Source: Chloroflexota bacterium | Lineage (GTDB): Bacteria; Chloroflexota; Limnocylindria; P2-11E; CF-107 | Length of the DNA: 62,690 nucleotides | Direction of reading: 5' to 3' | NCBI GenBank assembly: GCA_005881435.1 | Contig: VBHP01000006.1 | Location: 1-62,690 of the forward strand | Part shown: one piece after another, positions 1 through 62,690 of the stretch | Numbering within the stretch: position 1 is the first letter of the stretch | How the letters are laid out: the number at the start of each line of letters is the position of its first letter | Position numbers and translations under genes: made by a program | The notes under the pieces: generated by a model | Told to the model about the DNA's origin: nothing | The model's input: the letters and a program-made list of their open reading frames with translations, nothing else | The model's database searches: none

Positions 1-2
1 TC

Positions 3-1577
3 TGCGGCGGGCGGGGTGATGCGCGTCAGCCTGGCGACGGCACTGTCGGATTCATCCAGGACAACGACAAGACGTTGAACGGCAGCGTCCCGGGGTTCGA
101 CAAAGAGTGGATCACGGCTGGGCCGCGGCCGGGCGGCGTCACGGCCACGTGCTTCGCGCCCATCTCGCATACGCCGAGTGCCTGCCCCGCGGCAGTAACC
201 GGCAGCGATCGGCTCTACGTTACCTATTCGCTGTTCTCCGGCGCCGGCAGCGCGCAGATCTTTTTCAGCTACTCCGACGACCAGGCCCGTTCCTGGTCCC
301 CCGCGAAATACATCGCGGGCAGCGGATCCTTCTGCGCGCCGGGTGGCCGCGCCGGCGATAGCTGCGCCGACAGCCAGGGCTCGCAGCCGACGGTCAATCC
401 GACGACCGGCCAGCTATGGGTCGGCTTCATCAACGGCGACACCACCGATGAGGACCAGTACCTGGTCGTCACCTCGACCGACGGCGGCAACACGTTCTCG
501 GCTCCCTCGCGTGTGGACACGCTCTACGACGTCAACGAGCCGCGCGGCGTCAACGGCCGCACGGACTGCACCGCGCGCGGACAGGGTTCGACGCGGACCG
601 ACCTCACCAACACGTGCTTCCGCGCCGACCCGATCTTCAACTCCATCGTCGCCGACAAACGTGGCGGCGAGTTTGCCAAGAGTGTGTACGTCGTGCTGTA
701 TGACAATCGCAACGGCACGATCCGGAACTCCAACAACGACCTGTTCTTCTACAAGTCAACCGATGGCGGTACGACGTGGATCGGACCCACGCGCGTGAAC
801 AACGACCCGTCGCAGACGCCGGCGAACCGCGACTGCGGCCGCAACCCGAACAGCATCCGCGGCAACGCCGCCGTCTGCCCCGCGACCGGTACGGGAAATG
901 ATCAGTTCTTCCCGTTCGTCACGATCAGCAACGACGGCGTGCTGAACGTCACGTTCCACGATCGGCGCCTCGACACGTCGTCTCCGATCGGGTCCGGCGA
1001 GTGGCCGACGAGCAAGACCGCCGTCGGCAACTACTTGGTGTGGTACTGGGGCGCGCAATGCAAGATCACCTCAGCGCCGACGGTGACGGCCACCACTTCA
1101 GGCCCCGTGCCAGAGAATGCGGCGCAGTGCGTCGCGCCCGAGGCTGTGGTGAACCCGTCGGTGGCGACCGGTTTCAACCCCGGCGCTGGACCGGTGCCCG
1201 GCAACGGTCAGAACTCCGCGACTCTGCCGTTTGGGAATTTCCAGATCTCTGACGTTGGATCCAACTTCGACTACTCGTTCCGCGCCGGCATCTTCGCCGG
1301 CGACTACAGCGGCAACAGCGCGGGACCGACCGTCGGTGGCGGATCACGGGGCAACGAGGCCATGGCGGTGTGGACCGACGCGAGGAACGGCCGCGGCTCG
1401 GGCGGTCCGACCAACTTGCAGCCGGGTCGCAACCCGATCTGCGAGCAGTCCGACGTGTTCTTCCAGACCTACAACTCGCAAAATGGCGGGAACGGGTCGA
1501 AGGGCAATGTCGACGCGAGCACGTTCTTGTCGGCGCCATGTCCTGCCGACATCAAGGACAAGGGCAACAAGGACTGA
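3..1577 (+). CDS. Asp-box (BNR/sialidase-fold) beta-propeller protein, 5'-truncated by window edge
   Basis: The reading frame is open to the first base, so the gene begins upstream and about 525 C-terminal residues are visible. At least three Asp-box motifs of the type S-x-D-x-G-x-T-W/F are present (YSDDQARSW, STDGGNTF, STDGGTTW), each followed by a short SAP/GPTRV-like strand. This is the pattern of BNR/sialidase-fold propellers. Several paired cysteines and a Gly/Asn-rich composition suggest an exported protein, but the signal peptide lies outside the window. No sialidase catalytic set could be assigned, so an enzymatic role is not claimed. A hairpin follows the stop. A generic exo-alpha-sialidase-like label is the most that can be supported. 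Confidence 0.75.
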   Translation, partial: CGGRGDARQPGDGTVGFIQDNDKTLNGSVPGFDKEWITAGPRPGGVTATCFAPISHTPSACPAAVTGSDRLYVTYSLFSGAGSAQIFFSYSDDQARSWSPAKYIAGSGSFCAPGGRAGDSCADSQGSQPTVNPTTGQLWVGFINGDTTDEDQYLVVTSTDGGNTFSAPSRVDTLYDVNEPRGVNGRTDCTARGQGSTRTDLTNTCFRADPIFNSIVADKRGGEFAKSVYVVLYDNRNGTIRNSNNDLFFYKSTDGGTTWIGPTRVNNDPSQTPANRDCGRNPNSIRGNAAVCPATGTGNDQFFPFVTISNDGVLNVTFHDRRLDTSSPIGSGEWPTSKTAVGNYLVWYWGAQCKITSAPTVTATTSGPVPENAAQCVAPEAVVNPSVATGFNPGAGPVPGNGQNSATLPFGNFQISDVGSNFDYSFRAGIFAGDYSGNSAGPTVGGGSRGNEAMAVWTDARNGRGSGGPTNLQPGRNPICEQSDVFFQTYNSQNGGNGSKGNVDASTFLSAPCPADIKDKGNKD

Positions 1578-1624
1578 GAGCGGCACTGACCATGCGGGTG
1601 CGTCCCCGACGGCCCGCTGAGCGA

Positions 1625-1662
1625 GAGAGCCTCCGGCGCGGGAACCCCGTCCGGAGGCTCTC
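1625..1662 (+). terminator. 12-bp perfect inverted repeat after the propeller gene
   Basis: GAGAGCCTCCGG (1625-1636) is exactly complementary to 1651-1662 with a 14-nt loop. It lies 48 bases after the stop of the propeller gene and about 75 bases before the next start. There is no T-tract, so it may be a factor-assisted terminator or an mRNA-stabilising hairpin rather than a classical intrinsic terminator. Confidence 0.55.
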
Positions 1663-1735
1663 GGTATCAGGCCTCAGTCGTGCTGCGGGATCGGTGCGAA
1701 CATTGCCATTGGAGGCGCCGTTAACGTTGAGAGCG

Positions 1736-2089
1736 ATGAGAAGCATTTGGGCGGCACTGGTGTTCTGCGCTCTCATGGCCGCCTGCGGGACCGTATACGC
1801 GCCCGGCGTCGAGCACGTCGTGCCGCAGGTTGGTCCTGCGACCAATGGCACCGCCGCGCCGGCGGTTGCGCCATCGGCGGCACCCGCGAGTGACGCTGCG
1901 CCGATAAGGGACAAACCGCTCTGGTCGCCGCAGCCGATGCCACAGCAACGCCCCGTGGGCGATCCAGAGCTGACGCCCGCACCGGCGCCCAACGCTCCGG
2001 CGCCGGCTCTGGTGCAGCCCTCCGCGGACCGCTGCAACCCCAGCGGTGACGGCTCCAAGGTGCTGCCGCCGGCCTGCCCGCCTCAATAG
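1736..2089 (+). CDS. small Pro/Ala-rich lipoprotein
   Basis: A 117-residue protein beginning MRSIWAALVF with a hydrophobic signal segment and a lipobox-like end (LMAAC, Cys17). It is probably lipid-anchored on the outer face of the membrane. The mature part is low-complexity, dominated by Ala and Pro, with no recognisable fold, and two cysteines near the C-terminus. The frame is open far upstream, but this ATG is chosen because it gives a proper signal peptide and sits after the hairpin at 1625-1662. No function can be assigned. Methionine at the -3 lipobox position is unusual but tolerated. Confidence 0.6.
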   Translation: MRSIWAALVFCALMAACGTVYAPGVEHVVPQVGPATNGTAAPAVAPSAAPASDAAPIRDKPLWSPQPMPQQRPVGDPELTPAPAPNAPAPALVQPSADRCNPSGDGSKVLPPACPPQ

Positions 2090-2113
2090 CCGACGCCCTC
2101 ACAATCCGAGCCC

Positions 2114-3199
2114 ATGGGGCTGGGCAAGCTGCGCGACGGACTCGCGCCCACACCACCGATGGGCTGGAACTCCTGGAATCGCTTCAAATGCGGGATCGAC
2201 GAGACGATCGTCCGCGAGACGGCCGAGGCGCTCCTCGACACCGGCATGCGCGCCGCCGGCTATCGCTACGTCGTCGTCGATGACTGCTGGAGCGAGAAGC
2301 GGCGCGCCGCAAACGGCGACGTGCTGCCCGACCGCACGAAGTTCGCCACCGGAATGAAGGCACTGGCCGACGAGGTCCATGCCCGCGGCTTGCGGTTCGG
2401 GATGTACACCGACGCCGGGACCATGACCTGCGCGGAGTATCCGGGCAGCCTGGGCTACGAGTTTCGCGACGCGGCGCGGTTCGCCGAATGGGGCATCGAC
2501 TATCTCAAGGTCGACTGGTGCCACACCGACGGCATGAGCCCGCGCGAGCTCTACACGAAGTGGGCGCTCGCGCTTGCCGCGACGAAGCGCCCGATCGTGC
2601 ACAGCGTGTGCGAATGGGGTCGCGCACATCCATGGGAGTGGGCCGGAAGCCTCGGCCACCTCTGGCGCACCTCATGGGACATCCTCGACACCTGGGAGAG
2701 CCTCCTGGCCATCATCGATCGGCAGGTGGACCTTTATCCCTTCGCCGGGCCGGATCACTGGAACGATCCGGACATGCTCGAGGTCGGTAACGGCGGCATG
2801 ACCGAATCCGAATATCGTGCCCACTTCTCTTTGTGGGCGATCCTCGCCGCACCGCTCATGGCCGGCAACGACGTTCGGACGATGAGCGACGGGGTCCGAC
2901 GCATGCTCACCGCGCCTGAGGTCATCGCGGTGGACCAGGATCCGCTCGGAAAGCAGGGCACGCGGATCGCTCGCGACGGCGAGACCGAGGTCTGGCGGCG
3001 CGACCTCGCCGATGGCTCCTGCGCGGTGGCGCTGTTCAACCGCGACGCGGTCGAACGCGATATCGCCTATGAATTCGCGGGGCGCGCGCTGGTGCGAGAC
3101 CTGTGGGCCCGCGAAGATGTCGGCGAGTTCCGCGACGGTTACGCCGCTCGCGTCCCGTCGCATGACGTGGTCATGGTGCGAACTTCAACCCGACCGTGA
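2114..3199 (+). CDS. alpha-galactosidase, glycoside hydrolase family 27
   Basis: A 361-residue enzyme expected to release alpha-galactosyl residues (or act on related GH27 substrates) with retention of configuration. The family N-terminal signature PPMGWNSWN is at residues 14-22. The nucleophile aspartate is in YLKVDWC (about Asp134), and the acid/base aspartate is probably in SWDILDTW (about Asp189). The conserved HWNDPDML and PLMAGND segments follow. There is no signal peptide, so it should act in the cytoplasm on imported oligosaccharides. Length is near that of the GH27 catalytic domain plus a short beta domain. The stop overlaps the GTG of the next gene by 4 bases, so the two are probably co-translated. 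Confidence 0.9.
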   Translation: MGLGKLRDGLAPTPPMGWNSWNRFKCGIDETIVRETAEALLDTGMRAAGYRYVVVDDCWSEKRRAANGDVLPDRTKFATGMKALADEVHARGLRFGMYTDAGTMTCAEYPGSLGYEFRDAARFAEWGIDYLKVDWCHTDGMSPRELYTKWALALAATKRPIVHSVCEWGRAHPWEWAGSLGHLWRTSWDILDTWESLLAIIDRQVDLYPFAGPDHWNDPDMLEVGNGGMTESEYRAHFSLWAILAAPLMAGNDVRTMSDGVRRMLTAPEVIAVDQDPLGKQGTRIARDGETEVWRRDLADGSCAVALFNRDAVERDIAYEFAGRALVRDLWAREDVGEFRDGYAARVPSHDVVMVRTSTRP

Positions 3200-3951
3200 A
3201 AGCTTCCCAGCTCTATGAAGCCGGTATTACCAGCTTCCGGCGTACGGCCGACCCCCGCACGATCCTGATCGAATCCCTTGTCGGTCGCGCGCACGTGATC
3301 GTCGGTTACTCGACGCACGAAGATGCGAAGACCGTGAAGGTGACCGTTCAAGCGCGATATACGTCCGACGGATGGAACGCGCTCGTCGGCTACTGGATGC
3401 CCGTCTTGGTCACGCTAGACGAGCCACTCGGTGATCGGATCGTCGTCGACGCGCGCACCGGACGGCAGCTGCGCGACGCCGACGTGCGAACGCCGGCCGC
3501 GGGCGTGATCGAGGCAGGCTCATTCAGGAACGACGCAGGAGTCATCGACCTACGTTGGAACGACCCTACCGGGTCGCACGCGCTCTCGGAGCTGCGAGGC
3601 TCGACAGTGGCGCTGCTTACGCGTGACAACAAATCCGGCGACGCGAAGCTGAACTGGGTCGCGCTCGAGGCTTATCTCCACGATGCGCCGGCCGAAGAGC
3701 GGGCACGCACCGCGGTGATCTTGATCACTTTCGGTCGATTTCTCTGGGATGCATTCGCACCGAACGACACGCCCTTCCGCGCGCTTCTTGCCGAGCTGGA
3801 TTCGCTAACGCCTGACCTTCCAGAAATTCTTCAGCCGGCGGCCACTCCGGCGATGTGGTTCATCGGACCAGACGGGCTCATTCGCGAACGTATCGTCGGC
3901 AGAGGCGCGACCGCCGACGAGCTCAGGCGCGCGCTCGCCGCAGCACGGTAG
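3196..3951 (+). CDS. conserved protein of unknown function with thioredoxin-like C-terminal end
   Basis: A 251-residue protein starting with GTG that overlaps the stop of the alpha-galactosidase gene (GTGA). No signal peptide or membrane segment is visible. The N-terminal half looks beta-rich. The C-terminal half (WVALEAYLHDAP, then PAMWFIGPDGLI and a terminal helix) resembles the end of TlpA/thioredoxin-fold domains, but no CxxC redox pair is present. If it is thioredoxin-like it has lost the redox centre. Neighbouring genes suggest no pathway. I do not recognise the family. Confidence 0.6.
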   Translation: MKASQLYEAGITSFRRTADPRTILIESLVGRAHVIVGYSTHEDAKTVKVTVQARYTSDGWNALVGYWMPVLVTLDEPLGDRIVVDARTGRQLRDADVRTPAAGVIEAGSFRNDAGVIDLRWNDPTGSHALSELRGSTVALLTRDNKSGDAKLNWVALEAYLHDAPAEERARTAVILITFGRFLWDAFAPNDTPFRALLAELDSLTPDLPEILQPAATPAMWFIGPDGLIRERIVGRGATADELRRALAAAR

Positions 3952-3965
3952 GCGACTATTGCGCG

Positions 3966-4865
3966 GTGCGACCCTTTCGCTTCGGCGTAGCCGCGACGTG
4001 GGCGAATTCTCGCGAGGCGTGGGTCGCCAAAGCCAAACGCGCCGAGGAGCTGGGCTACGACGTCTTCTTGATACCGGACCACACCGGGCACCAGCTCGCG
4101 CCGGTGCCGGCGCTGATGGCCGTCGCCGATGCCACGTCGCGTCTGCGGATCGGGAGCTTCGTCTTCGCCAACGACTACCGCCAGCCACTGATGCTGTCGA
4201 AAGAGGTCGCCACTCTGGACCTTCTGTCCAGCGGGCGAATGGAGTTCGGCATCGGGGCGGGCTGGTCGACGCCGGACTACGAGCGCATGGGCATCCCGTA
4301 CGAGCGGCCCGGCGTGCGTGTCGACCGCATGGTCGAGTCGATCCGCCTGATCAAGCGCCTCTTTCGCGAGGAACGCGTCGACTTCAGCGGAAAGCACTAT
4401 CGCGCGCGCGGAGCGCGCCTGTGGCCAAAGCCGGCGCAGCGTCCGATGCCGCCGTTGATGGTCGGCGGAGGCGGCCGACGCATCCTGTCCATCGCGGCGC
4501 GCGAGGCCGACATCGTCGCGCTCGTGCCGCAGGTCGACGCCCGCGGACGACATCACGGCCGGGAGATCACGGCCGCGGCGACGGCGCAGAAGATCGATTG
4601 GATCCGCAAGGCCGCGGGCGATCGTTTCGAGCATCTGGAGCTCCAGAGCTTCGTCGTCGACGTCGACATCGGCGGTCTGTTCTCCGCGCTGAAACGGATC
4701 CCGTTCGCACTGAGCGGCAGCCCGTATTTCCTGTACGGCACCACCGGTCAGGTGGCGCGCGACCTCATCCGCAACCGCGAGCGCTGGGGCCTCACCTATT
4801 ACCCCATCCCGGATCGGGCCATGGAGAACTTCGCACCTGTCCTGGCGGCCCTCCGGGGCAGGTGA
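3966..4865 (+). CDS. LLM-class F420-dependent oxidoreductase
   Basis: A 299-residue TIM-barrel oxidoreductase of the luciferase-like monooxygenase superfamily. It begins RPFRFGVAATW and carries ELGYDVFLIPDH and a LLSSGRMEFGIGAGW segment, as in the F420-dependent subfamily typified by MSMEG_2516 of mycobacteria. These enzymes use reduced deazaflavin F420 rather than FMN. The substrate is unknown. The GTG start at 3966 is chosen because upstream residues do not fit the family. A DDN-type nitroreductase at 7992-8435 is a second hint of F420 use. Confidence 0.8.
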   Translation: MRPFRFGVAATWANSREAWVAKAKRAEELGYDVFLIPDHTGHQLAPVPALMAVADATSRLRIGSFVFANDYRQPLMLSKEVATLDLLSSGRMEFGIGAGWSTPDYERMGIPYERPGVRVDRMVESIRLIKRLFREERVDFSGKHYRARGARLWPKPAQRPMPPLMVGGGGRRILSIAAREADIVALVPQVDARGRHHGREITAAATAQKIDWIRKAAGDRFEHLELQSFVVDVDIGGLFSALKRIPFALSGSPYFLYGTTGQVARDLIRNRERWGLTYYPIPDRAMENFAPVLAALRGR

Positions 4866-4903
4866 AATCTGTCGCCTCGGCGCGGCGTATATAGCTCGAC
4901 AGC

Positions 4904-5467
4904 ATGGAAAGAGTCGCCGCGGTCAGTCTCGCCGTCCTGCCCACCGCGGCCATCCGGGCGCGCGGCGTGACGTTCGACGACGTCGTCTCCGGCTTCCAGG
5001 ACGAGGTGTTCGGCCTGGCGCTGCGCATGACCGGCGACCGCGACGCTGCGGGCGACGTCACCAGCCGCGTCTTCCTGAAGGCGTATCGGGCCTTCGACCG
5101 ATTCGAGCCGGGACGCCCGCTGCGCAACTGGCTGCTGACGATCGCCGTGCGCGAGGCCATCAGCGAGGGCCGTCGCGTGACGCGAGAGCTGACCCACCGC
5201 GGGCCGCAGTCCGCCGGCGAGACCGTCGCCGCGCCGTCCGGGGAAGAGCCTGAGGCGCGAGCGGTCGAGCGAGAGGAGCGCGAGCGCATCCGGCGTGCGG
5301 TCGCCGCTCTGCCGGACCTGTACCGCGTGCCGGTGGTGCTGCGCTACTTCAATGACCTGACGCTCGACGAGATCGCGCAGGTTACGACGCGCCCGCGCGC
5401 GACCGTGGGCGTGCAGCTCCTGCGGGCCCGGGCGCTGCTGCGCGAGGCTTTGGAGGCGAGCGCGTGA
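4904..5467 (+). CDS. ECF-type RNA polymerase sigma factor
   Basis: A 187-residue sigma-70 family protein with only regions 2 and 4, the ECF layout. Region 2 (about residues 22-95) contains the core-binding and -10 recognition helices (DEVFGLALRMTGD and PLRNWLLTIAVREA). Region 4 (about 130-185) has a helix-turn-helix (LTLDEIAQVTTRPRATV). The linker is acidic and charged. Its stop overlaps the start of the next gene (TGATG). The small membrane protein, PspC and LiaF-like genes follow, so it probably controls an envelope-stress regulon. Confidence 0.9.
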   Translation: MERVAAVSLAVLPTAAIRARGVTFDDVVSGFQDEVFGLALRMTGDRDAAGDVTSRVFLKAYRAFDRFEPGRPLRNWLLTIAVREAISEGRRVTRELTHRGPQSAGETVAAPSGEEPEARAVEREERERIRRAVAALPDLYRVPVVLRYFNDLTLDEIAQVTTRPRATVGVQLLRARALLREALEASA

Positions 5468-5868
5468 TGAACGACGACGGCGTCGTCGACGAGCGCGCGC
5501 TGCGGGCATCGCTTCGGCTTGAGGCCGATGAGCGGCCGCCCCGCCTCGATGTCGCGACGCTTCGTGCTGCGGCGGAATCGCGGACACGGCTCTCACTGCC
5601 GCTCCTGCTGGTCGGCTCGCTCGCCTTTTCGATCCTATCGCTCGCCGCTGTGGCGACGGGGCTGCGCCTGATCGTCGGAGTGGCCACATTCGTCGCGAGC
5701 GTCGATCCGGTGAGCGCGGCCGTCGTCGCCCTCACACGGCTCGCCGAGCAGCTCGACGTCGTGCTGGTGGTCGCGACCCAGCCGGCCGTGCCGATCGCGA
5801 TCCTGACCTGCCTCGTCGTCGCCTTCTATTACGAGCACTACTCGCACATGGAGAAGACCAATGCCTGA
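5467..5868 (+). CDS. small membrane protein, possible sigma-factor partner
   Basis: A 133-residue protein with a charged N-terminal 40 residues followed by two or three hydrophobic segments (LLLVGSLAFSILSLAAVATG, the following stretch, and one near the C-terminus ending in YYEHYSHMEK). Its ATG overlaps the stop of the ECF sigma gene by one base. Position and topology suit an anti-sigma-like membrane partner, but no zinc-binding HxxxCxxC motif is visible. That role is inferred from context only. It overlaps the pspC-like start by 8 bases. Confidence 0.6.
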   Translation: MNDDGVVDERALRASLRLEADERPPRLDVATLRAAAESRTRLSLPLLLVGSLAFSILSLAAVATGLRLIVGVATFVASVDPVSAAVVALTRLAEQLDVVLVVATQPAVPIAILTCLVVAFYYEHYSHMEKTNA

Positions 5869-6328
5869 TCGCCTTCAACGGAGCACGACCAACCGCGTCT
5901 GGAGTGGGGTGGCCGGCGGTGTTGCCGATTACTTCCAGATCGATCCGACACTCGTCCGAGTCATCTTCGTGATTGCCACGATCTTGACCGGCGGGCTGTT
6001 CTTCATCGTCTACATCGCCCTCATCGTGATCATGCCGTTGCCGGGACAGCGCGGCCCATTCGACGGCGCCACGACGCCGCCCGCGAGCGGTGCCGCCGGC
6101 GATCCGTCGTCGACCACCGCGATGACGCCATCCACGACGCCGTACCAGCATTCGCCTGAAGCGGCGGCGCGGCGCCGGGAAGGTGCCGGATGGCTGCTCC
6201 TCGCGCTCGGCGTGGTGTTCCTGCTCGCCAACGCCGGTGCGTTCCGCCTCGTCGATCTCCGCTACCTCTGGCCGCTCGCGCTCATCGCGCTCGGCGCGTT
6301 CATCGTGCTGCAGCGGAGCCGGCCATGA
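5861..6328 (+). CDS. PspC-domain membrane protein
   Basis: A 155-residue protein. Residues 1-62 are a PspC domain (RLQRSTTNRVWSGVAGGVADY, then an amphipathic/transmembrane segment of Ile, Leu and Val). A Pro/Thr/Ala-rich linker follows, then a C-terminal pair of hydrophobic segments of the LiaF/DUF5668 type (GWLLLALGVVFLLANAGAF, LWPLALIALGAFIVL). PspC proteins sense membrane stress. The start follows the previous gene by overlap and the end overlaps the next ATG by 4 bases, giving one translationally coupled unit with the ECF sigma factor. Confidence 0.85.
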   Translation: MPDRLQRSTTNRVWSGVAGGVADYFQIDPTLVRVIFVIATILTGGLFFIVYIALIVIMPLPGQRGPFDGATTPPASGAAGDPSSTTAMTPSTTPYQHSPEAAARRREGAGWLLLALGVVFLLANAGAFRLVDLRYLWPLALIALGAFIVLQRSRP

Positions 6329-7254
6329 CCGACACCACTCGCGTTGAGCCGGTCCGCCGTCGCGGTGGCTTCGGCTTCGCGCTCGCACTCATCGGCATCG
6401 GTCTCGCCGCGCTGCTCGCTAACCTCGGCTACTTCAGCTTCTCCTGGACCGCGATCCTGGCGCTGTGGCCGCTGCTCCTGATCATCGCCGGCATCGACCT
6501 GGTCCTGGCGCACCGCGCACCGATGGCCGCGCTGGCCATCGACGTCGTCGTCATCGCGGCCGGCCTGGTGATCCTGGCCACGCGGCCATTCGGCGGAGGG
6601 ATCCCCAGCGCCTTTCCGTTCGTGAACTTCGGAGGCAACGATTGCCCTTCCGGCACATCGCAAGCCTCGGTGTCCGTGCCGAAGACCGCGAGCACTCCGA
6701 TCACCCTGCACATCACCGGAGGCGCCGCGACGTACACCGTTACCGGAGGCGCGACGGACCTGATCGACGCGACCTCTGACGATCCGAACTTGTACGTCAG
6801 GACCAGCGGTTCGGACATCCGTCTGACGCAATGCGACAACAACGGCCGGTTCGGGGGCCAGCGCAACATCCGCGTCCAGGTCGCCGACGACGTGCCGGTA
6901 TCGCTCGACCTCACCGGCGGCGCCGGCACCTTCACGCTCGACCTGCTCACGACCAAATTGACGGAGCTCCGTTCGACCAACGGCGCGGCGACGATGGAGA
7001 TCGATCTGCCGAAGCCCACGGGCGACGTCCCGGTCCGCCTGACCGGCGGCGCGTCGACCATCAACATCGTGCTCGGCGGTGCCGAAGCCAGCGTCGATGT
7101 GACCGGCGGCCTCACCAACCTGAACGCGCCGGGCGGCGCGGGCGGTGGGACCATCGCCGGGCGCCAGCACTGGGAGTCGACCGGATACTCCGGCGCTCAC
7201 GATCGCTACACCATCACCGTCACCGGCGGCGCCTCCACCATCACCGTCCGTTAG
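6325..7254 (+). CDS. LiaF-like membrane protein with TGGA beta-repeats
   Basis: A 309-residue protein. The N-terminal part has four hydrophobic segments of the same DUF5668/LiaF type as the preceding PspC protein (IGIGLAALLANLGYF, LWPLLLIIAGIDLVLA). The extracytoplasmic remainder is beta-rich and repetitive, with TGGA or a close variant at about six places (ITGGAATYTVTGGA, LTGGAGTF, LTGGAST, VTGGLTN, VTGGAST), as in solenoid-like adhesin/LiaF C-terminal domains. LiaF proteins modulate cell-envelope stress signalling. The ATG at 6325 gives a 4-base ATGA overlap with the pspC-like gene. Confidence 0.8.
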   Translation: MTDTTRVEPVRRRGGFGFALALIGIGLAALLANLGYFSFSWTAILALWPLLLIIAGIDLVLAHRAPMAALAIDVVVIAAGLVILATRPFGGGIPSAFPFVNFGGNDCPSGTSQASVSVPKTASTPITLHITGGAATYTVTGGATDLIDATSDDPNLYVRTSGSDIRLTQCDNNGRFGGQRNIRVQVADDVPVSLDLTGGAGTFTLDLLTTKLTELRSTNGAATMEIDLPKPTGDVPVRLTGGASTINIVLGGAEASVDVTGGLTNLNAPGGAGGGTIAGRQHWESTGYSGAHDRYTITVTGGASTITVR

Positions 7255-7269
7255 CGCGGTATGCGGTTT

Positions 7270-7302
7270 GCACCTCCGGGTTGGCACAGAATCCGGAGGT
7301 GC
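7270..7302 (+). promoter_or_regulatory. 10-bp hairpin enclosing the ribosome-binding site of the next gene
   Basis: GCACCTCCGG (7270-7279) is perfectly complementary to 7293-7302. The right arm contains GGAGG (7295-7299), which sits 7 bases before the ATG at 7307. When the stem is formed the Shine-Dalgarno sequence is fully paired. It could also act as a 3' hairpin for the LiaF-like gene, whose stop is 16 bases upstream. Confidence 0.6.
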
Positions 7303-7306
7303 GACC

Positions 7307-7462
7307 ATGCCGAAATCGTGGACCGACAAACGCGAGCGCCAGTTCGAGCACGTCAAGGAAAGCGAGAAGGACCGCGGCCGGTCCGAAAAGACGGCCGAGC
7401 GGATCGCCGGCGCGACGGTGAACAAGACGCGTCGCGAGAAAGGCGAGACCAAGAAGAGCTAA
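7307..7462 (+). CDS. small, highly charged conserved protein (plasmid-stabilisation-protein-like)
   Basis: A 51-residue protein (starts MPKSWTDKRERQFEHVKES) composed almost entirely of charged and polar residues. It matches the pattern of a widespread small family often labelled plasmid stabilisation protein, with a conserved W-x-x-K-R-E-R-Q start and an AGATVNKTRREKGE-type end. The biochemical role is unknown. A strong GGAGG lies 7 bases upstream but is sequestered in a perfect hairpin, so translation may be conditional. Too short to verify further here. Confidence 0.7.
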   Translation: MPKSWTDKRERQFEHVKESEKDRGRSEKTAERIAGATVNKTRREKGETKKS

Positions 7463-7521
7463 AGGCGTGGCGCCCGACCCGCGCGCAGCTGGAGGCCGCG
7501 CGCGGGAAGGGCGTCCGGGAC

Positions 7522-8055
7522 GTGAGCGCGCCCGGCCTCGACGTCCTCTTCGTCGGGATCAACCCCGGCTTGTACACCGCTGCGATCGGCCACCACTTCG
7601 GCCGGCCGGGCAACCGCTTCTGGAGTGCGCTGCATCACGCCGGTTTCACGCCGCGGGTGCTGTCGCCGTTCCAGGAGCGCGAGCTGCTCGGGCTCGGCCT
7701 CGGCGTGACGAACCTCGTCAACCGCGCCACCGCGTCCGCCGACGAGCTCGACGATGACGCGATCAGGGCCGGCGCGAGGTCACTGGCGCGAAAGATCGCG
7801 CGCCTCAGACCCGCCTTCGTCGCCTTCTTCGGCATGGGCGCGTTCCGCGTCGGATTCGCGCGGCCAAAGGCGGTCCTCGGCGAGCAGCCCGAACGTATCG
7901 GAGCGAGCCGGGTGTGGCTGCTCCCGAATCCGAGTGGCCGCACGGCCGGGTACCAGCTCGATGCCATCGTCGATGAGCTCGCGCGCCTGCGTCAGGCGGC
8001 CGTATCGGGGAGCTCGAGCACCACGACCGGCAGCGGGCGCGCCGTGCGCCGCTGA
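7522..8055 (+). CDS. mug: mismatch-specific uracil/thymine DNA glycosylase (MUG/TDG family)
   Basis: A base-excision repair glycosylase acting on U or T mispaired with G. The catalytic loop GINPGLYTAAIGHHF is followed by RPGNRFW and, later, LLPNPSGRTAG, all diagnostic of the MUG family. The only standard start near the N-terminus in this frame is GTG at 7522, giving 177 residues. The residues encoded just upstream (RPTRAQLEAARGKGV) also look like a normal family N-terminus but have no ATG, GTG or TTG, so an unusual start or a lost start codon is possible. The 3' end overlaps the oppositely oriented DDN gene by 64 bases. Confidence 0.85.
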   Translation: MSAPGLDVLFVGINPGLYTAAIGHHFGRPGNRFWSALHHAGFTPRVLSPFQERELLGLGLGVTNLVNRATASADELDDDAIRAGARSLARKIARLRPAFVAFFGMGAFRVGFARPKAVLGEQPERIGASRVWLLPNPSGRTAGYQLDAIVDELARLRQAAVSGSSSTTTGSGRAVRR

Positions 8056-8435
8056 TATTCGGCGTACGAGCGGTCGCGCGTCACGAATTCGCGCATCAGC
8101 CGCTCCCGCTCCGCACCGATCGTCGTCCGCGCGCGGACCCGTCTGGCTTCGCCACCGATCTGGATCTCGGCGAGGGGATGGGCCTGGAGATTCAGGTACC
8201 AGCTCGGATGTCGATCGTCGCCGGCGTTCGACGCCACGACCACCGGATCGCCGTCATCGTCGACGTAGCTGAGCATCACGCCGACCGGTCGACCCGAGCG
8301 CCGACCGGTCGTCGTCAGCAGCAGCGTGCGAAAGCGTCCGAGCCGCGCACCGAGACGGCCGCCTGAGAGCCGGAACGCAGTCCGGTGCAGACGCCACAGC
8401 AAAGCCAGCCCTCGACCGCGGCGCGGGACCACCAC
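7992..8435 (-). CDS. deazaflavin (F420)-dependent nitroreductase family protein (DDN-like)
   Basis: A 147-residue split-barrel protein with the DDN family signature: LLLTTTGRRSGRPV, then VVVASNAGDDRHPSWYLNL and AHPLAEIQIGGEA. Members bind F420 and reduce quinones or nitro compounds. The GTG at 8435 is chosen (GTG at 8432 is equivalent) because upstream residues are not conserved and the divergent methyltransferase starts at 8457. The C-terminal coding end overlaps the converging glycosylase gene by 64 bases. The exact substrate is unknown. Confidence 0.8.
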   Translation of the reverse strand: MVVPRRGRGLALLWRLHRTAFRLSGGRLGARLGRFRTLLLTTTGRRSGRPVGVMLSYVDDDGDPVVVASNAGDDRHPSWYLNLQAHPLAEIQIGGEARRVRARTTIGAERERLMREFVTRDRSYAEYQRRTARPLPVVVLELPDTAA

Positions 8436-8456
8436 GACAGGTGGAATCCTAGGCGC

Positions 8457-8978
8457 ATGGATCACGCTGACCACGTCGCTCTCCTGCGCGATGCGATCGG
8501 TCCGGGGAAGTGGGCCGACCTCGGATCCGGCGAAGGCGCCTTCACGCTCGCGCTCGCGGACCTGCTCGGAGAGCGCGGCTCGATCTATTCGGTGGACAAA
8601 GACCGCTGGGCCCTCGACGCGCAGGAGCAGCGCATGCGGCGCCGCTTCCCGACGGCGCACATCGAGTACCGCGTCGCGGACTTCATCAGACCGTTGAGCC
8701 TGCCCGTCCTCGACGGCATCGTCATGGCGAACTCGCTGCACTTCGTGAGGGATAAGCTGCCGCTGCTACAGCGGTTGCGCGACATGCTCGCGCCGGACGG
8801 CCGTTTCGTGCTGGTCGAGTACGACGCCGACCGGGGCAACATGTGGGTGCCGCATCCGCTCTCCATCGCGACCTGGCGCGACCTTGCCGCGCGGGCCGGT
8901 CTGCGTGAGACGCGCGAACTGCACGCGGTGCCGAGCCGTTTCCTGGGCCGGATCTACTCCGCGCTCAGCCTCGCGTGA
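8457..8978 (+). CDS. class I SAM-dependent methyltransferase
   Basis: A 173-residue Rossmann-fold methyltransferase. Motif I is WADLGSGEGAFTLALA (about residues 19-34), motif II places an acidic residue at the ribose-binding site (YSVDKD), and the post-I and motif IV region contains GIVMANSLHFV. The C-terminal part (GRFVLVEYD) matches motif V/VI of small-molecule methyltransferases. The acceptor cannot be predicted. It starts 21 bases from the divergent DDN gene and its last 25 bases overlap the converging Hint-lipoprotein gene. Confidence 0.8.
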   Translation: MDHADHVALLRDAIGPGKWADLGSGEGAFTLALADLLGERGSIYSVDKDRWALDAQEQRMRRRFPTAHIEYRVADFIRPLSLPVLDGIVMANSLHFVRDKLPLLQRLRDMLAPDGRFVLVEYDADRGNMWVPHPLSIATWRDLAARAGLRETRELHAVPSRFLGRIYSALSLA

Positions 8979-9847
8979 AACAGCGAGCTGCGCAGCAGCA
9001 CGCCGTTGGCCCAATAGGCGCCGGTCGTTCCGGCGGGCAGCACGTCGTGCGTCTGGCCACGGTACGGCTCGCGCGCGACGGACATGATGGTCGCGCCGTC
9101 GAGCACATCTCCGACCCGTAGCTCCCCCACCGTCCGGCCATCGAGCAGCGGGTGTCCGGGTGAGACTTGCAGCACACGGCCATCGCCCAGCGCTAGCACG
9201 ACGATCTCGTGCCCTGCGGGCGCGGACATCGAGCCGACGTCGAGCACCGGCGCGGCGACGCGCGCTCCGTTCGCGTCGACGGTCCACACCAGGTCGCCGA
9301 CCCGCAGCGCGGTCACGAGTCGGTCGCCCGCCGGCGTGGCGATGCGAACGCCGTCGGCAAGACAGATCGGACAGTTCGGCGGCCCGGCCTCGACGCGATT
9401 CAATACGGTGACCTGGCCATCCAGCGTGACGCGTCCCTCGACGAGGAAACCGGTCTTGTCCGCGGCGGCCGCCATCACGCGATAGTTCTGGAAGCCGTAC
9501 GCCTGATCGTTCACGCGGTTGAGTGCCAATGCGTTCAGCTGCTTCCACTCGCGATAGACCGCGAGCTTCTGGTCATCCGTCGTTGCCGCGGCGAGGCCGA
9601 GGCGCGTGAGGATCACCGGATAGGTCTGGAGATCCTTCTGCACATCGGGGAAGCGCTGGACGGCGATGTCCTTCTCGTCGGCCCGCGCGATGGGATAGAA
9701 GTCGGGATCGCAGTACCACGGGCGGCCGACCTGGTCGAAGACGCGGTACTTCAGCTCTGGGACGGAGAGCGGTGGCCCGGGCGGGAGCGCGGCCTGAGCA
9801 CAGCCGAGGACAAAGAGCGCCAGCAGCAGCGCCGACCCTCTCCTCAT
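8954..9847 (-). CDS. lipoprotein with C-terminal Hint (intein/hedgehog-type) domain
   Basis: A 297-residue exported lipoprotein. The signal peptide ends in a perfect lipobox (FVLGC, Cys16). Residues 25-155 form an unrecognised domain. From Cys162 the sequence is a Hint domain: CLADGVRIATPAG at the N-terminal splice block, LRVGDLVWTVD, the block B-like SPGHPL, and a C-terminal YWANGVLLRSS that mirrors the usual ANGVLVHN end. The usual C-terminal His-Asn is replaced by Arg-Ser, so cleavage or cholesterolysis-like autoprocessing rather than splicing is expected, if active. The ATG at 9847 is chosen over the longer open frame because only it yields a signal peptide. Confidence 0.75.
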   Translation of the reverse strand: MRRGSALLLALFVLGCAQAALPPGPPLSVPELKYRVFDQVGRPWYCDPDFYPIARADEKDIAVQRFPDVQKDLQTYPVILTRLGLAAATTDDQKLAVYREWKQLNALALNRVNDQAYGFQNYRVMAAAADKTGFLVEGRVTLDGQVTVLNRVEAGPPNCPICLADGVRIATPAGDRLVTALRVGDLVWTVDANGARVAAPVLDVGSMSAPAGHEIVVLALGDGRVLQVSPGHPLLDGRTVGELRVGDVLDGATIMSVAREPYRGQTHDVLPAGTTGAYWANGVLLRSSLFHARLSAE

Positions 9848-9885
9848 GCGGAGAAGAACGCGCCGCGGCGGGGACAGTTCCGGAG

Positions 9886-10284
9886 CTAGGCCGCGCGCTC
9901 GACGGTGACCGCGGTGCCGTACGCCAACACCTCGGTGACGCCGCCCATGAGCTCGGTGGCGTCGTCGAACCCCTATCACCGCGTTGGCTCCCATCTCATT
10001 CGCGTGCGCACCATCCAAAATCGACTCTGATTTCGGGTCCACTGGACGATTTTGGATGGTGCGTGCGCCACCATCAGGTCGTACGCCTCCTTGCGGGACT
10101 GCTCGCAGAGCTCGGTGAACAGCGTGATGTTCCCGCCGACGATGGTCTGCAGCGCACCGCCGAGGGAGCCGACGATGCTGCGCGATCGCACGGTGATGCC
10201 GCGGACCAGGCCCAGGTAGCGCGTGATCCGATAGCCCTGGAAGTCGAACCCGGTCGTGATGAGGTCGTGCGTCAGCGTCGCCAT
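9886..10284 (-). pseudogene. ybjQ: ybjQ-family (heavy-metal-binding domain) gene interrupted by a 51-bp insertion
   Basis: The N-terminal part (MATLTHDLITTGFDFQGYRI ... SIVGSLGGALQTIVGG) and, in other frames, the C-terminal part (NEMGANAVIG, then DDATELMGGVTEVLAYGTAV) belong to the YbjQ/DUF74 family of about 105 residues. A 51-bp element with an 8-bp target duplication is inserted after MVAHA, shifting the frame and leading to stops at about 9976. A second lesion, apparently a loss of about 5 bases near 9965-9972, shifts the frame again. The intact product is not made as one polypeptide unless a frameshift occurs. Confidence 0.85.
10010..10060. mobile_element. 51-bp MITE-like element with 14-bp terminal inverted repeats
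   Basis: The ends ACCATCCAAAATCG (10010-10023) and 10047-10060 are perfect inverted repeats. The element is flanked on both sides by the direct repeat GCGTGCGC (10002-10009 and 10061-10068), an 8-bp target-site duplication. Removing the element and one repeat restores the YbjQ reading frame across the junction (VAHA-NEMGANAV). It has no coding capacity and would need a transposase in trans. I did not notice a second copy in this window. Confidence 0.8.
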
Positions 10285-10298
10285 GTCTGTAGCTCCGT

Positions 10299-11603
10299 TC
10301 AGGGTGATGCGGTTGTGAGCAGGCCGATGAAGATCGTCGCCAGACCGAGGAAGGACAGCAGGCCGATACCGCAGGTCACGGTGGTGAGGAAGATCGAGGA
10401 CGCCTGCGCTGGATCCTGACCCAATGACTTCAGGATCATCGGGATCGACGTGCCCGATACGCCGGCGACGACGAGCGAGATGAGCATCGAGCCTGAGATC
10501 ACCAGTGCGAGCGGCACCGAGCGGCTCCAGAAGAACACGCCCAGACCGGTGACGACCGCGACGGCGATGCCGTTCAGCACACCGACGCCGATCTCCTTGA
10601 CCACAAGTCGCGGCCAGTGACGGAGGCTCACCTCGCGGAGCGCGAGGCCACGAAGCGTCACGGCGACGGCCTGCATCCCGCTGTTGCCGGACTCTCCGGC
10701 CACGACCGGCATGAGCACCGCCAGCGCCGTGACCCGCGCGATGGTGTCCTGGAAGATCCCGACGATGAACGCGGCGAAGAACGCGGTGGCGAGATTGATC
10801 TGCAGCCATGGCAGGCGCTGGCGCACCGCGAACGGCACGCGCGACAGCGCGCGCTCGTCCTTGCTCACGCCGAAGGACGTCTGCATGTCCGCCGAGGCCT
10901 CCTGCTCCGTCGCCGCGAGCAGCGTCTGATTGCGGATGACGCCGATGAGGCGCCCGTGGATATCGACGACGGGAAGGCTGGCGAGGCGTTGCTGACCGAG
11001 AAAATCGACGATCTCCTCCCGCGTCGCGAACGCGTTGGTCGAGGCCGGGAACTTCGCCAGCTCGTCGAGCCGCTCGGTGCCGCCGGCGGTGGCGAGCTCG
11101 CCGAGAGCGACTGCGCCGACGAGCTGATCCTCCTTGTCGATGACGTAAACGCTGCCGAGCTCCGGCGGCCGCTTGGTGCGCAGGATCGTGACCGCCTCGT
11201 CGACGGTCGTGCCGATGTGGAACGCACTGACGCGCGGGTCCATCAACGCGCCGGCGGAGTCCGGCGGGTAGGCCATGAGCTCGCGGACCTCGCGGGCCAG
11301 ATCGCGGTCGATCGCCCCGAGCACGCGTTGCCGCGCGGCGCCCTCGAGGCGTGCGACCAGGGCCGCGGCGCGCGCGGGATCGAGCGCACTCAGCGCGCGC
11401 CGGACGGTGGCGTTGGAGTTCTGCGCGATCACCCGCGCCGCGACATCGGGTGCGAGCCGGCCGACGAGCGTCGCGGCCTGCGGGTCGTGCTCGACGAGCT
11501 CGACCAGCTCGTCCTCGGGGACAGCTTCGAGCACGTGCGCGGCTTCTGTCGGGTAGCGCTCGAGGTACTCGTGCCGCAGCGCGGCGACGACGCTATCCGC
11601 CAC
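10299..11603 (-). CDS. mgtE: MgtE-type magnesium transporter
   Basis: A 434-residue Mg2+ channel/transporter. The layout is an MgtE_N helical domain (about residues 5-120), two CBS domains (about 125-245, with the linking VVDIHGRLIGVIRN), then the MgtE membrane domain with about five hydrophobic segments, including AVLMPVVAGESGNSGMQA, the conserved pore stretch. It ends LATIFIGLLTTASP. The GTG at 11603 overlaps the end of the upstream MgtE-like gene by 11 bases. The open frame continues into that gene, but the second start is supported by restarted MgtE_N homology. Confidence 0.85.
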   Translation of the reverse strand: MADSVVAALRHEYLERYPTEAAHVLEAVPEDELVELVEHDPQAATLVGRLAPDVAARVIAQNSNATVRRALSALDPARAAALVARLEGAARQRVLGAIDRDLAREVRELMAYPPDSAGALMDPRVSAFHIGTTVDEAVTILRTKRPPELGSVYVIDKEDQLVGAVALGELATAGGTERLDELAKFPASTNAFATREEIVDFLGQQRLASLPVVDIHGRLIGVIRNQTLLAATEQEASADMQTSFGVSKDERALSRVPFAVRQRLPWLQINLATAFFAAFIVGIFQDTIARVTALAVLMPVVAGESGNSGMQAVAVTLRGLALREVSLRHWPRLVVKEIGVGVLNGIAVAVVTGLGVFFWSRSVPLALVISGSMLISLVVAGVSGTSIPMILKSLGQDPAQASSIFLTTVTCGIGLLSFLGLATIFIGLLTTASP

Positions 11604-12434
11604 CGCTCTCCCGCCGCGCGGCGAGGTCCCCGACACCGGCGATGACGCCGCGCAGTGAGATCCAGTACATCTCACCGAACGACATCGCGGTGGCCACCAG
11701 CGGATTGACCGTGGCGGCCTCGGAGCGGCCGTGCTCCAGCCGGCGCAGCGTCTCGTAGCGGATCCCGCCGACGAAGCGGCCGGTCTCTCGACCACCGGGA
11801 GCGCGTGGTACTCGCGCCACCCGGGGTGCGCCAGGATCTCCTCCTCGCCGGCGTCCGAGCGCAGGCGAGCGACGGTCGAGTGCATCGCTTTTGCCAGCGG
11901 CTGCGCTCCCTCGGCGAGCATCAGCTCGCGGAGGTTCAACACCCCGACCAGTCGCTGTTCGCGATCGACCACGTATAGGTAGTAGATCGCGTTCTTCGGC
12001 TCGCGACGGACGCGCTCGAGCGCCTCGGCGCAGGAGAGATCCACGGGCAGGGTCAGGATCGTCGGATCGACGAGCGCGCCGGCCGTCCCCTCCGGGTACG
12101 CCACGAGCATGCGCAGCGCCGCCGTCACGACGTTGCGGGGGGCACGCTCGATGATCCGCTCGGCGACGTCGTTCGGAACGCGCCGCAGGAGCGCCGCGGA
12201 CTGATCCAGCGACATCTCCGCGAGGATCGTCGCGGCGCTCTCAACAGGCATCGCGGCGAGACACGAGGCCGCGCCGGTCAACACCATGTGCTCGACGATG
12301 GCGGCGGCGACGAGCGACGGGGTGCCGGAGAGTAAGCCCGCCGATTCCGCCGGAGCGAACCGCTCCAGCACCCGCGCGGCGTCTTCGGGATGGGTCCGCA
12401 GGAACTCGATGCCGAGCAGCTCCTCGGCCCTCAT
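11593..12434 (-). pseudogene. MgtE_N plus CBS protein lacking the membrane domain, with an internal frameshift
   Basis: The product begins MRAEELLGIEFLRTHPEDAA and carries an MgtE_N superhelix and a CBS pair (DREQRLVGVLNLREL in CBS1). Homology leaves the starting frame at about 11780-11790 after HALPVV and continues in another frame as RETGRFVGGIRYETLRRLEHG to a stop at 11593. One missing base, or two extra, would explain it. The full-length product would be about 280 residues with no MgtE membrane domain of its own, possibly a regulatory partner of the adjoining transporter. A real mutation, programmed frameshifting and an assembly error cannot be separated here. Confidence 0.7.
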
Positions 12435-12445
12435 TCGCGGGCCAC

Positions 12446-13207
12446 CTATTCCTCCGCGAGCATCACGGCGTTGCGCTCGCCGAACTCTTTCGCCGGTACC
12501 AGCACCTGACCGGCGCGGGTCGCGATCACCACCGCCGTCGTGGTGAACTCGACGATGCGGCCTTCGACGTCGCCGATCCGCACGCTCTGGCCGACACGGA
12601 ATACCTTCATCACGTAATAGGCCGCGATGATGTTCGCCACCGTCGTCCGCGCGCCGAGGCCGAATGCGAGCGCCGCCCCACCGAGCGCCGCAGCGAGCGC
12701 CACGCCGACGATGACGACGATGAACAGGGTCTGGATGCCGAGCTCCTCGAAGGCGATGACCGCCGTGACGAGCAAGATCGCGAATTGGGCCAGCCGGCCC
12801 AGCCGCGAGGCGCCGCCGACACGCGCCGACGCCGCGGCCGCGGCGACGAAATTCCGCGCCAGCTCGCCGATGACCACGCCGAGCATCACGATCAGCACGG
12901 TGGCGAAGACGCGCGGCAGGTAGCCGGCGATCGCGGCCAGCGCGGCGCCGGCGATCGGTACGCCCAGACGCTCCGTGGCGCCGCCGATCGCGAAGATGAA
13001 CACCGCCCAGAACACCAGGCTCGAGATCAGGACCGTGGCGGGGCCATCGACGTTGCGCGTCACGAAGAGCGACCCGAGCGTGCCGGAGAAGCGTCGGCCC
13101 CACGTGCGCAGCAACCGGGCGGTGAGGTCGCGCAGGACGAGCCCGAGGATCAGGCCGGCGATGACCAGGACCACGGCTTCGATGGCGAGGAAGACGTCGA
13201 TGTTCAA
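12446..13207 (-). CDS. small-conductance mechanosensitive channel (MscS family)
   Basis: A 253-residue membrane protein with four or five hydrophobic segments. The pore-lining and beta-domain signature is typical of MscS: VALAAALGGAALAFGLGARTTVANI, then VFRVGQSVRIGDVEGRIVEFT and VLVPAKEFGERNAV. The C-terminal vestibule is short, so it is a minimal MscS/YnaI-like channel that relieves osmotic pressure. It lies in an ion-transport block, 12 bases upstream of the MgtE-like genes and directly after an unknown membrane protein gene. Confidence 0.85.
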   Translation of the reverse strand: MNIDVFLAIEAVVLVIAGLILGLVLRDLTARLLRTWGRRFSGTLGSLFVTRNVDGPATVLISSLVFWAVFIFAIGGATERLGVPIAGAALAAIAGYLPRVFATVLIVMLGVVIGELARNFVAAAAASARVGGASRLGRLAQFAILLVTAVIAFEELGIQTLFIVVIVGVALAAALGGAALAFGLGARTTVANIIAAYYVMKVFRVGQSVRIGDVEGRIVEFTTTAVVIATRAGQVLVPAKEFGERNAVMLAEE

Positions 13208-13804
13208 CTACACACGCCTCAGCGCCAGCGTGACCGGCGCGCGCCGCAGCACTTCGGCGCGAAACGCCAGGAACAGCGGGATGGTCAGCATCGAGTTGTA
13301 CAAGAAGTGCAGGTCCGGCCGGCTGATCGGCAGCCCTCCGCCGATGAGTCCGCCCGATGCCAGGAGGCCGGCCGTGCCCGACACACCCGTCCGCAGATAC
13401 GTGGCCATGAGCGTGACGTGCTCGAGCTCATGCCAGGTGGCCAGGATCAGCGCCAGCAGCAGCCAGCGGTTCTGCGGCAGACGGCGCGCGAGCACGATCG
13501 TCGCGATCAGCACCGCGGTGCTCCACAGGAAATGGACCCATTCGATATCGAGCACGCCGATCAGGCCACGCGCCTGCGACGCCGGCAGATCGAGCACGTG
13601 CAGCTGGATCATCTGCGCGGTGTGCTCGCCGACATGTCCGAGCTGGAACGCGAGGACCGCGGTGAAAAAGAAGCGCCAGCCCTCGGTGAGGTTCAGCCCG
13701 CGTCGCGGGTCTCGCGTGCGTTCTGGCAGAACGAGCAAAGACACGACCGCGACGATCGCGATCGCGCTTGCCGCGATGAGCCACCGCGCCTGAGCGTCGA
13801 CCAT
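13208..13804 (-). CDS. polytopic membrane protein with paired His-Glu motifs, function unknown
   Basis: A 198-residue integral membrane protein with about five hydrophobic helices. Two conserved-looking motifs stand out: GHVGEHTAQM at the start of the second helix region and TWHELEHVTLM near the middle, plus a WVHFLW helix. His/Glu pairs within helices suggest a membrane-embedded metal site, as in hydroxylase- or protease-like proteins, but the family is not recognised. It sits immediately before the MscS gene with no gap. Confidence 0.65.
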   Translation of the reverse strand: MVDAQARWLIAASAIAIVAVVSLLVLPERTRDPRRGLNLTEGWRFFFTAVLAFQLGHVGEHTAQMIQLHVLDLPASQARGLIGVLDIEWVHFLWSTAVLIATIVLARRLPQNRWLLLALILATWHELEHVTLMATYLRTGVSGTAGLLASGGLIGGGLPISRPDLHFLYNSMLTIPLFLAFRAEVLRRAPVTLALRRV

Positions 13805-13825
13805 TCCGTCCGGCGCGAGACTAAC

Positions 13826-14641
13826 TCAACTCCCGAGCATCCGGCGCGCGCGCGCCACCACCGGTGGATCGATGAGCTGTCCGTCCAGCGCGATCGCGGC
13901 GCGGCCGTCGCGCTCCGCTCGATCCGCGGCCTCGACGACGCGTCGCGCCCAGGCGAGTTCGTCGGCGCGCGGCGAGAAGACGGCGTTGACGACCGCGACG
14001 TGCGAGGGATGGATGATCGATTTGCCACGGAATCCGAGACGCCGCGCCGATTCGGCGTCGCGACGGAGGCCGTCCAGATCGGCGATGTCGGTCCAGACGC
14101 CGTCGAACGCGTCGACGCCTCCCGCCGCGGCGGCGATCGCGATCGCCGAGCGCGCGTAGAGCATTTCCCGCGCGCCGGCGTCGAGTCCGGCAGGAAGACC
14201 GAGATCGTTGGCAAAATCTTCGGCGCCGAACATCAGTCCGAGCAGGAACGCCGGTGAGGCAGCGGCGATCGCGGGGGCGGCGATCAGCCCGCGCGCGGAC
14301 TCGATCGCGGCGATGACCGGGACATCGGAGATCCGGCGGACCAGGTCGCCAACGTCCTCAGGCCGCTCGGCCTTCGAGAGCACGACACCGTCTGCCCGAT
14401 CCGTCACCGCAGCGAGATCCGCCTCGTGCTCGGGAGTGCCGGCGCGCGACACGCGGACGAATCGTCGTGGCCCGCGATGCTGTCTGCCCAGAACACTCGC
14501 GACGAGCCGGCGCGCGCTGTCCTTCTCCGCGGCCGGCACGCCGTCTTCGAGATCGAGGATCGCGACGTCGAGGTCGCTGAGCGCCAGTGCCCGCTCCACC
14601 ATATGCGCGCGATGACCCGGTACGAAGAGGAGCGACCGCAC
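13826..14641 (-). CDS. HpcH/HpaI aldolase family, CitE-like lyase
   Basis: A 271-residue TIM-barrel enzyme of the citrate lyase beta/malyl-CoA lyase superfamily. It begins with the family pattern RSLLFVPG (residues 2-9), then AILDLEDGVPAAEK with the metal-binding acidic residue, IAAIESARG with the second metal ligand, FGAEDFANDLG, and GFRGKSIIHPSH near the CoA-binding C-terminus. It probably cleaves or makes a 3-hydroxyacyl-CoA bond. The precise CoA ester is not predictable, because stand-alone CitE-like proteins have several roles. The start is GTG. Confidence 0.85.
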   Translation of the reverse strand: MRSLLFVPGHRAHMVERALALSDLDVAILDLEDGVPAAEKDSARRLVASVLGRQHRGPRRFVRVSRAGTPEHEADLAAVTDRADGVVLSKAERPEDVGDLVRRISDVPVIAAIESARGLIAAPAIAAASPAFLLGLMFGAEDFANDLGLPAGLDAGAREMLYARSAIAIAAAAGGVDAFDGVWTDIADLDGLRRDAESARRLGFRGKSIIHPSHVAVVNAVFSPRADELAWARRVVEAADRAERDGRAAIALDGQLIDPPVVARARRMLGS

Positions 14642-14649
14642 CCGCGAGG

Positions 14650-15000
14650 CTAGCGACGCGCGGGACGGCCACTCGCGGGCAATCGCACCTCGACGGATGA
14701 GACCGTATCGGAGAAGCGAGAGTTCGCTAGCAGCGTCATCGCGTAGGCCAGCCCGAGGCGGGCGCGACCACCGGCGATCACGAGCGAGACGCCGTCCTCG
14801 TCACGCTCGAACGCGTAGCGCACCCCGTGCGCCCGCGGCGAGCGATGCTCCAGCACCAACGGCCGCCGGCTGCGGATGACCCAAGGATTTCTCGTCTCCT
14901 GCGACGCGTACTCCTTGATCGCGTCAAGGATGCGCGTCGAACGCACGCCCTCGCGAGAACTGACGCGCAGACGGATCCGCTCGGTTGGCGGCACACACAC
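14650..15000 (-). CDS. hypothetical protein
   Basis: A predicted 116-residue basic protein with no signal peptide, membrane segment or known motif. Two halves are visible: a charged N-terminal region (RLRVSSREGVRSTRILDAIKE) and a beta-rich region (VRYAFERDEDGVSLVIAGG). GTG codons at 15000 and 14994 are both possible starts. It diverges from the rlmD-like gene across 27 bases and ends 8 bases before the CitE-like gene. Its composition matches its neighbours, so it is probably real, but no function is assigned. Confidence 0.5.
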   Translation of the reverse strand: MCVPPTERIRLRVSSREGVRSTRILDAIKEYASQETRNPWVIRSRRPLVLEHRSPRAHGVRYAFERDEDGVSLVIAGGRARLGLAYAMTLLANSRFSDTVSSVEVRLPASGRPARR

Positions 15001-15027
15001 AGCCTAATCCGCCCGTACGATCGGGGC

Positions 15028-16392
15028 ATGCCACGCCTCGCCGTGCCCGGGGACGAGCTCGAGCTCACCATCGAGACGCTGGCCTATGGCGCGCGCGGGA
15101 TCGCCCGCGTCGACGGCTTCGTCGTCTTCGTCGCCGGGGCCCTTCCCGGTGATCGGGTCCGCGCCCGAGTCGACCGCGTGAAGCGCCGGCACGCCGAGGC
15201 CACCACGCTCGACGTCCTCGAGCCGGGCCCGGATCGGGTCGTCGCGCCATGCGCGCACTTTCCTGCGTGCGGGGGTTGTCGGCTGCAGAACCTGGCGTAC
15301 CCCATACAAGCAGAGCTGAAGGAGCGTCAGGTGCGCGACGCGCTGGTGCGGATCGCCGGCATCGCCGAGGCGCCGGTCGCCGCGATCGTCCCGGCTGACG
15401 AGCCGTACGCCTACCGCAACAAGCTCGAGTACGCCTTCGCCAACACGCCCGACGGTGTCGCGGCGGGTCTGCATCGCGCCGGTCGTTTCGACGACATCCT
15501 CGCCATCACCCACTGCTGGCTGACGGGCGAGCTCGGCAACGCCGTCCGCGACGCGGTGCAGCAGTGGGCGCGCGACAACCGCCTCGACGCGTACGAGCAG
15601 CGGTCCGGTCGCGGCTCACTCCGCCACCTCGTTGTGCGCGAAGCCCGCACGACGGGTTCCGCGCTCGTCGTCATCGTGACCGCGGATGCAGACCTTGCGG
15701 ACCGCGATGGGTTCGTCCGTGCGCTGCGGCGATTCCCCGAGGTCCGCTCGATCCACTGGGCCGTCAACGACGGCGTCGCGGAAGTCACGAATCTGCCAAC
15801 GACATTGCTCGCGGGCGAGGCGACGATCGACGAACGCGTCCTCGGTCTGGTCTTCGCCGTGGGACCGACGACGTTCATGCAGACGAATACGGCCATGGTC
15901 GAGCGGCTCTATAGCCTCGCGCTGGAGGACTGCGGCCTGCGTGGCGATGAGGTCGTGTTCGATCTGTATTCGGGTGTCGGGACGATCTCGCTCGCGCTCG
16001 CCCAGCGCGCGCGAAGCGTGTTCGGCATGGAGCTCTCGACCGCGTCGGTCGAGAGCGCGCGCCAGAACGCGGTGCGCAACGGTTTGACGAACGCGAGCTT
16101 CATCGCCGGCGACGTCGCCAAGCAGCTGCCGCTGCTGGTGGAGGCCGCCGGCCGTGCGCCCGACGTCGTCGTCGTGGATCCGCCGCGCGCGGGACTCGCG
16201 CCCAAAGCGCTGCGTCGCATCGCCGAGCTCTCGGCGCCGCGATTGGTCTACGTCTCCTGCAATCCGACGACCCTCGCCGGAGATGCGCGGCTGCTCGTGA
16301 CGCACGGATACCGACTTGACGCGGCGCGACCGCTCGACCTGTTCCCCCAGACCCCACATGTCGAGACCGTGGCGCGTTTCAGCCGCTCCTGA
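15028..16392 (+). CDS. rlmD: 23S rRNA (uracil-5-)-methyltransferase, RlmD/RumA family
   Basis: A 454-residue SAM-dependent RNA methyltransferase. The N-terminal TRAM domain (about residues 5-62: LELTIETLAYGARGIARVDGFVVFV) binds RNA. An iron-sulfur cysteine set follows (CAHFPACGGC, and a fourth Cys in THCWL). The C-terminal Rossmann domain has DLYSGVGTISL, VVVDPPRAGL and the catalytic cysteine in YVSCNPTTLA. It methylates C5 of uridine in large-subunit rRNA or tRNA. The exact target (RlmD, RlmCD or TrmA-like) cannot be fixed. The ATG at 15028 is the first that matches the TRAM start. Confidence 0.9.
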   Translation: MPRLAVPGDELELTIETLAYGARGIARVDGFVVFVAGALPGDRVRARVDRVKRRHAEATTLDVLEPGPDRVVAPCAHFPACGGCRLQNLAYPIQAELKERQVRDALVRIAGIAEAPVAAIVPADEPYAYRNKLEYAFANTPDGVAAGLHRAGRFDDILAITHCWLTGELGNAVRDAVQQWARDNRLDAYEQRSGRGSLRHLVVREARTTGSALVVIVTADADLADRDGFVRALRRFPEVRSIHWAVNDGVAEVTNLPTTLLAGEATIDERVLGLVFAVGPTTFMQTNTAMVERLYSLALEDCGLRGDEVVFDLYSGVGTISLALAQRARSVFGMELSTASVESARQNAVRNGLTNASFIAGDVAKQLPLLVEAAGRAPDVVVVDPPRAGLAPKALRRIAELSAPRLVYVSCNPTTLAGDARLLVTHGYRLDAARPLDLFPQTPHVETVARFSRS

Positions 16393-16400
16393 CGTGGGCT

Positions 16401-16419
16401 CCGGGCCGTACCGGCCCGG
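16401..16419 (+). terminator. GC-rich hairpin after the rlmD-like gene
   Basis: CCGGGCC (16401-16407) pairs with GGCCCGG (16413-16419) around a 5-nt loop, 8 bases after the stop codon. No T-run follows, so it is a likely but unproven transcript end in this GC-rich genome. No other signal was seen in the roughly 65 bases before the next gene. Confidence 0.45.
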
Positions 16420-16485
16420 GCAGTACCTCCGGGGGAGGGGCCACGGTGACGACGACGCGCCTCGCGCGCCCGAACCTTTCTCTCC

Positions 16486-17691
16486 ATGCGTGCCGTGGTG
16501 GTGGCCGCCCTGACCCTGACGCTGCTCGGCCTGGCCGGCCGTCCGGCATGGGCCTCGGTGGAGGTCTGGAACGCGCTGCGCGATTCGCTCGATGGCGCCG
16601 TCGCGGAGTTCGATGGCCACGCCGCGGTCGTCGTCAGCGGCGTCGACACCAACTTCCGCTATGCCAAGAACGACGACGCGGTCTTCCCATCGGCGAGCCT
16701 GTACAAGCTCGAGGTGATGGTCGAGGCCTACCGTCAGGTGACAGCGGGCCGGATCTCGCTCGACGACACGACGGTGACGGTCGTTTGGGACGACATGTCG
16801 GTGGATCCGTCTGACACGCTGCCCGGGACGACGTTGTCGGTGCGCGACGCGGTCGAACGCATGATCACGCTCTCGGACAACGGCCCGGCGCACGCGCTCA
16901 TGCGCCTGCTCGATCCGCACAACGTGAACGCCACGACCCTGTCGGTGGGCCTGAAAGACACGCGGATCAACGCGGCGCTGCCGCCCGACGAGCAGCTCTC
17001 CGAGGACAACACCACTAGCGCCCGCGATATGGAGCGGCTGTTCGCCGGCCTCGCCACCGGCAAGATCGTCAGTCCCGATGCCAGCGCGGAGATGCTGGCG
17101 ACCCTGTTCCGGCAGCAGATCAACGACCGTCTTCCGACCGGTCTGCCCGCCGATGCCGCGCTGGCGCACAAGACCGGTGACCTGATCGGGGTCTCGCACG
17201 ATGCCGGGCTCCTGCTCACGCCCTTCGGACCGCGGGTCGTCGTGGTGCTGACCAGCGACTTCTCCGATTACGACGACGTGGCGCGGCTGATGGCCCGGGT
17301 CGCCACCGCCGCGTACACCAAGCCGATCGACAAGCTCGCGGCGAAGCTCGACACCGTGAGTGGGATCGCGGTCCGATCCGGCGAGCCGGTGAAGCTCCTG
17401 CTGACGGTGACCAACACCTCCACATTCACCTGGAACGCGAACGTCCACCTGGCGTCGCACTGGTTCGACGCCGGCGGCGGCCTGCTCGTGTGGGACGGGC
17501 CGCGGCTGGACCTGCCGCCGTTGGATCCCGGACAGTCGACGTTGCTCTTCGCCAGCGACGTGCCGCCGGCCGGCAGCGGCGTCTTCGTGATCAAGTGGGA
17601 AGTCGTCGAGGATGGCGTGGCCTGGTCCGGTGATACGGTCGCGACGAGAGTCATCCTCGGTGCCCCTTACTCGGCGATCGTCGCTCCCTAA
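16486..17691 (+). CDS. secreted penicillin-binding-type serine hydrolase with C-terminal Ig-like domain
   Basis: A 401-residue exported protein. A signal peptide (about 1-23, ending RPAWA) precedes a class-A beta-lactamase-like domain with the three hallmark motifs: SLYK (SxxK nucleophile), SDN in TLSDNGPA, and KTG in AHKTGD. The omega-loop glutamate expected before TTSARDM is not visible in its usual place, so efficient beta-lactam hydrolysis is doubtful and a peptidase or esterase role is likely. From about residue 300 a tryptophan-rich Ig-like domain (LTVTNTSTFTWNANVHLASHW) resembles NBR1-type domains. Its last 4 bases overlap the converging YceI gene. Confidence 0.8.
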   Translation: MRAVVVAALTLTLLGLAGRPAWASVEVWNALRDSLDGAVAEFDGHAAVVVSGVDTNFRYAKNDDAVFPSASLYKLEVMVEAYRQVTAGRISLDDTTVTVVWDDMSVDPSDTLPGTTLSVRDAVERMITLSDNGPAHALMRLLDPHNVNATTLSVGLKDTRINAALPPDEQLSEDNTTSARDMERLFAGLATGKIVSPDASAEMLATLFRQQINDRLPTGLPADAALAHKTGDLIGVSHDAGLLLTPFGPRVVVVLTSDFSDYDDVARLMARVATAAYTKPIDKLAAKLDTVSGIAVRSGEPVKLLLTVTNTSTFTWNANVHLASHWFDAGGGLLVWDGPRLDLPPLDPGQSTLLFASDVPPAGSGVFVIKWEVVEDGVAWSGDTVATRVILGAPYSAIVAP

Positions 17692-18365
17692 CCGACGCTA
17701 CCGATGAAGTCGACCTGGAGCTTGATCAGGTCGACGACCGACAGCACCGACGCGGCTGTCGGCGGCTGCATGCCGAAGTCCTCGAACTTGAAGCTGGTCG
17801 TCGCCGTCGCGGTCACGGCGCCCGCCGCGCGCGTCACAGTGGCGTCCCAGCTGATCTCCTTGGTCACGCTCTTGATCTGCAGGTCGCCGACGAGCGTCGT
17901 CTTCCACTCGCCGCTCGCGGCCAGGAGCGGCGCGGGTAGACCGGTGATCTTCTTGGGCGTGAACGTCGCTGAGGGATACCGATTCGTTTGCAGCGTCGTG
18001 CGTTTGACGAAATCGTCACGCAGCGACTGATCGCTCTGCAGGACCGTGAGATCGACGACGATCTGCGAGCCGCTGGCGAAGGAGCCATCCGGGTGCAGCA
18101 GCAGATCGCCCTTCACCCCTTTGGTGACGAGCACGGCGTCCGAAGGCGCCGGCACCCGCGCGAGCTGCTCGCGCACGCGGACGGTGACCGTCGATCCGGC
18201 GGCGGCGCGCACTTGCAGCACGTCACCGCTGACGATGGCGTGGCTCGTCGTCGCCGTCGGCGAGGCCGTCGGGCTCGGACTGATGCTGGGCGCCGTCGCC
18301 GGCTGGGCCGTGCCGGCACAGCCCGCCGCGATGACGGTCAGTACGACCAGGACAATGCGCGGCAC
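17688..18365 (-). CDS. YceI-like lipoprotein
   Basis: A 225-residue exported lipoprotein. The signal peptide ends in a lipobox (VIAAGC, Cys16), and a Ser/Pro/Thr-rich linker follows. The remainder is an extended beta-barrel with YceI features: LLLHPDGSFASGSQIVVDL, then TLQTNRYPSATF, LVGDLQIKSVTKEISW and FKFEDFGMQPP. YceI proteins bind polyisoprenoid-type lipids in a barrel, but the ligand here is unknown. GTG start, with AGGAGG (18371-18376) 5 bases upstream. It diverges from the gene at 18405. Confidence 0.85.
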   Translation of the reverse strand: MPRIVLVVLTVIAAGCAGTAQPATAPSISPSPTASPTATTSHAIVSGDVLQVRAAAGSTVTVRVREQLARVPAPSDAVLVTKGVKGDLLLHPDGSFASGSQIVVDLTVLQSDQSLRDDFVKRTTLQTNRYPSATFTPKKITGLPAPLLAASGEWKTTLVGDLQIKSVTKEISWDATVTRAAGAVTATATTSFKFEDFGMQPPTAASVLSVVDLIKLQVDFIGSVG

Positions 18366-18404
18366 CCCAACCTCCTGCGCCGAGCTTCGGGTTAACCTCG
18401 CGGC

Positions 18405-18827
18405 GTGCTCATCCGCGAAGACCTCGGGACCGAGCTTGCGCGCGTCACTCGCATCCTCTCATACGCCGGCGCCCTCGCGGCGGAGGGGCGGATAACGGCA
18501 CTTGCGGGCGAGGTCGTCTACATCGCGGCGCGCGAGGTGAGCAACGCCACCATGACGCCGCACGACATCGCCATCGTGCGGCTCGCGGATGCCGAGGCGC
18601 TTCGCGGTGAAGCGCCTGGCGACGTGGAGCGGTACCTCGCGGTCTACCGCCAGCGCCCGCTGGCGAAGTCGGTCGCGATGGCCGCCGACGGTTCGCTGGT
18701 GCACGGCCTGTCGCTGCTGGCGTGCGCCAAGGCAACGCTGCTGCGAGCCGATCCGGAAGATCGCTGGGAGCGCGCCGAGACGGACGCGGCCGCACATGGC
18801 GCATTCATCGGGCTCGTCGAGGGGTAG
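18405..18827 (+). CDS. short class II aldolase/adducin-like protein
   Basis: A 140-residue protein with the spacing of a class II aldolase N-terminal part: a helix (GTELARVTRILSYAGALAAEGRI), a short strand region, then SNATMTPHDIAIVRLAD and YLAVYRQRPLAKSVAMA, matching the LTPxDIV and LALYRARP segments of that family. The zinc-binding histidines after this point (HTH) and the later helix histidine are not evident, so it is unlikely to be an active zinc aldolase. Family assignment is tentative. Its last 23 bases overlap the converging endonuclease gene. Confidence 0.45.
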   Translation: MLIREDLGTELARVTRILSYAGALAAEGRITALAGEVVYIAAREVSNATMTPHDIAIVRLADAEALRGEAPGDVERYLAVYRQRPLAKSVAMAADGSLVHGLSLLACAKATLLRADPEDRWERAETDAAAHGAFIGLVEG

Positions 18828-19704
18828 CCGATTCTCGCCCGACGATCCGGCGCAACCGCGTGATCTCTCGTGCGGTCGGTCCGCTGCGCTCGACACCCGG
18901 CACCTCGAGGATCCATGGCACGCGCGCGAGCTCCGGTACCCGCGCCAGCAAGCGCAGTCCGTGCGCGCCGATCCGGCCCTCGCCGGGATTGGCGTGTCGA
19001 TCGCGCCGCGAGCCGCACGGCGTCGCCGAATCGTTGGCGTGCACGACCGCGACGCGCGCGGCGAGCTGCGCCTCTCGCAGCCGGACGGCGAACGCGGTGA
19101 CGCCCGCGGCGCGCGACAGATCAGATCCGTTGGCGTGGGCGTGTGCGAGATCGATCGCGACCCGCGACGCGATCCCCCTCGCGGCGAGCGCGTCGAGCAG
19201 GTCGCGCAGCTCCGAGAGGTCCGCGCCGATCTGGCCGCCGGCGCCGACGCTGTTCTCGAGCACCAGACGGTCGCGTACGCGCGACCGTCGTGCGGCCTCT
19301 CGCAGCGCGTCGAGCACCTGAGCGCGCATCGCTTCGTAACCGCGCCCCTGGTGCGAACCGACGTGCAGCACCGCGCCCGAGAGGCCGGCGATGCGCGCCG
19401 CGCGCAACCCTCGCGCGACCATGTCGATCGAGCGTTCGAGATGCTCCGGGACGATCGAGGCCAGATTCACGAGATACGGCACGTGGACGAATGCGGGTAG
19501 CCGTTCGCGAGCGAGCGCGCGGCGCAGGCGCCGCAGCGCGGGTTCGTCGAGCGGAGTCCGGGGAAAGCGCCGTGGCTGATCGACCCAGACCTGGAGCGCC
19601 TCCGCGCCGATCGCCAGCGCCCGGTCGACGGCATGCTCGTACCCACCCGCCGCGGATACGTGCGCCCCGACTAGAGGATGCCGAGTCCCCGCAGTCCTTG
19701 CCAC
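18805..19704 (-). CDS. nfo: endonuclease IV-like AP endonuclease
   Basis: A 299-residue TIM-barrel protein of the AP endonuclease 2/endonuclease IV family, which cleaves DNA 5' to abasic sites with a zinc cluster. The start LVGAHVSAAGGYEHAV carries the first zinc histidine. FVHVPYLVNLAS, AVLHVGSHQG, LVLENSVGAGGQIG, IDLAHAHANG and VVHANDSATPCGSRRDRHANPGEG-type segments follow in order. The GTG at 19704 overlaps the TauE gene by 34 bases. No standard start lies closer to the conserved beginning. It is last in the minus-strand run and is probably not functionally tied to the catabolic genes. Confidence 0.8.
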   Translation of the reverse strand: MARTAGTRHPLVGAHVSAAGGYEHAVDRALAIGAEALQVWVDQPRRFPRTPLDEPALRRLRRALARERLPAFVHVPYLVNLASIVPEHLERSIDMVARGLRAARIAGLSGAVLHVGSHQGRGYEAMRAQVLDALREAARRSRVRDRLVLENSVGAGGQIGADLSELRDLLDALAARGIASRVAIDLAHAHANGSDLSRAAGVTAFAVRLREAQLAARVAVVHANDSATPCGSRRDRHANPGEGRIGAHGLRLLARVPELARVPWILEVPGVERSGPTAREITRLRRIVGRESATPRRAR

Positions 19705-20426
19705 ACCAGAACGATCGCCGATAGCGCGAGGAAGCCGGAGATCACCCGCCGGAAGATGGCGCTGTCGAGGCGGCGCCGCAGACGCATGCCCACGGCCAGC
19801 GTGACGAGCATCGGCGCGAGAGCCAGCAGGGCGATGCGCACGATCTCGCTGTCGTACTCGCCGAGGCGCCACAGGCCGAGCACCTGCACGGTGCCGAGGA
19901 TCTGGAACAGCAGCGCCAGGGCGACGACAAAGTCGCGTGGGGCCAGGCGCAGCGCGTGGAAGTAGCCGGCGACGGCCGGCGAGGCGATGGATGTCGTGCC
20001 CATCAGCACCCCGCTGATCCCGCCGAGGACCGGCCCGAGCACGCGCACGCGGAGCGCGGCGGGGTCGTCGCCGAGGATTCGATCGCCGCGCGCCAGCACC
20101 AGCAGCACCAGCGCGGCGATCACCAGCGACAGCACATTCGGATCGATCCGCACGAGCAGGTTCAGGCCGACGAGAACGCCGGCGGCGCCGGCGAGCGCGA
20201 TCGGCCAGATCGTACGCAGGACCGGAAACGCGTCGCGGCCCTCGATCAGGAGCAGCAGGTTGGTGACGAAGATGGGGATGCTCATGACCACGACCGCGGT
20301 CCGCGCGCCGAGAACGGTAGCCAGGATCGGCGTGGCGAAGAGCGGCAGGCCCATGCCGGTCACGCCCTTGGCGAGCCCGGCGAGCATGAGCGCGCCGACG
20401 AGCAGCAGGAGCTCGACGAAGCTCAC
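19671..20426 (-). CDS. TauE/SafE-family anion exporter
   Basis: A 251-residue membrane protein with eight or so hydrophobic segments. Both halves begin with the family-type Gly/Pro loop: GLAKGVTGMGLPLFATPIL near residue 20 and GISGVLMGTTSIASPAVAGY near 140. TauE/SafE proteins move sulfite, sulfoacetate or similar organic anions. Its ATG overlaps the stop of the molybdenum hydroxylase large subunit by 4 bases, so it belongs to that operon and may export a pathway product or by-product. Substrate unknown. Confidence 0.8.
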   Translation of the reverse strand: MSFVELLLLVGALMLAGLAKGVTGMGLPLFATPILATVLGARTAVVVMSIPIFVTNLLLLIEGRDAFPVLRTIWPIALAGAAGVLVGLNLLVRIDPNVLSLVIAALVLLVLARGDRILGDDPAALRVRVLGPVLGGISGVLMGTTSIASPAVAGYFHALRLAPRDFVVALALLFQILGTVQVLGLWRLGEYDSEIVRIALLALAPMLVTLAVGMRLRRRLDSAIFRRVISGFLALSAIVLVWQGLRGLGIL

Positions 20427-22411
20427 GCGTCGCGCGCGCGACGGACACGTTCAGGCGTCAGCGGTAGCTCGCGGATGCGAGCGCCGCAGGCGACGAAGAC
20501 GGCGTTCGCGATGGCGGCCGCGATCGGCACGGCGCCTGGTTCCCCGACCCCCGTGGATGCGGCGCTCGCGTCGCCGGCGACGGCGACGTCGATCTCGCCC
20601 GGCGCATCACGAAACGTCGCGATCGGATAAGTCTCCCAGCCGCTCGTGACGATGCGCGCGTCCTTGCGGCGGAGCTCCTCGAAGAGCGTCCACGACGCCG
20701 ACTGCTGGATGCCGCCCTCGATCTGATTGCGCACGCCATCCGGGTTGAGGGTGAGGCCGGGATCGACAGCGGCCCACACCGCTAGCAGCCGGACGCGACC
20801 GGATGCATCGACCTCGACCTCCGCGACCTCGGCGATGTAGGTGCCGTGATAGATGGTCCCGGCGATCCCCAGTCCCTGGCGTTCGCCGCGCGTGTGTCCC
20901 CAACCGCTTCGCTCAGCGACCAGCTCGTAGACCGCGCGCAGACGTGGGTCGTCGATGTGTCGCAGGCGAAAGGCGAGGGGCTCCTGCCGCGACGCATGCG
21001 CGAGCTCGTCCATGAACGACTCGATCGCGAAGATGTTCTCCGACGCCGCGAGCGAGCGGAACGACGCCGTGCGGAGCGGCGTGGGCTCGATATGCAGCAC
21101 GACGCGGGCGCGTGGGATCCGGTAGTGCGGCTCGGCGTTGCGCCCGGACGCCTCGGCGCCCCACCGCGGATCGAATCCGCCGCCGGTATGCACGTTGGTG
21201 TGCTCGTCGTAGCGCCACGCCGCGATCTGTCCGCTCGCATCGAGCGCGGCCGCGACCTCGAGGAACGCCTCCGGTCGGGTCGGTGCGAACGCGAACTCCT
21301 CCGCGCGAGTCCACTGCAGGTGCACCGGGCGGCCGGCGTACTTCGAGAGGATCGCCGCCTCGAGCGGTGCGTCGCCGCTCGAGTTCCGCCCGTATGTGCC
21401 GCTGGGCAACTGTGGGAGGACGCGGACGCTCTGCTCGTCGAGCCCCAGCGCCGTCGCGAGCTCCTCGCGCAGACCGAACGGCCGCTGCGTCCCGGCGTAG
21501 ACGGTCGCCGCGTCGGCGCGGACGTCGGCAACGGCGGCGCTCGGACCGATCGGCGCGTTCGTGATCGGCGGCAGCGAGAAGCTCGCTTCGAGCCGCGTCG
21601 CACCGCCCGCGATCGCTTCGTCCACGCCGGCGTCCTCGCGGATCGGGATCGTCCACCGCTTGCCCTCGGCCGGTCTCTTCACGACCCAATCGACCTCGAA
21701 CGCGTCCGCCGCGGCGCGAGCCTGCTCCTCACGCTCCGCAACGACGCCGACCAGATCGCCGTGACGCACGATCGCGACGACCCCAGCTATCGCCCGCGCG
21801 GCGGCGTCGTCAACCGCACGCGGTGCGGCACCGCGCACCGGCGGCCGCACGACGACGCCGTAGGCCATGTCAGGCAGGCGCACATCGGCCGTGTATCTTG
21901 CCCTGCCAGTGACGATGTCGCGCGCTTCCAGGCGCGGCATCGGCTTGCCGACGTAACGGCGCTCGGACGGATCGCGCGCCGGCACATCGTCGGGAATCCT
22001 TCCGCTGAGCGGCCGCTGGCGTACGAGGTCGGCATACGCGACCCGCATCCCGCCGTCGCACACGAACCCGTCGGCCGTCGAGAGCCGCTCCCGCGGCACG
22101 CGCAACGTTTCGCTGGCGCGAGCGATCAGCTGAGTCCGCGCGAAAGCCGCGGCGCGCCGGAGCACCGGCGATTCCTGCGCGACGGAGCGACTGCCGAACG
22201 TTCCGACGTCGAATGGCACCTGCGCGGTGTCACCGAGCACGACGGTCACGCGCTCGATGGGCACATCCAGCTCGTCCGCCACGAGCTGCGCGAACGCGGT
22301 GCGGATCCCCTGCCCGAACTCGATCTTTCCCGACAGCGCGACCACCGTGCCGTCGGGTTCGATCCGGATCCGGCGCTCGAGCACCTCCGGCTGTCTGCCG
22401 CCGGAGCTCAC
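20423..22411 (-). CDS. molybdenum hydroxylase large subunit (xanthine dehydrogenase/isoquinoline oxidoreductase type)
   Basis: A 662-residue molybdopterin-binding subunit. It begins with a GKIEFGQGIRTAFAQLVADEL block, typical of IorB-type proteins, where the domain order differs from classical XdhB. GDTAQVPFDVGTFGSRS follows, then KPMPRLEARDIVTGRARYTADV, and the C-terminal active-site region STGVGEPGAVPIAAAIANAV, with Glu expected to act as base. It would hydroxylate a carbon of an aromatic N-heterocycle or aldehyde. No FAD subunit or XdhC-type maturation gene is nearby. The GTG overlaps the small-subunit stop by 4 bases. Confidence 0.85.
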   Translation of the reverse strand: MSSGGRQPEVLERRIRIEPDGTVVALSGKIEFGQGIRTAFAQLVADELDVPIERVTVVLGDTAQVPFDVGTFGSRSVAQESPVLRRAAAFARTQLIARASETLRVPRERLSTADGFVCDGGMRVAYADLVRQRPLSGRIPDDVPARDPSERRYVGKPMPRLEARDIVTGRARYTADVRLPDMAYGVVVRPPVRGAAPRAVDDAAARAIAGVVAIVRHGDLVGVVAEREEQARAAADAFEVDWVVKRPAEGKRWTIPIREDAGVDEAIAGGATRLEASFSLPPITNAPIGPSAAVADVRADAATVYAGTQRPFGLREELATALGLDEQSVRVLPQLPSGTYGRNSSGDAPLEAAILSKYAGRPVHLQWTRAEEFAFAPTRPEAFLEVAAALDASGQIAAWRYDEHTNVHTGGGFDPRWGAEASGRNAEPHYRIPRARVVLHIEPTPLRTASFRSLAASENIFAIESFMDELAHASRQEPLAFRLRHIDDPRLRAVYELVAERSGWGHTRGERQGLGIAGTIYHGTYIAEVAEVEVDASGRVRLLAVWAAVDPGLTLNPDGVRNQIEGGIQQSASWTLFEELRRKDARIVTSGWETYPIATFRDAPGEIDVAVAGDASAASTGVGEPGAVPIAAAIANAVFVACGARIRELPLTPERVRRARDA

Positions 22412-22869
22412 CGTCCCACCTCCGCCGCGCGTTTCACCGCGCGTATCGCGCGCCCGTACACGCCGCAGCGGCAGAGATGCATATCGAGCGCAGCGCGGAT
22501 GTCGTCCTCGCTCGGATGCGGGATGCGCTCGAGCAGCGCGGCCGCGGACATGACCATCCCGCTCGTGCAATACCCGCATTGCATCGCGTCCTCCGCGATG
22601 AAGGCATCCTGCACCGGGTGCAGCCGCTCGCCCAGCGCCAGTCCCTCGACCGTGGTGATGGCCTGGGACGCCGCTTGCTCCACCGTTGTGAGACACGACG
22701 CGACCGCGCGGCCGTCCGCGAGCACGTAGCACGCGCCGCACTGGCCGGCGCCGCAGCCGTACCGCGTGCCGGTGAGGCCGAGGTTGTTGCGCAGGACCGA
22801 GAGCAACGTGGTGCTGCGCGGAACGTCGACGTGGCGCTCGATCCCGTTCACCGACAGACGGAAGTTCAT
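22408..22869 (-). CDS. 2Fe-2S small subunit of the molybdenum hydroxylase
   Basis: A 153-residue electron-transfer subunit. The plant-ferredoxin-type cluster motif is CGAGQCGACYVLADG with a later Cys (ASCLTTVE). The second helical domain has the CGYCTSGM and CRCGVYGR motifs that bind the molybdenum-proximal cluster. This is the CoxS/IorA type. The start overlaps the stop of the double nitroreductase gene and the end overlaps the large-subunit start, so the three are translationally coupled. Confidence 0.92.
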   Translation of the reverse strand: MNFRLSVNGIERHVDVPRSTTLLSVLRNNLGLTGTRYGCGAGQCGACYVLADGRAVASCLTTVEQAASQAITTVEGLALGERLHPVQDAFIAEDAMQCGYCTSGMVMSAAALLERIPHPSEDDIRAALDMHLCRCGVYGRAIRAVKRAAEVGR

Positions 22870-24134
22870 CGCGCTGAGCGGTCCTCGAAGATGCCGCGCT
22901 CCGAGCGCCACACCGCCGGCAACGGCGCGATCCCCGGGTCCTCGCCGGGGTGGCCATCGAACCCGTGCTCGCGTGCGAGCTCGTTGCGATCGAGCCGCCT
23001 CGTCGCCGGGGGCGCTTCGGCGGGCTCGCCGATCGCGATCACGCCGAGAAGCTCTTCGTCGGCTGGGACAGCGAGCGCGGCGCGGGCGAGATCGTGCACC
23101 AGCTGCCGCACCAGGACCGCGCCGAGGGTGATCGCGGTCGCCTGAACCCACAGGTTCTCGGCCGCCAGCGAGGCGCCGATCAGGTGGGTCATCTCCCCGT
23201 GCACGTGCGGTCCGATCTTTTGCGGGTCGGCCGTGATGGCGATCACGACGGGCGCGGAGACGAGGTCGACGCGCGGTTCGCCGGACAGACCGAGATCTGC
23301 GTTGGCCTCTCGGGCGAGGTCGGCCGCGCGCTGCAGACGCTCGCGTACGGCGCGGTCGCGGACCACGATGAACCGCCAGGGCTGGAAATTACCCGCGGAC
23401 GGCGCCCAACGCGCGGATTCGAGCAGAAGCGTGACGCGCGCGTCATCCAGCGGTGCGTCGGTGAAGCGCCGGACCGAACGCCGGCGCCGGATCGCGTCCG
23501 TGATATCGAGCTCGTCGCGCGGCGTCTGCGGCGGCGGCCAGTGGCTCGCGTTCCCGAACCGATCGACGAACGCGATCTGCTCCAGCGACTTGCGATGCAG
23601 CGCGGCCCGCCGCTCCTTGGTGTCGAGAGGCACCGGCCAACCCAGACAGAGCAGACCGATGAACGACCATGTGCGCGGGACATCCAGAAGCATCTTCGCT
23701 TTCTCCTCGATCCAGTGCGTGTACAGCACCGCGCCGAGCCCCTCGGCGTGTAGTTGCAGCTTCATGTTCTGGATCGCGGCGGCCGCCGCGACGAGGTGCC
23801 CGCCGCGATCGCCGGCGTAACCTCCGGAACGCGACGGGTCGGCAACGATCACATATTCGCGCACGCCGGTCGGACGGAACATCGCGACCCAGTACGAAGA
23901 GATGCGCTTCGACTCTTGCGCGATCGCCTGTAGCGCGGGCAGGGTCGCGCGGTCCGTCTCGGGCCGCAGCACGATGAGTCGCACCGGCTGCGCGTTCCCG
24001 GCGGAGGGCGCCCACCGCGCGGCGTCGATGATCCGCTCGAGCGTGTCGCGGGTGACGGGCGCGTCCGCGAACGTTCGTACAGTGCGGCGCTCGCGGATCA
24101 CGTGCGAGGTCCGGAGATCGAGCGCGACGGTCAC
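22866..24134 (-). CDS. tandem (two-domain) nitroreductase-family flavoprotein
   Basis: A 422-residue protein with two nitroreductase domains in one chain. Domain 1 (about 10-200) begins IRERRTVRTFADAPVTRDTLERI with WAPSAGNAQP. Domain 2 (about 215-385) begins IRRRRSVRRFTDAPLDDARV with WAPSAGNFQPW. Most family members are single-domain homodimers of about 200 residues, so this is an intramolecular pseudo-dimer. FMN binding is expected from the R-R-S/T-x-R and SAGN motifs. The role (reductase, dehydrogenase or ring-modifying) is open. It is GTGA-coupled to the upstream hydrolase and overlaps the ferredoxin subunit start. Confidence 0.85.
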   Translation of the reverse strand: MTVALDLRTSHVIRERRTVRTFADAPVTRDTLERIIDAARWAPSAGNAQPVRLIVLRPETDRATLPALQAIAQESKRISSYWVAMFRPTGVREYVIVADPSRSGGYAGDRGGHLVAAAAAIQNMKLQLHAEGLGAVLYTHWIEEKAKMLLDVPRTWSFIGLLCLGWPVPLDTKERRAALHRKSLEQIAFVDRFGNASHWPPPQTPRDELDITDAIRRRRSVRRFTDAPLDDARVTLLLESARWAPSAGNFQPWRFIVVRDRAVRERLQRAADLAREANADLGLSGEPRVDLVSAPVVIAITADPQKIGPHVHGEMTHLIGASLAAENLWVQATAITLGAVLVRQLVHDLARAALAVPADEELLGVIAIGEPAEAPPATRRLDRNELAREHGFDGHPGEDPGIAPLPAVWRSERGIFEDRSAR

Positions 24135-25204
24135 GACTCGAGTTTCTCCCGCATCCAGTCGGCCATCGCGGGACGGTACTTGTACGGGATGTTGTTGCAG
24201 ACGTGGTTGCCCTCGGGATAGAGCAGCAGCGTCGCGTTCGGAGCCTCGCGCGCGATCCGCTCCGCCTGCTCCGCCGGGAAGAGACGATCCCTCGCGCCGT
24301 GGATCACCAGCAGCGGCTGCTTCACGTCGGCGAGCACCCCGTGGAGGGTCAAGGCCTTCGCCCTCTCGAACGCCTCGTCCTCGTCGCGCGACCAGGTATA
24401 GAAGAGGTAGCCACCTTTGGTCAGCGGATTGAGCGCCGCCCAGCATTCGGCGAGATCGTACGGGCCGGCGAGCGCGACGATGGCTTTGAGTCGCTTCTCC
24501 TTCGCGGCGGCCCGCGGACCGTAGATCCCGCCCATGGAGATGCCCATGAGGCCAACCCGCCTCAGGTCGACGCCGCGATCGCGCACTGCGAGACCATCGA
24601 GCAGCGGAGCGATCACGGTGTCCCAGTTCGCGCGGATCGGGAAGCGTGGCGCGTTCTCGCCCTGACCCGGGCCGTCGATCGCCAGCGTGGCCATATCGCG
24701 ACGGAGGAACTCCTCCTCGATCGTGAAGAGCTCCTCCTTCACCGAATCCAATCCGGGCACGAGGAGCACCAGCGGCGGACGCGAGCGGCCCGCCGGCCGG
24801 CGCAGGATCCCCGGAATCACCGCACCCTCGAAGGCGACCTCGATCCGTTCCCCCGCCGGGTCCAGCCTCGGGAGCGCCAACGCGTATGTCGCCACCGTCA
24901 GATCGCGAAGCCGATCGTGAAGCGTGCGGTCCTCGAACCACAGGAACTTCCCGAGGTGGTAGGACCAGGCCGCGCGCTGGTACGCCGCCGTGGCGGTGAG
25001 GGTGCGCCGCGCGGTCGCGGCTTCATCGGCCAGTGCTTTGTGCATGTCGCCGACACGCTGCCACGCTGGTGCCCATTCTCGCCAGTCGGTCGTCTCGGCG
25101 AGCACGCGTTCGAAGTCATTGACGTCGATCCCGTTCGCGACGAAGCGCGGCTTCCAGTGCGACGCCGCGAGCTGCACGCGGTTGGCCTCGTCAACGGCCG
25201 ACAC
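24131..25204 (-). CDS. alpha/beta hydrolase, dihydroxypseudooxynicotine hydrolase-like
   Basis: A 357-residue hydrolase. An N-terminal helical cap of about 120 residues precedes an alpha/beta core. The nucleophile serine is in GISMGG, the acid aspartate probably in HGARDRLFP, and the histidine in EGNHVCNN. The oxyanion region is VLLVPGLDSVKEE. The cap plus core arrangement and length match the FrsA-like group that includes 2,6-dihydroxypseudooxynicotine hydrolase, a C-C bond hydrolase of nicotine breakdown. Ester hydrolases share the fold, so the reaction is inferred. GTG start. Confidence 0.75.
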   Translation of the reverse strand: MSAVDEANRVQLAASHWKPRFVANGIDVNDFERVLAETTDWREWAPAWQRVGDMHKALADEAATARRTLTATAAYQRAAWSYHLGKFLWFEDRTLHDRLRDLTVATYALALPRLDPAGERIEVAFEGAVIPGILRRPAGRSRPPLVLLVPGLDSVKEELFTIEEEFLRRDMATLAIDGPGQGENAPRFPIRANWDTVIAPLLDGLAVRDRGVDLRRVGLMGISMGGIYGPRAAAKEKRLKAIVALAGPYDLAECWAALNPLTKGGYLFYTWSRDEDEAFERAKALTLHGVLADVKQPLLVIHGARDRLFPAEQAERIAREAPNATLLLYPEGNHVCNNIPYKYRPAMADWMREKLES

Positions 25205-25277
25205 GCGGACGCTCCCGGAACTTGTCGTACTCGCCGCACCAGGTATCCAGGCCGCGGCGCCCGTAGGACACGTTCAC
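25191..25277 (-). CDS. possible 28-residue peptide coupled to the E2 gene
   Basis: A short frame starts with GTG whose last two bases are shared with the E2 stop (GTGA overlap at 25274-25277, the same junction type used elsewhere in this operon). It ends 14 bases inside the hydrolase start. The peptide is basic and aromatic, with the core YGRRGLDTWCGEYDKF and a single Cys. No family is known to me. It could be a real microprotein, a relic, or a chance frame used only for translational coupling. Confidence 0.35.
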   Translation of the reverse strand: MNVSYGRRGLDTWCGEYDKFRERPRVGR

Positions 25278-26389
25278 GTGCCGAGCTCGCGCACGATCGA
25301 CTCCAGGAAACGCGCGGCGTCGGCGCCATCCGCCACGCGATGATCGACCGAGAGCGTGAGCGTCGCGACCTTGCGGATCGCCAGCGCGCCGTCGCGCGCC
25401 ACGACGCGATCGGCGACGCGCCCGACGGCGAGGATCGCCGGTTCCGGAGGGTTCACCAGCGCGGTGAACGTATCGACGCCGAGCGTGCCCAGGTTCGAGA
25501 CCGTGAGCGTCGCGTCGCCGAGCGCATCCGCGGGCAGCCTTCCATCGCGCGCACCTGCTTCCAGCGTCTCGCGCTCGCGGCGGAGCGAGGCGAGATCCTT
25601 TCGGTCGGCGTCGCGGATGACCGGGACGATGAGTCCGGCGTCGAGCGCTACCGCCACACCGACGTGCGCGCGGTCGCTCGTGACAGTCGCGTCGCCGTCG
25701 AATCGCGAGCGGAAACGCGGATGCTCGCGCAGCGCCTTGGCACACGCGGCAACGATCACGTCCGTATACGAGACCGCCATCTCCCGGCGCCGCGAGTCGG
25801 CCGCGGTCATGTCGACGTCGCGCGAGATCGCGAACTGCGGCACCTCGCGGTTCGAACGCGACATCGCTTCGGCGACCGCCCGGCGCATCCGGGTCAGCGG
25901 CTCGCGTCGCTCCGCTAGCACGGCGCTCGTCGCCACGGCGTCGACGTCTTCGATCTGGATGCGACCGCCCGGCCCGGTGCCGCGCAGTGCCGCGATATCG
26001 ACGCCGAGCTCTAGCGCGCGCTTCTTTGCCGCTGGACTTGCTTTGACACGGTCACTGTCCTGGATCTGCTCGCGGGTAGGCAGCGCCGCGGCCGGAGCCT
26101 CGGGCTCAGTGATCAGCGCCGCGACGCTCGCGCGCTCCGGTATCGGTTCGTCCGCGCTGTCGGCGATGAACGCGATAACCTGCGCCACAGGCGCGTAGTC
26201 GCCCTCGCTCAGGAGCAGCTTGCGCACGATGCCGGACGCCGGCGCCTCGACTTCCATCGTGGCCTTGTCCGTCTCGACCTCGAAGAGCACGTCGCCCGCG
26301 GCCACGCGGTCGCCCTCGCGCTTGCGCCATGCGACCAGCCGGCCCTCCTCCATCGTCAGCCCGAGTTTCGGAAGGATCACCGGCGTCAC
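25274..26389 (-). CDS. 2-oxo-acid dehydrogenase E2 (dihydrolipoyl acyltransferase)
   Basis: A 371-residue E2. The N-terminal lipoyl domain (residues 1-78) carries the lipoylated lysine in ETDKATM (about Lys42). An Ala/Pro/Glu linker leads to the peripheral subunit-binding domain (SPAAKKRALELGVDIAALRG, about 115-150). The catalytic domain ends with LSVDHRVADGADAARFL, the acyltransferase histidine motif. It transfers the acyl group from E1 to CoA. The acyl specificity is not decided; acetoin- or pyruvate-type complexes fit. The GTG lies 2 bases after the E1beta stop. No E3 is encoded in the window. Confidence 0.9.
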   Translation of the reverse strand: MTPVILPKLGLTMEEGRLVAWRKREGDRVAAGDVLFEVETDKATMEVEAPASGIVRKLLLSEGDYAPVAQVIAFIADSADEPIPERASVAALITEPEAPAAALPTREQIQDSDRVKASPAAKKRALELGVDIAALRGTGPGGRIQIEDVDAVATSAVLAERREPLTRMRRAVAEAMSRSNREVPQFAISRDVDMTAADSRRREMAVSYTDVIVAACAKALREHPRFRSRFDGDATVTSDRAHVGVAVALDAGLIVPVIRDADRKDLASLRRERETLEAGARDGRLPADALGDATLTVSNLGTLGVDTFTALVNPPEPAILAVGRVADRVVARDGALAIRKVATLTLSVDHRVADGADAARFLESIVRELGT

Positions 26390-26391
26390 GC

Positions 26392-27393
26392 TCAACCGAC
26401 GAGCCCCTTGGCGGCGTGGACGATGTCGTCGACCTGCGGCACGACGCTCTTCTCGAGATGCTGTGCGTACGGGATCGGCGTCTCCAGTCCCGCGAGCCGC
26501 TTCGGCGGCGCGTCGAGATCGTCGAAGGCTTCTTCCGCCACCAGCGAGGCGATTTCGGCGCCGTAGCCGGCGCGCTTGACGGCCTCGTGGACGACCAGGA
26601 GTCGATGCGTCTTGCGGACCGAGCGCAGGATCGTCTCGCGGTCGAGCGGCACGAGGGTGCGGACATCGATGACCTCGGCGGCGATGCCCTCGTCCGCGAG
26701 CTTCGCGGCCGCGTCGAGCGAGAAGAGCACCTCGCGGGACCACGTCACGATCGTGAGGTCGGATCCCTCGCGCTTGACGTCGGCGACGCCGAGCGGCACG
26801 ACGTGCTCGCCGGTCGGCACTTCGCCCTTGGTGCGGTAGAGGAGCTTGTGCTCGATGAAGATCACCGGGTTGTCGTCGCGAATCGCGGCGGCGAGGAGAC
26901 CTTTCGCGTCGGCGGGCGTCGATGGCATGACGACCTTCAAGCCCGCGACGTGCGCGACCCAGGCCTCGAGCGACTTCGAATGCTGCGCGGCGTTCCCGCG
27001 TCCCGAGCCACCCTGGGTGCGCAGCACCATCGGCACGCGCGCCTGGCCACCGAACATGAACCGGTTCTGCGCCGCCTGGTTCACGATCTGATCCATGGCG
27101 AGCCCCATGAAGTCGACGTACATGAGCTCGACGACGGGACGCAGGCCGGTGAGCGCGGCGCCGACGGCCATCCCGACGATGCCGTTCTCGCTGATGGGAG
27201 TGTTCTTGACGCGATCCTTGCCAAACTCCTTGAGCAGCCCCGCGGTCACCTGGAATGCGCCGCCGTGCGCGGCGATGTCCTCGCCGAAGATGACGACGCG
27301 TTCGTCGCGTCTCAGCTCCTGACGGAGCGCGTCGCCGAGCGCCTCGGCGTAGAACATCTCGCGAGTCGCCGACGGAGCTTCCTTAAGTTGCAT
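26392..27393 (-). CDS. 2-oxo-acid dehydrogenase E1 beta subunit
   Basis: A 333-residue transketolase-like subunit that pairs with E1alpha to bind thiamine diphosphate. [18 protein letters not shown] near the N-terminus contains the catalytic-type Glu. [17 protein letters not shown] and [15 protein letters not shown] follow, and the C-terminal part is [29 protein letters not shown]. The sequence type is that of acetoin/pyruvate/branched-chain dehydrogenase E1beta. Its start overlaps the E1alpha stop by 11 bases. Confidence 0.92.
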
Positions 27394-28348
27394 ACACGTC
27401 CTCCGGAAGCGTGATCGGCGACGCGGGCGGGCTGGCCTCCGCGAACTTCACTCCCCGCTCGACCGCCGCGTCGACCTCCGTGTCGATGCGATCGAAATCG
27501 GCCGGGCTCGCCAGCTTCTCCGTGAGGATCCAGTCGCGGGCGATGGCGAGCGGGTCGCGTTTCGCGCGCCACTCCTCGATCTCCTCCTTGCTGCGATACA
27601 CCTGTGGATCGCCGTAGTAGTGGCCGCCGTAGCGGTACGTGTCCATCACCAGCAGCGTCGGCCCGTCGCCGCGGCGCGCCCGCGCGACCGCCTCGCCGCC
27701 CGCACGATACGTCTCGCGCACGTCCTGGCCGTTCACCGTCACGCCCGGCATGCCATATCCCGCGGCGCGCGTCGCGATGTCCTCCACCGCGAACGCGTCG
27801 CGCACCGGGTTCGTCTCGGCGTACTGATTGTTCTCGAGCACGAACACGACCGGTAAGGCCCAGATCGCGGCGAGGTTGAGGCCTTCGTGGAACGTGCCCT
27901 GGTTCGCGCCGCCGTCGCCGAAGTACGACACCGCAACGCGATCGGTCTTCGTCTGCTTCGCGGTTAGCGCGGCACCGACGGCGATCGGGATGCCGCCACC
28001 AACGATGCCGTTCGCGCCAAGGTTCCCCTTGGACGTGTCGGCGATGTGCATCGACCCGCCACGGCCTCGGCAGTATCCCGTTTCTCTCCCAAGCAGCTCG
28101 GCGAACATCTTTCCGAGATCGGCACGCTTCGCGATGCAGTGGCCGTGACCGCGGTGCGTAGAGGTGATCCAATCGTCGTCGCGAAGATGCGCTGAGACGC
28201 CCGCCGCGACGGCCTCCTGGCCGGAGTAGTTGTGGATGGTGCCCCAGATCTTGTTCTCGCCGAATAGCTGCTCGGCGCGTTGCTCGAAACGGCGGATCGT
28301 TCCCATGACGCGATAGAGCTCGAGCGCAGTGTCGCGAGCGATGTTCAT
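27383..28348 (-). CDS. 2-oxo-acid dehydrogenase E1 alpha subunit (acetoin/pyruvate type)
   Basis: A 321-residue TPP-binding subunit. The TPP/Mg motif is [20 protein letters not shown], ending in ENNQYAE (about residues 143-175). [10 protein letters not shown] and [19 protein letters not shown] are the other family marks. Closest in style to acetoin dehydrogenase alpha (AcoA) and short PDH E1alpha, though the specificity is not certain. The start ATG at 28348 lies 10 bases after the upstream alcohol dehydrogenase gene, within the same operon. Confidence 0.9.
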
Positions 28349-28358
28349 GTCGGCCTCC

Positions 28359-29396
28359 TCACGGTTCGAGCATCACCCGGATCGCGCCCTCGCGTCGCTC
28401 GCGGAACGTCTGCCACGCCTCGGCGAACCGCTCGAGCGCGAAGTGGTGCGTCGTGAGCGCGCGCACGTCGACGAGCCCGCGCGCGAGAAGCGCGAGCGCC
28501 CGACCCGACACGCCCATCGGATTAGCGACAGAGCCGAGGACGTCAAGATGACCGCGCACAATGGTCGAGAGGTCGACGCCCGAAAGCTCGACGCCGGTGC
28601 CGGTCGACCCGCCCAGCACCACGCGCCCGCCTCGCCTCGCCGTCGCGATCGCCTCGCGCGCGGCCTCGGCAGTCCCGGCGAATTCGACGACGAGGTCGGC
28701 CGTCCCCGCAAGCGTCGAGACGTCCTTCTCATCCGCGATGGCGTCCGCGAACGGCTTCGCGCGCTCGAGCCGCGCCCCGCGGCCGACAACGGTGACGCAC
28801 GCCGCGCCGAGCGCTCGCGCAAGCTGCGCGGTGCAGAGCCCGATCGCACCGGATCCGAACACAACGACGCGCTCGCCCGCCTTAAGCCGTCCGCGCTCTA
28901 GCGCCCACAGCGAGACTCCGAGGTTGTCGGTCCACGCGCCCTCCCTGGTGTTCACGTTCGCGGGCAAGGGATGCACGGCCGCCAGCGGAACGCTCGCGTA
29001 TTCGGCCAGACCACCCGGGACCGTGAAGCCGATGTGCGCGTGTCCCCGCTCCGGATGTCCGTAGTTGAGGCAGAGGTTGTAAAGACCCTCGCGGCAGCGG
29101 TCGCATGATCCGCAGCCCACGTGGACCTCAATGCCGACGTGCGCGCCGAGGGGCAGCGACGTCACGCCCTCACCGAGCCCGACGACGTGCCCGGCGAACT
29201 CGTGACCCGGCACGTGGGGGAATTTCGTGCCGGCGAACTTTCCGGCGAGCACTTTCGCGTCCGTCGCGCAGATCATTGACGCCTGGACTCGGATGAGGAC
29301 GTGGCCGCGCGGCGGCCGCGGCACGTCGACGTCGGTGACCTCGAACTCGTTCGGCTTCGGGAACAGGACTGCGCGCATCCGCGCCGGGACGCTCAC
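28359..29396 (-). CDS. zinc-dependent medium-chain alcohol dehydrogenase (first)
   Basis: A 345-residue MDR-family enzyme. Catalytic zinc ligands are Cys in MICATDA and the GHE of PGHEFAGHV. The structural zinc lobe has four cysteines (CGSCDRCREGLYNLC). The NAD(P) fold is VVVFGSGAIGLCTAQLA. It resembles threonine/sorbitol dehydrogenase-type proteins. GTG at 29396 is preferred because it makes the GTGA overlap with the OsmC stop used across this operon. The internal ATG at 29378 is an alternative giving 339 residues. It probably oxidises a hydroxyl intermediate. Confidence 0.85.
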   Translation of the reverse strand: MSVPARMRAVLFPKPNEFEVTDVDVPRPPRGHVLIRVQASMICATDAKVLAGKFAGTKFPHVPGHEFAGHVVGLGEGVTSLPLGAHVGIEVHVGCGSCDRCREGLYNLCLNYGHPERGHAHIGFTVPGGLAEYASVPLAAVHPLPANVNTREGAWTDNLGVSLWALERGRLKAGERVVVFGSGAIGLCTAQLARALGAACVTVVGRGARLERAKPFADAIADEKDVSTLAGTADLVVEFAGTAEAAREAIATARRGGRVVLGGSTGTGVELSGVDLSTIVRGHLDVLGSVANPMGVSGRALALLARGLVDVRALTTHHFALERFAEAWQTFRERREGAIRVMLEP

Positions 29397-29881
29397 GGGA
29401 CGCGCTCCCAGATGGAGTCGAACTCGAGCGGCGCCGCGCGCAGGAGCGTCGCCACGGGACAGCAGCGCTCGACCACCTCTCGCAATCGCTCGACGCGCTC
29501 GGCGCCATCCGGCGTGCGCAGGCGTGCCCGCACGACCACACGTAGGAAGTGCGCTGGCACGTCGGCGGCGCCTTTCCGTCCCCGCACGTCGATGACGCCC
29601 TCCGCGGCGATCTCGAACGCGTCGACGCGCAGGCGCATCCGCTCGGCGACCCGTTTCATGGTGACCGCCTCGCACGCGCAGAGGCCGGAGAGGACGAGCT
29701 GGAGCGGAGTCGGTCCCGCATCCTTCCCTTCACGCGTCGGCGGCTCGTCGGCGATGAAGTGGTGCCGCCCGGCCTGCAGGTCGGTCCGCATGTCGCCGGC
29801 CCACGTGCCGTGGACGCGGATCGTCGACAGCTCCGGCGTCCCCGCCTTTCCCGCGAGCGTTTCGCGGGCCGTCGCGGTCAC
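29393..29881 (-). CDS. OsmC/Ohr-family protein
   Basis: A 162-residue protein of the OsmC fold. The two redox cysteines are present: LSGLCACEAVTM in the central helix and ERCCPVATLL in the second. The adjoining EPPTREGKDAGPTPLQLVLSG segment is typical of the YhfA-like branch. OsmC proteins reduce organic peroxides or act as thiol-dependent helpers. In this operon it may protect oxygen-sensitive enzymes or process a thiol adduct, which is inference. The GTG overlaps the nitroreductase stop. Confidence 0.85.
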   Translation of the reverse strand: MTATARETLAGKAGTPELSTIRVHGTWAGDMRTDLQAGRHHFIADEPPTREGKDAGPTPLQLVLSGLCACEAVTMKRVAERMRLRVDAFEIAAEGVIDVRGRKGAADVPAHFLRVVVRARLRTPDGAERVERLREVVERCCPVATLLRAAPLEFDSIWERVP

Positions 29882-30489
29882 GGGTGCGGGTCCCCGGGGA
29901 AGTGGTCGATGTAGACGACCTGCTCGAACGGCAGGCGTTCACCGTCCTTCTCCTCCGCGGCGTAGCCGCAGGTAAAGGTTCCCAAGAACGTCCAGCGCAG
30001 CGGCACGTTCAGGATGCGTTTCGCTTTCTCGGTGATCCAGTGCTGCACGAACACCGCGCCGAGCCCGAGCGAGTGTGCCCGGAGCCACATGGCGTAGATC
30101 GACATCGCCGCGGCCCACTCGAACCCGTTGTCGTAGTGGACGTTCGTCAGGCTCTTGGCGGGATCGGAGCACACCGCGATGACCGTCGGCGTGATGAGGT
30201 CGTTCACGAGCGCCGATTTGCCGCCCGACCGGAACTGCGCGTCCCAGTAGGCCGACAGGTCCTTGGATTCGCGCGCCAGCGCCTGCAGCTCGTCCTTGAG
30301 CTTGCGGTCCTTGACCCAGATGAATCGCGCCGGCTGCAGGTTCGCCGGAGAAGGCGCCCAGCGGCCGGCCTCGAGGATCTCGCGGACGAGATCGTCGGGC
30401 ACGGCGCGCTCCGCGAACTTGCGGATCGCGCGCCGCGTACGCATCACCTCGGCGAGGTCCACGCGGCCTTCGGTCCGAACGTTGGTCAC
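29878..30489 (-). CDS. nitroreductase-family FMN protein (single domain)
   Basis: A 203-residue flavoprotein with the usual EVMRTRRAIRKFAERAVPDDLV start, WAPSPANLQPARF at the FMN site, and AMWLRAHSLGLGAVFVQHW in the second half. Unlike the two-domain protein of the same operon it has the normal length and would act as a homodimer. The substrate is unknown. GTGA overlaps link it to the alcohol dehydrogenase upstream and to OsmC downstream. Confidence 0.85.
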   Translation of the reverse strand: MTNVRTEGRVDLAEVMRTRRAIRKFAERAVPDDLVREILEAGRWAPSPANLQPARFIWVKDRKLKDELQALARESKDLSAYWDAQFRSGGKSALVNDLITPTVIAVCSDPAKSLTNVHYDNGFEWAAAMSIYAMWLRAHSLGLGAVFVQHWITEKAKRILNVPLRWTFLGTFTCGYAAEEKDGERLPFEQVVYIDHFPGDPHP

Positions 30490-31568
30490 GGCTCGACGAT
30501 CACTTTGAGCGCTCCATCGATCCGCTGGTTGAAGGTGCGCAGCGCCTCGCCGAACCGGCGGAGCGCGAAGTGGTGCGTGATCAGCTTCGCGGCCGGGATG
30601 CGCCCGTCGGCTATCAGCGGCATGACCTCCTCCATGGTGTTGCGGTTCGCGCGTACGCCGTAGAGATCGAGCTCTTCGAGCACGATCTTCTGGAATTCGA
30701 TCTGCGACGGCTCTTTCGGGATGCCAGTGAACGCGACCCGTCCGCCCTTGCGGACCATCAGGATCGCCTGCCGCACCGAGTCCTTCGTCCCGGCGGAGTC
30801 GACAGCGACATCGGCGCCACGGTCATCGGTCATGGCGCGCACGCGCGCGACCGGATCGCCGTCGTGGTAGTCGACGGTCTCGAAGCCGAGCTCGCGAGCG
30901 CGATCGAGCCGCTTTCCGCCGCCGACCACGATGCAGCGCGCCGCGCCGAGAGCGCGGGCGCACATCGCGGTGAGCAGGCCGATACCTCCGGAGCCGACAG
31001 CGACGAAGACGTCCGCCGGTTCGATGCCGGGTCGCTTCACCGAGTGGAGCGCGATGGAGGCCGTGTCGCACAACGCGGCGACGTCGAATGGCATCGCAGC
31101 GGGGATCGGGAACACCGCCTTGATGGTGTGCACGACGTAGTCGGCATAGGCCCCCTGCGTGTAGTGGCCGTACTGGCGGTGGCCGAGATCCTCGCGACCG
31201 TAGTTGAAGCAGAGGTTGTAGCGGCCCGTGCGGCACATGCGGCAATAGCCGCAACCGGAGTGCGACGTGCCCGCGATGCGTGTGCCTGGCACGAAGCCAA
31301 AGCGCTTCGCCACCTCGCCGGCGTCGACGACCTCACCGGCCCACTCGTGCCCAGGGGTGAAGGGATACGCGCGCGGCCAGCGTCCCTTGAAAGTGCCTTC
31401 GACGATCTCGGCATCGGTGCCGCAGATCGCGATCGCGTGGACGCGCGCCAGGATCTCGTTCGCGCCGGGGCGTGGGATCGGAATGCTCCGAATCTCGAAT
31501 TCGTGCGGCGCCGTGAGCACGAGCGCCTGCATCTCGCCGGTCTTAGGCGGCGCGGCGACGGCGCTCAT
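30486..31568 (-). CDS. zinc-dependent medium-chain alcohol dehydrogenase (second)
   Basis: A 360-residue MDR-family dehydrogenase. Catalytic zinc Cys is in AICGTDAEI and the His-Glu in PGHEWAGEV. The structural zinc cysteines lie in CGYCRMCRTGRYNLC. The NAD-binding loop is VAVGSGGIGLLTAMCA. It is distinct from the first dehydrogenase (longer N-terminus and a HTIKAVFPIP segment), so two successive or parallel alcohol oxidations are plausible. The ATG at 31568 overlaps the cyclase stop (ATGA), which argues against the longer frame. Confidence 0.87.
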   Translation of the reverse strand: MSAVAAPPKTGEMQALVLTAPHEFEIRSIPIPRPGANEILARVHAIAICGTDAEIVEGTFKGRWPRAYPFTPGHEWAGEVVDAGEVAKRFGFVPGTRIAGTSHSGCGYCRMCRTGRYNLCFNYGREDLGHRQYGHYTQGAYADYVVHTIKAVFPIPAAMPFDVAALCDTASIALHSVKRPGIEPADVFVAVGSGGIGLLTAMCARALGAARCIVVGGGKRLDRARELGFETVDYHDGDPVARVRAMTDDRGADVAVDSAGTKDSVRQAILMVRKGGRVAFTGIPKEPSQIEFQKIVLEELDLYGVRANRNTMEEVMPLIADGRIPAAKLITHHFALRRFGEALRTFNQRIDGALKVIVEP

Positions 31569-32326
31569 GGCAAAAACGCCACCACGCGACAGATGCAACC
31601 CTCGCCGCCGACCCAGCGCCAGGGGAACGCGCCGACGTCGACGCGCTTCCCCGCGACCTCGGCGAGCTCGCCGCCGAGGTTCTCCAGCATCGGGATGTTC
31701 GCTTTGGCCATGTGGTAGTGGATGTGCTCGAAGTCCTTCATCGGAAGCGTCTCGTCGATCGCCTTGCCGGTTTGCGTCTCGTACTCCTTCACCAGATCGG
31801 GACGGAAATACCGCACGCGGACGTACAGCGAGTGGTCCATCGATGCGAGATCGGCGCCGATCATGCGGATGCCCTTGTCGACGAGCCAGTCACAGACTTC
31901 GGGCTGGGGACCGGGGTGTCGGTCGAAGTAGGTCACGTCGTCGCGTGTCGACTTCGTCCAGTTGTACCGGTCCCAGCCCGTATAGAGGATCACCACGTCG
32001 CCGGCTCGGACGTGCTCGCCGCGCGGGAGACAGCCTTCGATGTCCTTCCGCGTGTAGTGCGCCCAGGGCTTGGTGATCGGGCGGAGGTCGACGATCAGCG
32101 CACTGCCGTACAGCTCCTGGATAGGGATCTGACCCAGATCCTTTCCGGTGGGCCAGTAGTGGCTCGGGGCATCGATGTGCGTCCCCGTATGCATGTTCGT
32201 GCGCACGAGCACAGTGCTCTTGCCGTCGCGATGGTGCGTCGTGATGTCCGTGACCTGGATCGCCTCGAACTGGGGCCAGGTCGGCATCCGGTCGCCCCAA
32301 GCCTGCGTGAGGTCGACGAGCTTCAT
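31565..32326 (-). CDS. cyclase-family metal hydrolase (kynurenine formamidase-like)
   Basis: A 253-residue protein of the cyclase/KynB superfamily. The metal-binding signature is HTGTHIDAPSHY (about residues 46-57). DVVILYTGWDRYNW and IGADLASMDH are the other conserved parts, and histidines in FEHIHYHM complete the set. Members hydrolyse cyclic or linear amides and related bonds (formylkynurenine, isatin, cyclic imides). In this operon it could open a ring or cleave an amide of the imported compound, which is inference. It lies 19 bases from the binding-protein gene. Confidence 0.82.
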   Translation of the reverse strand: MKLVDLTQAWGDRMPTWPQFEAIQVTDITTHHRDGKSTVLVRTNMHTGTHIDAPSHYWPTGKDLGQIPIQELYGSALIVDLRPITKPWAHYTRKDIEGCLPRGEHVRAGDVVILYTGWDRYNWTKSTRDDVTYFDRHPGPQPEVCDWLVDKGIRMIGADLASMDHSLYVRVRYFRPDLVKEYETQTGKAIDETLPMKDFEHIHYHMAKANIPMLENLGGELAEVAGKRVDVGAFPWRWVGGEGCICRVVAFLP

Positions 32327-32345
32327 CGGTCGTAAGCCGAATTCA

Positions 32346-33404
32346 TCAGTACGGGAAGTCCTTCTTGCCGAGTTGCGCGACGACCTTGGACGCGATCGTC
32401 AGGTCGACCACGTCCGCGAAAGTCAGGTCCTTCTTGATCTTTCCGAAGTCCTTCTCGCTCTTGATCGTGCCCTCGATATTCGCTTTCGGCACGCCCTCGT
32501 TCTGCGGCCAGGCTTTGGCCTTCACGAGGGCGTCGAACGTGTCCGCGACGACGTCCTGCGGCTCCTGGGTGAACTTCACCCCGACGTCGATGATCTTCTG
32601 GCGGTTCGCCGGGTCGTACATCGCGCGGTTCGCCTTCATGAGGGCGCGGACGATGCACTCGGTCGTCGCTGGATCGTCCTTTAAGGTCTGCGTCGGCACG
32701 ACATAGACCGAGTACTGGTAGTCCGTGAGGACCTCCCACATGTTCGTGAGCACGTGGATATTCGGATTCTGCTTCGAAGCGTTCTTCACCTGGTCGATGT
32801 GGAGCACCGCGGTATCGGTCGCTCCGCTCGTGAGCTGCTGGACGCGGCCGGCGGTCGTTGTCTGTACGAAGGTGACGTCTTTGTCGGAGATGCCAGCGGT
32901 CTTGAGCACGATGCGCGTCATAACATCGGCGAAGCCGCCCGGCTCTTGCACGCCCATCTTCTTGCCCTTCAGGTCGGCAAGAGTCTTGACGTTGGGGCCA
33001 ACCGCGAAGGACACGTCGACGTTGGGCGCGTACGAGTACACGACCTTCACCTCGGCGCCGTTCGCGATGGCATCGATCACTGGCTCGGACGACGTGCCCG
33101 CGAGGTCGATCGCGCCCGAGGCCGAGGCGCGGAGCGAGCCGACGCCGCCTTCGAAGCGGATGAGCTCGACGGTCAGGTTTTCGTCCTTGAAGTAGCCGAA
33201 CTCATTCGCGACGTACGGCGTCAGGTGCACGACGTTCGGCGGCGTGACCGGCACGGCGATGGTGATCTTTTTCGATTGGCACGTCGCCTTCGCTGCGGCG
33301 CTCGGCGACGGCGACGTTCCACCTGCGGGCGTAGCCCCGCCGCCGCAGGCCGAGACGAGCAACGCGGTGACCATTCCCAGCGCGAGCACGCGTAGAGATC
33401 GCAT
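32346..33404 (-). CDS. ABC transporter substrate-binding lipoprotein (NMT1/SsuA type)
   Basis: A 352-residue periplasmic-type binding protein anchored by a lipobox (LLVSACGGG). The fold is type II of the NMT1/SsuA/ThiY group: KITIAVPVTPPNVVHLTPYVANEFGYFKDENLTV at the start, then GVGSLRASASGAIDLAGTSSEP and LADLKGKKMGVQEPGG. This group captures sulfonates, nitrate, pyrimidines and other small anions or aromatics. The ATG at 33404 is preferred to the longer frame because a clear AGGAGG lies 9 bases upstream (33414-33419). Confidence 0.85.
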   Translation of the reverse strand: MRSLRVLALGMVTALLVSACGGGATPAGGTSPSPSAAAKATCQSKKITIAVPVTPPNVVHLTPYVANEFGYFKDENLTVELIRFEGGVGSLRASASGAIDLAGTSSEPVIDAIANGAEVKVVYSYAPNVDVSFAVGPNVKTLADLKGKKMGVQEPGGFADVMTRIVLKTAGISDKDVTFVQTTTAGRVQQLTSGATDTAVLHIDQVKNASKQNPNIHVLTNMWEVLTDYQYSVYVVPTQTLKDDPATTECIVRALMKANRAMYDPANRQKIIDVGVKFTQEPQDVVADTFDALVKAKAWPQNEGVPKANIEGTIKSEKDFGKIKKDLTFADVVDLTIASKVVAQLGKKDFPY

Positions 33405-33420
33405 GTGGTTACCCCTCCTG

Positions 33421-34248
33421 CTATTGCTCACGTCGCAGCCACGGTGCGACGCGGCCCTCGATCCATTGCACGAAGCTCATCAGAAGGATGCCCATCGCGG
33501 ACACCACGACGACCGGCACGAACATGCGGTCGATGCGGAAGACGTTCTCGTACGCGATGATCAAATATCCGAGGCCGACGAGGCCGATGAGGAACTCCGC
33601 GACGATCATCCCGATCAGTCCTCGTCCGATCGCAAGGCGCACGCCGGCGAGGACGAACGGCGTCGCGGAGGGCAGGATCACGTCGGTCCACAGCCGCCGC
33701 TCGCTGGACGAGAAGGCGCGCGCGACCTCGAGCAGCGATTGATCCACGTTGCGCACGCCCTGCTGCGTGTTGATGAGGATCGGGAAGATCGCGAACAACG
33801 CGACGGTCGCGATCCGTGGCTCGTCGCCCATCGCCGCGCGACCGAAGGCGACCGAGATGAGCGGGACGAGCGCGACGGACGGAGTCGAGTAGAGCGCGCC
33901 GACGATCGGATCGATCGCGTTGTAAATGAAGCGGTTGCGGCCCGAGGCGACGCCAATGAGGATTCCCGCGACCAGCGCGATCGCCATGCCCGCCGCGAAT
34001 TCACGCAGGCTCTGGCCGAACGCCTCCTGCAGCTCTCCCGTACCGACGAGCTCGAAGAACGCGCGGAAGATCGCGGACGGCGGCCGCAGGATCAGTGGAT
34101 TCAGCCGCGGTCCCGCGAACTCCCACAGTCCGAGCACGAGGGCCACGGAACCGAGGCGCACGGCCCAATCGGAGAGATGCAGGCGTCCGGCGCGACGGCG
34201 CGCCACGACGGCGGAGGCCGCTGTCGCCTGCGCTTCTCGAATCGTCAT
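33421..34248 (-). CDS. ABC transporter permease (SsuC/TauC type)
   Basis: A 275-residue permease with about six transmembrane helices. The ATPase-contact EAA loop is visible in VARAFSSSERRLWTDVILPSATPFVLAGVRLAIGRGLIG. The N-terminal SLREFAAGMAIALVAGILIG segment is typical of SsuC/TauC importers. Its start overlaps the stop of the ATPase gene (4 bases). With the neighbouring ATPase and binding protein it forms a complete importer. Confidence 0.9.
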   Translation of the reverse strand: MTIREAQATAASAVVARRRAGRLHLSDWAVRLGSVALVLGLWEFAGPRLNPLILRPPSAIFRAFFELVGTGELQEAFGQSLREFAAGMAIALVAGILIGVASGRNRFIYNAIDPIVGALYSTPSVALVPLISVAFGRAAMGDEPRIATVALFAIFPILINTQQGVRNVDQSLLEVARAFSSSERRLWTDVILPSATPFVLAGVRLAIGRGLIGMIVAEFLIGLVGLGYLIIAYENVFRIDRMFVPVVVVSAMGILLMSFVQWIEGRVAPWLRREQ

Positions 34249-35015
34249 GCGACCGCCCGCTCTCGCAGCAGCCTCCAGCAGTGATCCCGGAGTTCGACGA
34301 AGCGCGGGTGCGCGACGACGCTCGCGACGGTGCGAGGCCGCGGTATGTCGACCGTCATGATCTCGCGCACGCGTGCCGGCCGCGCCGAGAGCACGACGAT
34401 GCGATCGCCGATCGCGATCGCCTCTTCGATCGAATGCGTGATGAAGACCATCGTGCGCGGGTGCCCCTGATAGATGTGCAGGAGCTCGTCCTGGAGGATC
34501 TCGCGGGTCTGCGCATCCAGCGAGCCGAACGGCTCATCCATCAGCAAGATCTCCGGCTCCATCGACAGCGCGCGGGCGAGACCGACGCGCTGCTGCATAC
34601 CGCCCGATAGCTGATACGGATAGGCGCGCTCGAAGCCGTTGAGGCCGACCATGTCGGTGTACCTGCTGACCCGCTCATCGAGCGTCGCCCTCGGCGTGCC
34701 CGCAAGCGCCAGTCCGTAGCCGACGTTCTCGCGCACGCGCATCCACGGCATCAGGCCGAAGTGTTGGAACACCATCGCGACGTTTCGGCGCGGTGACGTG
34801 ACGGAGCTGCCGTCGATGGCGATCCGGCCGGCGTCGAGACCGACGAGCCCGTGCATGCAGCGCAGCAGCGTCGTCTTGCCGCAGCCTGAGGGTCCGAGGA
34901 TGCAGACCGCTTCGCGATCGCGCACGGCGAGCTCGAGACCCTCGAACACCGTGACCGAACCGGCGCTGTAGCGCTTCGTCGCGTGCTCCACCGCGATCCG
35001 CACGATGACGCTCAT
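34245..35015 (-). CDS. ABC transporter ATP-binding protein (SsuB/TauB type)
   Basis: A 256-residue ATPase. Walker A is GPSGCGKTTL, the Q-loop is VFQHFGLMPW, the signature is LSGGMQQRVGLARAL, Walker B is ILLMDEPFGSLD, and the H-loop is FITHSIEEAI. It powers the importer formed with the next two genes. The ATG at 35015 is chosen because it gives an ATGA overlap with the regulator stop, and upstream sequence lacks similarity to ABC proteins. Confidence 0.92.
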   Translation of the reverse strand: MSVIVRIAVEHATKRYSAGSVTVFEGLELAVRDREAVCILGPSGCGKTTLLRCMHGLVGLDAGRIAIDGSSVTSPRRNVAMVFQHFGLMPWMRVRENVGYGLALAGTPRATLDERVSRYTDMVGLNGFERAYPYQLSGGMQQRVGLARALSMEPEILLMDEPFGSLDAQTREILQDELLHIYQGHPRTMVFITHSIEEAIAIGDRIVVLSARPARVREIMTVDIPRPRTVASVVAHPRFVELRDHCWRLLRERAVA

Positions 35016-36055
35016 GCCACGCCCGCTGCGCTTGATGCGCGCGCCGTCGATGCCCGCACCGCGAGGGTCGCGGGGAGGACCAGATGCGACTCCGGGATCG
35101 GGTCGCCTCCGAGCCGCGCGATGAGAAGTCTCGCCGCGGCCGCTCCCATCTCGTACTGCGGCACGTGCACCGTGGTCAGCGGCGGCTCCAGGAGCTCGGC
35201 CTGGCGAATGTCGTTGAACCCAACCACAGAGACGTCCTCGGGCACTCGCAGGCGCGCGTCGCGTATGGCGCGGAGCGCGCCGACGGCGATGAGGTCGTTC
35301 GCGCCGAAAATCGCCGTCGGTCGCCGGCCGAGCGCGAGGAGCACTCGCGCGCAGCGGTAGCCCTCCTCCTCGGAGAACGCGGTCGCCTCGATCCATAGCG
35401 CCGCATCGGCGGCCAGTCCGTGGCGCCCGATGGCCAAACGGGCGCCCTCGGCTCGTTCGAGGCCGGTGGTCGTGCTCTGCGGACCAGCGATGTGGCCGAC
35501 GCGTCGATGACCGAGCGCGGCGAGATGCCCGACCGCTTCAGCCGCCGACCGGCGGTTGTCGACGGTGACCGTGAGCTCTGCGCCACGCGCGCTGCGGTTC
35601 ACGAGCACGAACGGGAAGCGCTCGCGTCGCAGTCTCGTGATGACGGCGTCGGACATCCGCGACGACGCGATGAGCAGGCCGTCCACCTGGCGCTGGCGTA
35701 ACACGCGGAGGTACGTGGCTTCGCGCTCCGGCACGTCTTCGGTGTTGCAGAGCACCAGCGCGTAGCCGCACGACAGCGCGACATCTTCCGCGCCGCGGAT
35801 GATCGGGGGAAAGAAGGGGTTGGCGATGTCGGGAACGAGCATCCCGAGCGTGAGGGTCCGCTGGAGCCGCAGGCTTCGCGCCACCGCCGAGGGGCGGTAG
35901 TCCAGCCGGCGAGCCGCGCGCACCACGCGTTTACGCGTCTCGTCGCGCAGCACCGCGCCGTCGTTCAAGGCGCGCGACACCGTGGAGGGATGGACCCGCG
36001 CCGCGCGCGCCACGTCCGCGATCGTCCGCCGTGGCTGGTGCGCCGCCCGCCGCAC
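35012..36055 (-). CDS. LacI-family transcriptional regulator
   Basis: A 347-residue repressor. The N-terminal helix-turn-helix is TIADVARAARVHPSTVSRALND with the hinge helix RRLDYRPSAVARSL. The ligand-binding core (LGMLVPDIANPFFPPI, FGANDLIAVGALRAI, EDVSVVGFNDI) resembles periplasmic sugar-binding proteins, so the effector could be a sugar or another small molecule. GTG at 36055 is chosen because GTG at 36070 would lie inside the predicted -10 box. It is first in the catabolic operon and probably controls it. Confidence 0.87.
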   Translation of the reverse strand: MRRAAHQPRRTIADVARAARVHPSTVSRALNDGAVLRDETRKRVVRAARRLDYRPSAVARSLRLQRTLTLGMLVPDIANPFFPPIIRGAEDVALSCGYALVLCNTEDVPEREATYLRVLRQRQVDGLLIASSRMSDAVITRLRRERFPFVLVNRSARGAELTVTVDNRRSAAEAVGHLAALGHRRVGHIAGPQSTTTGLERAEGARLAIGRHGLAADAALWIEATAFSEEEGYRCARVLLALGRRPTAIFGANDLIAVGALRAIRDARLRVPEDVSVVGFNDIRQAELLEPPLTTVHVPQYEMGAAAARLLIARLGGDPIPESHLVLPATLAVRASTARASSAAGVA

Positions 36056-36063
36056 GGAAATCG

Positions 36064-36092
36064 ATTGCACGGCACGCCGCGCGGGTTGTCAA
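36064..36092 (-). promoter_or_regulatory. sigma-70-type promoter of the catabolic operon
   Basis: Reading the minus strand, TTGACA (36092-36087) is a perfect -35, followed by a 17-base spacer and TGCAAT (36069-36064, four of six matches to TATAAT). Transcription would begin at about 36057, two or three bases before the GTG at 36055, giving a nearly leaderless mRNA. The -35 overlaps the presumed ATG of the divergent LVIVD gene. No clear LacI-type operator palindrome was found, though it may lie here. Confidence 0.6.
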
Positions 36093-37295
36093 ATGCGTCG
36101 CGCGATGCGGAACAGCGGGGAGCGCCTGAGAATCGGCCGGATGGGCGGGCTTCCGCGTGCGCTCGAGCAACGAGGTCTCGAGCTCGTCGGGCACAGCGAC
36201 CTCGACGGCAAGGGCGACGGCATGCAGATCATGCGGAACGGCGACGTCCTCTATGTCGGCCACATGGGCGATTTCGGCGTCGGCACGAGCGTCGTCGACA
36301 TCGCCGCTCCGAGTCGCCCGCGCGTGCTGCGACAGATCCCCGTGCCGAAGGGCACCCACTCGCACAAAGTCCAGCTAGCGGATGGTCTTCTCCTCGCCAA
36401 TCACGAGCAGTACCCGTATCGCGTCGGCGTTCCCCAGAGCGCCGGGCTTCTCGTCTACGACGTGTCGCACGCGACCGACCCGCGACGGATCGGCTTCCTG
36501 CCGATCGACGGACTCGGGGTGCATCGGATCTGGTACGCCGGCGGCCGGTACGCGTACGCCTCGGCGCGCGAAAACGGCTTTCGCAACCGCTGCCTCATCG
36601 TCGTCGACCTCGCGGATCCGTCGCGGCCGCGTCTCGCCTCGCGCTGGTGGTGGCCCGGCCAGCGAGATGGCGACGCCGAGAGGCTGCCGGACGACAGTGA
36701 TGTCGGCGCGCACCACGTCATCGTGACAGGCGAGCGCGCCTATGGCGGCTACTTCGATGCTGGGGTCGTGGTGTATCGCGTGACGGCGAACGGCTCGCTC
36801 GAGCTGCTGTCGTCGCTGTCCTGGGCGCAGCGCTCGGGCGGCCATCCGCACACGCACACCGCATTGCCGCTCGGCCGACGGAACCTGCTCGTCGTGACCG
36901 ACGAGGCGATCGAGCCTAACTGCGAGGGCGCGCGCAAAGACGTGCACCTCGTCGACGTCGCGGACGAGTTCCATCCGAAGGAGGTGTCGCGCTTCCCGGT
37001 GCCCGAAGGCGATTACTGCTCGCGCGGGCTCCGGTTCGGCCCGCACAACGTGCACGAGAATCGTCCCGGCACGTTCCAAAGCGATCGCATCGTGTACGTG
37101 ACCTACTTCAATGCCGGTCTTCGCGTCTACGACACCGCGGATCCGCTACACGCGAAGGAGATCGCCGCATACGTGCCCGAGCCACCGCCGGGGCAGCCGG
37201 CCATCCAATTCAACGACGTGCTGGTGGACGCGGACGGACTGATTTTCGTGACGGATCGTGTGCGCGGCGGGCTCTACATCCTCCGCACTACGTGA
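36093..37295 (+). CDS. LVIVD-repeat beta-propeller protein
   Basis: A 400-residue protein built from LVIVD-type propeller repeats: DVLYVGHMGDFGVGTSVVDIAAPSRPRVL, LLVYDVSHATDPRRIGFL, CLIVVDLADPSRPRLASRW and LRVYDTADPLHAKEIAAYV. No signal peptide is obvious, so it may be cytoplasmic. ATGs at 36093, 36105 and 36141 are all possible. The first is listed, but it overlaps the promoter of the divergent operon. It converges on the acetolactate-synthase-like gene with a 1-base gap. The function of LVIVD proteins is poorly known. Confidence 0.8.
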   Translation: MRRAMRNSGERLRIGRMGGLPRALEQRGLELVGHSDLDGKGDGMQIMRNGDVLYVGHMGDFGVGTSVVDIAAPSRPRVLRQIPVPKGTHSHKVQLADGLLLANHEQYPYRVGVPQSAGLLVYDVSHATDPRRIGFLPIDGLGVHRIWYAGGRYAYASARENGFRNRCLIVVDLADPSRPRLASRWWWPGQRDGDAERLPDDSDVGAHHVIVTGERAYGGYFDAGVVVYRVTANGSLELLSSLSWAQRSGGHPHTHTALPLGRRNLLVVTDEAIEPNCEGARKDVHLVDVADEFHPKEVSRFPVPEGDYCSRGLRFGPHNVHENRPGTFQSDRIVYVTYFNAGLRVYDTADPLHAKEIAAYVPEPPPGQPAIQFNDVLVDADGLIFVTDRVRGGLYILRTT

Positions 37296-37296
37296 A

Positions 37297-38904
37297 CTAC
37301 CCGGCCTCTTGCGCGAGCCCGTCGTTGGCCGACGAGTCGATCGGCACGGCGACGATCGTCGGCTCGTCGAGATCGAGCGCGCGGCGAAGGGTCGGCTCCA
37401 AGTCTTCGGCGCGCTCGATCGCGAATCCGGCGATGCCAAACGCGCGCGCCAGGGCGACGAAGTCAGGGTTGCCGAACTCCGTTCCGAAGGTGCGCCCGAA
37501 AAGGCGGCGCTCATTCACCTCGATGACGCCGAGCTTCCCGTCGACGAGGACGACGCACACGATCGCCGTGCCGATGCGCTTCGCGGTCTCTAGCTCCTGC
37601 ACGTTCATCAGGAACCCGCCATCGCCGCTGAACGCGACGACCTTGCGCTCGGGCCGGACGAGCTTCGCCGCGATCGCGCCCGGGAGCGCGATGCCCATCG
37701 AGGCCAGCCCGTTCGAGATCACGACGGTGTTCGGTCGCGTCGCGTGAAAGAGCCGCGCCAGCCAAACTTTATGCGCGCCGACATCGCTGACGATGACGTC
37801 CTCCGCGCCCACGGCCGCTCGTAGGGCGTGCACCACGTACTCGGGGGCGAGGGGGAATCGCGGCGCGTGATACGTCCGCGTGCCGCGCCGTACGGCCGGC
37901 CGGCGTGCCGGCAGCTTCGGGCCGAGCGCCAGCAAAGCCTGGTCGATCTCGCCGACCACTTCGACCTTCGGCTGGTAGTGCCCGTCGAGCTCCGCCGCGG
38001 TGCTGTCGACGTGCACGACGGTCTTGTCCTTCTTCGGATTCCACAGCGCCGGCGCCCACTCCACCAGGTCGTAGCCGACGGCCACCACGACGTCCGCCTG
38101 TGCGAGCTCTGGTATGAGCGAGAGGTCGGCGCCGGGACGCTGCAGGCCGACCGGACCGAGATCGAGGTCGCCCTCGAGCGCGCCCTTGGCCATGAACGTA
38201 TGTACCGCAGCGATGCCGCTTCGCGCGACGAACTCACGCAGCGCGGCCACGGTGCCGTGGCCCGCCGCGTCTCGCCGCGTGACGCCGTTGCCGACCAGAA
38301 GGATCGGCAAGCGCGCGTTGGCGATGATCTCCGCCGCGCGCTCGATCGTTTCCGGCTGTGGCTCGGGATATGACGTGCGCCGTACCTCCAGCGGCTGCGC
38401 CGTCACGTCCTGGCCGGCGACGTCCTCGGGGAGTTCGATGTGCGTTGCGCCCGGCTTCTCCAGCCGTGCCAGGCGGAACGCCTTGCGCACGATCTCGGGG
38501 ATCGACTCCGCGATCTGCACGCGCGCCGTCCATTTCGTGACGGGGTCGAACATGCGGACGACGTCGACGTACTGGTGCGATTCCTTGTGCACGCGCTCCA
38601 GACCCGCCTGGCCGGTGATCGCAACGAGCGGCGCACGGTCAAGTGTCGCGTCGGCGACGCCGGTGAGCAGATTCGTCGCGCCCGGTCCGAGCGTGGCGAG
38701 GCACACGCCGGGATAGGTCGAGAGCCTGCCGTAGACATCGGCCATGAAGGCAGCGGCCTGCTCGTGGCGCGTCAGGATGAAGGTGATTTTGTCGCTGTCG
38801 TCGAGCGCGGCGTTGAGCGCCAGCGTCTCTTCGCCCGGAATGCCGAACACGTGACGCACGCCCTCGTTCTCCAGACAGCGAACGAGAAGCTGCGCGGCAT
38901 TCAT
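37297..38904 (-). CDS. thiamine-diphosphate enzyme, acetolactate synthase-like
   Basis: A 535-residue three-domain TPP enzyme. The N-terminal domain has the activating Glu in FILTRHEQAAAFMADVYGR and the LGPGATNLLTGVADA segment. The TPP/Mg motif is GDGGFLMNVQELETAKR (about residue 433 onward). The layout is that of acetolactate synthase large subunits, especially catabolic AlsS-type proteins without an FAD-specific insertion. Related decarboxylases are not excluded. ATG at 38904. No small regulatory subunit gene is adjacent, as in catabolic forms. It may feed the acetoin-type dehydrogenase genes about 10 kb away, which is inference. Confidence 0.82.
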   Translation of the reverse strand: MNAAQLLVRCLENEGVRHVFGIPGEETLALNAALDDSDKITFILTRHEQAAAFMADVYGRLSTYPGVCLATLGPGATNLLTGVADATLDRAPLVAITGQAGLERVHKESHQYVDVVRMFDPVTKWTARVQIAESIPEIVRKAFRLARLEKPGATHIELPEDVAGQDVTAQPLEVRRTSYPEPQPETIERAAEIIANARLPILLVGNGVTRRDAAGHGTVAALREFVARSGIAAVHTFMAKGALEGDLDLGPVGLQRPGADLSLIPELAQADVVVAVGYDLVEWAPALWNPKKDKTVVHVDSTAAELDGHYQPKVEVVGEIDQALLALGPKLPARRPAVRRGTRTYHAPRFPLAPEYVVHALRAAVGAEDVIVSDVGAHKVWLARLFHATRPNTVVISNGLASMGIALPGAIAAKLVRPERKVVAFSGDGGFLMNVQELETAKRIGTAIVCVVLVDGKLGVIEVNERRLFGRTFGTEFGNPDFVALARAFGIAGFAIERAEDLEPTLRRALDLDEPTIVAVPIDSSANDGLAQEAG

Positions 38905-38988
38905 CAACGGGACATTCTCATTCTGACAGCGAACCGGCGCGCGCGGCAGACTGTTCGCGCGCTGTGCCGCCGCCCATTATTCGGCGCC

Positions 38989-39639
38989 GTGGCGGATCAG
39001 CGGAACGCGCTGGCGCACGTGCTGTGGATCGGCGGCGGGTCGTGCGTCGGGAAGACGACCCTCAGCCGGCTCCTGGCCGGGAAGTACGACCTCAAGATCT
39101 ACAACCTCGATTGGCACCACGTGCGCGAGCACCGGCAGCGGCCCGGCCCGCACGTCACGCAATGGGAACGCTGGAGCATGGACGAACGCTGGGTGCTGCC
39201 CAGCGTGCCGGAGCTGCTGGAGCGAACGGTCGCGATCTGGGAGGAACAGTTCGCACTCGTGCTCCAGGACCTGCTCGCGCTGCCGACGACTCGCCCGATC
39301 GTCGCCGAAGGCCCGGGCGCCTTTCCGTGGTGCGTCGCCCCGCTGCTTCGCTCGCGCGAGCAGGCCGTCTTCCTGGTGCCGACTGCGGCCGTGCGCGATC
39401 GCGTTCGTGCCGCGCGCGAGCATGGCGCCTCGAGATTCGATAACCAGACGAGCGATCCCGATCGAGCCCGCTCCAACCTGCGCCAGCGCGACCTTCTGTT
39501 GAACGCGCGGCTCGTCGCCGCCTGCCAGGCCCTCGGCCTCCGCTGGATCGACGTCGACGAAGGACTCGCGCTCGACGCGACGCTGTCGCTTGTCGAAGAG
39601 CACTTCCGTTCGCACCTGCCGCTCACCCTGAACGTCTAG
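38989..39639 (+). CDS. P-loop kinase-like protein
   Basis: A 216-residue protein with Walker A GGGSCVGKTTLS near residue 14, followed by IYNLDWHHV. The remainder is helical with VAEGPGAFPW as a second conserved segment and FLVPTAAVRDRVR. It resembles small nucleotide/sugar kinases or the 2-phosphoglycerate kinase-like group, but no specific substrate motif is recognised. GTG at 38989 is chosen, and the distance to the divergent ALS-like gene is 84 bases. Confidence 0.65.
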   Translation: MADQRNALAHVLWIGGGSCVGKTTLSRLLAGKYDLKIYNLDWHHVREHRQRPGPHVTQWERWSMDERWVLPSVPELLERTVAIWEEQFALVLQDLLALPTTRPIVAEGPGAFPWCVAPLLRSREQAVFLVPTAAVRDRVRAAREHGASRFDNQTSDPDRARSNLRQRDLLLNARLVAACQALGLRWIDVDEGLALDATLSLVEEHFRSHLPLTLNV

Positions 39640-39649
39640 CCGACTCGCG

Positions 39650-40501
39650 TTAGTCCGACAGATCGAGCACGATCCAGCGCGGCTCGGCGCGCACGCCCAG
39701 CTGCTCGCTACCGAAGGCGTCGGCCCTCGAGGGAGCGCCGGTCGGACGAAGCACCGAGAGCAGCAATCGACCGTTCGCCACGTCGTAACGAGCCTGACCC
39801 CAGCGGTCGAGCAACGAGCCCACCGCCCACGTTCCGGGGCCGGTACGAAGGCTCCAGGTGTCGCGGCGAATCCGCTCACACGCTGCGGCGTCATATGGCA
39901 CCAGCATCAGCGGGTCGAGGCTGGCGCTATCGACGATCGTTCCGGTCAGGTCGTGGAAATGGATCTCGCTCGGCGCATGCACACCGCTCCGGCTCAGTGC
40001 GAACCAGATCCGGCCCGACGGCAGCCAGCCGACATGCGCGAACTCGTACTCCGGCGCCGGCCAGCTCACCTCGGCCAGCTGTGTGGCGTCTGCGCCGATC
40101 AGCGTCGCGCCACGCGGCAGCGACAACAGCAGGATGGGCTGCGTCGGAGACCACAGCACGGCGTCGATCGGTTGACCGGCGGGACCCTGCGCCGATCCGC
40201 CGGACCCGACCTCGGCGAGCAACAAGCGCCCGGTTCGGGTGGCGCGATCCATCGTCTGATAGGCGTAGTGGCGGCCGTCGGGCGACCACGGTGCCAGCGG
40301 TCTGATGCTGAGCGCGGGCGCGAGCGCCCGCGTCCTGCTCCCCTCGATGAGCTCGGCCCGCCAGGCGGTCGCGCCCATGGCGAACTCCTCGGGATGGCTG
40401 AAACGCAACGATCGGGCCCGGTCGGGACTGGGATACTCGCGCAGCTCGAAAGGTTCGTCCGGCGGCGCGGGGATCTCGCGCGCCGCACCGACCTGCGGCA
40501 C
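39650..40501 (-). CDS. TolB-like/WD40-like protein of unknown function
   Basis: A 283-residue protein without signal peptide or membrane helices. Repeated WSPDGRHYAY, LWSPTQPILLLSL and GWLPSGRIWFALS strands resemble TolB/WD40 propeller blades. The C-terminal half has a TWSLRTGPGTWAVGSLLD segment. It ends 4 bases before the ALDH stop region, so it is probably transcribed with that gene. The precise function is not recognised. Confidence 0.55.
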   Translation of the reverse strand: MPQVGAAREIPAPPDEPFELREYPSPDRARSLRFSHPEEFAMGATAWRAELIEGSRTRALAPALSIRPLAPWSPDGRHYAYQTMDRATRTGRLLLAEVGSGGSAQGPAGQPIDAVLWSPTQPILLLSLPRGATLIGADATQLAEVSWPAPEYEFAHVGWLPSGRIWFALSRSGVHAPSEIHFHDLTGTIVDSASLDPLMLVPYDAAACERIRRDTWSLRTGPGTWAVGSLLDRWGQARYDVANGRLLLSVLRPTGAPSRADAFGSEQLGVRAEPRWIVLDLSD

Positions 40502-40505
40502 GACG

Positions 40506-41918
40506 CTATTCCGCGGTGGGTGCCTGCGGTGCGGCGGCGGGACCGATCCAGAGGGTCTTGATGTTCACGAACTCGCGGATGCCGAAGCTCGAGAGCTCGC
40601 GTCCGAAACCCGACTGCTTCACGCCGCCGAATGGTAGTCGCGGGTCCGAGGCGACCATGCCGTTGACGAAGACGCTGCCGGCCTCGATGCGACGCGCCAG
40701 CTGATCGCCGAGCGATGCGTCGCGCGTCCAGAGTGAGGCGCCGAGCCCGTACGGGCTCGCATTCGCGACGCGAACGGCTTCGTCGGCGTCACGTACGGTG
40801 CGGATCGCGGCCACCGGGCCAAAAGTCTCCTCGCTGAACACGGGCATGTCGTCGGTGACGTCGGCGAGGACAGTCGGCTCGTAGAAGTTCCCGCTGGTCC
40901 CCCACCGCTTTCCGCCGGTGACGACGCGCGCACCCATGCCGACCGACTCGCGGACCTGACGCTCCAGCGCGTCGCGCAGATCGGGGCGCGCCAACGGGCC
41001 GATGTTCGTGGACGGATCGAGCGGATCGCCGATCCGCAGCGACCGGACCGCAGCGACGAAGCGCCGTTCGAAATCCGCGGCGACGCGATCGACGACGATG
41101 AAGCGCTTCGCCGCGATGCACGACTGACCGGTGTTCTGATTGCGGGCTCGCGCGCCCGTCGTTGCGGCCGCGTCGAGATCAGCGTCCGCGAGCACGACGT
41201 ACGCATCGGAGCCGCCCAGCTCGAGCACGGCCTTCTTCAGATTCCGGCCCGCGATCTCGGCGATGCGCTGGCCCGTCACCGACGATCCGGTCAGCGTCAC
41301 GGCGCGGACGCGAGGGTCCTCGATGACGCGCTCCGCGGCAGCGCCCTGCAGCAGCAGCGTACGGAAGAGGCCGTCGGGGAACTCGGCCTCGCGGATCGCC
41401 TCCTCCAGCGCGAGCGCGGACTGCGGCACGTTGGAGGCGTGCTTCAGCACCGCTCCGTTCCCGGCCATCAGTGCCGGCGCGGCGAATCGGATGACCTGCC
41501 AGAACGGGTAGTTCCAGGGCATGACCGCGAACACGATGCCGAGGGGCTCGAACGCGACGAGGCTGCGCTTCGCGTTCGTCGTGACGGGGACGTCACGCAG
41601 GAACTCCTCGCCGTGCTCGGCGTAGTAGTCGCAGTTCCAGGCGCATTTCTCGATCTCGGCACGCGCCTCGGTGATGGGCTTGCCCATCTCCAGCGTGATC
41701 AATCGCCCGTAGCGATCGGCGTTCGCGCGCAGCACTCGCGCCAGCGCGCGGAGCCGCTCGGCTCGTTGCGCGAACGTCGTGCCGCGCCAGGAGGCGAAGC
41801 CGCGCGCAGCGTCATCGAGCGCGCGCGAGATGTCGCCATCGTTCATCAGGTCGAAGCGCGCCAGCACCTCGCCGGTGGCGGGGTTGATGGACTCGATGAC
41901 GTTCGTGCGGATGGCCAT
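40506..41918 (-). CDS. gabD: NAD(P)-dependent aldehyde dehydrogenase, succinate-semialdehyde type
   Basis: A 470-residue ALDH. N-terminal INPATGEVLARF, cofactor-binding PWNYPFWQVIRFAAPAL, VTLTGSSVTGQRI, the catalytic Glu in ELGGSDAYVVL and the catalytic Cys in NQNTGQSCIAAKRFIV are all present. The C-terminal FGGVKQSGFGRELSSFGIREF is typical of succinate-semialdehyde dehydrogenase (GabD/YneI-like). It would turn succinate semialdehyde into succinate for the TCA cycle. Aldehyde specificity is inferred from overall resemblance. Confidence 0.85.
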   Translation of the reverse strand: MAIRTNVIESINPATGEVLARFDLMNDGDISRALDDAARGFASWRGTTFAQRAERLRALARVLRANADRYGRLITLEMGKPITEARAEIEKCAWNCDYYAEHGEEFLRDVPVTTNAKRSLVAFEPLGIVFAVMPWNYPFWQVIRFAAPALMAGNGAVLKHASNVPQSALALEEAIREAEFPDGLFRTLLLQGAAAERVIEDPRVRAVTLTGSSVTGQRIAEIAGRNLKKAVLELGGSDAYVVLADADLDAAATTGARARNQNTGQSCIAAKRFIVVDRVAADFERRFVAAVRSLRIGDPLDPSTNIGPLARPDLRDALERQVRESVGMGARVVTGGKRWGTSGNFYEPTVLADVTDDMPVFSEETFGPVAAIRTVRDADEAVRVANASPYGLGASLWTRDASLGDQLARRIEAGSVFVNGMVASDPRLPFGGVKQSGFGRELSSFGIREFVNIKTLWIGPAAAPQAPTAE

Positions 41919-42017
41919 GCATCAAGGGTACGCTCGCGCGGTGCTCCCCGGCATCCTCCCTCATCGCTGTTGCGCGGCGTTCACCGCGTCGACGGGCGGG
42001 GCCGAGGTTACCGCCGA

Positions 42018-42647
42018 ATGAAGGCGAAGAAGGCCGCGGACTGGCTCGCTCTAGGCGAAGCTAGCCGCCGCCTCGGCGTCGACCCGGACACGCTCCGCCG
42101 CTGGGCCGACGCCGGCAAGATCGAGGTGTTCGTGACGCCCGGCGGTCATCGCCGCTTTCCGCGTGCTGCCGTCGACGCGCTCCTGCCGCATCCGCCGTCG
42201 GCGCCGCGCTCGCTCGAGGGCGTCGGCGCCGTCGACCGCATCGCGGCCGATCTCGGGCGCCGGCTTCGCGCCGAGCTCGGCGCGACACGCTGGACGCGAT
42301 CGCTGGGCGCCGACGATCGCGTTTCGTTTCGCGAGCGCGGCCGCCTCGCGAGCACGACGCTGCTGCGGTATCTGAACGCCGCTCGTCGCGGCGAGCGCGA
42401 ACGGCTGCTCTTCGAGATCGAGGACCTCGGTCGAGCCTATGGTCGCGAGGCCAAGACTAACGGCATGTCGCTCGCGCGCGCGACGGAGGCGCTGCTGTTC
42501 GTGCGGGGTCAATTCACCGCGCAGCTGGCGGGGGTCATGCGGCGTCGCGGTCTGCCGGCGGCGCGGACGCTGGTGCTGCTCGAGGAGGCCGATCGCGCCT
42601 TCGACCACATGCTGCTCGCGCTGATCGAAGCGCATCAGCGGCGCTGA
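42018..42647 (+). CDS. MerR/excisionase-type helix-turn-helix protein
   Basis: A 209-residue protein. Residues 9-55 are a MerR-like winged helix (LALGEASRRLGVDPDTLRRWADAGKIEVFVTPGGHRRFPRAAVDALL), the excisionase-like version. The rest is alpha-helical with a repeated hydrophobic pattern and no known effector domain. It diverges from the ALDH gene (99-base gap) and may regulate it. The ATG at 42018 is chosen since it directly precedes the HTH. Confidence 0.75.
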   Translation: MKAKKAADWLALGEASRRLGVDPDTLRRWADAGKIEVFVTPGGHRRFPRAAVDALLPHPPSAPRSLEGVGAVDRIAADLGRRLRAELGATRWTRSLGADDRVSFRERGRLASTTLLRYLNAARRGERERLLFEIEDLGRAYGREAKTNGMSLARATEALLFVRGQFTAQLAGVMRRRGLPAARTLVLLEEADRAFDHMLLALIEAHQRR

Positions 42648-42661
42648 AGCGCCGGCCGCGA

Positions 42662-43690
42662 TCAGTGGGCCGCGATCGCCTCGCGCCAGGCGGCCAGCGC
42701 CGGTTTCGGCGTGCCGTCGCGCTGCCGCAGCCCGACGCTGGCGAACGTCGCGGCTGTGGGCCCCGGGTCGTTCGGGAAGGACCACAGCGAGAACGCCGGC
42801 TTGAGCGTCGCGGTCAGATCGAAGAAGCGCTTGACGAAAGAGGCCTGCTCCTCCGGCGTCCCGCCGAAGCCACTGGCCGGCGCGGCGGCGATCGGCGCCG
42901 AGGGCCAGCCGATCTCGGTAAAAGCGATCGGCGCTTTCACCCGGGCCGCGACTGAGGCGTAGTAATCCGCCGGCACGGACGACGGCGACTCGTAATCCAG
43001 GAACGGGTACGTCGTGAATCCGACGACGTCGAGCGCTCCGGCGAATCGGTCCAGCAGCTCCCATTGCGCCTTGCCGCTGCGCCTGCCGGTCGAGAGATAG
43101 CCGGCGCCTCGAAGCAGCTCGAGCTGAAAGATAGTGAACACTGCGGTCGTGGGCGATGCGACCTTGATCGCCGCATAGGCCTCGCGATAGGCCGACACGA
43201 AACCCTCAAACGAGGCGGGGTCGTCTCGCGCCAGGCGATTGACCTCGACGCCGAGCGCGAGGTATGCCGGCTGGTACGTCTTGGCCACCGCGACGGCGGC
43301 GGTGATGAAGCGACGCCGCTCGTCCGCGTTGTCCCAGGTGATGGTCGCGGTCACGGTGGTGACGGCGTCGTGGCTAACGCCGAGAGCGACCAGCGGCGTA
43401 AAGCCATACCGCTTGCCCGCGGCGAACATGTCGTCCACCAGCTTCGGGATTTTGCCCCCGTTGGTCACCGCGTCAGACCAATTCGTATACACGCCGACGA
43501 GCCCGCCGGTCTCGCCGAACGACCTGTACATCGTCTCGTAGTCCGCGGCCGCGGGGTGGTCCGCATTCGGCGGGATCACTCCAGCCACGCCGTACTGCCC
43601 GGCGTGCGCGCCGCTCGCGGACGGTGTCGCCGACTGCCCGCAGGCCACGACGAGCGATACGGCCAGCACGAGCGCGAGACGTCTCACCAC
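42662..43690 (-). CDS. extracellular glycoside-hydrolase-like TIM-barrel lipoprotein
   Basis: A 342-residue lipoprotein with a lipobox (SLVVACGQS). The barrel has two conserved glutamates where clan-A glycosidases have them: YLALGVEVNRLA as acid/base and APIAFTEIGWPSAP as nucleophile. The style resembles GH53 galactanases and GH17 enzymes. It is probably a surface polysaccharide hydrolase, but the family is not fixed. Two adjacent GTG codons (43690, 43687) can start it. It diverges from the peptidase at 43779. Confidence 0.7.
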   Translation of the reverse strand: MVRRLALVLAVSLVVACGQSATPSASGAHAGQYGVAGVIPPNADHPAAADYETMYRSFGETGGLVGVYTNWSDAVTNGGKIPKLVDDMFAAGKRYGFTPLVALGVSHDAVTTVTATITWDNADERRRFITAAVAVAKTYQPAYLALGVEVNRLARDDPASFEGFVSAYREAYAAIKVASPTTAVFTIFQLELLRGAGYLSTGRRSGKAQWELLDRFAGALDVVGFTTYPFLDYESPSSVPADYYASVAARVKAPIAFTEIGWPSAPIAAAPASGFGGTPEEQASFVKRFFDLTATLKPAFSLWSFPNDPGPTAATFASVGLRQRDGTPKPALAAWREAIAAH

Positions 43691-43778
43691 GGAATCGTAG
43701 GAACGGAGCGATTCGAGGCGACACCCCCGCACGGGTGCCGCTGCGCCGCGGCACCGACGCCTGCCTACACTCGGGTCC

Positions 43779-44999
43779 GTGCCCCGTGACCCTGTGGCGA
43801 GCGATGCGCTCGCCGCAATCGACCACGCGCGCGATGGCCTATACGCGCTCTCGTTGCAGATCCACCGCAACCCCGAGCTCGCGTACCAGGAACGAAAGTC
43901 CTGTGCCCTAGTCGGGTCGTTCCTGGCCGATCGCGGTTTCAAAGTCACTTCGTCCTACGCCGGCATCGAGACGTCCTTCCGCGCCGACGCCGGGTCGGTT
44001 GCGCCGACGGTCGCGATCCTGTGCGAGTACGACGCCTTACCGGATATCGGTCACGCCTGCGGTCACAACCTCATGGCGATGATGGGCGCGGCCGCGGGAA
44101 TCGGCGTGCGCGCGGTCATCGATCGACTGCAGGGCCGCGTCGCGGTCATCGGCACGCCGGCGGAAGAGGGCGAGGGCGGGAAGATCGCGCTGCTCGAGGC
44201 CGGCGGCTTCGACGACGTCGACGCGGCGATGATGGTCCATGCCGGGAGCCGCACCCTGGCTTACCGCCGCTCGCTGGCGTCGGTTCGCGTGGACGTCGAG
44301 TTCCACGGCAAGGCCGTGCATGCGGCATCGCAGCCGGATCAGGGCATCAACGCCCTCGACGGCCTGATCCTGACGTTTGTCGGGCTCAATGCCCTGCGGC
44401 AGCAGCTGCGGCCAGACGCACGGGTCATGGGCGTGATCAGCAACGGCGGCTCCGCGGCGAACATCATTCCCGAGTTCGCCGCCGGTAAGTTCAGCCTCCG
44501 CGCTCTCGATCGCACGTATCGCGACGAGGTCATCGAACGCTTCTCACAGGTCGCACGCGGTGCCGCGTCCGCGACCGGCGCCGCCGTGAACGTGGCGGTG
44601 CGGCGGAACTCGTCGTACGACAACATGGTCCCGAACCGCCTGCTCGCAGATCGGTACGGCGAGCATCTGCGAGGACTTGGCGTCGACGTCGCGCAGGAGT
44701 CGCCGGACGAGCGGATGGGGTCGACGGACATGGGCAACGTCATGCAGGCGCTCCCGGGGATCCATCCCTATATCAAGATCGCTCCCGAGGGCACGCCCGG
44801 GCATTCCATCGCTTTCCGCGATGCGGCAGCCACGGTCGAGGCGCACGCCGCGGCGCTCCTTGCGGCGAAAGCCATGGCGCTGGTGACGATCGATCTCTTA
44901 CGCGATCCGGCGCTGCTTCGCGCTGTGAAAGACGAGTTCGAACAGCAGCGGCGGCAAGGGCTCGTTCGCGGCAGAGCGCAAGCCGCGGCCAAAACCTAG
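43779..44999 (+). CDS. M20-family amidohydrolase/peptidase
   Basis: A 406-residue metallopeptidase-like protein. The metal-site motifs are ILCEYDALPDIGHACGHNLM and IGTPAEEGEGGKI, with the catalytic Glu in PAEEGEGG. The dimerisation lid (VHAASQPDQGINALDG) follows. It resembles amidohydrolases of the p-aminobenzoyl-glutamate hydrolase (AbgB) and N-acyl amino acid amidohydrolase type. GTG start at 43779. It ends 14 bases before the P-loop gene of the TCA-type operon and may be its first member. Confidence 0.85.
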   Translation: MPRDPVASDALAAIDHARDGLYALSLQIHRNPELAYQERKSCALVGSFLADRGFKVTSSYAGIETSFRADAGSVAPTVAILCEYDALPDIGHACGHNLMAMMGAAAGIGVRAVIDRLQGRVAVIGTPAEEGEGGKIALLEAGGFDDVDAAMMVHAGSRTLAYRRSLASVRVDVEFHGKAVHAASQPDQGINALDGLILTFVGLNALRQQLRPDARVMGVISNGGSAANIIPEFAAGKFSLRALDRTYRDEVIERFSQVARGAASATGAAVNVAVRRNSSYDNMVPNRLLADRYGEHLRGLGVDVAQESPDERMGSTDMGNVMQALPGIHPYIKIAPEGTPGHSIAFRDAAATVEAHAAALLAAKAMALVTIDLLRDPALLRAVKDEFEQQRRQGLVRGRAQAAAKT

Positions 45000-45013
45000 A
45001 ATCGAGGCTCCAC

Positions 45014-46675
45014 GTGGCCACGACCGCTGAAAAGCCGCTCTATTCCTTCCCGAACGGGCCGGGCCCCGATACCGTCGAATGGCCCGGCACGCCCATCGCC
45101 GCCCGCAACACCATCACTCGCACCAAAGGCCGGACGAAGGTCCACGACAAGACCGTCGACGACAAGCCCGGCCTGCTGACACGGCTGCTGGCCAACGCAC
45201 TACAGGGGATCGTCACGCAACAGAATGCGTGCTCCAGCCACGACGTCGTCATCCACGGCATCCGCGTTCGCGCGGTGACCAGCAGCGAACATCTGATCAG
45301 CTACTGGCGGGACAACTGGTACTCCGTGCCCGAGTGGGAGCGCGTCACCGGCCAGAAGGTCGCCGAGTCGCCGCACGTGCTGACGGTCGCGCTGGGCGGC
45401 GTGCCGACCGAGGCCGAGGCGGCCTACTACTCCCGCGCCAACAACATGGTCATCTTTTTTAACACCTCGTATTACGGGCAGCTGAAGTCATGGGTCCTCG
45501 GCGCGGTCGGCCGCTACTTGGCCTCCGAGTACGGCGTGCACTCGATCCACGGCGCTGTCGTGGAGAAGGATGGCAAGGGCATCCTGTACATCGCGCCGAC
45601 CGGGACCGGCAAATCGACCTCGTCGTATGGCGTGATGGAGTTTCCGAACACGCGCTTCCATTCGGACGACTGGGTCTACATCCGCTACGCCTACCGGACC
45701 AAGGACGGCAGGCTTGTCTCGCCGTTACGCATCGAGCAGCAGGAGCGGGAGGTCGCTCGTGGCTATCGATGCTTTGGCTGGATCGAGGCGCACCACGGCG
45801 CCAAGGCCGTCGTGCACGGCAGAGGGCTCGACGACAAGCCGATCACCATTCCCGCCGCCGATATCGACCTCTCGCTCCCGACCGAAGCCTATGCCTACAC
45901 CTCGGAGAAGGTCTTCTACCTACGATCGAACCTGGTCGAGAACTTCCCGGCGGCGGCGTTCGACATCATCAAGTCACGCCTGGAGAACGCGCCGGACGTG
46001 AGCCCCGAATTCATGCGCGACAACAAGGACACCATCGACGCTGTGGTGGCGAAGCTGCGCGCCGATCCGCACTTCAAGGGGTCGGCGTTCGAGCGCATGA
46101 GCGAGGACGAGCTGCGGACCACGGCCGCGCGGTTGTTCGCATTCGAGAACACCCGGGCGATGCTCGACATCACCACCGTGTTCCCGAAGGAACGCGTCTA
46201 CACCAACCCGATGGAGCCATGCCGTATCACCACGGTGATGCTGCTGAAGCGCAACTTCGACGAGGACGTCGTGGCCAAGCGGCTCGGGCTCGACGAGTTC
46301 ATGGCCCGACTGATGATCGGTCTCACGCCGATGGGTACGAAGGAGATCGTCTACAACTCCTATCGCGCGGTCGACGACGTCAGCGAGCGCAAGTGGCTCG
46401 ACAAGTTGGAGTCCCAGGGCGCGGACCGGATGTGGCGGCTGTACCGCGACGCAGCGGACAAGCCCGAGACGCTGCAGGAGGAGTTCGAGCTCTTCCGCAT
46501 GCTGTACCAGTCGGCGAAGGCCTACGACGTGAACACCGTGATACAGAAGGACCCGGCGGTGCATTCCAAGATGGAGGCGGTGGCGCGGACGATGCGGCTG
46601 ATCGCCCGGCTGCACGATAGCTCGGACCAGGACCTGATCGCCACGACGCGCGACTACACGAAGCTCACGGCCTAA
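45014..46675 (+). CDS. HprK/PEP-carboxykinase-fold P-loop protein
   Basis: A 553-residue protein of the HPr kinase/ATP-dependent PEP carboxykinase fold. The core segment reads SIHGAVVEKDGKGILYIAPTGTGKST (P-loop residues 194-202), then SDDWVYI (217-223), matching the strand, Walker A and acidic metal site of HprK and PckA. The other PEPCK substrate motifs are not clear and the sequence is much longer than HprK. It precedes isocitrate and malate dehydrogenase genes with a TAATG overlap, so it is probably a central-carbon enzyme or regulatory kinase. Its reaction is unknown. Confidence 0.6.
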   Translation: MATTAEKPLYSFPNGPGPDTVEWPGTPIAARNTITRTKGRTKVHDKTVDDKPGLLTRLLANALQGIVTQQNACSSHDVVIHGIRVRAVTSSEHLISYWRDNWYSVPEWERVTGQKVAESPHVLTVALGGVPTEAEAAYYSRANNMVIFFNTSYYGQLKSWVLGAVGRYLASEYGVHSIHGAVVEKDGKGILYIAPTGTGKSTSSYGVMEFPNTRFHSDDWVYIRYAYRTKDGRLVSPLRIEQQEREVARGYRCFGWIEAHHGAKAVVHGRGLDDKPITIPAADIDLSLPTEAYAYTSEKVFYLRSNLVENFPAAAFDIIKSRLENAPDVSPEFMRDNKDTIDAVVAKLRADPHFKGSAFERMSEDELRTTAARLFAFENTRAMLDITTVFPKERVYTNPMEPCRITTVMLLKRNFDEDVVAKRLGLDEFMARLMIGLTPMGTKEIVYNSYRAVDDVSERKWLDKLESQGADRMWRLYRDAADKPETLQEEFELFRMLYQSAKAYDVNTVIQKDPAVHSKMEAVARTMRLIARLHDSSDQDLIATTRDYTKLTA

Positions 46676-47775
46676 TGGCGCGAACGCACCGCGTCACGTT
46701 GATCCCAGGCGACGGCACGGGTCCCGAGATCGTCGACGCCACCCGGCGCGCGATCGAGGCCACAGGCGTGGCGATCGAGTGGGAGGTCCAGAACATCGGC
46801 ATGACCGTCATCGAGCGCTCCGGCACGCCGTTCCCGCCGGAGGCGCTGTCGTCGCTCCGGCGCAACAAGGTCGCGCTCAAGGGTCCGCTCACGACGGAGC
46901 TCGGAAAGGGCTTTCGCTCGGTGAACGTGGCCCTGCGCAAGGAGTTCGATCTGTACGCCAACCTCCGTCCGGCGAAGCGCTACCGCGGCGTGCAATCGCG
47001 TTACGAGAAGGTCGATCTGGTGATCGTGCGGGAGAACCTCGAGGACCTGTACGCCGGTATCGAGTTCGAACCGGGTACGCCGGAGTGGCGTGCCGTTCGC
47101 ACCGCCATCGCGACCGCAGCGAAGCAGGACATCCGCGCTGACGCGGCGATCGCGATCAAGACCATCTCGGAGTACAACTCGCGGCGCATCGTGAAGTTCG
47201 CCTTCGACCACGCGCGCGCCAATGGCCGGCGCAAGGTCACGGCCGTCCACAAGGCGAACATCATGAAGTTCGCCGACGGCCTCTTCCTATCCGTCGCGGC
47301 CGACGTGTCGAAGGACTATCCCGAGATCCAGTTCGAAGACCGCATCGTCGACAACATGTGCATGCAGCTGGTGCAGAAGCCCGAGGAGTACGACGTCCTG
47401 GTGATGCCGAATCTCTACGGCGACATCCTCTCCGACCTCGCCGCCGGGCTTGTCGGCGGGCTCGGCGTGGCGCCCGGAGCGAACATCGGCTCCGAGATCG
47501 CGGTCTTCGAGGCGGTGCACGGCAGCGCGCCGAAGTACGCCGGGCAGAACAAGGTGAACCCGATGGCGCTGATGCTCGCCGGCGCGATGATGCTGGCCCA
47601 CCTCGGAGAGGCGGAGGCCTCGCGGCGGCTGGAGAAAGCCATCGCCGACGTCGTCGCCGAGGGCCGCGAGGTGACGTACGACCTCAAGGCCGACCGAGAG
47701 GACCCGTCGGCCGTCGGTACGCGAGAGTTCGCCGACGCCGTCATCCGGCGCATGGGCGGGCGGGTGGCGGCGTAG
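46675..47775 (+). CDS. isocitrate/3-isopropylmalate dehydrogenase family, probable isocitrate dehydrogenase
   Basis: A 366-residue beta-decarboxylating dehydrogenase. Substrate residues are in TPFPPEALSSLRRNKVALKGPL (with the serine/asparagine region of IDH), VNVALRKEFDLYANLRP, the lysine in AVHKANIMK and the aspartates in DNMCMQLVQKP and VMPNLYGDILSDLAAG. The C-terminal VGGLGVAPGANIG and HGSAPKYAGQ complete the family. The ANLRP/ENLEDLYAG wording is like NAD-dependent isocitrate dehydrogenase. Isopropylmalate or homoisocitrate use cannot be fully excluded. TCA neighbours favour isocitrate. Confidence 0.85.
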   Translation: MARTHRVTLIPGDGTGPEIVDATRRAIEATGVAIEWEVQNIGMTVIERSGTPFPPEALSSLRRNKVALKGPLTTELGKGFRSVNVALRKEFDLYANLRPAKRYRGVQSRYEKVDLVIVRENLEDLYAGIEFEPGTPEWRAVRTAIATAAKQDIRADAAIAIKTISEYNSRRIVKFAFDHARANGRRKVTAVHKANIMKFADGLFLSVAADVSKDYPEIQFEDRIVDNMCMQLVQKPEEYDVLVMPNLYGDILSDLAAGLVGGLGVAPGANIGSEIAVFEAVHGSAPKYAGQNKVNPMALMLAGAMMLAHLGEAEASRRLEKAIADVVAEGREVTYDLKADREDPSAVGTREFADAVIRRMGGRVAA

Positions 47776-48161
47776 TGCCCGGCCGTCAGCTGTACTCCAC
47801 GCGAACGAAGTGGGAGTTCCAGATCGGTTATTCGCGCGCGGTGCGGGATGGCGAGCACGTCCGCCTCGCCGGCACTGCCGGCCTCGACGAGGATGGCACG
47901 CCCGTGCCAGGCGGCGCTGCGGCGCAGATGCGTCGCGCCTTCGAGATCGCGGCCGGCGCCTTGCGCGAGGTCGGCGCGGAATTCAAAGACGTGTTCATGA
48001 CCCGGATCTACGTCAAGGACGCCACAGACATCGTGGACGTCGCCGTCGTGCACGGCGAGGTGTTTCGCGACATCCGCCCCGCGACAACGATCGTGCAGGC
48101 CGGCTTCGTCGACCCCGCCATCCTCGTCGAGATCGAGATGGAAGCGCTGGTGCGCGACTGA
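47775..48161 (+). CDS. ridA: RidA/YjgF-family protein
   Basis: A 128-residue RidA fold. The family marks are RLAGTAGLDEDGTPVPGGAAAQMRRAFE, ALREVGAEFKDVFMTRIYV (catalytic Arg), and PATTIVQAGFVDPAILVEIEMEALV near the C-terminus, with the usual Glu. RidA enzymes hydrolyse reactive enamine/imine intermediates from amino acid metabolism. The GTG overlaps the previous stop (TAGTG) and its stop overlaps the malate dehydrogenase ATG (TGATG), an unusual position between two TCA enzymes. Confidence 0.88.
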   Translation: MPGRQLYSTRTKWEFQIGYSRAVRDGEHVRLAGTAGLDEDGTPVPGGAAAQMRRAFEIAAGALREVGAEFKDVFMTRIYVKDATDIVDVAVVHGEVFRDIRPATTIVQAGFVDPAILVEIEMEALVRD

Positions 48162-49150
48162 TGCCCGAGCGGACGATCCGCGTCGCCGTCTCCGGCTCGA
48201 CCGGCCAGGTCGCGTATGCGCTCCTGCCGCGCATCGCCGCCGGCGAGATGTTCGGCAGGGAAACGCCGGTCGACCTGCGTCTCTACGACATCCCGCCGGT
48301 CATCGCCAAGGCCAAGGGCACGGTCATGGAGCTCGAGGACTGCGCCTACCCGTTGCTGTCCCGCGTGTCGGCGACGGCGGAGCGCGGCGAAGCCTATCGC
48401 GATGCCGACTGGGTCCTGCTCGTCGGCTCGAAGCCACGGGGCCCGGGCATGGAGCGCAAGGATCTGATCCGCGAGAACGGTCCGATCTTCGTCGAGGACG
48501 GCAAGGCCATCGCGGCGAACGCCTCGCGCGACGTCCGCGTCGTCGTCGTGGGCAACCCCTGCAACACCAACTGCCTGATCGCGCTATCCAATGCCAAGGG
48601 CGTCCCCTCGGAGCGCTTCACCGCGATGACGCGGCTCGACCAGAATCGGGCGCGGATGCAGCTCGCGCTCAAGGCGGCCGCGCCGGTGAAGGACGTGACC
48701 CGCTGCGTCATCTGGGGCAACCACTCCTCGACGCTCTTCCCCGACTTCGTCAACGCGCGCGTCGGCGGCAAGAAGGCCACTGACGTCGTCGACCGGATGT
48801 GGCTGGAAAACGAATTCGTTCCGCTGGTGCAGAAGCGCGGCGCCGCAGTCATCGAGGCGCGCGGCGCGTCTTCGGCGTTCTCCGCGGCGCAAGCGCTCAT
48901 CGATCACGTGCGCTCGTTGACCACCGCGACGCCGGGAGACGATTGGTTCAGCGCCGCGGTGCTGTCGGACGGCAAACGCTACGGCGTGCCCGCCGGCGTG
49001 GTCGCCTCGTTCCCCTTGCGCTCGATGGGGCTGGGCGAATGGCGCATCCAGGACGGTGCGGTCATCACCGAGTACGCAAAGCGGAAAATCGAGGCCAGCG
49101 TGCAGGAGCTGGTGCAGGAGCGGGAGATCGTCAGCGACCTACTGCGCTGA
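48161..49150 (+). CDS. mdh: malate dehydrogenase
   Basis: A 329-residue NAD(H)-dependent malate dehydrogenase. The nucleotide-binding start is VAVSGSTGQVAYALLPRIA. The substrate loop is KPRGPGMERKDLI, NPCNTNCLIALS is the cofactor/substrate region, and MTRLDQNRARMQLA plus IWGNHSSTLFPD carries the catalytic His. This is the long, MDH-specific (not LDH) form found in Actinobacteria and Proteobacteria. It converts malate and oxaloacetate in the TCA cycle. ATG at 48161 overlaps the RidA stop by 1 base. Confidence 0.93.
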   Translation: MPERTIRVAVSGSTGQVAYALLPRIAAGEMFGRETPVDLRLYDIPPVIAKAKGTVMELEDCAYPLLSRVSATAERGEAYRDADWVLLVGSKPRGPGMERKDLIRENGPIFVEDGKAIAANASRDVRVVVVGNPCNTNCLIALSNAKGVPSERFTAMTRLDQNRARMQLALKAAAPVKDVTRCVIWGNHSSTLFPDFVNARVGGKKATDVVDRMWLENEFVPLVQKRGAAVIEARGASSAFSAAQALIDHVRSLTTATPGDDWFSAAVLSDGKRYGVPAGVVASFPLRSMGLGEWRIQDGAVITEYAKRKIEASVQELVQEREIVSDLLR

Positions 49151-49151
49151 T

Positions 49152-50558
49152 CTAGGACGACGCGAGCCGCACCGCCTCCACCGCTCGTTCGTAGGCCCGG
49201 TCGTGCTCGGCCTCAACGTGTGGCTCCGGCGGCTGCGTCCGGAGGTGCTCCATGAACGCGTCGACCACGACCGGATTCAGTTGTGAGCCGCGGACCCGAT
49301 TGAGCTCGTTCAGCGCGTCCTCGCGGTTCATCGCCGCGCGGTATGGCCGCGTCGAGATCATGGCCTCGTACGCGTCGGCGCAGGCGATGATCTGCGCCGC
49401 CAGCGGGATCTGCGTGCCCTTCAGGCCGAGCGGATAGCCCGAGCCGTCGTAGTGCTCGTGGTGCGCGAGCACGATCGGGCGGATGAGTTCGAGGTTCGGC
49501 ACCTCGCCCAGCAGGTTCGCGCCGATGATCGGATGCGTCTTCATCTCCGTCCATTCCTCTTCGGTGAGGGAGGCCGGCTTCTTCAGGATGTGGTCGGGGA
49601 CGCCGATCTTCCCGATGTCGTGGAACAGCGCGCCGAGCTGCACGGCCGCCATCTCGTCGGGGCCGAGCCCGAGTGCGCGCGCGACCGCGAGCGCGTGGAA
49701 CATCGTCGCCGCGGAGTGGCCGCGCGTGCCGCGGTCCTTGGCCGCGAGCGAGCCGAGCAGCGCCCCGACCAGTGACACGTGGGACTCCTCGAGCCGCGAG
49801 GTCGTGCGCTGCAGCGATTCGTTCATCATCACCAGCTCACGGTTGCGTTCGCGCAGCTCCGAGGACTTGATCATGTACAGCTTGAACGAGTACCAGGCGA
49901 TGCCGAGCGGGAGCACGAACACCAGCGCGCCGACCGCACCGAGGGTCTGGTATGCCAGCGCCAGCGCCGCGCCGTTCACCGCCGTCGCCAGGTAGTTCAG
50001 CGGCATCCAGCTGAAGTTCTGGCGCCAGGTGCTGATGAAGCCGTTCGTCGAGGTAAGCGAGATCACGGTCGCCGTCAGCGTGCTGTTCACCAGGAAGTAG
50101 CCGCAGGCCGAGACCGCGACCGCGAGCATGGTCGGGACGATCGCGCCGGGCGGGACCTCGCCGCCGATGGCGCGGTAGATGGTCGACGCGACATACGTCG
50201 CGATCGTGAGCTGCCCGAAGTTGAACAGGATCTTCCGCGCCGGTTTCGGTTTGGGGGTGTAGGCATTCACCGCGACGACGACGATCGTCGCCCACAGCGC
50301 GACGCCCGTTCCGAACAGGACGTAGGCGGCGATCTTCACCGCGAAGGCCACGGAGATGGCGCTGGCGCGGAAGAGCGTCACCGGATTGCGTTGCGCGATA
50401 CCGGCGAGCGCCATGACCAGCAGGAACATCACCGGATCGACGGCTTCGGGATGCGCCTCCAGCGATGCGAACACCAGCAGGATCGCGCCCAGGCCGGCAA
50501 CCAGGGCGATGTAGACGTCGGCGATCGAGCTTCGTCGGACGAGGGGGCGGATCGCCAT
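49152..50558 (-). CDS. membrane HD-GYP cyclic-di-GMP phosphodiesterase
   Basis: A 468-residue protein. The N-terminal half (about 1-215) has seven or eight hydrophobic segments of a sensory membrane module. A short coiled linker (SSELRERNRELVMMNESLQRT) leads to an HD-GYP domain: RGHSAATMFHALAVA, QLGALFHDIGKIGVPD, THPIIGANLL, VLAHHEHYDGSGYPLGLKG and ACADAYEAMISTRPYR. The intact HD and GYP motifs predict hydrolysis of cyclic di-GMP. It ends one base after the converging mdh gene and its start overlaps the protease stop by 1 base. Confidence 0.9.
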   Translation of the reverse strand: MAIRPLVRRSSIADVYIALVAGLGAILLVFASLEAHPEAVDPVMFLLVMALAGIAQRNPVTLFRASAISVAFAVKIAAYVLFGTGVALWATIVVVAVNAYTPKPKPARKILFNFGQLTIATYVASTIYRAIGGEVPPGAIVPTMLAVAVSACGYFLVNSTLTATVISLTSTNGFISTWRQNFSWMPLNYLATAVNGAALALAYQTLGAVGALVFVLPLGIAWYSFKLYMIKSSELRERNRELVMMNESLQRTTSRLEESHVSLVGALLGSLAAKDRGTRGHSAATMFHALAVARALGLGPDEMAAVQLGALFHDIGKIGVPDHILKKPASLTEEEWTEMKTHPIIGANLLGEVPNLELIRPIVLAHHEHYDGSGYPLGLKGTQIPLAAQIIACADAYEAMISTRPYRAAMNREDALNELNRVRGSQLNPVVVDAFMEHLRTQPPEPHVEAEHDRAYERAVEAVRLASS

Positions 50559-52207
50559 CAGTCCACCAGCTCCCAGCCGCCGGCGCCGGTGCCCGAGAGC
50601 GAGCCGACGGACAGGCTGTCGACGGACTCCCAGGTGATGGTCGTCGCGGTCAGCGTCTCCCAGGTGATGTCGCCCCAGCCGACGGAGGCCCATGGCTTGC
50701 CGTGAGAGTCGACGCCGCCGTTGAAAGCGATGTCGCGCCAGACCAGCGTCTGACCGAAGAGCGGCGTGAAGGACTCGTTGGCGAACGCATTGGTGATGCG
50801 GAAGGCCGCCCGCCCGCGGCCTCGATCGAGCGATGCGATCGCGGTGGCAGCGTTCACCATGCCCGCGCCGGCGCTCGAAGCGGGCGCGAACGCGAGCGGC
50901 CGGGCGGTCGAGACCAGACGGTATTTGATCTGCGCGGGTGTGAGCGACGGATCGCGCTGGAGCAGCAAGGCCACGACGCCGGCGACGACCGGAGTCGCCA
51001 TCGACGTGCCGGAGAGGACGAAGTACGCGGGATCGGCGAGCGGATCCGTGCCGAACCGCCGCTCCGGATAGAGCGCGTCCAGCGTGCTGCCCGCGGCGCG
51101 GAGGCTGACCATCTTGCGGCCGGGGGCGACGACGTCGGGCTTCGCGATTCCGTCGACCGGCGTCGGACCGCGCGAGGAGAAGCTCGCGATCGAGTCATCC
51201 AACAGCGAAGGCGTTCCGGCGTCGTCGAGCGCGCCGACGGTGATCACGAACGGGTCGATCGCCGGCGTCGTGATCGTGGCCGGACCAGGTCCGGAGTTGC
51301 CGGCTGCGACGACGACGACCACGCCGGCGAACGTCAGCACTTCCGCCGCGCTCGCCAGCAAGTCCTCGGTGTAGCTGGACCGCGCCGCCGCGCCGAAGGA
51401 CATGTTGACGACGCGGATGTTGTAGGTGCGCCGGTTCTGAAGGATCCATTCGAGCCCGCGCAGCACCGTCGAGAGCGTGGTGGACCCGTCGGCTCCGATG
51501 ACACGGACGTCGACCACGTTTGCGTCCGGCGCGACGCCGGCATATCGACCGGCGGACGACGTGCCGTCGCCGGCGATGAGGCCCGCCACGTGCGTGCCAT
51601 GACCGCCGGGATCGCCCAGCGGCGAAGTCGATACCGCCGGCATCGCGGCGGTGAAGTCGATTGCGGCGACCACCCGGGTCCCGAGGTCGGGGTGGGCAGC
51701 AATGCCGCTATCCACGACCGCAACGGTCACGCCCATGCCGGTCAAGCCGTACTGCGCCCACGCGACCGGCGCGCCGACCTCGCTGATCCCTGCGGCACCC
51801 GCCGCGGCGGCGCCGCCGACCGGATCGAAGCTCACGCCGAACGAGCGATCGGCCACGATCGCGGCCACGTCCTTGTCGTTCGCCAGGGCCAGCAGGGCCG
51901 CTCCGGTGAGCGTCGCGGAGGCGCCACCGACGATCCCGAGGCCGTGGGTGGCGTGGCCCTTCACCCTGCGGACCGCATCGGCGGCTTGGCCCGAGGCGTT
52001 CTTCGCTAGGTCGGGAACGGCCGTGACCACGACCGCGAACAGGCGATTTGGATCGCTGCGGGCGGCGGCGGCGAGTGCGGGTTCGACCTTGGCGCGGACC
52101 TGTTTCGAGCCGGCGACGGCGGCGCCGCTCCACAGCGGCTGGAGCGCCGCGACGACCACCAGGACCGCGAGGAACCGACCCGAACGCCTCAACCGAGTGC
52201 CACCCAC
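50558..52207 (-). CDS. secreted S8 (subtilisin-like) serine protease
   Basis: A 549-residue exported protease. A signal peptide (about 1-33) and a propeptide of about 110 residues precede the peptidase domain. The catalytic triad is Asp in VAVVDSGIAAHP, His in GGHGTHVAGLIAG and Ser in LSGTSMATPVVAG. The C-terminal 60 residues contain a row of spaced tryptophans (WGDITWETL, TITWESV, GGWELVD), as seen in some actinobacterial and Chloroflexi S8 enzymes. It overlaps the HD-GYP start and diverges from the GGDEF gene. Confidence 0.9.
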   Translation of the reverse strand: MGGTRLRRSGRFLAVLVVVAALQPLWSGAAVAGSKQVRAKVEPALAAAARSDPNRLFAVVVTAVPDLAKNASGQAADAVRRVKGHATHGLGIVGGASATLTGAALLALANDKDVAAIVADRSFGVSFDPVGGAAAAGAAGISEVGAPVAWAQYGLTGMGVTVAVVDSGIAAHPDLGTRVVAAIDFTAAMPAVSTSPLGDPGGHGTHVAGLIAGDGTSSAGRYAGVAPDANVVDVRVIGADGSTTLSTVLRGLEWILQNRRTYNIRVVNMSFGAAARSSYTEDLLASAAEVLTFAGVVVVVAAGNSGPGPATITTPAIDPFVITVGALDDAGTPSLLDDSIASFSSRGPTPVDGIAKPDVVAPGRKMVSLRAAGSTLDALYPERRFGTDPLADPAYFVLSGTSMATPVVAGVVALLLQRDPSLTPAQIKYRLVSTARPLAFAPASSAGAGMVNAATAIASLDRGRGRAAFRITNAFANESFTPLFGQTLVWRDIAFNGGVDSHGKPWASVGWGDITWETLTATTITWESVDSLSVGSLSGTGAGGWELVD

Positions 52208-52256
52208 CCCATCCGTTCCTGCCCGTATTTCCTACGCCGTTGTGGCTAGAAAGGGC

Positions 52257-52308
52257 TCCCCCTGGCGGGGGAAGGTTTCCCCCGGATACGCGTTTGCGAC
52301 CGCAAACG
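52257..52308. promoter_or_regulatory. nested alternative hairpins between S8 protease and GGDEF genes
   Basis: GGGGGAA (52267-52273) can pair either with TCCCCC (52257-52262, 4-nt loop) or with TTCCCCC (52277-52283, 3-nt loop), so two structures exclude each other. A third stem is CGTTTGCG (52291-52298) with CGCAAACG (52301-52308). The whole 140-base region between the two divergent genes holds no open frame worth calling. It could be an attenuator, riboswitch-type leader, or simply a bidirectional terminator/stability element. Confidence 0.45.
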
Positions 52309-52347
52309 GCCGCTGACAGACGCGACGGGACGCTTCATCGTGCAGCG

Positions 52348-53112
52348 ATGCGGGCGCTTACGACCACGGCGAACCTGGCCCTGGCGATCTCGCTCCTGGC
52401 GCTGACACTGTCGACACTCCGCTCCGGGCGCATGCCGGCCGAGCTTCGCTCGTGGGTCTTCTTCTCCATCGGTTCGTTCACGCTGCTGGTCCACGCCGCG
52501 CTCGACGCGTTCCCTTCGCCCGACCTGATGGACGTGTCCGGACTGTTCGAGGCGATGACGCTGGCCTTCTTTGGCATCGGCCTGGCCTTCCTCTACGGCG
52601 CCGACCGCGAGCGCGTCCGCCGGCTGCACGGCGAGGCAGAACGGGATTCCGGAACGGGGCTGTACAACCGCGGCGCGTTCCGCACCCTCGTTTCGACGCG
52701 GCTGGCGAAACCGACGCCCGCCGGATCTTCTCTCGCGATCCTCGACCTCGACGGTTTCAAACGCGTGAACGATGAGTTCGGCCACCCGCGTGGCGATCAG
52801 CTCCTCGAGCTCGTGGCCGCGGCCCTGCGCGCGAACCTTCGGTCGCGCGATCTCGCCGCGCGCTACGGCGGCGACGAATTCATCATCTACTTCGAGGCTT
52901 GCAACGAACGCGACGCCGAGCGCGTGGTGCAACGCATCCGCGCCAGCGTGCAGTCGGTCAGCGAGCTCGCCGGGACGGCGGTCACGATGTCGGCAGGCAT
53001 CGCCGGCTATCCGATCCGCGCCAACGATTTCGACGGCCTGGTGCGTGCCGCGGACGAGGTGCTCATCCGCGTGAAGCGCGAGGGCAAGGATCGCGTCGGC
53101 GTAGCGGTCTAG
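52348..53112 (+). CDS. membrane GGDEF diguanylate cyclase
   Basis: A 254-residue protein. Three hydrophobic segments (about 1-85) precede a short linker and a GGDEF domain. The catalytic motif is intact in RYGGDEFIIYF. An RxxD allosteric inhibition site (RSRD) lies five residues upstream, so product inhibition by cyclic di-GMP is expected. DRDSGTGLYNRGAF and LAILDLDGFKRVNDEFGH are the other marks. It synthesises cyclic di-GMP, opposing the HD-GYP protein on the other side of the protease gene. The ATG at 52348 follows the structured leader. Confidence 0.9.
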   Translation: MRALTTTANLALAISLLALTLSTLRSGRMPAELRSWVFFSIGSFTLLVHAALDAFPSPDLMDVSGLFEAMTLAFFGIGLAFLYGADRERVRRLHGEAERDSGTGLYNRGAFRTLVSTRLAKPTPAGSSLAILDLDGFKRVNDEFGHPRGDQLLELVAAALRANLRSRDLAARYGGDEFIIYFEACNERDAERVVQRIRASVQSVSELAGTAVTMSAGIAGYPIRANDFDGLVRAADEVLIRVKREGKDRVGVAV

Positions 53113-53456
53113 CGCTCGAGGATCAGGATCGCTTTCGCCGTCGCCTGCAGCGGATAGGACATTGCGGCGGGGCCATCGAACCAGGCCATGACGTGCTGTC
53201 CTTCCCGGAGCTCGGCGGCCGTCGCGGGCTGAGCGCTGACGCTGACAGCGCGCCAGAACGCTGTCGCTGTGGTGAAGCGGATTGATGCCTTCGCCGATCC
53301 GGCGGTGTCGCTCGGACGCTCCTCGACGAGTATCGAGCCCGTCGCGGTGTGCGTGATGGTGCCGGTGATGTCAGGCTGCGAGGTGGGCACCCCGGCCTGG
53401 GCGCACGACGCGAGCGCGAGCACAAGGAACACGACCAGGCCGAGACGCAGCGCCAT
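53109..53456 (-). CDS. small lipoprotein, DUF3221/YobA-like
   Basis: A 115-residue lipoprotein with a clear lipobox (LALASC). The mature part (DITGTITHTATGSILVEERP, then ELREGQHVMAWFDGPAAMSYPLQATAKAILI) follows the pattern of DUF3221/YobA-type OB-like domains found in secreted bacterial lipoproteins. ATG at 53456 is preferred to the GTG one codon upstream. It converges on the GGDEF gene with 4 bases overlap. Function unknown. Confidence 0.65.
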   Translation of the reverse strand: MALRLGLVVFLVLALASCAQAGVPTSQPDITGTITHTATGSILVEERPSDTAGSAKASIRFTTATAFWRAVSVSAQPATAAELREGQHVMAWFDGPAAMSYPLQATAKAILILER

Positions 53457-53502
53457 CACGGTTTGAACGCCCGCCGCGCCGGCCGGTTCCCGGATGATGG
53501 CG

Positions 53503-53685
53503 TCAGCGCCGTCGCAACAGTCGGCGCAGCCAGCGATCGCCGACGGCGAAGAGGGCGATGAACGCCATCACGCCGGCGATCTCGATCCACCCGCCGCGCT
53601 CCACACCGGGGATGACGACGATGAAGACGAGCGTGAGAACGAGTGTCGCACCGAGGATAATCGCGAGCAGCGCGCGCGGATTCAC
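53503..53685 (-). CDS. small two-helix membrane protein
   Basis: A 60-residue protein. It has two hydrophobic helices (LLAIILGATLVLTLVFIVVI and IEIAGVMAFIALFAVG) and an Arg-rich tail (RWLRRLLRRR). A GTG start is assumed. It lies alone between the DUF3221 lipoprotein gene and the divergent sdhC gene. No function is recognised, and such small proteins are easy to over-call. Confidence 0.45.
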   Translation of the reverse strand: MNPRALLAIILGATLVLTLVFIVVIPGVERGGWIEIAGVMAFIALFAVGDRWLRRLLRRR

Positions 53686-53706
53686 GTAGCTAGAATCTCA
53701 TAAGAA

Positions 53707-54468
53707 ATGGCCGTTCAGCACACCAGTGCGCCCGCGCATAGCGTCGCCCAGGCGCCGATCGCACAACCGCTCTGGTGGCTGCAACCGCTGACCGTTGTCG
53801 CGGTGCTCGGGGGCTTCTCGGGCTACGCCTTCTGGTCGGTGGTCGTCGCGCCGAGCGGATACGAATTCGGCAATTACCTCTCGCCGTTCTACTCGCCGCT
53901 CATCCAGCTTGGCTTCTGGCCATTCTCTCCGGCGATCCTCATCGCCGGATTCCCGTTGCTGTTCCGCGCCACGTGCTACTACTACCGCAAGGCGTACTAC
54001 CGTTCGTTTTTCTGGGATCCGCCCTCCTGCGCCATCGCCGAGCTCGGTAGCGCGAAGTCAAAGGCGGCGTATCGCGGCGAGAGCCGCTTCCCCCTCGTCC
54101 TCCTGAACTTTCACCGCTTCTTCCTCTACGCCGCCCTCGTCGTCGTGGCCTTCCTGTGGGTCGACGCCGCACGTGGCTTCATCTTCGATGGGCGGCTCGG
54201 CCTAGGCCTTGGTTCGATCGTGTTGCTGGTGAACGTGGTGTTGCTGACGGCGTACACGTTCTCGTGTCACTCGTTGCGGCATCTGGTGGGCGGCGGTCTG
54301 GACTGCTTCTCTTGCTCCCGCGCGCGCTACTCCTTCTGGCAGATGCTCTCGCGCATCAATCCGAATCACGGCATGTTCGCGTGGTTCAGTCTCTTCTCCG
54401 TGGTCGCGGCCGACCTTTACGTGCGCCTCCTCTCGGCCGGCATCTTGACCGATCTCCGCTTCTTCTGA
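53707..54468 (+). CDS. sdhC: succinate dehydrogenase membrane anchor (SdhC, Sdh1 type)
   Basis: A 253-residue anchor with about five membrane helices, a single protein in place of SdhC and SdhD. The length and the segment RATCYYYRKAYYRSFFWDPPSC match mycobacterial Sdh1-type anchors. The stretch from Cys187 to Cys203 (CHSLRH, then CFSC) is rich in Cys and His. Mycobacterial SDH1 is reported to carry a membrane-embedded Rieske-type cluster, and these residues are candidates for such a site, which is inference. Its TGA overlaps the sdhA ATG. Confidence 0.8.
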   Translation: MAVQHTSAPAHSVAQAPIAQPLWWLQPLTVVAVLGGFSGYAFWSVVVAPSGYEFGNYLSPFYSPLIQLGFWPFSPAILIAGFPLLFRATCYYYRKAYYRSFFWDPPSCAIAELGSAKSKAAYRGESRFPLVLLNFHRFFLYAALVVVAFLWVDAARGFIFDGRLGLGLGSIVLLVNVVLLTAYTFSCHSLRHLVGGGLDCFSCSRARYSFWQMLSRINPNHGMFAWFSLFSVVAADLYVRLLSAGILTDLRFF

Positions 54469-56186
54469 TGATCGAACCGTTCGAGACCCGACCACACGAC
54501 GTGCTGGTGCTGGGCGCGGGCGGCGCGGGACTCCGCGCGGCTATCGCCGCCAAAGATGCCGGCGCGGACGTCGGGCTGGTCTGCAAATCGCTGCTCGGCA
54601 AGGCACACACGGTCATGGCCGAAGGCGGGATCGCCTCGTCGCTCGCGAACGTCGATCCGCAGGACGGGTGGCAGGTGCATTTCGCCGACACCATGCGCGG
54701 CGGAAAGAACCTGAACAACTGGCACATGGTCGAGCTCTTCGCCAAGGAGGCGCCCGAGCGGGTCTACGAGCTGGAGTACTGGGGCGCCGTCTTCGACCGC
54801 ACGCCCGAGGGCAAGATCATGCAGCGTGCCTTCGGTGGCCACACCTACCGGCGGCTCTGTCATGTCGGAGATCGCACCGGGCTCGAGCTCATCCGCACGC
54901 TCCAGGAGCGTGTCGTCGCGCTCGGCATCCCGGTCTACATGGAGGTGACGGCGACGACGCTGTTCACCGACGGCGACCGCGTCGCCGGCGCCTTCGGCTA
55001 TTTCCGCAAGGACGGTCGCTTCGTGCTTTTCCCGGCGAAAGCGATCGTTCTGGCGACCGGCGGTTGGGGCAAGCTGTACAAGTACACGTCCATGTCGTGG
55101 GAGTCGACGGGCGACGGCGCGGCACTGGCGTATCGCGCTGGGGCGCTGCTGCAGGACATGGAGATGGTGCAGTTCCATCCCACCGGGATGCTGTGGCCGC
55201 CCGGCGTCCGCGGGCTCCTGGTGACCGAGGGCGTTCGCGGCGAAGGCGGCATCCTGAAGAACAGCAAGGGCGAACGGTTCATGGAGCGGATCGATCCGGT
55301 GCGGAAGGACTTAGCGACGCGGGACGTCGTCGCTCGCGCCATCGCCACCGAGGTCGCGGAAGGACGCGGGAGCCCGCACGGCGGCGTCTTCCTGGACATC
55401 AGCCATCGCGGCGCGGACTTCATCAAGCGCAAGCTCCCGAATATGTACGACCAGTTCGAGAGCCTGGCCAACGTCGACATCACCAAAGAGCCGATGGAGG
55501 TCTACCCCACCAACCACTACACCATGGGCGGCGTGCGCGTCGACGCCGAGACCGGGTCATCGACGCTCGATGGCCTCTTCGCGGCGGGCGAGGTCGCCTG
55601 CGGCCTCCACGGCGCGAACCGCCTTGGCGGGAACTCGCTCTCGGATCTCCTGGTCTTCGGGAAACGTGCCGGAGACGCCGCGGCGTCCTTCGCGAAGCAG
55701 CGGGCGGCGGCAACGGTGCCGGAGGCCGCGGTCGCCGACGAGCAGCGACGCGTGTGCGAGCCGTTCTCACGTGAGGACGGCGAGAATCCGTTCACGCTGC
55801 ACCGCGAGCTCCAGGAGACGATGCAGCAGAACGTCGGGATCTTCCGCGTCGAGAGCGAGCTCCGCACGGCGCTGAACGACATCCTCACACTCCAGCGACG
55901 CGCCAAGAACGTCCGTGCCAGCGGATCGCAGATCTACAACCCGGGCTGGCACGCCTGCTTCGACGTGCAAAACATGCTCACGCTGGCCGAAGCCATCGTC
56001 CGGTCGGCCATCGAGCGCAAGGAATCGCGCGGCGGACACTGGCGGACGGATTATCCGAAGCCTGATCCGGAATACGGCGGCAAGAACCTCGTCGCCACGC
56101 GCAAGGACGGGGCGATGCGGATCTCCACGCTGCCGATCCCGCGGATGCCGACGGAGCTGGCGGCCCTTGTCGTGGAGAAGACGTGA
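54468..56186 (+). CDS. sdhA: succinate dehydrogenase flavoprotein subunit
   Basis: A 572-residue flavoprotein that oxidises succinate to fumarate. The FAD-binding start is VLVLGAGGAGLRAAIAA. The flavinylation region (AEGGIA, with HTVMAEGG) is followed by QDMEMVQFHPTGM, the catalytic RGEGGILKN segment, HYTMGGVRVD and GANRLGGNSLSDLLVFGK. The His for covalent FAD is expected in KSLLGKAHTVMAEGG. Residue order matches SdhA/FrdA. Quinone preference and direction cannot be told from the sequence. Start and stop overlap its neighbours. Confidence 0.93.
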   Translation: MIEPFETRPHDVLVLGAGGAGLRAAIAAKDAGADVGLVCKSLLGKAHTVMAEGGIASSLANVDPQDGWQVHFADTMRGGKNLNNWHMVELFAKEAPERVYELEYWGAVFDRTPEGKIMQRAFGGHTYRRLCHVGDRTGLELIRTLQERVVALGIPVYMEVTATTLFTDGDRVAGAFGYFRKDGRFVLFPAKAIVLATGGWGKLYKYTSMSWESTGDGAALAYRAGALLQDMEMVQFHPTGMLWPPGVRGLLVTEGVRGEGGILKNSKGERFMERIDPVRKDLATRDVVARAIATEVAEGRGSPHGGVFLDISHRGADFIKRKLPNMYDQFESLANVDITKEPMEVYPTNHYTMGGVRVDAETGSSTLDGLFAAGEVACGLHGANRLGGNSLSDLLVFGKRAGDAAASFAKQRAAATVPEAAVADEQRRVCEPFSREDGENPFTLHRELQETMQQNVGIFRVESELRTALNDILTLQRRAKNVRASGSQIYNPGWHACFDVQNMLTLAEAIVRSAIERKESRGGHWRTDYPKPDPEYGGKNLVATRKDGAMRISTLPIPRMPTELAALVVEKT

Positions 56187-56926
56187 ACGAATCGGGTCAG
56201 GGAAGCGCCACCCTGCGTGTGTTCCGCGGGGACGCGACCGGCGGAGAGGGACGCGAATACCGCGTCGAGACGCTTCCGGGCATGGTCGTGCTCGACGCGC
56301 TGCATCAGATCCAGGCCGAACAGGATCAGACCCTCGCCGTGCGCTGGAACTGCAAGGCCGCGCGGTGCGGGTCGTGCAGCGCCGAGGTAAACGGGCGGCC
56401 GCGGCTGCTGTGCAAGGCGCGGCTGGACGAGTTCGTCGGCACCATCGACGTCCAGCCGATGAAGACGTTCCCGCTGATCAAGGACCTGGTCACGGACGTG
56501 TCCTTCAACTACGAGGTGAACAAGAGGATCCAGCCGTTCACGCCCAGGGAGCCGGGTCCGTTCCGGATCATGCAGGAGGATGTCGATCGGGTCCAGGAGT
56601 TCCGGAAGTGCATCGAATGCTTCCTGTGCCAGGACGTCTGCCACGTGCTCCGCGAGCACGGTCAGTACAGCGCGTACTTCGGCCCGCGCTACATGGTGCG
56701 CATGGCCGCGCTGGAGATGCATCCGCTGGACATGGCCGACCGCCGCGAGCAGCTACATGGGGACGCCGGCGTGCAGTACTGCAACATCACCAAGTGCTGC
56801 GAGGAGCTCTGTCCCGAGCACATCCACATCACCGACAACGCCATCATCCCGCTGAAGGAACGAGTTGCTGACGTGCGCTGGGATCCGTTGCGCTGGGCCA
56901 TCCAGCGCGTGACCGGAAAGAGCTAG
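56183..56926 (+). CDS. sdhB: succinate dehydrogenase iron-sulfur subunit
   Basis: A 247-residue electron-transfer subunit. The 2Fe-2S motif is CKAARCGSCSAEVNGRPRLLC. The 4Fe-4S motif is CIECFLCQDVC, and the 3Fe-4S motif is CNITKCCEELCPEH. These pass electrons from SdhA to the quinone site. The GTG at 56183 shares a GTGA overlap with the sdhA stop. The operon sdhCAB is complete, and no sdhD-like gene is needed if the anchor is a single protein. Confidence 0.95.
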   Translation: MNESGQGSATLRVFRGDATGGEGREYRVETLPGMVVLDALHQIQAEQDQTLAVRWNCKAARCGSCSAEVNGRPRLLCKARLDEFVGTIDVQPMKTFPLIKDLVTDVSFNYEVNKRIQPFTPREPGPFRIMQEDVDRVQEFRKCIECFLCQDVCHVLREHGQYSAYFGPRYMVRMAALEMHPLDMADRREQLHGDAGVQYCNITKCCEELCPEHIHITDNAIIPLKERVADVRWDPLRWAIQRVTGKS

Positions 56927-56954
56927 CAGCGCCTTTTCGTAGACTGTCGCGGCC

Positions 56955-58427
56955 GTGAGGCGCCGCTCGATCGCGCTGCTCGCCCTGCTGCTGCTTCCAA
57001 GCCTGGCCATCGCCGTGCTGCTCTCGCGCTCTGACATCAACGTCGTCGTGCCCGTGCCGGTGGAGCACGTGATCGTCGTGACGAACGTTGCGCTGCTCGC
57101 GCTCGTCCTGGCGCTGCTGGTAGCGCGGGCCGCGCTCGAGCTGGATCAATACCGGATCCTGCTCGGCGCCCTCGGCTTCATGGCCATGTCTGGCCTCTTC
57201 GCCGTGCACGGCCTGTCGACACCGGGCGTGCTGCTCAAGGGAGACAAGGAGTCCGACGCGGCGATCGTCATCGGCGTCTCGGCCGCCTTCAGCCTCTACG
57301 CCGCGGCCGCTTTCTTCGCCGTGCGCTACACGCCGCTGGCCGAGACCTTGTCGCGCTGGGTCCGCCCGCTGCCGTTCATCTTCGGCGTCGTCGCAGCGCT
57401 GGTCGCGTACGCGGTCGTCGCGCTGTGGTGGCCGCAGATCTTCACCGCGCTGTTCAGCGCGATCGCGCGATACGGCGTGACGAGCGGTGGCGTCTACGGC
57501 TCCGGCTTTGGCGGTTCGGAGACGCGCGTCGATCCGCTACCGGCTCTTCTGGGTGCGGTCACCGTGCTGCTTTTCGGCTTCGCCGCCTGGCGGCAGTGGC
57601 GTGAGTACGAACGCTCGCGCCTCCCGACGCACGGCGCGCTCGTCGGCTCGTACCTGTTCCTGGCGCAGGCGCAGGTGTCGATGCTGCTGTCGCCGCCGTG
57701 GAGTGGGAGCTGGTGGGAGTACCACGGGCTCATGCTCGTGGCCGTCGTGCTCGCGCTCGGCGCGTTCTTCCTCGAGCTCGACCGCCGCCGCGGCCTGGAG
57801 CGCTTTCTGCCCTCGCTCGTCGTCGACCGCGTGCTGCATGGCGAACCGCTCCAGTTCACCGGTGAGCGCCAGCCCGCGACGATCCTGTTCACCGACATGC
57901 GCGGCTCGACCGCGCTCGCGGAGGGACTGACCCCGGAAGAGGTCGTCGCCGTCGTGAACGCCTACCTCGGCGTTCTGGCTCGCGCCGTGTTCCGCGAGGG
58001 CGGCGTGCTCGACAAGTTCACCGGGGACGGCCTGATGTCGATCTTCGGCGTGTTCCAGGACGGCACCGACGGCGCGCTGCCCGCGCTGCGCGCGGCGCTG
58101 GCGATGCGTCGCGGCGTCGAGCAGCTCACCAGCGAGCGGCGTGCGCGGGGCGAGCCGACGGCGCGCTTCGGCATCGGCATCCATACCGGCGAGGTGGTGC
58201 TGGGGACGATCGGCATACCCGAGCGGTCGGACTTCACCGCGCTCGGCGACACAGTCAACACGGCGTCGCGCCTCGAATCCCTGACCAAGGAGTACGGCGT
58301 CGACCTGGTGATCTCGGAGGCCGTCGTCTCGCGGTTGCGTGACGGCGATGCGAAGGTTCGGCGTCTCGGCGACGCGCACGTCCGCGGCAAGGCCGCGACG
58401 GTCTCGATCTATACGGTGGAGGGATAG
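56955..58427 (+). CDS. class III adenylate/guanylate cyclase with membrane domain
   Basis: A 490-residue protein. About seven hydrophobic helices (1-290) form a membrane sensor. The class III cyclase domain (about 305-490) has the metal aspartates in ATILFTDMRGST and KFTGDGLM, the catalytic segment GIHTGEVVLGTIG, and ALGDTVNTASRLE, where Asp fits adenine recognition. Cyclic AMP is the likely product. GTG start. A VOC gene follows 2 bases after the stop, so they may be co-transcribed. Confidence 0.88.
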   Translation: MRRRSIALLALLLLPSLAIAVLLSRSDINVVVPVPVEHVIVVTNVALLALVLALLVARAALELDQYRILLGALGFMAMSGLFAVHGLSTPGVLLKGDKESDAAIVIGVSAAFSLYAAAAFFAVRYTPLAETLSRWVRPLPFIFGVVAALVAYAVVALWWPQIFTALFSAIARYGVTSGGVYGSGFGGSETRVDPLPALLGAVTVLLFGFAAWRQWREYERSRLPTHGALVGSYLFLAQAQVSMLLSPPWSGSWWEYHGLMLVAVVLALGAFFLELDRRRGLERFLPSLVVDRVLHGEPLQFTGERQPATILFTDMRGSTALAEGLTPEEVVAVVNAYLGVLARAVFREGGVLDKFTGDGLMSIFGVFQDGTDGALPALRAALAMRRGVEQLTSERRARGEPTARFGIGIHTGEVVLGTIGIPERSDFTALGDTVNTASRLESLTKEYGVDLVISEAVVSRLRDGDAKVRRLGDAHVRGKAATVSIYTVEG

Positions 58428-58429
58428 GC

Positions 58430-58813
58430 ATGCGACGGGTCACCGGTATCGGCGGTGTGTTCTTCAAGGCGCGCGACCCCGAGACGCTGCGACGCTGGTA
58501 TCACGAACGACTCGGGATCGGTACCGGCGCGGACAACTGGTTCGTGTTTCCCTGGCGCGACGCGGATTCAGGACGGCCCGGGGCGACGGTCTGGTCCCTC
58601 TTTCCGGCCGACAGCGGCTACTTCGGCGACGAGTCGCAGCGCTGCATGCTGAACTACCGCGTCGCTGATCTCGATGCCCTGCTCGAGCAGCTCCGCGCCG
58701 AGGGCGTCGCGGTCCTGCCCGATCGCCACCAGGACGAGAACGGCCGCTTCGCCTGGATCGTCGATCCGGAAGGCAACCGCATCGAACTGTGGCAACCCGC
58801 GCAAGGGCACTGA
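58430..58813 (+). CDS. VOC-superfamily (glyoxalase-like) protein
   Basis: A 127-residue protein with one VOC module pair: FFKARDPETLRRWYHERLGI, then RVADLDALLEQLRAEGV and WIVDPEGNRIELWQP. The metal ligands typical of VOC enzymes (the Glu in RIELW and others) are partly present. The reaction is not known, since the superfamily covers lyases, dioxygenases and resistance proteins. Confidence 0.8.
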   Translation: MRRVTGIGGVFFKARDPETLRRWYHERLGIGTGADNWFVFPWRDADSGRPGATVWSLFPADSGYFGDESQRCMLNYRVADLDALLEQLRAEGVAVLPDRHQDENGRFAWIVDPEGNRIELWQPAQGH

Positions 58814-58824
58814 GGTCGATTCCC

Positions 58825-59403
58825 ATGATGGGCAGCCGTGCGCTTCCGGCCTACGTCTGCGCGGCAGCGAACCTTGCCGCGGTGGTCGCGCTCGTCACCG
58901 TACTGTCGCCGGGGACGACGCTCTCTGACGATGCCACGCGCGCGGCCTACGTCCGCGACCACGTCGTCGTCTGGCGGGTGGGCTGGGCGCTGTGGGTGCT
59001 CGCCGCCATCAGCCTGCTCCTGTTCTATGCCTGGTGGCGATCGCGGATCGGTGCCGGCTGGATCGCCCTTGGGATCGCGGCCGCTGGCTTCGCGGCCGAT
59101 CTCACGGCCGAGTCGCTGCTGATCGCGATCGTGCCTGACCGTCCGGATCTGGCGCGAACGTGCTTCTTCCTGACCGGCACGGTCGCCAATGGCTGCTACT
59201 CCATCGCCGGCATCGTGCTGTCCCTGCGTACGCGGGCGCTTCGCGGACTCCTGGTGCCATGGACCGGCGCGCTGTGGGCGTCGGGTCTCACGCTCAGCGT
59301 CTTCGCCGCTGTGGATCAGCCGCTCGGCGTCGCGGCTTCGACGGCGGTGCTGTTCGCTCTGTTCTTGCCGTGGCTGATCGTCGTCGGGCGGCAACTCGCC
59401 TGA
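58825..59403 (+). CDS. polytopic membrane protein, DUF4386-like
   Basis: A 192-residue membrane protein with six hydrophobic helices. Segments such as YVCAAANLAAVVALVTVLSPG, VVVWRVGWALWVLAAISLLLFY and FFLTGTVANGCYSIAGIVL resemble DUF4386-type multi-helix proteins of Actinobacteria and Bacteroidetes. ATG at 58825 or 58828. The stop is 8 bases before the next gene. Function unknown. Confidence 0.6.
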   Translation: MMGSRALPAYVCAAANLAAVVALVTVLSPGTTLSDDATRAAYVRDHVVVWRVGWALWVLAAISLLLFYAWWRSRIGAGWIALGIAAAGFAADLTAESLLIAIVPDRPDLARTCFFLTGTVANGCYSIAGIVLSLRTRALRGLLVPWTGALWASGLTLSVFAAVDQPLGVAASTAVLFALFLPWLIVVGRQLA

Positions 59404-59411
59404 GACGCGTC

Positions 59412-60395
59412 GTGATCGTCGGCGGATTCTTCGCCGGAGTGATCGCGCGTCTGCTCGACAACAAGGGCATTGCCGCGACGCGGCCGGCCCGAAGCGAGCT
59501 CGACGTCGAGGATGCGGCATCGCTTCGCCGCTTTCTCCGCGCGGGCGACGTCCTCGTCGACGCCGCCGGACCATTCCAATCCCGAAGCACCGCGTCGCTC
59601 GAGAGCGCGATCGAGCTCGGCGTCGACGTCGTGGACATGAACGAGAGCCTCGGTTACGCACGAAGGGTCGAGTCGCTTCGCGCCCGTATCGCTGCCGGCG
59701 GGATCACCGTGCGGAGCGCCTGCAGCGCGGTGTCGACGGTAGCCGCGGCGCTGGTGCGCCGCTCGGGCATCGAACGTCCGCTTCGCGTGAGCGCCCTGGT
59801 GGCGCCGGCGTCACGGGAGACGGCGCACGACGCCACGCTCCGCGCCTTGCTCGCGTCCGTCGGCGCGCCGATCGAACTCTGGCGCGATGGCGCGTTCGCG
59901 CCGGCGGTGGGCTGGCGCGTGTCGAGACGCTTCGAGCTGCCCGGAGCACGCGGCTATCTCGTGGAGTCGGTGCTGTCATTTGACCTGCCGCCGATCTGGC
60001 CCAGCCTGCGCGGCGTCGACACCTGGACCGACACACGGACGCCTGGCGCAAACGGTGTCCTGTCGCTGGTCGCACGCGCCCCGGCAACAAGAGCGGTGGC
60101 GATCGCGTCCGTGCCGCTCGGCGCGCTGCTCGCGCGCACCTTCGGCACGCGCGCCGGAGGGTTCGGCCTGGAGATCGAAGACGACCGCGGTCGCCTCGCG
60201 CACTTCTGGCTGAGCGCAGCCCGCGGCAGTTACGTCATCGCGGCGGCTCCGGCCGCGCTCGCCGCCCGGATGCTCATCGAGGAGCGAGGCACCGACCGTG
60301 GCCTCGTGCGCCCGGATCGACATGTACCGGTCGACGCGCTGATGTCCTATCTCGAGGCGCTTGGCATGAGGCTGGAGCAGCGCGAGCGGAGCTAA
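59412..60395 (+). CDS. saccharopine-dehydrogenase-like NAD(P)-binding protein
   Basis: A 327-residue protein with a Rossmann start VIVGGFFAGVIARLL, though the usual GxGxxG is altered to GGFFAG. DVLVDAAGPFQSRS and GVDVVDMNESLGYARRV are typical of saccharopine dehydrogenase-like/trans-acting enoyl reductase-type proteins. The middle and C-terminal parts include hydrophobic stretches. The substrate is unknown. GTG at 59412 is the only good start near the Rossmann motif. It converges on ccsA with 4 bases overlap. Confidence 0.65.
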   Translation: MIVGGFFAGVIARLLDNKGIAATRPARSELDVEDAASLRRFLRAGDVLVDAAGPFQSRSTASLESAIELGVDVVDMNESLGYARRVESLRARIAAGGITVRSACSAVSTVAAALVRRSGIERPLRVSALVAPASRETAHDATLRALLASVGAPIELWRDGAFAPAVGWRVSRRFELPGARGYLVESVLSFDLPPIWPSLRGVDTWTDTRTPGANGVLSLVARAPATRAVAIASVPLGALLARTFGTRAGGFGLEIEDDRGRLAHFWLSAARGSYVIAAAPAALAARMLIEERGTDRGLVRPDRHVPVDALMSYLEALGMRLEQRERS

Positions 60396-61213
60396 AGCCC
60401 GCTGTACGTGTGCAGGCCGCCGAGGAAGTAGTTCCCGAAGAAGGTGAACAGCGTCGCGCCGAACCCGGCGATAAGGATCAGCGTGCTCGGCGTGCCGCGC
60501 CAGCCGCGCTGATTGCGAGCGTGGAGGTAGACGACGTAGACCAGGAACGTCGTCAGCGCCGCCGTCTCCTTCGGATCCCAGGCCCACGGCCGCGACCAGG
60601 CGATCGACGCCCACCACGCGCCGAGCGTCAGCACCAGCGCCTGCAGCGGCACCGCGACCATCACCGCTTTGTGCGCCAGGTCCTCCGCGACCTCGGCGGT
60701 GGGCAGCCAGGCGATGCGGTTCCGCGGACCGCCCTGCACCAGATAGATCACCGCGCCGGCGAACGAGATCGCGAACACGCCATAGGCCATCACCGCCGAC
60801 GACACATGGATCGTCAGCAGCAGACTGTTCTGCAACGCCGGGATGAGCGGTCCCGCGACCTTCACGCTGTCGGGCAGTAGCGCCGCGTACAGCAGCAGCA
60901 GGAATGCGATCGGCACGATGAAGAGGTTGATGCGGCGATCGTGATAGGCGCGCTCGGCGACCATGTTCCCGACCATGATCGAGGTCGCGAAGGCGGAGGC
61001 GAACTCAAATTGATTCGACCACGGCGCGTGCCCGGCGACCGTCCAGCGCATCACCAGGTGCAGCACCAGCGCCACGGTCGCGACGCCGGCGAGCATCGTC
61101 GCCGCCTGACCGGCGAAGCGCGAGCGCGTCACGCCGTACCAGACGTACGCGACGAGGGAGAGCCCGACGGCAAGCGCGGCGGTGGTGAAGAAGTACAGGA
61201 TCATCTTGTCCAT
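60392..61213 (-). CDS. ccsA: cytochrome c biogenesis protein CcsA (system II)
   Basis: A 273-residue membrane protein with about eight helices and the WWD haem-handling motif in GAWWASIAWSRPWAWDPKETAAL. Conserved histidines near HLVMRW and in TIHVSSAVMAYG, together with FGNYFLGGLHTYSGL, fit CcsA/CcsB. With ResB it moves haem and attaches it to apocytochromes c. Its ATG overlaps the ResB stop by 1 base. Confidence 0.92.
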   Translation of the reverse strand: MDKMILYFFTTAALAVGLSLVAYVWYGVTRSRFAGQAATMLAGVATVALVLHLVMRWTVAGHAPWSNQFEFASAFATSIMVGNMVAERAYHDRRINLFIVPIAFLLLLYAALLPDSVKVAGPLIPALQNSLLLTIHVSSAVMAYGVFAISFAGAVIYLVQGGPRNRIAWLPTAEVAEDLAHKAVMVAVPLQALVLTLGAWWASIAWSRPWAWDPKETAALTTFLVYVVYLHARNQRGWRGTPSTLILIAGFGATLFTFFGNYFLGGLHTYSGL

Positions 61214-62610
61214 CAGGCGAGCTCCGTCACGAGTCTATCGAGCTCACCGTCGAGGTCGAACGTGCGGTCCCCCGCCCCAGTCACCACCGTCGATCGCTCG
61301 TCCGCTCGGATCCACAACCGTCGTCGTGGGAACCAGAACGTCGCCAGCACCCCGCCGATGAACAGCACCGCGGCCACGAGCAGCAGGCTCTCGCCGGCGT
61401 TCCGCGCCACACGGATCACCGTGTACTGGGTCGGCCCACGGAACGTGACGAGGTAGTCGCCGATCTGCTGACTAGATCCGATCTCGATCGCGGCGACTCC
61501 CTGCAACGCATCGCCCTTGTAGATCTGTGCCGCCAGAAAGGGCGTCGCGCGGGGCGGCAGCATCACGAACAGATCGTCGTTCGTCGGCAGCGTCTCGCGA
61601 TCGACAGGCACGCCCTGCACGGCGTCGAAGAAGTTGACGATCTGCGAGAAGATCACCCGGCCACTCGCGGCATCGCGGACCTCGACGTCTGCCGCCGGTC
61701 CGAACGACGACTGGTGGAACGCCAGACCCGCATAGCGCAGCGGCTCGTTGACCCGCACCCGCTGGCGGGCGACCTCGACGCCGTTCTGCACCAGCACCAG
61801 ATCGCTGTAGTAGTCGGCGGGCGAGCCGTCGTCCCGGAACTGCGCCACGAAGCTCTCGTTGCGGACGGTGATGTTGTTCGTCGCCCCCACCGGATAGACC
61901 GGCAGCGACGCGCCGTTGGGGATCGCGAGATCTTCCTTGAAGCCGAAGAGCGTGCCGACAGCGCCGCCGAGTATCAGCAACAGCAGCGCGGTGTGTGACG
62001 CGAGCGTCCCAGCCCGAGCCCAGGCGTTGCGATCGCCCAGGAAGTACATCGCGCCGTCCTCCTGCTGGTACAGCCGGTAGCGGTTGCGCGCGAGCACGGC
62101 GCGGATGCGCTCCGCCGGCACTGCTGAGAGCACCCGCCGCAGCCGCGCGGTCTCGTAGTAGCGATCGCTCCGCCGCACCACCGGGCTGCGCAAGGTGCGC
62201 CACACCGGCTCGAGACGATTCAGCGTGCACATCGTCACCGAGCACGCCAGCACCACCAGCAGCGCGCGGAACCACAGCGCATTGAAGACATCGAAGAGGT
62301 TGACCGCATCCATGGCGTAGACCGTCGCGTCGCGCAGCCACAACGGCGCCAGCGCTCCAGCCAGGAAGCCATAACGCTGTTTGGCGAACTCCAGGAATTG
62401 CGCGTGCTGGACCGGGTCGGTGATGAGGCGGGGATCGACGGTCTGCACCGGTTGGATGAGGAGCGATCCGACGAAGGCGGTCGCAGTGAGCAGGAGGATG
62501 AGAGTGATCGCGATCCGGACGCTGGTGAGCAGGTCCCAGACGACGTCGTAGACGTCGCGACGACGCGGCGGCGCCAGCGCTGCGGCGCCGGCTACTTGTA
62601 CGAGGTCCAC
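61213..62610 (-). CDS. resB: cytochrome c biogenesis protein ResB (Ccs1)
   Basis: A 465-residue protein. The N-terminal membrane part (LLTSVRIAITLILLLTATAF and VLACSVTMCTLNRLEPVW) precedes a large extracytoplasmic domain with repeated WxYxx-like segments and a last helix (LLLVAAVLFIGGVLATFW). It is the partner of CcsA in system II. GTG at 62610 is chosen, overlapping the upstream small gene by 19 bases. An earlier frame exists but its residues do not match ResB. Confidence 0.88.
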   Translation of the reverse strand: MDLVQVAGAAALAPPRRRDVYDVVWDLLTSVRIAITLILLLTATAFVGSLLIQPVQTVDPRLITDPVQHAQFLEFAKQRYGFLAGALAPLWLRDATVYAMDAVNLFDVFNALWFRALLVVLACSVTMCTLNRLEPVWRTLRSPVVRRSDRYYETARLRRVLSAVPAERIRAVLARNRYRLYQQEDGAMYFLGDRNAWARAGTLASHTALLLLILGGAVGTLFGFKEDLAIPNGASLPVYPVGATNNITVRNESFVAQFRDDGSPADYYSDLVLVQNGVEVARQRVRVNEPLRYAGLAFHQSSFGPAADVEVRDAASGRVIFSQIVNFFDAVQGVPVDRETLPTNDDLFVMLPPRATPFLAAQIYKGDALQGVAAIEIGSSQQIGDYLVTFRGPTQYTVIRVARNAGESLLLVAAVLFIGGVLATFWFPRRRLWIRADERSTVVTGAGDRTFDLDGELDRLVTELA

Positions 62611-62690
62611 CAGCGCTGCAGGATGTAGAGGATCGCGAGCGAACCGAGCACCCACGCGAACATCAGGTACAGCTCGAGCGGCGAGTCGCC
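62592..62690 (-). CDS. C-terminal end of a small membrane protein, cut by window edge
   Basis: The last 32 residues of a gene that starts beyond the window. A single hydrophobic helix (LYLMFAWVLGSLAILYILQRW) ends in WTSYK. The context before resB suggests a small cytochrome c biogenesis helper (CcmD-like), but this is only inferred. The frame stops at 62594-62592. Confidence 0.45.
   Translation of the reverse strand, partial: GDSPLELYLMFAWVLGSLAILYILQRWWTSYK

Follow-up and report, generated by a model that had tools for sequence, protein, structure and literature searches.

A family of Chloroflexota surface lipoproteins with a C-terminal Hint domain that probably cleaves itself without splicing

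Several described systems provide a backdrop for the Hint protein reported here. The C-terminal motif is missing from B-type BILs, which cleave at their N-terminal side, as set out in the relevant part of PMC7765530. In the portion of PMC3482391 that deals with it, PT-HINT is the Hint autopeptidase of polymorphic toxins, and Burglin (2008) recognized, in the corresponding passages of PMC2362128, a group of secreted bacterial proteins with a C-terminal Hint (MXAN_6253 and others) that was termed "yet another subgroup". The roles of blocks B and F in the N-S acyl shift are described in part of PMC10663303. The family considered below belongs to the Hint superfamily and is like the B-type BILs in missing the C-terminal motif. 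The member studied here is encoded in the window, i.e. the whole stretch of 62,690 nucleotides of Chloroflexota DNA that was analysed, and has the following features (basis in brackets):

8954..9847, minus strand: whole gene for a lipoprotein with a C-terminal Hint domain, 297 amino acids plus stop (translation, relatives)
9800..9847, minus strand: signal peptide, residues 1-15, and lipobox Cys16, FVLGC (translation, lipobox rule)
9365..9766, minus strand: N-domain, residues 28-161 (model, profile and fold searches)
9710..9712, minus strand: Cys46 in the CDPDFYP motif, with a proposed disulfide to Cys159 (paired variation)
9371..9373, minus strand: Cys159, position -3 of the cut site, CPI/C with the slash at the cut (alignment rows)
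8978..9364, minus strand: Hint domain, residues 162-290 (Hint_2 match, structure)
9362..9364, minus strand: Cys162, Hint residue 1, proposed nucleophile of the N-S acyl shift (101/101 rows)
9152..9163, minus strand: block B, Ser229-Pro-Gly-His232, with SxxH replacing TxxH (101/101 rows)
9044..9046, minus strand: Asp268 of block F (100/100 rows with a letter there)
8984..8989, minus strand: Ser287-Ser288, at the places of the intein terminal Asn and +1 nucleophile (structural alignments, rows)

Judged by its relatives, the reading frame at 8954-9847 is a real gene and not a chance one, because such relatives occur across the order and the class and all 30 aligned members match Hint_2. It is present in one copy in the window's genome. 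Its start codon is not certain, since the frame is open upstream and a strong ribosome-binding site was not seen; with the ATG at 9847 as the start, the signal is that of a normal lipoprotein. In the resulting 297-residue translation one can recognize the motifs VLGC16, C162-L-A-D-G, S229-P-G-H232, T266-H-D268 and, near the end, YWANGVLLRSS. The preliminary description had the Hint domain ending in ANGVLLRSS; this motif does lie near the end, but nine further residues (LFHARLSAE) come after RSS, which is therefore not the literal C-terminus. Its broader picture, a lipobox lipoprotein with an N-terminal domain matching no family and a C-terminal Hint from Cys162, agrees with the translation, the Hint_2 match and the Pfam-negative N-domain. 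The lipobox rule is satisfied by 66/82 family members as against 37/3373 control ORFs, from which it follows that most of the family is predicted to be exported and anchored by lipid. Among the 16 members that fail the rule, inspection reveals a lipobox in about ten, and two others (L161 and L080) seem to be anchored in the membrane.

The Hint lipoprotein is an old family. Relatives with about 40-60% identity are encoded by 21 of the 29 genomes of the order and 44 of the 177 genomes of the class, both counts including the window's own. In a draw of 400 genomes from the phylum, a profile of the N-domain found the family in 48, and a full-length profile at E 1e-3 reached 69, a figure with other Hints in it. 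An alignment scan of genome contigs returned 88 loci, 80 of which were kept, mostly from MAGs named Chloroflexi; a pattern scan of the contigs with the single protein found nothing, and a search of plasmids, phages and viral contigs gave no relatives. Rfam had no match in the window and NCBIfam none in the whole protein. No published description of the family was found in the literature searched, a body of work to which most subscription papers do not belong. The genome G348 encodes two copies of the lipoprotein (L147 and L146), and the L147 copy lacks the Cys46/Cys159 pair.

The same Hint also occurs behind other N-terminal regions in MAGs labelled Sungbacteria, Zambryskibacteria, Peregrinibacteria, Micrarchaeota, Thaumarchaeota, Nannocystaceae and Myxococcales, some of which labels may reflect binning errors. 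Going by these sequences, MAGs labelled Patescibacteria, Myxococcota and archaea have the Hint module attached to unrelated exported domains, which may make it a general means of surface-protein processing. A set of such proteins with other N-terminal regions (L095, L097, L103, L098, L100, L101 and L105), from MAGs labelled Patescibacteria, unclassified bacteria and Micrarchaeota, have a Cys of their own shortly before CPxC, which may point to a disulfide of this kind in another domain.

Pfam Hint_2 (PF13403) matches residues 161-236 of the window protein at E 1.2e-7 (32.7 bits, cut-off 28.4) and is matched by 30/30 aligned members and by 37/37 members (E up to 0.1 in each set). TIGR01445, the intein N-terminal region, is matched by 28 of these 37, and among the matches listed for them there is no intein C-terminal model. 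The Hint alignment itself (A3) has 37 rows, with L020 omitted and L001 entered as the window stretch. A total of 168 Hint matches was reduced to 101 distinct rows by dropping duplicates and matches below 80 bits; the N-domain is present in 82 of these and has no match in the other 19, two of which (L020 and L109) are contig-end fragments. The nine weak matches L162-L170 are other Hints. L164 (from 1747 onward, genome G010) is a separate intein-like Hint in a different protein and also has a Cys at -3 of Cys1 (CPG/C).

Cys162, Ser229 and His232 are invariant in 101/101 distinct rows, the count for Cys162, like that for Cys159, leaning upward because part of the rows came through a scan that used CPICLA as one of its three patterns; Asp268 is kept in 100/100 rows with a letter at that position. 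The conservation of Cys162 and His232, on which the preliminary description had made its reading depend, is thus borne out. These sequences are 40-59% identical to the Hint of the window protein. In the 30 rows of alignment A1, which were gathered without a motif filter, Cys46, Cys159 and Cys162 are all present and the C-P-I-C geometry is invariant. At the level of the residues compared, the invariance of the Hint residues shows constraint, not turnover. The family has Ser229 in place of the usual Thr of block B, and position -1 is beta-branched in 98/101 rows (Ile in 95, Val in 3).

At the other end of the domain, the terminal His-Asn is found in 0/100 rows, as the preliminary description had noted for the single protein. 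The Asn position (residue 287) is Ser in 97 and Thr in 3 of the 100 rows, and the +1 position (residue 288) is Thr in 96 and Ser in 4, Ser-Thr being the combination in most relatives. Residue 286 is free to vary (entropy 2.05 bits) while 287 and 288 are fixed as Ser/Thr (0.19 and 0.24 bits). Nine of nine further members from a Myxococcota search also keep [ST][ST], whereas other, low-scoring Hints in that search have HN in 14 of 20 distinct ORFs as counted by eye, the remaining 6 running past the printed stretch, being truncated or carrying an insert; hence the Ser-Thr tail marks a clean subgroup. Very little follows the Hint, with a median of 3 residues across the family and 8 after residue 289 in the window protein.

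The structure prediction suggested at the outset was run with AlphaFold2. The whole-protein model has a pLDDT of 88 and a pTM of 0.63, on account of which the orientation of the Hint relative to the N-domain is not firm. The Hint part is predicted to be a horseshoe Hint fold, with structural matches at Z about 17 that include BIL2, DnaB, RecA and Hedgehog: structural alignment gave Z 16.6-17.6 to inteins and BIL2 (rmsd 1.5-1.8 in most) and Z 17.2 to Hedgehog 1at0. In the RecA intein, positions 1..440 correspond to residues 162..287, and in the GyrA intein positions 0..198 correspond to 161..287; residue 287 therefore occupies the place of the terminal Asn.

The N-domain modelled alone (pLDDT 94.4, pTM 0.87) comprises four helices followed by four strands, i.e. 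an alpha/beta arrangement over residues 28-161. In its alignment (A2) 67 of 81 usable N-domains were included, and a Pfam search with these 67 members recovered no family, with weak matches to one to three members each and a best E of 0.011. PDB sequences gave nothing below E 0.2 and Foldseek nothing at E 0.001 or better. The best VIA-align scores were Z 4.0 and 3.7 to cystatin/NTF2-like folds; such a fold was set aside, as these values are below the trusted level, and we do not claim a new fold. Among 49 matches in the 400 genomes the N-domain was never found without Hint, save at one contig end and one frame break, and in the latter case a Hint is on the same contig.

The cysteines at positions 46 and 159 are kept or lost together, with Cys/Cys in 79 and Val/Tyr in 3 of 82 rows, which suggests a disulfide between them beside the cut site. 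A single-residue strand pairing near residue 43, present in both models, weakly agrees with such a bond. The three Val/Tyr rows form one clade (support 0.893) and so represent a single concerted loss.

Clustering of ORFs at 89 loci yielded, among the clusters listed and besides the family itself, no partner that is also at the window. Two further large clusters at the 89 loci were taken as shadow frames of the family. Lineage clusters, which we read as ABC-transporter ATPase, sugar-phosphate transferase and ATP-synthase subunits, extend over at least 19, 12 and about 9 loci, respectively, and the smaller neighbour clusters look like local synteny. In the window, a convergent ORF at 8385-8978, which we take to be a SAM methyltransferase, has an end that overlaps the 3' end of the Hint gene by 25 bases (8954-8978). 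At 10008-10062 a 16-base inverted repeat with a 23-base spacer, found in one copy in the genome, lies inside a minus-strand reading frame that is presumably YbjQ-like; this frame shifts at or near the repeat and again downstream, and the gene therefore looks broken or misassembled.

By its predicted export signal and lipobox, its invariant Hint catalytic residues and its lack of a splicing end, the window protein is probably a surface lipoprotein that cleaves itself without splicing. Following export, lipidation and folding, the Hint would strain the Ile161-Cys162 bond, and Cys162, aided by Ser229 and His232 of block B and Asp268 of block F, would carry out an N-S acyl shift to give a thioester. 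We infer the steps beyond this point. A branched ester may form next, by transfer of the acyl group from the thioester to the hydroxyl of residue 288 (or 287). The lost Asn is the residue whose cyclisation would resolve such a branch; because it is absent, splicing would not follow, and water or another nucleophile would resolve the acyl bond. The lipid-anchored N-domain would be left ending in ...Cys-Pro-Ile, as a free acid or an adduct, with the 136-residue Hint shed and with the stretch immediately ahead of the cut pinned to the N-domain by the Cys46-Cys159 disulfide. The preliminary description had expected a chemistry that halts at the (thio)ester, with which the loss of the terminal Asn is consistent; its proposal that the N-domain is released appears unlikely, because the N-domain carries the lipid anchor and the Hint would be the part shed. 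It did not mention the Thr/Ser kept at +1 throughout, the joint variation of Cys46 and Cys159, the other exported proteins that bear the Hint module, or the tie of the N-domain to the Hint. We count against self-cleavage the Ser for Thr in block B and the beta-branched Ile at -1, which would slow the wanted cleavage too, and against the disulfide detail the fact that the two cysteines were lost in a single event, confined to one clade.

If this core is right, hydrolysis would be slightly favoured as the fate of the acyl bond, transfer to a cell-surface molecule would be a lesser though substantial prospect, and a lasting ester would have a slim chance. By intein precedent, a Pro-Ile ahead of the cut would slow plain hydrolysis. 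The Ile or Val at -1 in 98/101 rows hints at a thioester that is slow to hydrolyse, and the conserved Pro-Ile thereby leaves room for a directed acceptor. We consider it possible, if on the unlikely side, that the Hint passes the N-domain thioester to a fixed surface acceptor (wall, glycan, lipid or protein amine), so that the lipoprotein would be anchored by its two ends; this would be a bacterial analogue of Hedgehog, whose ligand is lipidated twice, and a counterpart of sortase that acts in cis. An N-terminal lipid with a C-terminal Hint lacking HN is the Hedgehog layout, in the terms of the relevant part of PMC7765530, and along with the beta-branched -1 position the occurrence of the module at the ends of unrelated exported proteins is what one would expect if it were a general tag for C-terminal processing. 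However, an acceptor-binding region is absent, the median 3 residues after the Hint standing against the sterol recognition region of Hedgehog. Asp46 of Hedgehog activates the sterol, and its place falls on Ser206. Furthermore, a neighbour gene conserved family-wide was not found among the clusters listed. A hopanoid as the acyl acceptor is disfavoured by the distribution of hopene cyclase: strong matches, defined as E below 1e-60, a cut on which the zero rests, occur in 0/48 carriers versus 60/352 others (60/400 genomes), with a Fisher p of 0.0004 that ignores shared ancestry and retains lineage bias, and weak matches reaching E 1e-3 or better are seen in nine of the carriers. Cross-linking of the N-domain, the other possibility raised in the preliminary description, is possible, but an acceptor was not found. 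A rather unlikely generalization is that the Ser-Thr-tailed Hint is a portable self-acting anchoring module that joins the C-terminus of exported proteins to a surface acceptor. If true, it would be present in Chloroflexota, Patescibacteria, Myxococcota and some archaea, doing the job of sortase in cis and leaving the lipoprotein anchored, like Hedgehog, by its two ends.

We regard as doubtful the proposal that the Hint is gated by redox state, with a Cys159-Cys162 disulfide blocking the acyl shift until reduced as in the Pyrococcus abyssi MoaA intein. C-P-I-C is invariant in the 30 members collected without a motif filter, and the structural matches of the Hint include 3nzm, a redox-trapped intein; a disulfide trap between an N-extein Cys and Cys1 has been published for the MoaA intein (part of PMC10663303). 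On the other hand, in 3/82 rows Cys159 is lost with Cys46 while Cys162 stays, so that Cys46 looks like the partner of Cys159 and a 46-159 disulfide is favoured over a 159-162 trap. The Myxococcota search also recovered members that retain Cys1, SxxH and the block F Asp without having Cys -3, and hence Cys -3 is not needed for the Hint itself. Similarly improbable is an inert Hint that merely caps the lipoprotein structurally without cutting: the loss of the terminal His-Asn in all rows and the block B Thr to Ser change would fit it, but Cys162, His232 and Asp268 are all invariant, which is unexpected in a dead domain, and Ser/Thr stays fixed at 287 and 288 while 286 drifts. A branched lipoprotein in which the side chain of 288 (or 287) receives the N-domain and keeps it as an ester is very unlikely, despite the Ser/Thr at +1 in 100/100 rows and 9/9 further members and its alignment with the place after the intein terminal Asn, given that, according to a published review (the part of PMC4031507 concerned), such ester branches form reversibly and frequently end in cleavage, and that Ser-Thr could instead be a structural strand cap.

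Self-cleavage without splicing, if the domain is active, would be a widespread way for surface proteins to mature in phyla that have received little study, by a Hint that has kept the +1 hydroxyl and lost the splicing Asn. It makes testable the old question of what becomes of the thioester in natural C-terminal Hint domains outside animals, and the family could provide new cleavage or ligation tools.

Set against class 1 inteins, the family lacks His-Asn and a C-extein to ligate and has the +1 Ser/Thr. With B-type BILs, compared by description and not by reference sequences, it shares the intein N-terminal motifs and the missing C-terminal His-Asn, for which N-terminal cleavage is expected (relevant part of PMC7765530); it differs in having its Hint always at the C-terminal end of a lipoprotein, where Cys1 is preceded by CPI and the Asn and +1 places are taken by Ser/Thr and Thr/Ser, respectively. 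Like the PT-HINT domains, in the account of them in PMC3482391, it is a probable Hint autopeptidase in exported proteins, but PT-HINT precedes a C-terminal toxin domain, whereas almost nothing follows the Hint here. The MoaA intein of P. abyssi likewise has a cysteine in its N-flank that is able to reach Cys1; our family has no splicing end, and its upstream Cys varies together with Cys46 rather than Cys1. The Hedgehog Hog proteins offer a closer parallel in layout, having an exported, lipid-modified N-domain followed by a C-terminal non-splicing Hint whose fold matches at Z 17.2 to 1at0. Nevertheless, the family has no sterol recognition region after the Hint and no equivalent of Asp46, the profile position 45 being Ser206 (read from the 6tyy D46H chain), and accordingly two defining Hedgehog features fail; the N-domain is also unrelated in sequence searches and the carriers lack a strong hopene cyclase match. 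The group of Burglin (2008), in the passages of PMC2362128 concerned, has a C-terminal Hint, some signal peptides and two conserved upstream cysteines, and a C-terminal Hint, an export signal and two conserved upstream cysteines are together present in our case for the family with the N-domain only. The listed members of that group are from Myxococcus, Stigmatella, Reinekea and gammaproteobacteria, and, compared by description only, it may be the same wider group as the family described here.

Follow-up and report, generated by a model that had tools for sequence, protein, structure and literature searches.

The 62,690-nt stretch of DNA analyzed here (the window), contig VBHP01000006.1 of a soil Chloroflexota bacterium (GCA_005881435.1), almost certainly contains a conserved, regulated catabolic operon with its own LacI repressor. 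Its novelty lies in the combination of known families; it is not a new kind of system. Gene calling, with a caller trained on the window, gives 18 consecutive genes on the minus strand, running from 36055 to 18805 (Table 1). Of the 16 junctions between the LacI and TauE genes, 14 are no longer than 23 bp, comprising eight 4-bp overlaps, one 11-bp overlap, and five gaps of 2-23 bp; the two longer ones separate the ATPase from the permease (83 bp) and E2 from the α/β hydrolase (69 bp). The number of terminator-like sites in the operon region is not above chance. The tight, one-directional coupling described in the first-pass annotation is therefore borne out, and domain scans confirmed every function that it had named.

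Table 1. Features of the operon and its conserved neighborhood, in window coordinates
Feature	Position	Strand	Basis
-35-like TTGACA	36087..36092	-	From sequence
Predicted LacI-type operator GCAATCGATTTCC	36056..36068	-	Abuts LacI start
LacI-family repressor	35012..36055	-	PF13377 E 2e-43; full HTH in longer frame
ABC importer ATPase, SsuB/TauB type	34245..35015	-	PF00005; Walker A and signature motif
ABC permease, SsuC/TauC type	33421..34161	-	PF00528; NCBIfam neighbors
Lipoprotein substrate-binding protein (SBP), NMT1/SsuA type	32346..33404	-	PF09084 E 3e-27; lipobox VSAC
g5, PF04199 'cyclase' metal hydrolase	31565..32326	-	PF04199 E 1e-34; HTGTHIDAPSH at 46
g6, Zn-dependent medium-chain dehydrogenase, threonine/sorbitol DH group	30486..31568	-	PF08240/PF00107
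g7, single-domain nitroreductase-family flavoprotein, optional core member	29878..30462	-	PF00881
OsmC/Ohr-like protein	29393..29881	-	PF02566; paired Cys
g9, Zn-dependent medium-chain dehydrogenase	28359..29396	-	PF08240/PF00107; Zn ligands
2-Oxo-acid/acetoin-type dehydrogenase E1α	27383..28348	-	PF00676 E 5e-88; ThDP motif GDG..N
E1β	26392..27393	-	PF02779/PF02780; NF006667 405.8 bits, cut-off 321
E2 (lipoyl, E3-binding, acyltransferase domains)	25274..26389	-	PF00364, PF02817, PF00198; lipoyl Lys42, DHRVADG
g13, α/β hydrolase, 2,6-dihydroxypseudooxynicotine hydrolase (DHPON)/FrsA group	24131..25204	-	PDB 2jbw E 1.9e-38
g14, tandem (double) nitroreductase, lineage-specific addition	22866..24134	-	Two PF00881 stretches
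IorA-type [2Fe-2S] subunit, recurrent optional member	22408..22869	-	PF00111, PF01799
IorB/AldH-type Mo hydroxylase large subunit, permuted domains	20423..22411	-	MoCoBD_2 - hammerhead - MoCoBD_1 - MoCoBD_2
TauE/SafE-family membrane protein	19671..20426	-	PF01925; none in relatives' clusters
Endonuclease IV (Nfo) homologue	18805..19704	-	TIGR00587 141.8 bits, cut-off 129.65
LVIVD-repeat β-propeller protein, divergent, conserved neighbor	36105..37295	+	PF08309
AlsS-type ThDP enzyme, conserved neighbor	37297..38904	-	NF006187 641.8 bits, cut-off 509
Aldehyde dehydrogenase, succinic-semialdehyde DH group, conserved neighbor	40506..41918	-	PF00171

The same arrangement is found in 15 close relatives, several of whose loci are cut by contig ends: LacI, ATPase, permease, SBP, cyclase, Zn-ADH, optionally a nitroreductase, a further Zn-ADH, E1α, E1β, E2, and optionally the α/β hydrolase. 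A genome of another family has the same order with a different importer, and more distant Chloroflexota keep cyclase-ADH-ADH-E1α-E1β-E2. Protein identity is mostly 55-87%; for g6, which adjoins the cyclase in relatives, it is 60-87%. Recurrence in so many genomes means that the arrangement is not due to chance, and conservation of gene order, on which the first-pass annotation had staked its reading, is indeed found. The unit itself has other borders than the 17 genes originally proposed. The last five genes and OsmC lie outside it, whereas the conserved neighborhood reaches beyond 36092 to the LVIVD protein (50-83% identical beside the operon in several relatives), the AlsS-like enzyme (69-73% in eight relatives), and the aldehyde dehydrogenase (65-73% in four; nearest model NF006915, below its cut-off). 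Within the unit, three more distant operons lack the α/β hydrolase and the cluster of a further one has no E1/E2, so these two components may not be steps of a single linear route. Correlation of distances between operon genes was strong for g6, E1, and E2 across all loci but weak for g9 within the order, and was therefore not used as proof.

The repressor is best started at GTG 36055, which gives a complete HTH; with a late start, the domain scan finds PF00356 only in part. Its orthologues, ∼62% identical, occupy the same place in relatives' loci. When the sequence ahead of LacI was searched for strict palindromes, none turned up; it was side-by-side reading of upstream regions that brought out a pseudo-palindromic putative operator. 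Nine relatives have this site immediately ahead of their LacI gene, and one further relative has it with one mismatch. Genome-wide statements here are from targeted searches of a 92%-complete genome; in such a search, the site at 36056-36068 was the sole perfect match to GCAAWCGWTTKCC. A candidate -10 element, TGCAAT, follows the TTGACA hexamer after a 17-nt spacer, and the operator would overlap this region; an equivalent TTGACG-N17-TAGCCT is visible in relatives. A promoter consensus scan of the region listed no promoter. Judged from sequence, then, an HTH protein with a predicted palindromic operator at its own promoter points to a LacI-regulated operon.

Similarity of the SBP was tried as a guide to the substrate, but the nearest structure (PDB 3qsl) is an uncharacterized exported protein. 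A Liv-type importer stands beside the same enzymes in one relative (G336), which speaks against a neutral sugar. An aromatic or heterocyclic substrate is a possibility.

Catalytic and structural zinc ligands are present in g6. E1α, which is among several E1_dh matches that the genome yields, has the ThDP motif, and with E1β and an E2 bearing the lipoyl lysine and E3-binding domain it makes up the E1/E2 part of a predicted 2-oxo-acid/acetoin-type dehydrogenase; equivalog cut-offs for pyruvate dehydrogenase E1α and E2 were not reached. The E1α-E1β-E2 order and cofactor motifs are those of known 2-oxo-acid/acetoin dehydrogenase operons, from which this one differs in having no E3 and in the Zn-ADHs that stand before E1/E2. 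E3-like matches, below cut-off and the best one split, lie on other contigs. The operon also lacks a CoA ligase, and the complete route from import to acyl-CoA suggested at first is unproven.

The PF04199 family includes dihydrophloroglucinol cyclohydrolase (DPGC), which catalyzes hydrolytic C-C cleavage in the phloroglucinol cluster PGR-DPGC-TfD-TAL of Clostridium scatologenes and others (PMC10470551). The family also hydrolyzes amides and lactams, as in kynurenine formamidase and isatin hydrolase. g5 has the HxGTHxDxPxH metal motif. In a fold search, its AF2 model matched 8f9x and these two enzymes, which are its closest characterized solved structures; the comparison, made on a predicted model, confirms the fold but fits amide and C-C hydrolysis equally. 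The equivalog cut-off of the arylformamidase (KynB) model TIGR03035 was not reached (52 versus 223 bits). At 36-37% identity, g5 resembles cyclases of Novosphingobium, R. wittichii, and M. riyadhense, whose neighbors (SDR, 3-hydroxyacyl-CoA DH, BKACE, and cupin) match the phloroglucinol cluster (PMC10470551). Of the Trp20/Tyr22 pair of DPGC, it keeps Trp (Trp17) and has an invariant Gln (Gln19) for Tyr22, the position being taken from an alignment with putative DPGCs. The operon shares with the phloroglucinol cluster a 'cyclase,' a dehydrogenase step, predicted C-C cleavages, and a dedicated cluster, but it has neither the SDR PGR nor a 3-hydroxyacyl-CoA-type TfD; in their place are Zn-ADHs, E1/E2, an α/β hydrolase, and an ABC importer. 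BKACE (PF05853, triacetate acetoacetate-lyase) was not found in the 92%-complete genome, which rules out the phloroglucinol route as it is known.

The α/β hydrolase g13 belongs by sequence homology to the DHPON hydrolase family (2jbw; AntI 6hxa) and has the Ser223-Asp306-His334 triad; its closest PDB relative, 2jbw, is a C-C hydrolase. No partners from the nicotine pathway were recognized among the operon's genes. On plasmids, the nearest relative of g13 (40%) belongs to a cluster that also carries BKACE, cupin, SDR, Zn-ADH, and IorAB-like genes. A literature search on the family returned chemistry only.

Around this core, genes come and go. g7 is present in 12 of the 15 close relatives and missing from more distant ones; it scores 73.5 bits against the BluB model TIGR02476 (cut-off 150). 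The 151.2 bits of g14 are an artifact of summing two domains; 61 genomes and the best plasmid hits contained no second protein matching g14 over its full length. OsmC, inserted just upstream of g9-E1-E2, is seen solely in this genome's copy. The Mo large subunit is collinear with PDB 8gy3_C over residues 16-659, with GVGEPG at 621; its order is the known IorB/AldH order, and a domain rearrangement was rejected. Permuted order, catalytic Glu, a two-cluster [2Fe-2S] small subunit, and the lack of an FAD subunit place the pair with the IorAB/AldH-type hydroxylases, a class that includes isoquinoline 1-oxidoreductase and deoxyribose and vanillin dehydrogenase-like enzymes. It differs from them in being embedded in a LacI operon and in that this operon contains no gene for a cytochrome c. 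IorAB adjoins the operon in just two other genomes (G008 and G015) and elsewhere lies apart, near unrelated genes; in G015/L060, the IorA-type gene directly follows the α/β hydrolase. The last gene of the run, left without a name in the first-pass annotation, encodes an endonuclease IV homologue that is missing from relatives' clusters and is probably a passenger.

The evidence thus supports a single regulated catabolic operon that combines import with two Zn-ADHs, E1/E2, and a C-C-hydrolase-like protein, and a full-text literature search with comparison by families found no characterized pathway with exactly this set, as had been supposed. The mechanism that we favor, at a little under an even chance, is C-C hydrolysis via a β-dicarbonyl. 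With inducer present, LacI would leave its operator, and the ABC importer would bring in a small compound, probably acidic or aromatic/alicyclic. The two Zn-dependent dehydrogenases would oxidize secondary alcohols to a β-dicarbonyl, which the PF04199 hydrolase would open or cleave by metal-assisted retro-Claisen hydrolysis, as DPGC does. The DHPON-hydrolase-like g13 could then hydrolyze a second acyl C-C bond, and E1/E2, served by an E3 encoded outside the operon, would convert the resulting 2-oxo acid or α-diketone to acyl-CoA. Nitroreductase and IorAB would be optional redox steps. OsmC may act as a peroxidase that draws its reducing power from the lipoyl domain; lipoylated proteins are known to reduce Ohr (PMC4486171). 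That all of this adds up to an undescribed degradation route of soil Chloroflexota without ring-cleaving oxygenases or CoA ligases, in which ADHs yield a cyclic β-diketone, a new PF04199 clade performs the retro-Claisen step, a DHPON-hydrolase-like enzyme hydrolyzes a further C-C bond, and acyl-CoA comes from a dedicated E1/E2, is a tentative and rather doubtful proposal.

The structural relatives of g5 and g13, together with the presence of IorAB, could also be read as an N-heterocycle route, in which IorAB hydroxylates the ring next to nitrogen, the PF04199 enzyme hydrolyzes the lactam in the manner of isatin hydrolase, and an acyl side chain is then, as happens when nicotine is degraded, cleaved by the DHPON-hydrolase-like enzyme. 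A carbon-nitrogen hydrolase gene between E2 and the α/β hydrolase in G008 fits this, but the scarcity of IorAB beside the operon does not; nor would the two conserved Zn-ADHs be explained, and on plasmids the best relatives of g5 lie within DPGC-type clusters rather than in lactam pathways. We consider this route unlikely.

A cyclitol or sugar derivative, for which IolG-IolM-IolN of Thermotoga is the comparison, is an improbable substrate too. LacI would sense a polyol, two polyol dehydrogenases would form a diketo-cyclitol, the cyclase would give a keto acid, and E1/E2 or AlsS would continue. The regulator type accords with this, as do the similarity of both ADHs to IolM and sorbitol/threonine DH and the homologous E1/E2 genes that Nitratireductor and Terrarubrum carry close to glucitol PTS genes; IorAB-like enzymes, moreover, can oxidize deoxyribose (PMC6365646). 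Yet the IolM similarity is only remote (169 and 137 bits against NF041097, cut-off 450), which disposes of a Thermotoga-type inositol pathway; no other inositol-pathway genes were seen in the cluster, and the importer, which is of the NMT1/SsuA type here and of the Liv type in G336, is not a sugar importer. Least probable, and very much so, is an acetoin/2,3-butanediol module, with the ADHs as butanediol dehydrogenases, E1/E2 as acetoin dehydrogenase, and AlsS linking pyruvate to acetoin. The AlsS-type enzyme, over its cut-off, does adjoin the operon, and the E1/E2 architecture is compatible, but the cyclase, α/β hydrolase, and importer would be unexplained, the operon has no acetolactate decarboxylase, and no acetoin-specific model exceeded its cut-off.

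The diet of uncultured soil Chloroflexota is little known. An operon with its own SBP and its own repressor with one operator provides two direct handles for naming the substrate, and it would put to the test PF04199 'cyclases' as C-C hydrolases outside phloroglucinol degradation.

The catabolic operon described in the first-pass annotation is real, conserved and singly regulated. Codon-usage gene calling gives 18 consecutive genes that, by Pfam and NCBIfam assignment, are transcribed in the order LacI, ABC ATPase, permease, NMT1/SsuA-type lipoprotein (SBP), PF04199 "cyclase" (g5), Zn-dehydrogenase (g6), single nitroreductase (g7), OsmC and second Zn-dehydrogenase (g9), followed by the 2-oxo-acid dehydrogenase subunits E1 alpha, E1 beta and E2, an alpha/beta hydrolase (g13), a tandem nitroreductase (g14), the [2Fe-2S] and Mo subunits of a Mo hydroxylase, a TauE-like protein and an endonuclease IV homologue. 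From LacI to TauE, 8 of 16 junctions are 4-bp overlaps, and all gaps but two (83 and 69 bp) are 23 bp or shorter. The active-site motifs searched for were all found (g5 metal motif, Zn ligands of g6 and g9, ThDP motif), as were E2's lipoyl lysine and its catalytic His motif, the Ser-Asp-His of g13 and GVGEPG in the Mo subunit.

Features and their locations (L, relatives' loci; C149, a contig of the window's genome)
Feature	Location	Strand
18-gene operon	window 36055-18805	minus
Pseudo-palindrome GCAATCGATTTCC, adjoining LacI start	window 36056-36068	
g14, two fused nitroreductase domains, each with FMN-type motifs RR[ST]VR and APSAGN.QP	window 22866-24134	minus
553-aa ORF, window's highest coding score, no Pfam or NCBIfam match; then isocitrate and malate dehydrogenase genes	window 45014-46675	
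Genome's best match to dihydrolipoamide dehydrogenase, broken into two frames (perhaps by frameshift or assembly error)	C149:17237-18627	
Additional LacI paralogue (57-59%) close to the operon, with a AACAATCGATTTCC site of its own upstream	L073:8919-9908	
Same	L027:2826-3857	
Same	L032:2963-4000	
Complete Liv-type importer (PF13458, PF02653), G336	L070:12166-16809	
Transposase-like gene between operon permease and ATPase, UBA4730	L026:13447-14646	
Small extra gene separating E1 alpha and E1 beta, G003	L075:10989-11513	
Similar-sized gap between E1 alpha and E1 beta, CF_64	L032:13874-14416	
One-strand run without core operon: FAH-like hydrolase, metallo-beta-lactamase, ALDH, AlsS-like, IorA, IorB	L061:4692-11681	
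Another C-C-hydrolase cluster, one run, G003: cupin-like, glyoxalase/flavin-reductase fusion, second DHPON-hydrolase-like, FAH-like, DLH-like, IorAB	L059:4707-11285	

Contig C78, which begins with the window, belongs to a draft genome of 2.89 Mb (151 contigs, 92% complete, 0.3% contaminated); among named genomes, the operon's closest relatives are in MAGs of soil Chloroflexota. Neighborhoods of the best relatives were fetched and named genomes searched; the closest of the relatives covered belong to the same order, and none to the same family or genus. The order LacI-ATPase-permease-SBP-cyclase-g6-(nitroreductase)-g9-E1 alpha-E1 beta-E2-(alpha/beta hydrolase) is kept in 15 close relatives (14 from the same order plus MAG CF_64), several of whose loci end at contig edges. 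In HOG27, Centralia_MAG_115 and a third MAG, cyclase-g6-g9-E1 alpha-E1 beta-E2 is kept without nitroreductase or alpha/beta hydrolase; NC_groundwater_604 has cyclase-g6-g9 and an alpha/beta hydrolase (39% identical) but lacks E1/E2 nearby; and one Rokubacterium and one proteobacterium carry the cyclase without the rest. Across the phylum the cyclase clade is sparsely distributed, with members in 15 of 400 sampled genomes. The operon's families are all known; we could not find a description of their combination.

TTGACA lies 18 bp upstream of the pseudo-palindrome, which is the single perfect copy of the GCAAWCGNTTKCC pattern in the whole genome. Nine further genomes have an exact copy of the pattern immediately upstream of LacI, and another has one with a single mismatch. 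These data on a putative operator support one autoregulated unit; as the site is flanked by LacI on one side and the divergent LVIVD gene on the other, it could control both.

The boundaries first proposed fail. OsmC, the tandem nitroreductase, TauE and Nfo are in no relative's cluster in the neighborhood matrix, and the divergent LVIVD gene, an AlsS-type gene and an ALDH are conserved outside the span. Nor was a complete 17-gene route from import to acyl-CoA upheld. Beside the ALDH, relatives carry FAH-type hydrolase, dienelactone hydrolase, MaoC, acyl-CoA dehydrogenase and double cupin genes, which suggest an aromatic- or acid-degrading neighborhood, though such genes are common. The Mo hydroxylase pair is found in 20 of 29 genomes of the order at the threshold used, mostly away from the operon (such as behind a histidine-ammonia-lyase-like gene). 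In G015 it comes immediately after the alpha/beta hydrolase, in G008 it lies just past the LVIVD gene, and in G001, where the core operon is absent, it follows ALDH and an AlsS-like gene. Because it is common in the order, usually elsewhere, and beside the operon in G015 and G008, it is a recurrent guest.

A search of 61 related genomes found no second full-length tandem nitroreductase. Since members of this family are normally homodimers, g14 may be a fused pseudo-dimer. An automatic label of 5,6-dimethylbenzimidazole synthase (BluB) would be wrong, its TIGR02476 score (151.2 against a cut-off of 150) being reached only by summing two domains. OsmC is inserted just upstream of g9-E1-E2 in the window's genome, and three relatives (G005, G008 and G336) carry CMD/AhpD-like genes close to the operon (Pfam CMD confirmed for G336). 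Lipoylated E2/E3 components can reduce Ohr proteins (PMC4486171), and both observations are consistent with a lipoyl-linked peroxide defense.

The PF04199 family takes in kynurenine formamidase and isatin hydrolase as well as dihydrophloroglucinol cyclohydrolase, a Mn2+-dependent enzyme that catalyzes retro-Claisen C-C hydrolysis and is set apart from isatin hydrolase by a Trp20/Tyr22 pair (PMC10470551); aligned with putative cyclohydrolases of this kind, g5 retains the Trp, but the Tyr is replaced by an invariant Gln. The plasmid-borne proteins most similar to g5 (36-37%) are encoded in clusters that also contain genes for SDR, 3-hydroxyacyl-CoA dehydrogenase, cupin and BKACE, matching the phloroglucinol gene set of PMC10470551 except for the cupin. 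A homologous cupin occurs in the Shinella cluster that holds g13's closest plasmid homologue (40%), together with BKACE, SDR, Zn-ADH and an IorAB-like pair. Because BKACE was not found in the window's genome (92% complete), the known phloroglucinol route is not applicable here. The mechanism that we favor, tentatively and at slightly below even probability, is a chain in which the secondary-alcohol dehydrogenases would form a beta-dicarbonyl, the two hydrolases would then cleave it hydrolytically, and E1/E2 would supply the CoA step; formation and cleavage fit because two hydrolases with C-C-hydrolase relatives come after secondary-alcohol dehydrogenases. In G336, from another family of the same class, LacI-cyclase-g6-g9-E1 alpha-E1 beta-E2-alpha/beta hydrolase is kept and a branched-chain-amino-acid type importer replaces the NMT1 type before the same LacI and enzymes, a swap that is a useful clue to the substrate class.

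Follow-up and report, generated by a model that had tools for sequence, protein, structure and literature searches.

A Mo hydroxylase encoded beside a hydrolase that resembles 2,6-dihydroxypseudooxynicotine (DHPON) hydrolase raises the question of whether this locus breaks down an N-heteroaromatic compound much as nicotine is degraded, or serves some other catabolic purpose. The window, a 62,690-nucleotide stretch of contig VBHP01000006.1 from a Chloroflexota bacterium, does contain all parts of the gene group on which the original prediction was built (the hydrolase, the fused double nitroreductase NTR2 and the Mo hydroxylase subunits MoS and MoL), and all are intact, but together they form only the tail of a 17-gene unit on the minus strand (19671-36070) that runs from a LacI regulator to a TauE permease. 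Nearly every junction in this unit is an overlap or a short gap, the longest gap being the 69 bases from the E2 gene to the hydrolase gene. The predicted GTGA-type linkage was found as 4-base overlaps from the hydrolase through NTR2 and MoS to MoL, reading GTGA at hydrolase/NTR2, MoS/MoL and also MoL/TauE, and ATGA at NTR2/MoS. Comparison of the window with a second genome (G363) by alignment and palindrome scan gave no clear common LacI operator site.

Genes of the 17-gene unit, in order of transcription, and two further genes of the window
Feature	Coordinates	Strand	Basis
LacI-family regulator, first gene	35012..36070	-	Pfam LacI + Peripla_BP_3; ATGA overlap with next gene
ABC transporter ATPase, taurine/nitrate type	34245..35015	-	Pfam ABC_tran; NCBIfam taurine ATPase 216 bits, below cut-off; start set at 35015 from the ATGA overlap
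ABC transporter permease	33421..34248	-	Pfam BPD_transp_1
ABC substrate-binding protein, NMT1/SsuA type	32346..33431	-	Pfam NMT1; NCBIfam SsuA_fam below cut-off
Cyclase-family metal-dependent hydrolase	31565..32326	-	Pfam PF04199
Zn-dependent dehydrogenase ADH1	30486..31568	-	Pfam ADH_N/ADH_zinc_N; start from ATGA overlap
Single-domain nitroreductase NTR1	29878..30489	-	Pfam Nitroreductase; orthologues in sister operons
OsmC-like protein	29393..29881	-	Pfam OsmC
Zn-dependent dehydrogenase ADH2	28359..29378	-	Pfam
Dehydrogenase E1 alpha, pyruvate/acetoin type	27383..28348	-	Pfam E1_dh; best PDB match PDH E1alpha
Dehydrogenase E1 beta	26392..27393	-	Pfam
E2 acyltransferase	25274..26389	-	Pfam 2-oxoacid_dh, Biotin_lipoyl, E3_binding (lipoyl and E3-binding domains)
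Alpha/beta hydrolase, DHPON hydrolase/AntI kind	24131..25204	-	Sequence, predicted fold, catalytic residues
Fused double nitroreductase NTR2	22866..24134	-	Pfam and half-by-half scans
Mo hydroxylase [2Fe-2S] subunit (MoS)	22408..22869	-	Pfam Fer2, Fer2_2; cysteine pattern
Mo hydroxylase large subunit (MoL), IorB/NicB type	20423..22411	-	Pfam MoCoBD_1/2; VGEPG glutamate
TauE/SafE-type permease	19671..20426	-	Pfam TauE
Aldehyde dehydrogenase, SSADH-like, not in the 17-gene unit	40506..41918	-	NCBIfam NADP-SSADH best model
TPP enzyme, acetolactate-synthase type, not in the 17-gene unit	37297..38907	-	NCBIfam PRK08322 above cut-off

Sequence and predicted fold both put the hydrolase alongside DHPON hydrolase and the C-C bond-cleaving enzyme AntI and not among the carboxylesterases, so that its original placement stands. 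Among solved structures, DHPON hydrolase of pAO1 (2jbw) is the closest match in both respects, leading the PDB sequence matches (E 1.9e-38) ahead of AntI (1.5e-25), with FrsA and Wdyg1p far weaker, and the predicted model (pLDDT 87.5, pTM 0.87) gives TM scores of 0.87-0.88 against 2jbw, 0.84 against AntI (6hxa), about 0.8 against FrsA and Wdyg1p and 0.5-0.6 against single-domain esterases. The Ser-Asp-His triad is intact (S223, D306, H334) and is accompanied by the acidic D153 of a GLDS loop. AntI shares the fold, triad and GLDS loop but has a role in polyketide biosynthesis and is 24% identical in the structural alignment, whereas DHPON hydrolase shares the triad and carries Glu instead of Asp as the acid of its GLxS loop. 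In Ayg1p, the equivalent loop acid belongs to a network proposed to drive an enol-keto shift (PMC11165489). Because FrsA also has GLDS, the triad and this loop are no proof of C-C cleavage, and the family may include esterases or thioesterases.

From the gene content and junctions, the family and catalytic residues of the hydrolase and a recurring neighborhood of E1/E2, importer and LacI genes, we infer with moderate confidence a catabolic operon under LacI control that handles an organic compound brought in from outside, with a retro-Claisen-type C-C cleavage beside a ketone as its key step. The ABC importer would take up the compound, the Zn-dehydrogenases would convert alcohol groups to ketones, and the serine hydrolase, perhaps together with the cyclase-family hydrolase, would cleave the ketone, its serine forming an acyl-enzyme while the GLDS-loop acid aids the enol-to-keto shift. 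The cyclase-family protein has weak PDB matches to kynurenine formamidase and isatin hydrolase, and its family contains a retro-Claisen enzyme, DPGC (PMC10470551). An E1/E2 complex would then convert a 2-oxo acid or acyloin product to an acyl-CoA, and the 40506 dehydrogenase, possibly with the Mo enzyme, would oxidize an aldehyde. The presence of other E1alpha-like genes and E1beta paralogues elsewhere in the genome suggests that this E1/E2 complex is specific to the operon, although it could instead handle pyruvate or acetoin in the ordinary way. A route of cyclitol catabolism by IolM-like dehydrogenases was considered and set aside, the models falling below cut-off and the literature lending no useful support.

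The Mo enzyme conforms to the two-subunit type of IorAB, NicAB and NdhAB, in which a [2Fe-2S] small subunit and a Mo large subunit occur without an FAD subunit. MoS has eight cysteines in the pattern of two [2Fe-2S] clusters, and MoL has the IorB domain order, with the conserved glutamate in VGEPG and only about 15 residues ahead of the conserved domain; it lacks the long C-terminal extension seen in NicB-like proteins of 1200 residues. In the tree, MoL falls in a clade with the NicB-like proteins and not with the solved aldehyde dehydrogenase 8gy3, which agrees with the original prediction, though the clade does not give the substrate. NdhA differs in being only 27% identical and in lying in a separate clade, on a long branch joined to 8gy3. 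MoL also differs in type from Kdh and Ndh of Arthrobacter, which are three-subunit enzymes with an FAD subunit and the other domain order. The annotated operon genes include, as predicted, neither an FAD subunit nor an amine oxidase; however, the missing FAD subunit is no sound argument against known nicotine chemistry, because NdhAB of Agrobacterium S33 is also without one (PMC5500553, PMC7688666).

The role of the Mo hydroxylase looks accessory, and it is quite possible, if somewhat short of probable, that this enzyme, whether an aldehyde oxidoreductase or something else, became attached to the operon and lies outside the hydrolase pathway, an arrangement compatible with every other reading. 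Most MoL orthologues have no link to the hydrolase, and in genomes of the same order they occur away from it; in G075, which has no hydrolase match at E 1e-12, the Mo genes lie beside an ALDH and a TPP enzyme, and homologues of the 40506 and 37297 genes adjoin the Mo genes in L167. The best PDB match of MoL is likewise the large subunit of an aldehyde dehydrogenase, but identity to 8gy3 is only 28.6%, compared with 36-38% to the NicB-like proteins. Against a bystander also stand the fully overlapping genes of the window, the adjacency of Mo genes to the hydrolase both here and in one relative (L005), and the fact that, in several lineages, hydrolase homologues have a Mo hydroxylase of one type or another nearby.

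Orthologues of the hydrolase are found in MAGs of Chloroflexota, Dormibacterota and Myxococcota, most often accompanied by E1/E2 genes, an ABC importer and LacI. Within 10.5 kb, and in counts that take in some near-duplicate loci, E1alpha was present at 17 of 24 orthologue loci and a Liv importer and LacI at 16/24 each, and the group of 39-50% identity had Liv at 13/14, E2 at 10/14 and M24 at 10/14 loci; homologues below 38.5% identity had E1 or E2 at 0/11. The neighbor sets vary by lineage, with the cyclase gene and Zn-dehydrogenases in the window operon and M24 and others elsewhere, and therefore indicate no single product set. A broader proposal, which we offer tentatively and regard as somewhat doubtful, is that these loci represent a widespread, undescribed pathway, shared by soil members of the Chloroflexota, Dormibacterota and Myxococcota, that combines a DHPON-hydrolase-like C-C hydrolase with an operon-specific TPP-dependent E1/E2 complex and has in several lineages recruited Mo hydroxylases, with NTR2, in the window operon, as a possible electron partner of the FAD-less Mo enzyme. 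In the 177 genomes of the class, the fused NTR2 occurs just once; a BluB identity for it was rejected, the NCBIfam cut-off of 150 bits being passed only as a two-domain sum (halves 85.8 and 77.1 bits). The soil lineages with this operon have been described largely from MAGs, and little is known about the carbon sources they use; a recurring neighborhood around a likely C-C hydrolase gives a concrete starting point for tests aimed at a substrate from plants or soil.

One special case of the retro-Claisen reading has the hydrolase removing an acyl group from a plant hydroxylated aromatic ring, such as a flavonoid or an acyl-phenol fragment, which we consider unlikely. The substrates of AntI, Ayg1p and Wdyg1p are aromatic polyketides (PMC11165489), and a hydrolase 25% identical to DHPON hydrolase sits in an isoflavone catabolism cluster (PMC11069340), a location that does not show its reaction. 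Rhizobial homologues adjoin an intradiol dioxygenase and BKACE, but in them Ala takes the place of the nucleophile, which may mean a different chemistry, and no ring-cleaving dioxygenase or other ring-cleaving enzyme was identified among the annotated operon genes of the window.

Small weight also goes to an ordinary esterase, thioesterase or peptidase function for the hydrolase, with a likeness to DHPON hydrolase in fold only. It bears the Pfam label FrsA-like esterase, and SMU_737, called an acylaminoacyl peptidase, matches the model with a TM score of 0.82-0.83; C-C cleaving enzymes nevertheless top both the sequence and the structure rankings.

The nicotine comparison itself remains. The window resembles the Arthrobacter pyridine pathway (Kdh, Ndh, DHPON hydrolase) in having a Mo hydroxylase and a related hydrolase close together, and on pAO1, too, a cyclase-family gene lies close to the hydrolase gene. 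The FLWFED and LNPLTK motifs of the window hydrolase and its orthologues, mostly absent in the 39-48% group, match FLWFDE and ETPLTK of DHPON hydrolase. Judged from identity (28-32%) and the tree, however, the window hydrolase and DHPON hydrolase are not orthologues: the two are not sisters, their gene neighbors differ, and their grouping was rejected at an AU p of 0.025, a mild rejection given the long branch of DHPON hydrolase. The predicted succinate-semialdehyde-type (SSADH) dehydrogenase at 40506 fared better in part, since the gene is present and its homologues (60-69%) adjoin hydrolase homologues in L013, L091 and L175 and Mo genes in L167, but its best NCBIfam model, NADP-SSADH, scored 610 bits against a cut-off of 730.

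Other components of the nicotine route were sought as well. The annotated operon genes contain no hydroxynicotine oxidase gene and no 2,6-dihydroxypyridine hydroxylase or other ring monooxygenase, and within 10.5 kb a 6-hydroxynicotine-oxidase homologue was found at 0/24 orthologue loci and 0/14 loci of the 39-50% group; among the loci examined, only pAO1 has one adjoining a hydrolase homologue. A PF01593 protein beside many orthologues, a candidate amine oxidase of the sister loci, proved CrtO/CrtI-like by NCBIfam and PDB matches, which rules it out as a homologue of that oxidase. It is quite improbable that the operon degrades an N-heteroaromatic in the nicotine or nicotinate manner, the Mo enzyme hydroxylating the ring and the hydrolase freeing the side chain as a semialdehyde: the kinship of the hydrolase, the NicB-like MoL and the SSADH-like link speak for this original proposal, but the lack of orthology and of the oxidase, and the absence of Mo genes from most orthologous operons, speak against it. 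Likeness to a nicotine enzyme does not in itself imply nicotine use. A minor point concerns DHPON hydrolase itself, for which a review gives Glu248 as the acidic residue; residue 248 of the sequence is Trp, and from the sequence Glu148 in the GLES loop is likely the residue intended.

The gene set on the minus strand of the window (19671-36070) is supported as a catabolic operon whose hydrolase is of the kind represented by 2,6-dihydroxypseudooxynicotine hydrolase (DHPONH) of plasmid pAO1 and the C-C-cleaving AntI. In a PDB search with the hydrolase, DHPONH (2jbw) ranked first and AntI (6hxa) second, with Wdyg1p and FrsA much weaker. A structure model built from 22 orthologues (pLDDT 87.5) superposed on 2jbw with a TM-score of 0.87-0.88 and on AntI with 0.84, compared with about 0.8 for FrsA and Wdyg1p and 0.5-0.6 for single-domain esterases. 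Ser223, Asp306 and His334 are conserved, as is Asp153 in a GLDS loop. In Ayg1p the loop acid belongs to a network for which a role in driving the enol-keto shift has been proposed (PMC11165489), and in DHPONH this role has been ascribed to a glutamate (PMC6122326); the GLDS loop is not specific, however, because FrsA carries it too. Judging from family membership, the hydrolase would share the cleavage chemistry of DHPONH and AntI.

The closeness of the relationship to DHPONH was assessed in a tree of 44 sampled sequences, in which the orthologues formed a fully supported clade to which DHPONH was not sister. Forcing the two together was rejected (p 0.025), a value to be read with caution given the long branch of DHPONH. 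The FLWF and PLTK motifs are nonetheless common to DHPONH and the orthologues and mostly absent from the homologues of 39-48% identity. Tandem duplicated hydrolase homologues occur in two genomes (L082:8811-11034 and L087:8539-10909). In rhizobial homologues (L039:11986-13053, L040:11989-13041, L041 and L044) an alanine replaces the nucleophilic serine (GMAFGG), with the aspartate and histidine kept; their neighbors encode an intradiol dioxygenase, BKACE, a Zn-dehydrogenase and a cupin.

The hydrolase, double nitroreductase, [2Fe-2S] and Mo subunit genes overlap by 4 bases at each junction, and a TauE-type permease gene downstream of the Mo subunit overlaps in turn. Between the hydrolase and the LacI gene that limits the unit upstream lie, counted from LacI, genes for an ABC ATPase, a permease, a binding protein, a cyclase-family hydrolase and a Zn-dehydrogenase, followed by a nitroreductase, OsmC, a second Zn-dehydrogenase, E1alpha, E1beta and E2; additional E1 genes are present elsewhere in the genome. 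The gene spacing suggests that the whole unit may be read as one transcript. Both halves of the double nitroreductase are nitroreductases, neither of which reaches the BluB cut-off. Of 177 genomes of the class, this was the one in which the fusion was seen, the other matches covering the first half. Homologues of the LVIVD-repeat protein encoded divergently from LacI adjoin Mo genes in one other genome (G363) and a hydrolase paralogue in another (G292).

Coordinates of selected operon genes and two further genes of the window
Feature	Position	Strand	Remark
LVIVD-repeat protein	35982-37295		divergent from LacI gene
LacI regulator	35012-36070	-	upstream limit of unit
Hydrolase	24131-25204	-	intact
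Double nitroreductase	22866-24134	-	intact
[2Fe-2S] subunit	22408-22869	-	intact
Mo subunit	20423-22411	-	intact
Aldehyde dehydrogenase	40506-41918		

A single genome scan gave 35 hydrolase loci, in MAGs of Chloroflexota, Dormibacterota and Myxococcota. Neighbors were scored within 10.5 kb at loci flanked by 15 kb or more; as a few loci are near-duplicates, the figures are counts rather than independent events. Orthologue loci have E1alpha (17/24), a Liv importer (16/24), LacI (16/24) and a CrtO/CrtI-like flavoprotein (12/24) nearby; in the 39-50% group the counts are 13/14 for Liv, 10/14 for E2 and 10/14 for M24. No E1 or E2 was found within 10.5 kb at the lower-identity loci (<38.5%). A small cupin gene (L043:12851-13201 and L039:11049-11381) adjoins the DHPONH gene on pAO1 and is also encoded close to the hydrolase homologues of Shinella and Rhizobium.

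A Mo large subunit is encoded near the hydrolase homologue at 4 of 24 orthologue loci, 3 of 14 in the 39-50% group and 2 of 11 lower-identity loci, the window and pAO1 included. By a rough reckoning from gene numbers per genome (2 to 13 listed in the 24 genomes checked, 4 in that of the window), about 4% of loci would have one by chance, and the excess is suggestive only. The Mo subunit has the IorB domain order and is 36-38% identical to NicB-like proteins, compared with 28.6% to the aldehyde dehydrogenase 8gy3 and 27% to the nicotine dehydrogenase subunit NdhA; in the tree it groups with NicB-like and Shinella proteins in a clade outside which lie NdhA and 8gy3, both on long branches. NdhAB of strain S33 likewise lacks an FAD subunit. 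Mo orthologues in genomes of the same order are mostly unlinked to the hydrolase, following an aldehyde dehydrogenase and a TPP enzyme in G075 and adjoining the other end of the operon in G363.

The original prediction had joined the Mo hydroxylase, the hydrolase and the aldehyde dehydrogenase in a possible N-heteroaromatic pathway. The grouping draws its best support from pairwise linkage elsewhere, albeit in different genomes: homologues of the aldehyde dehydrogenase adjoin hydrolase homologues at three loci (L013, L091 and L175; 60-69% identity) and Mo genes at a fourth (L167; 71%). As to the pathway, N-heteroaromatic compounds are one possible substrate of the operon, and the order of steps is one that we infer. 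At L167 (5251-10682) the aldehyde dehydrogenase, TPP enzyme and Mo hydroxylase genes are adjacent, in a genome (G075) where no match to the hydrolase was obtained at E 1e-12.
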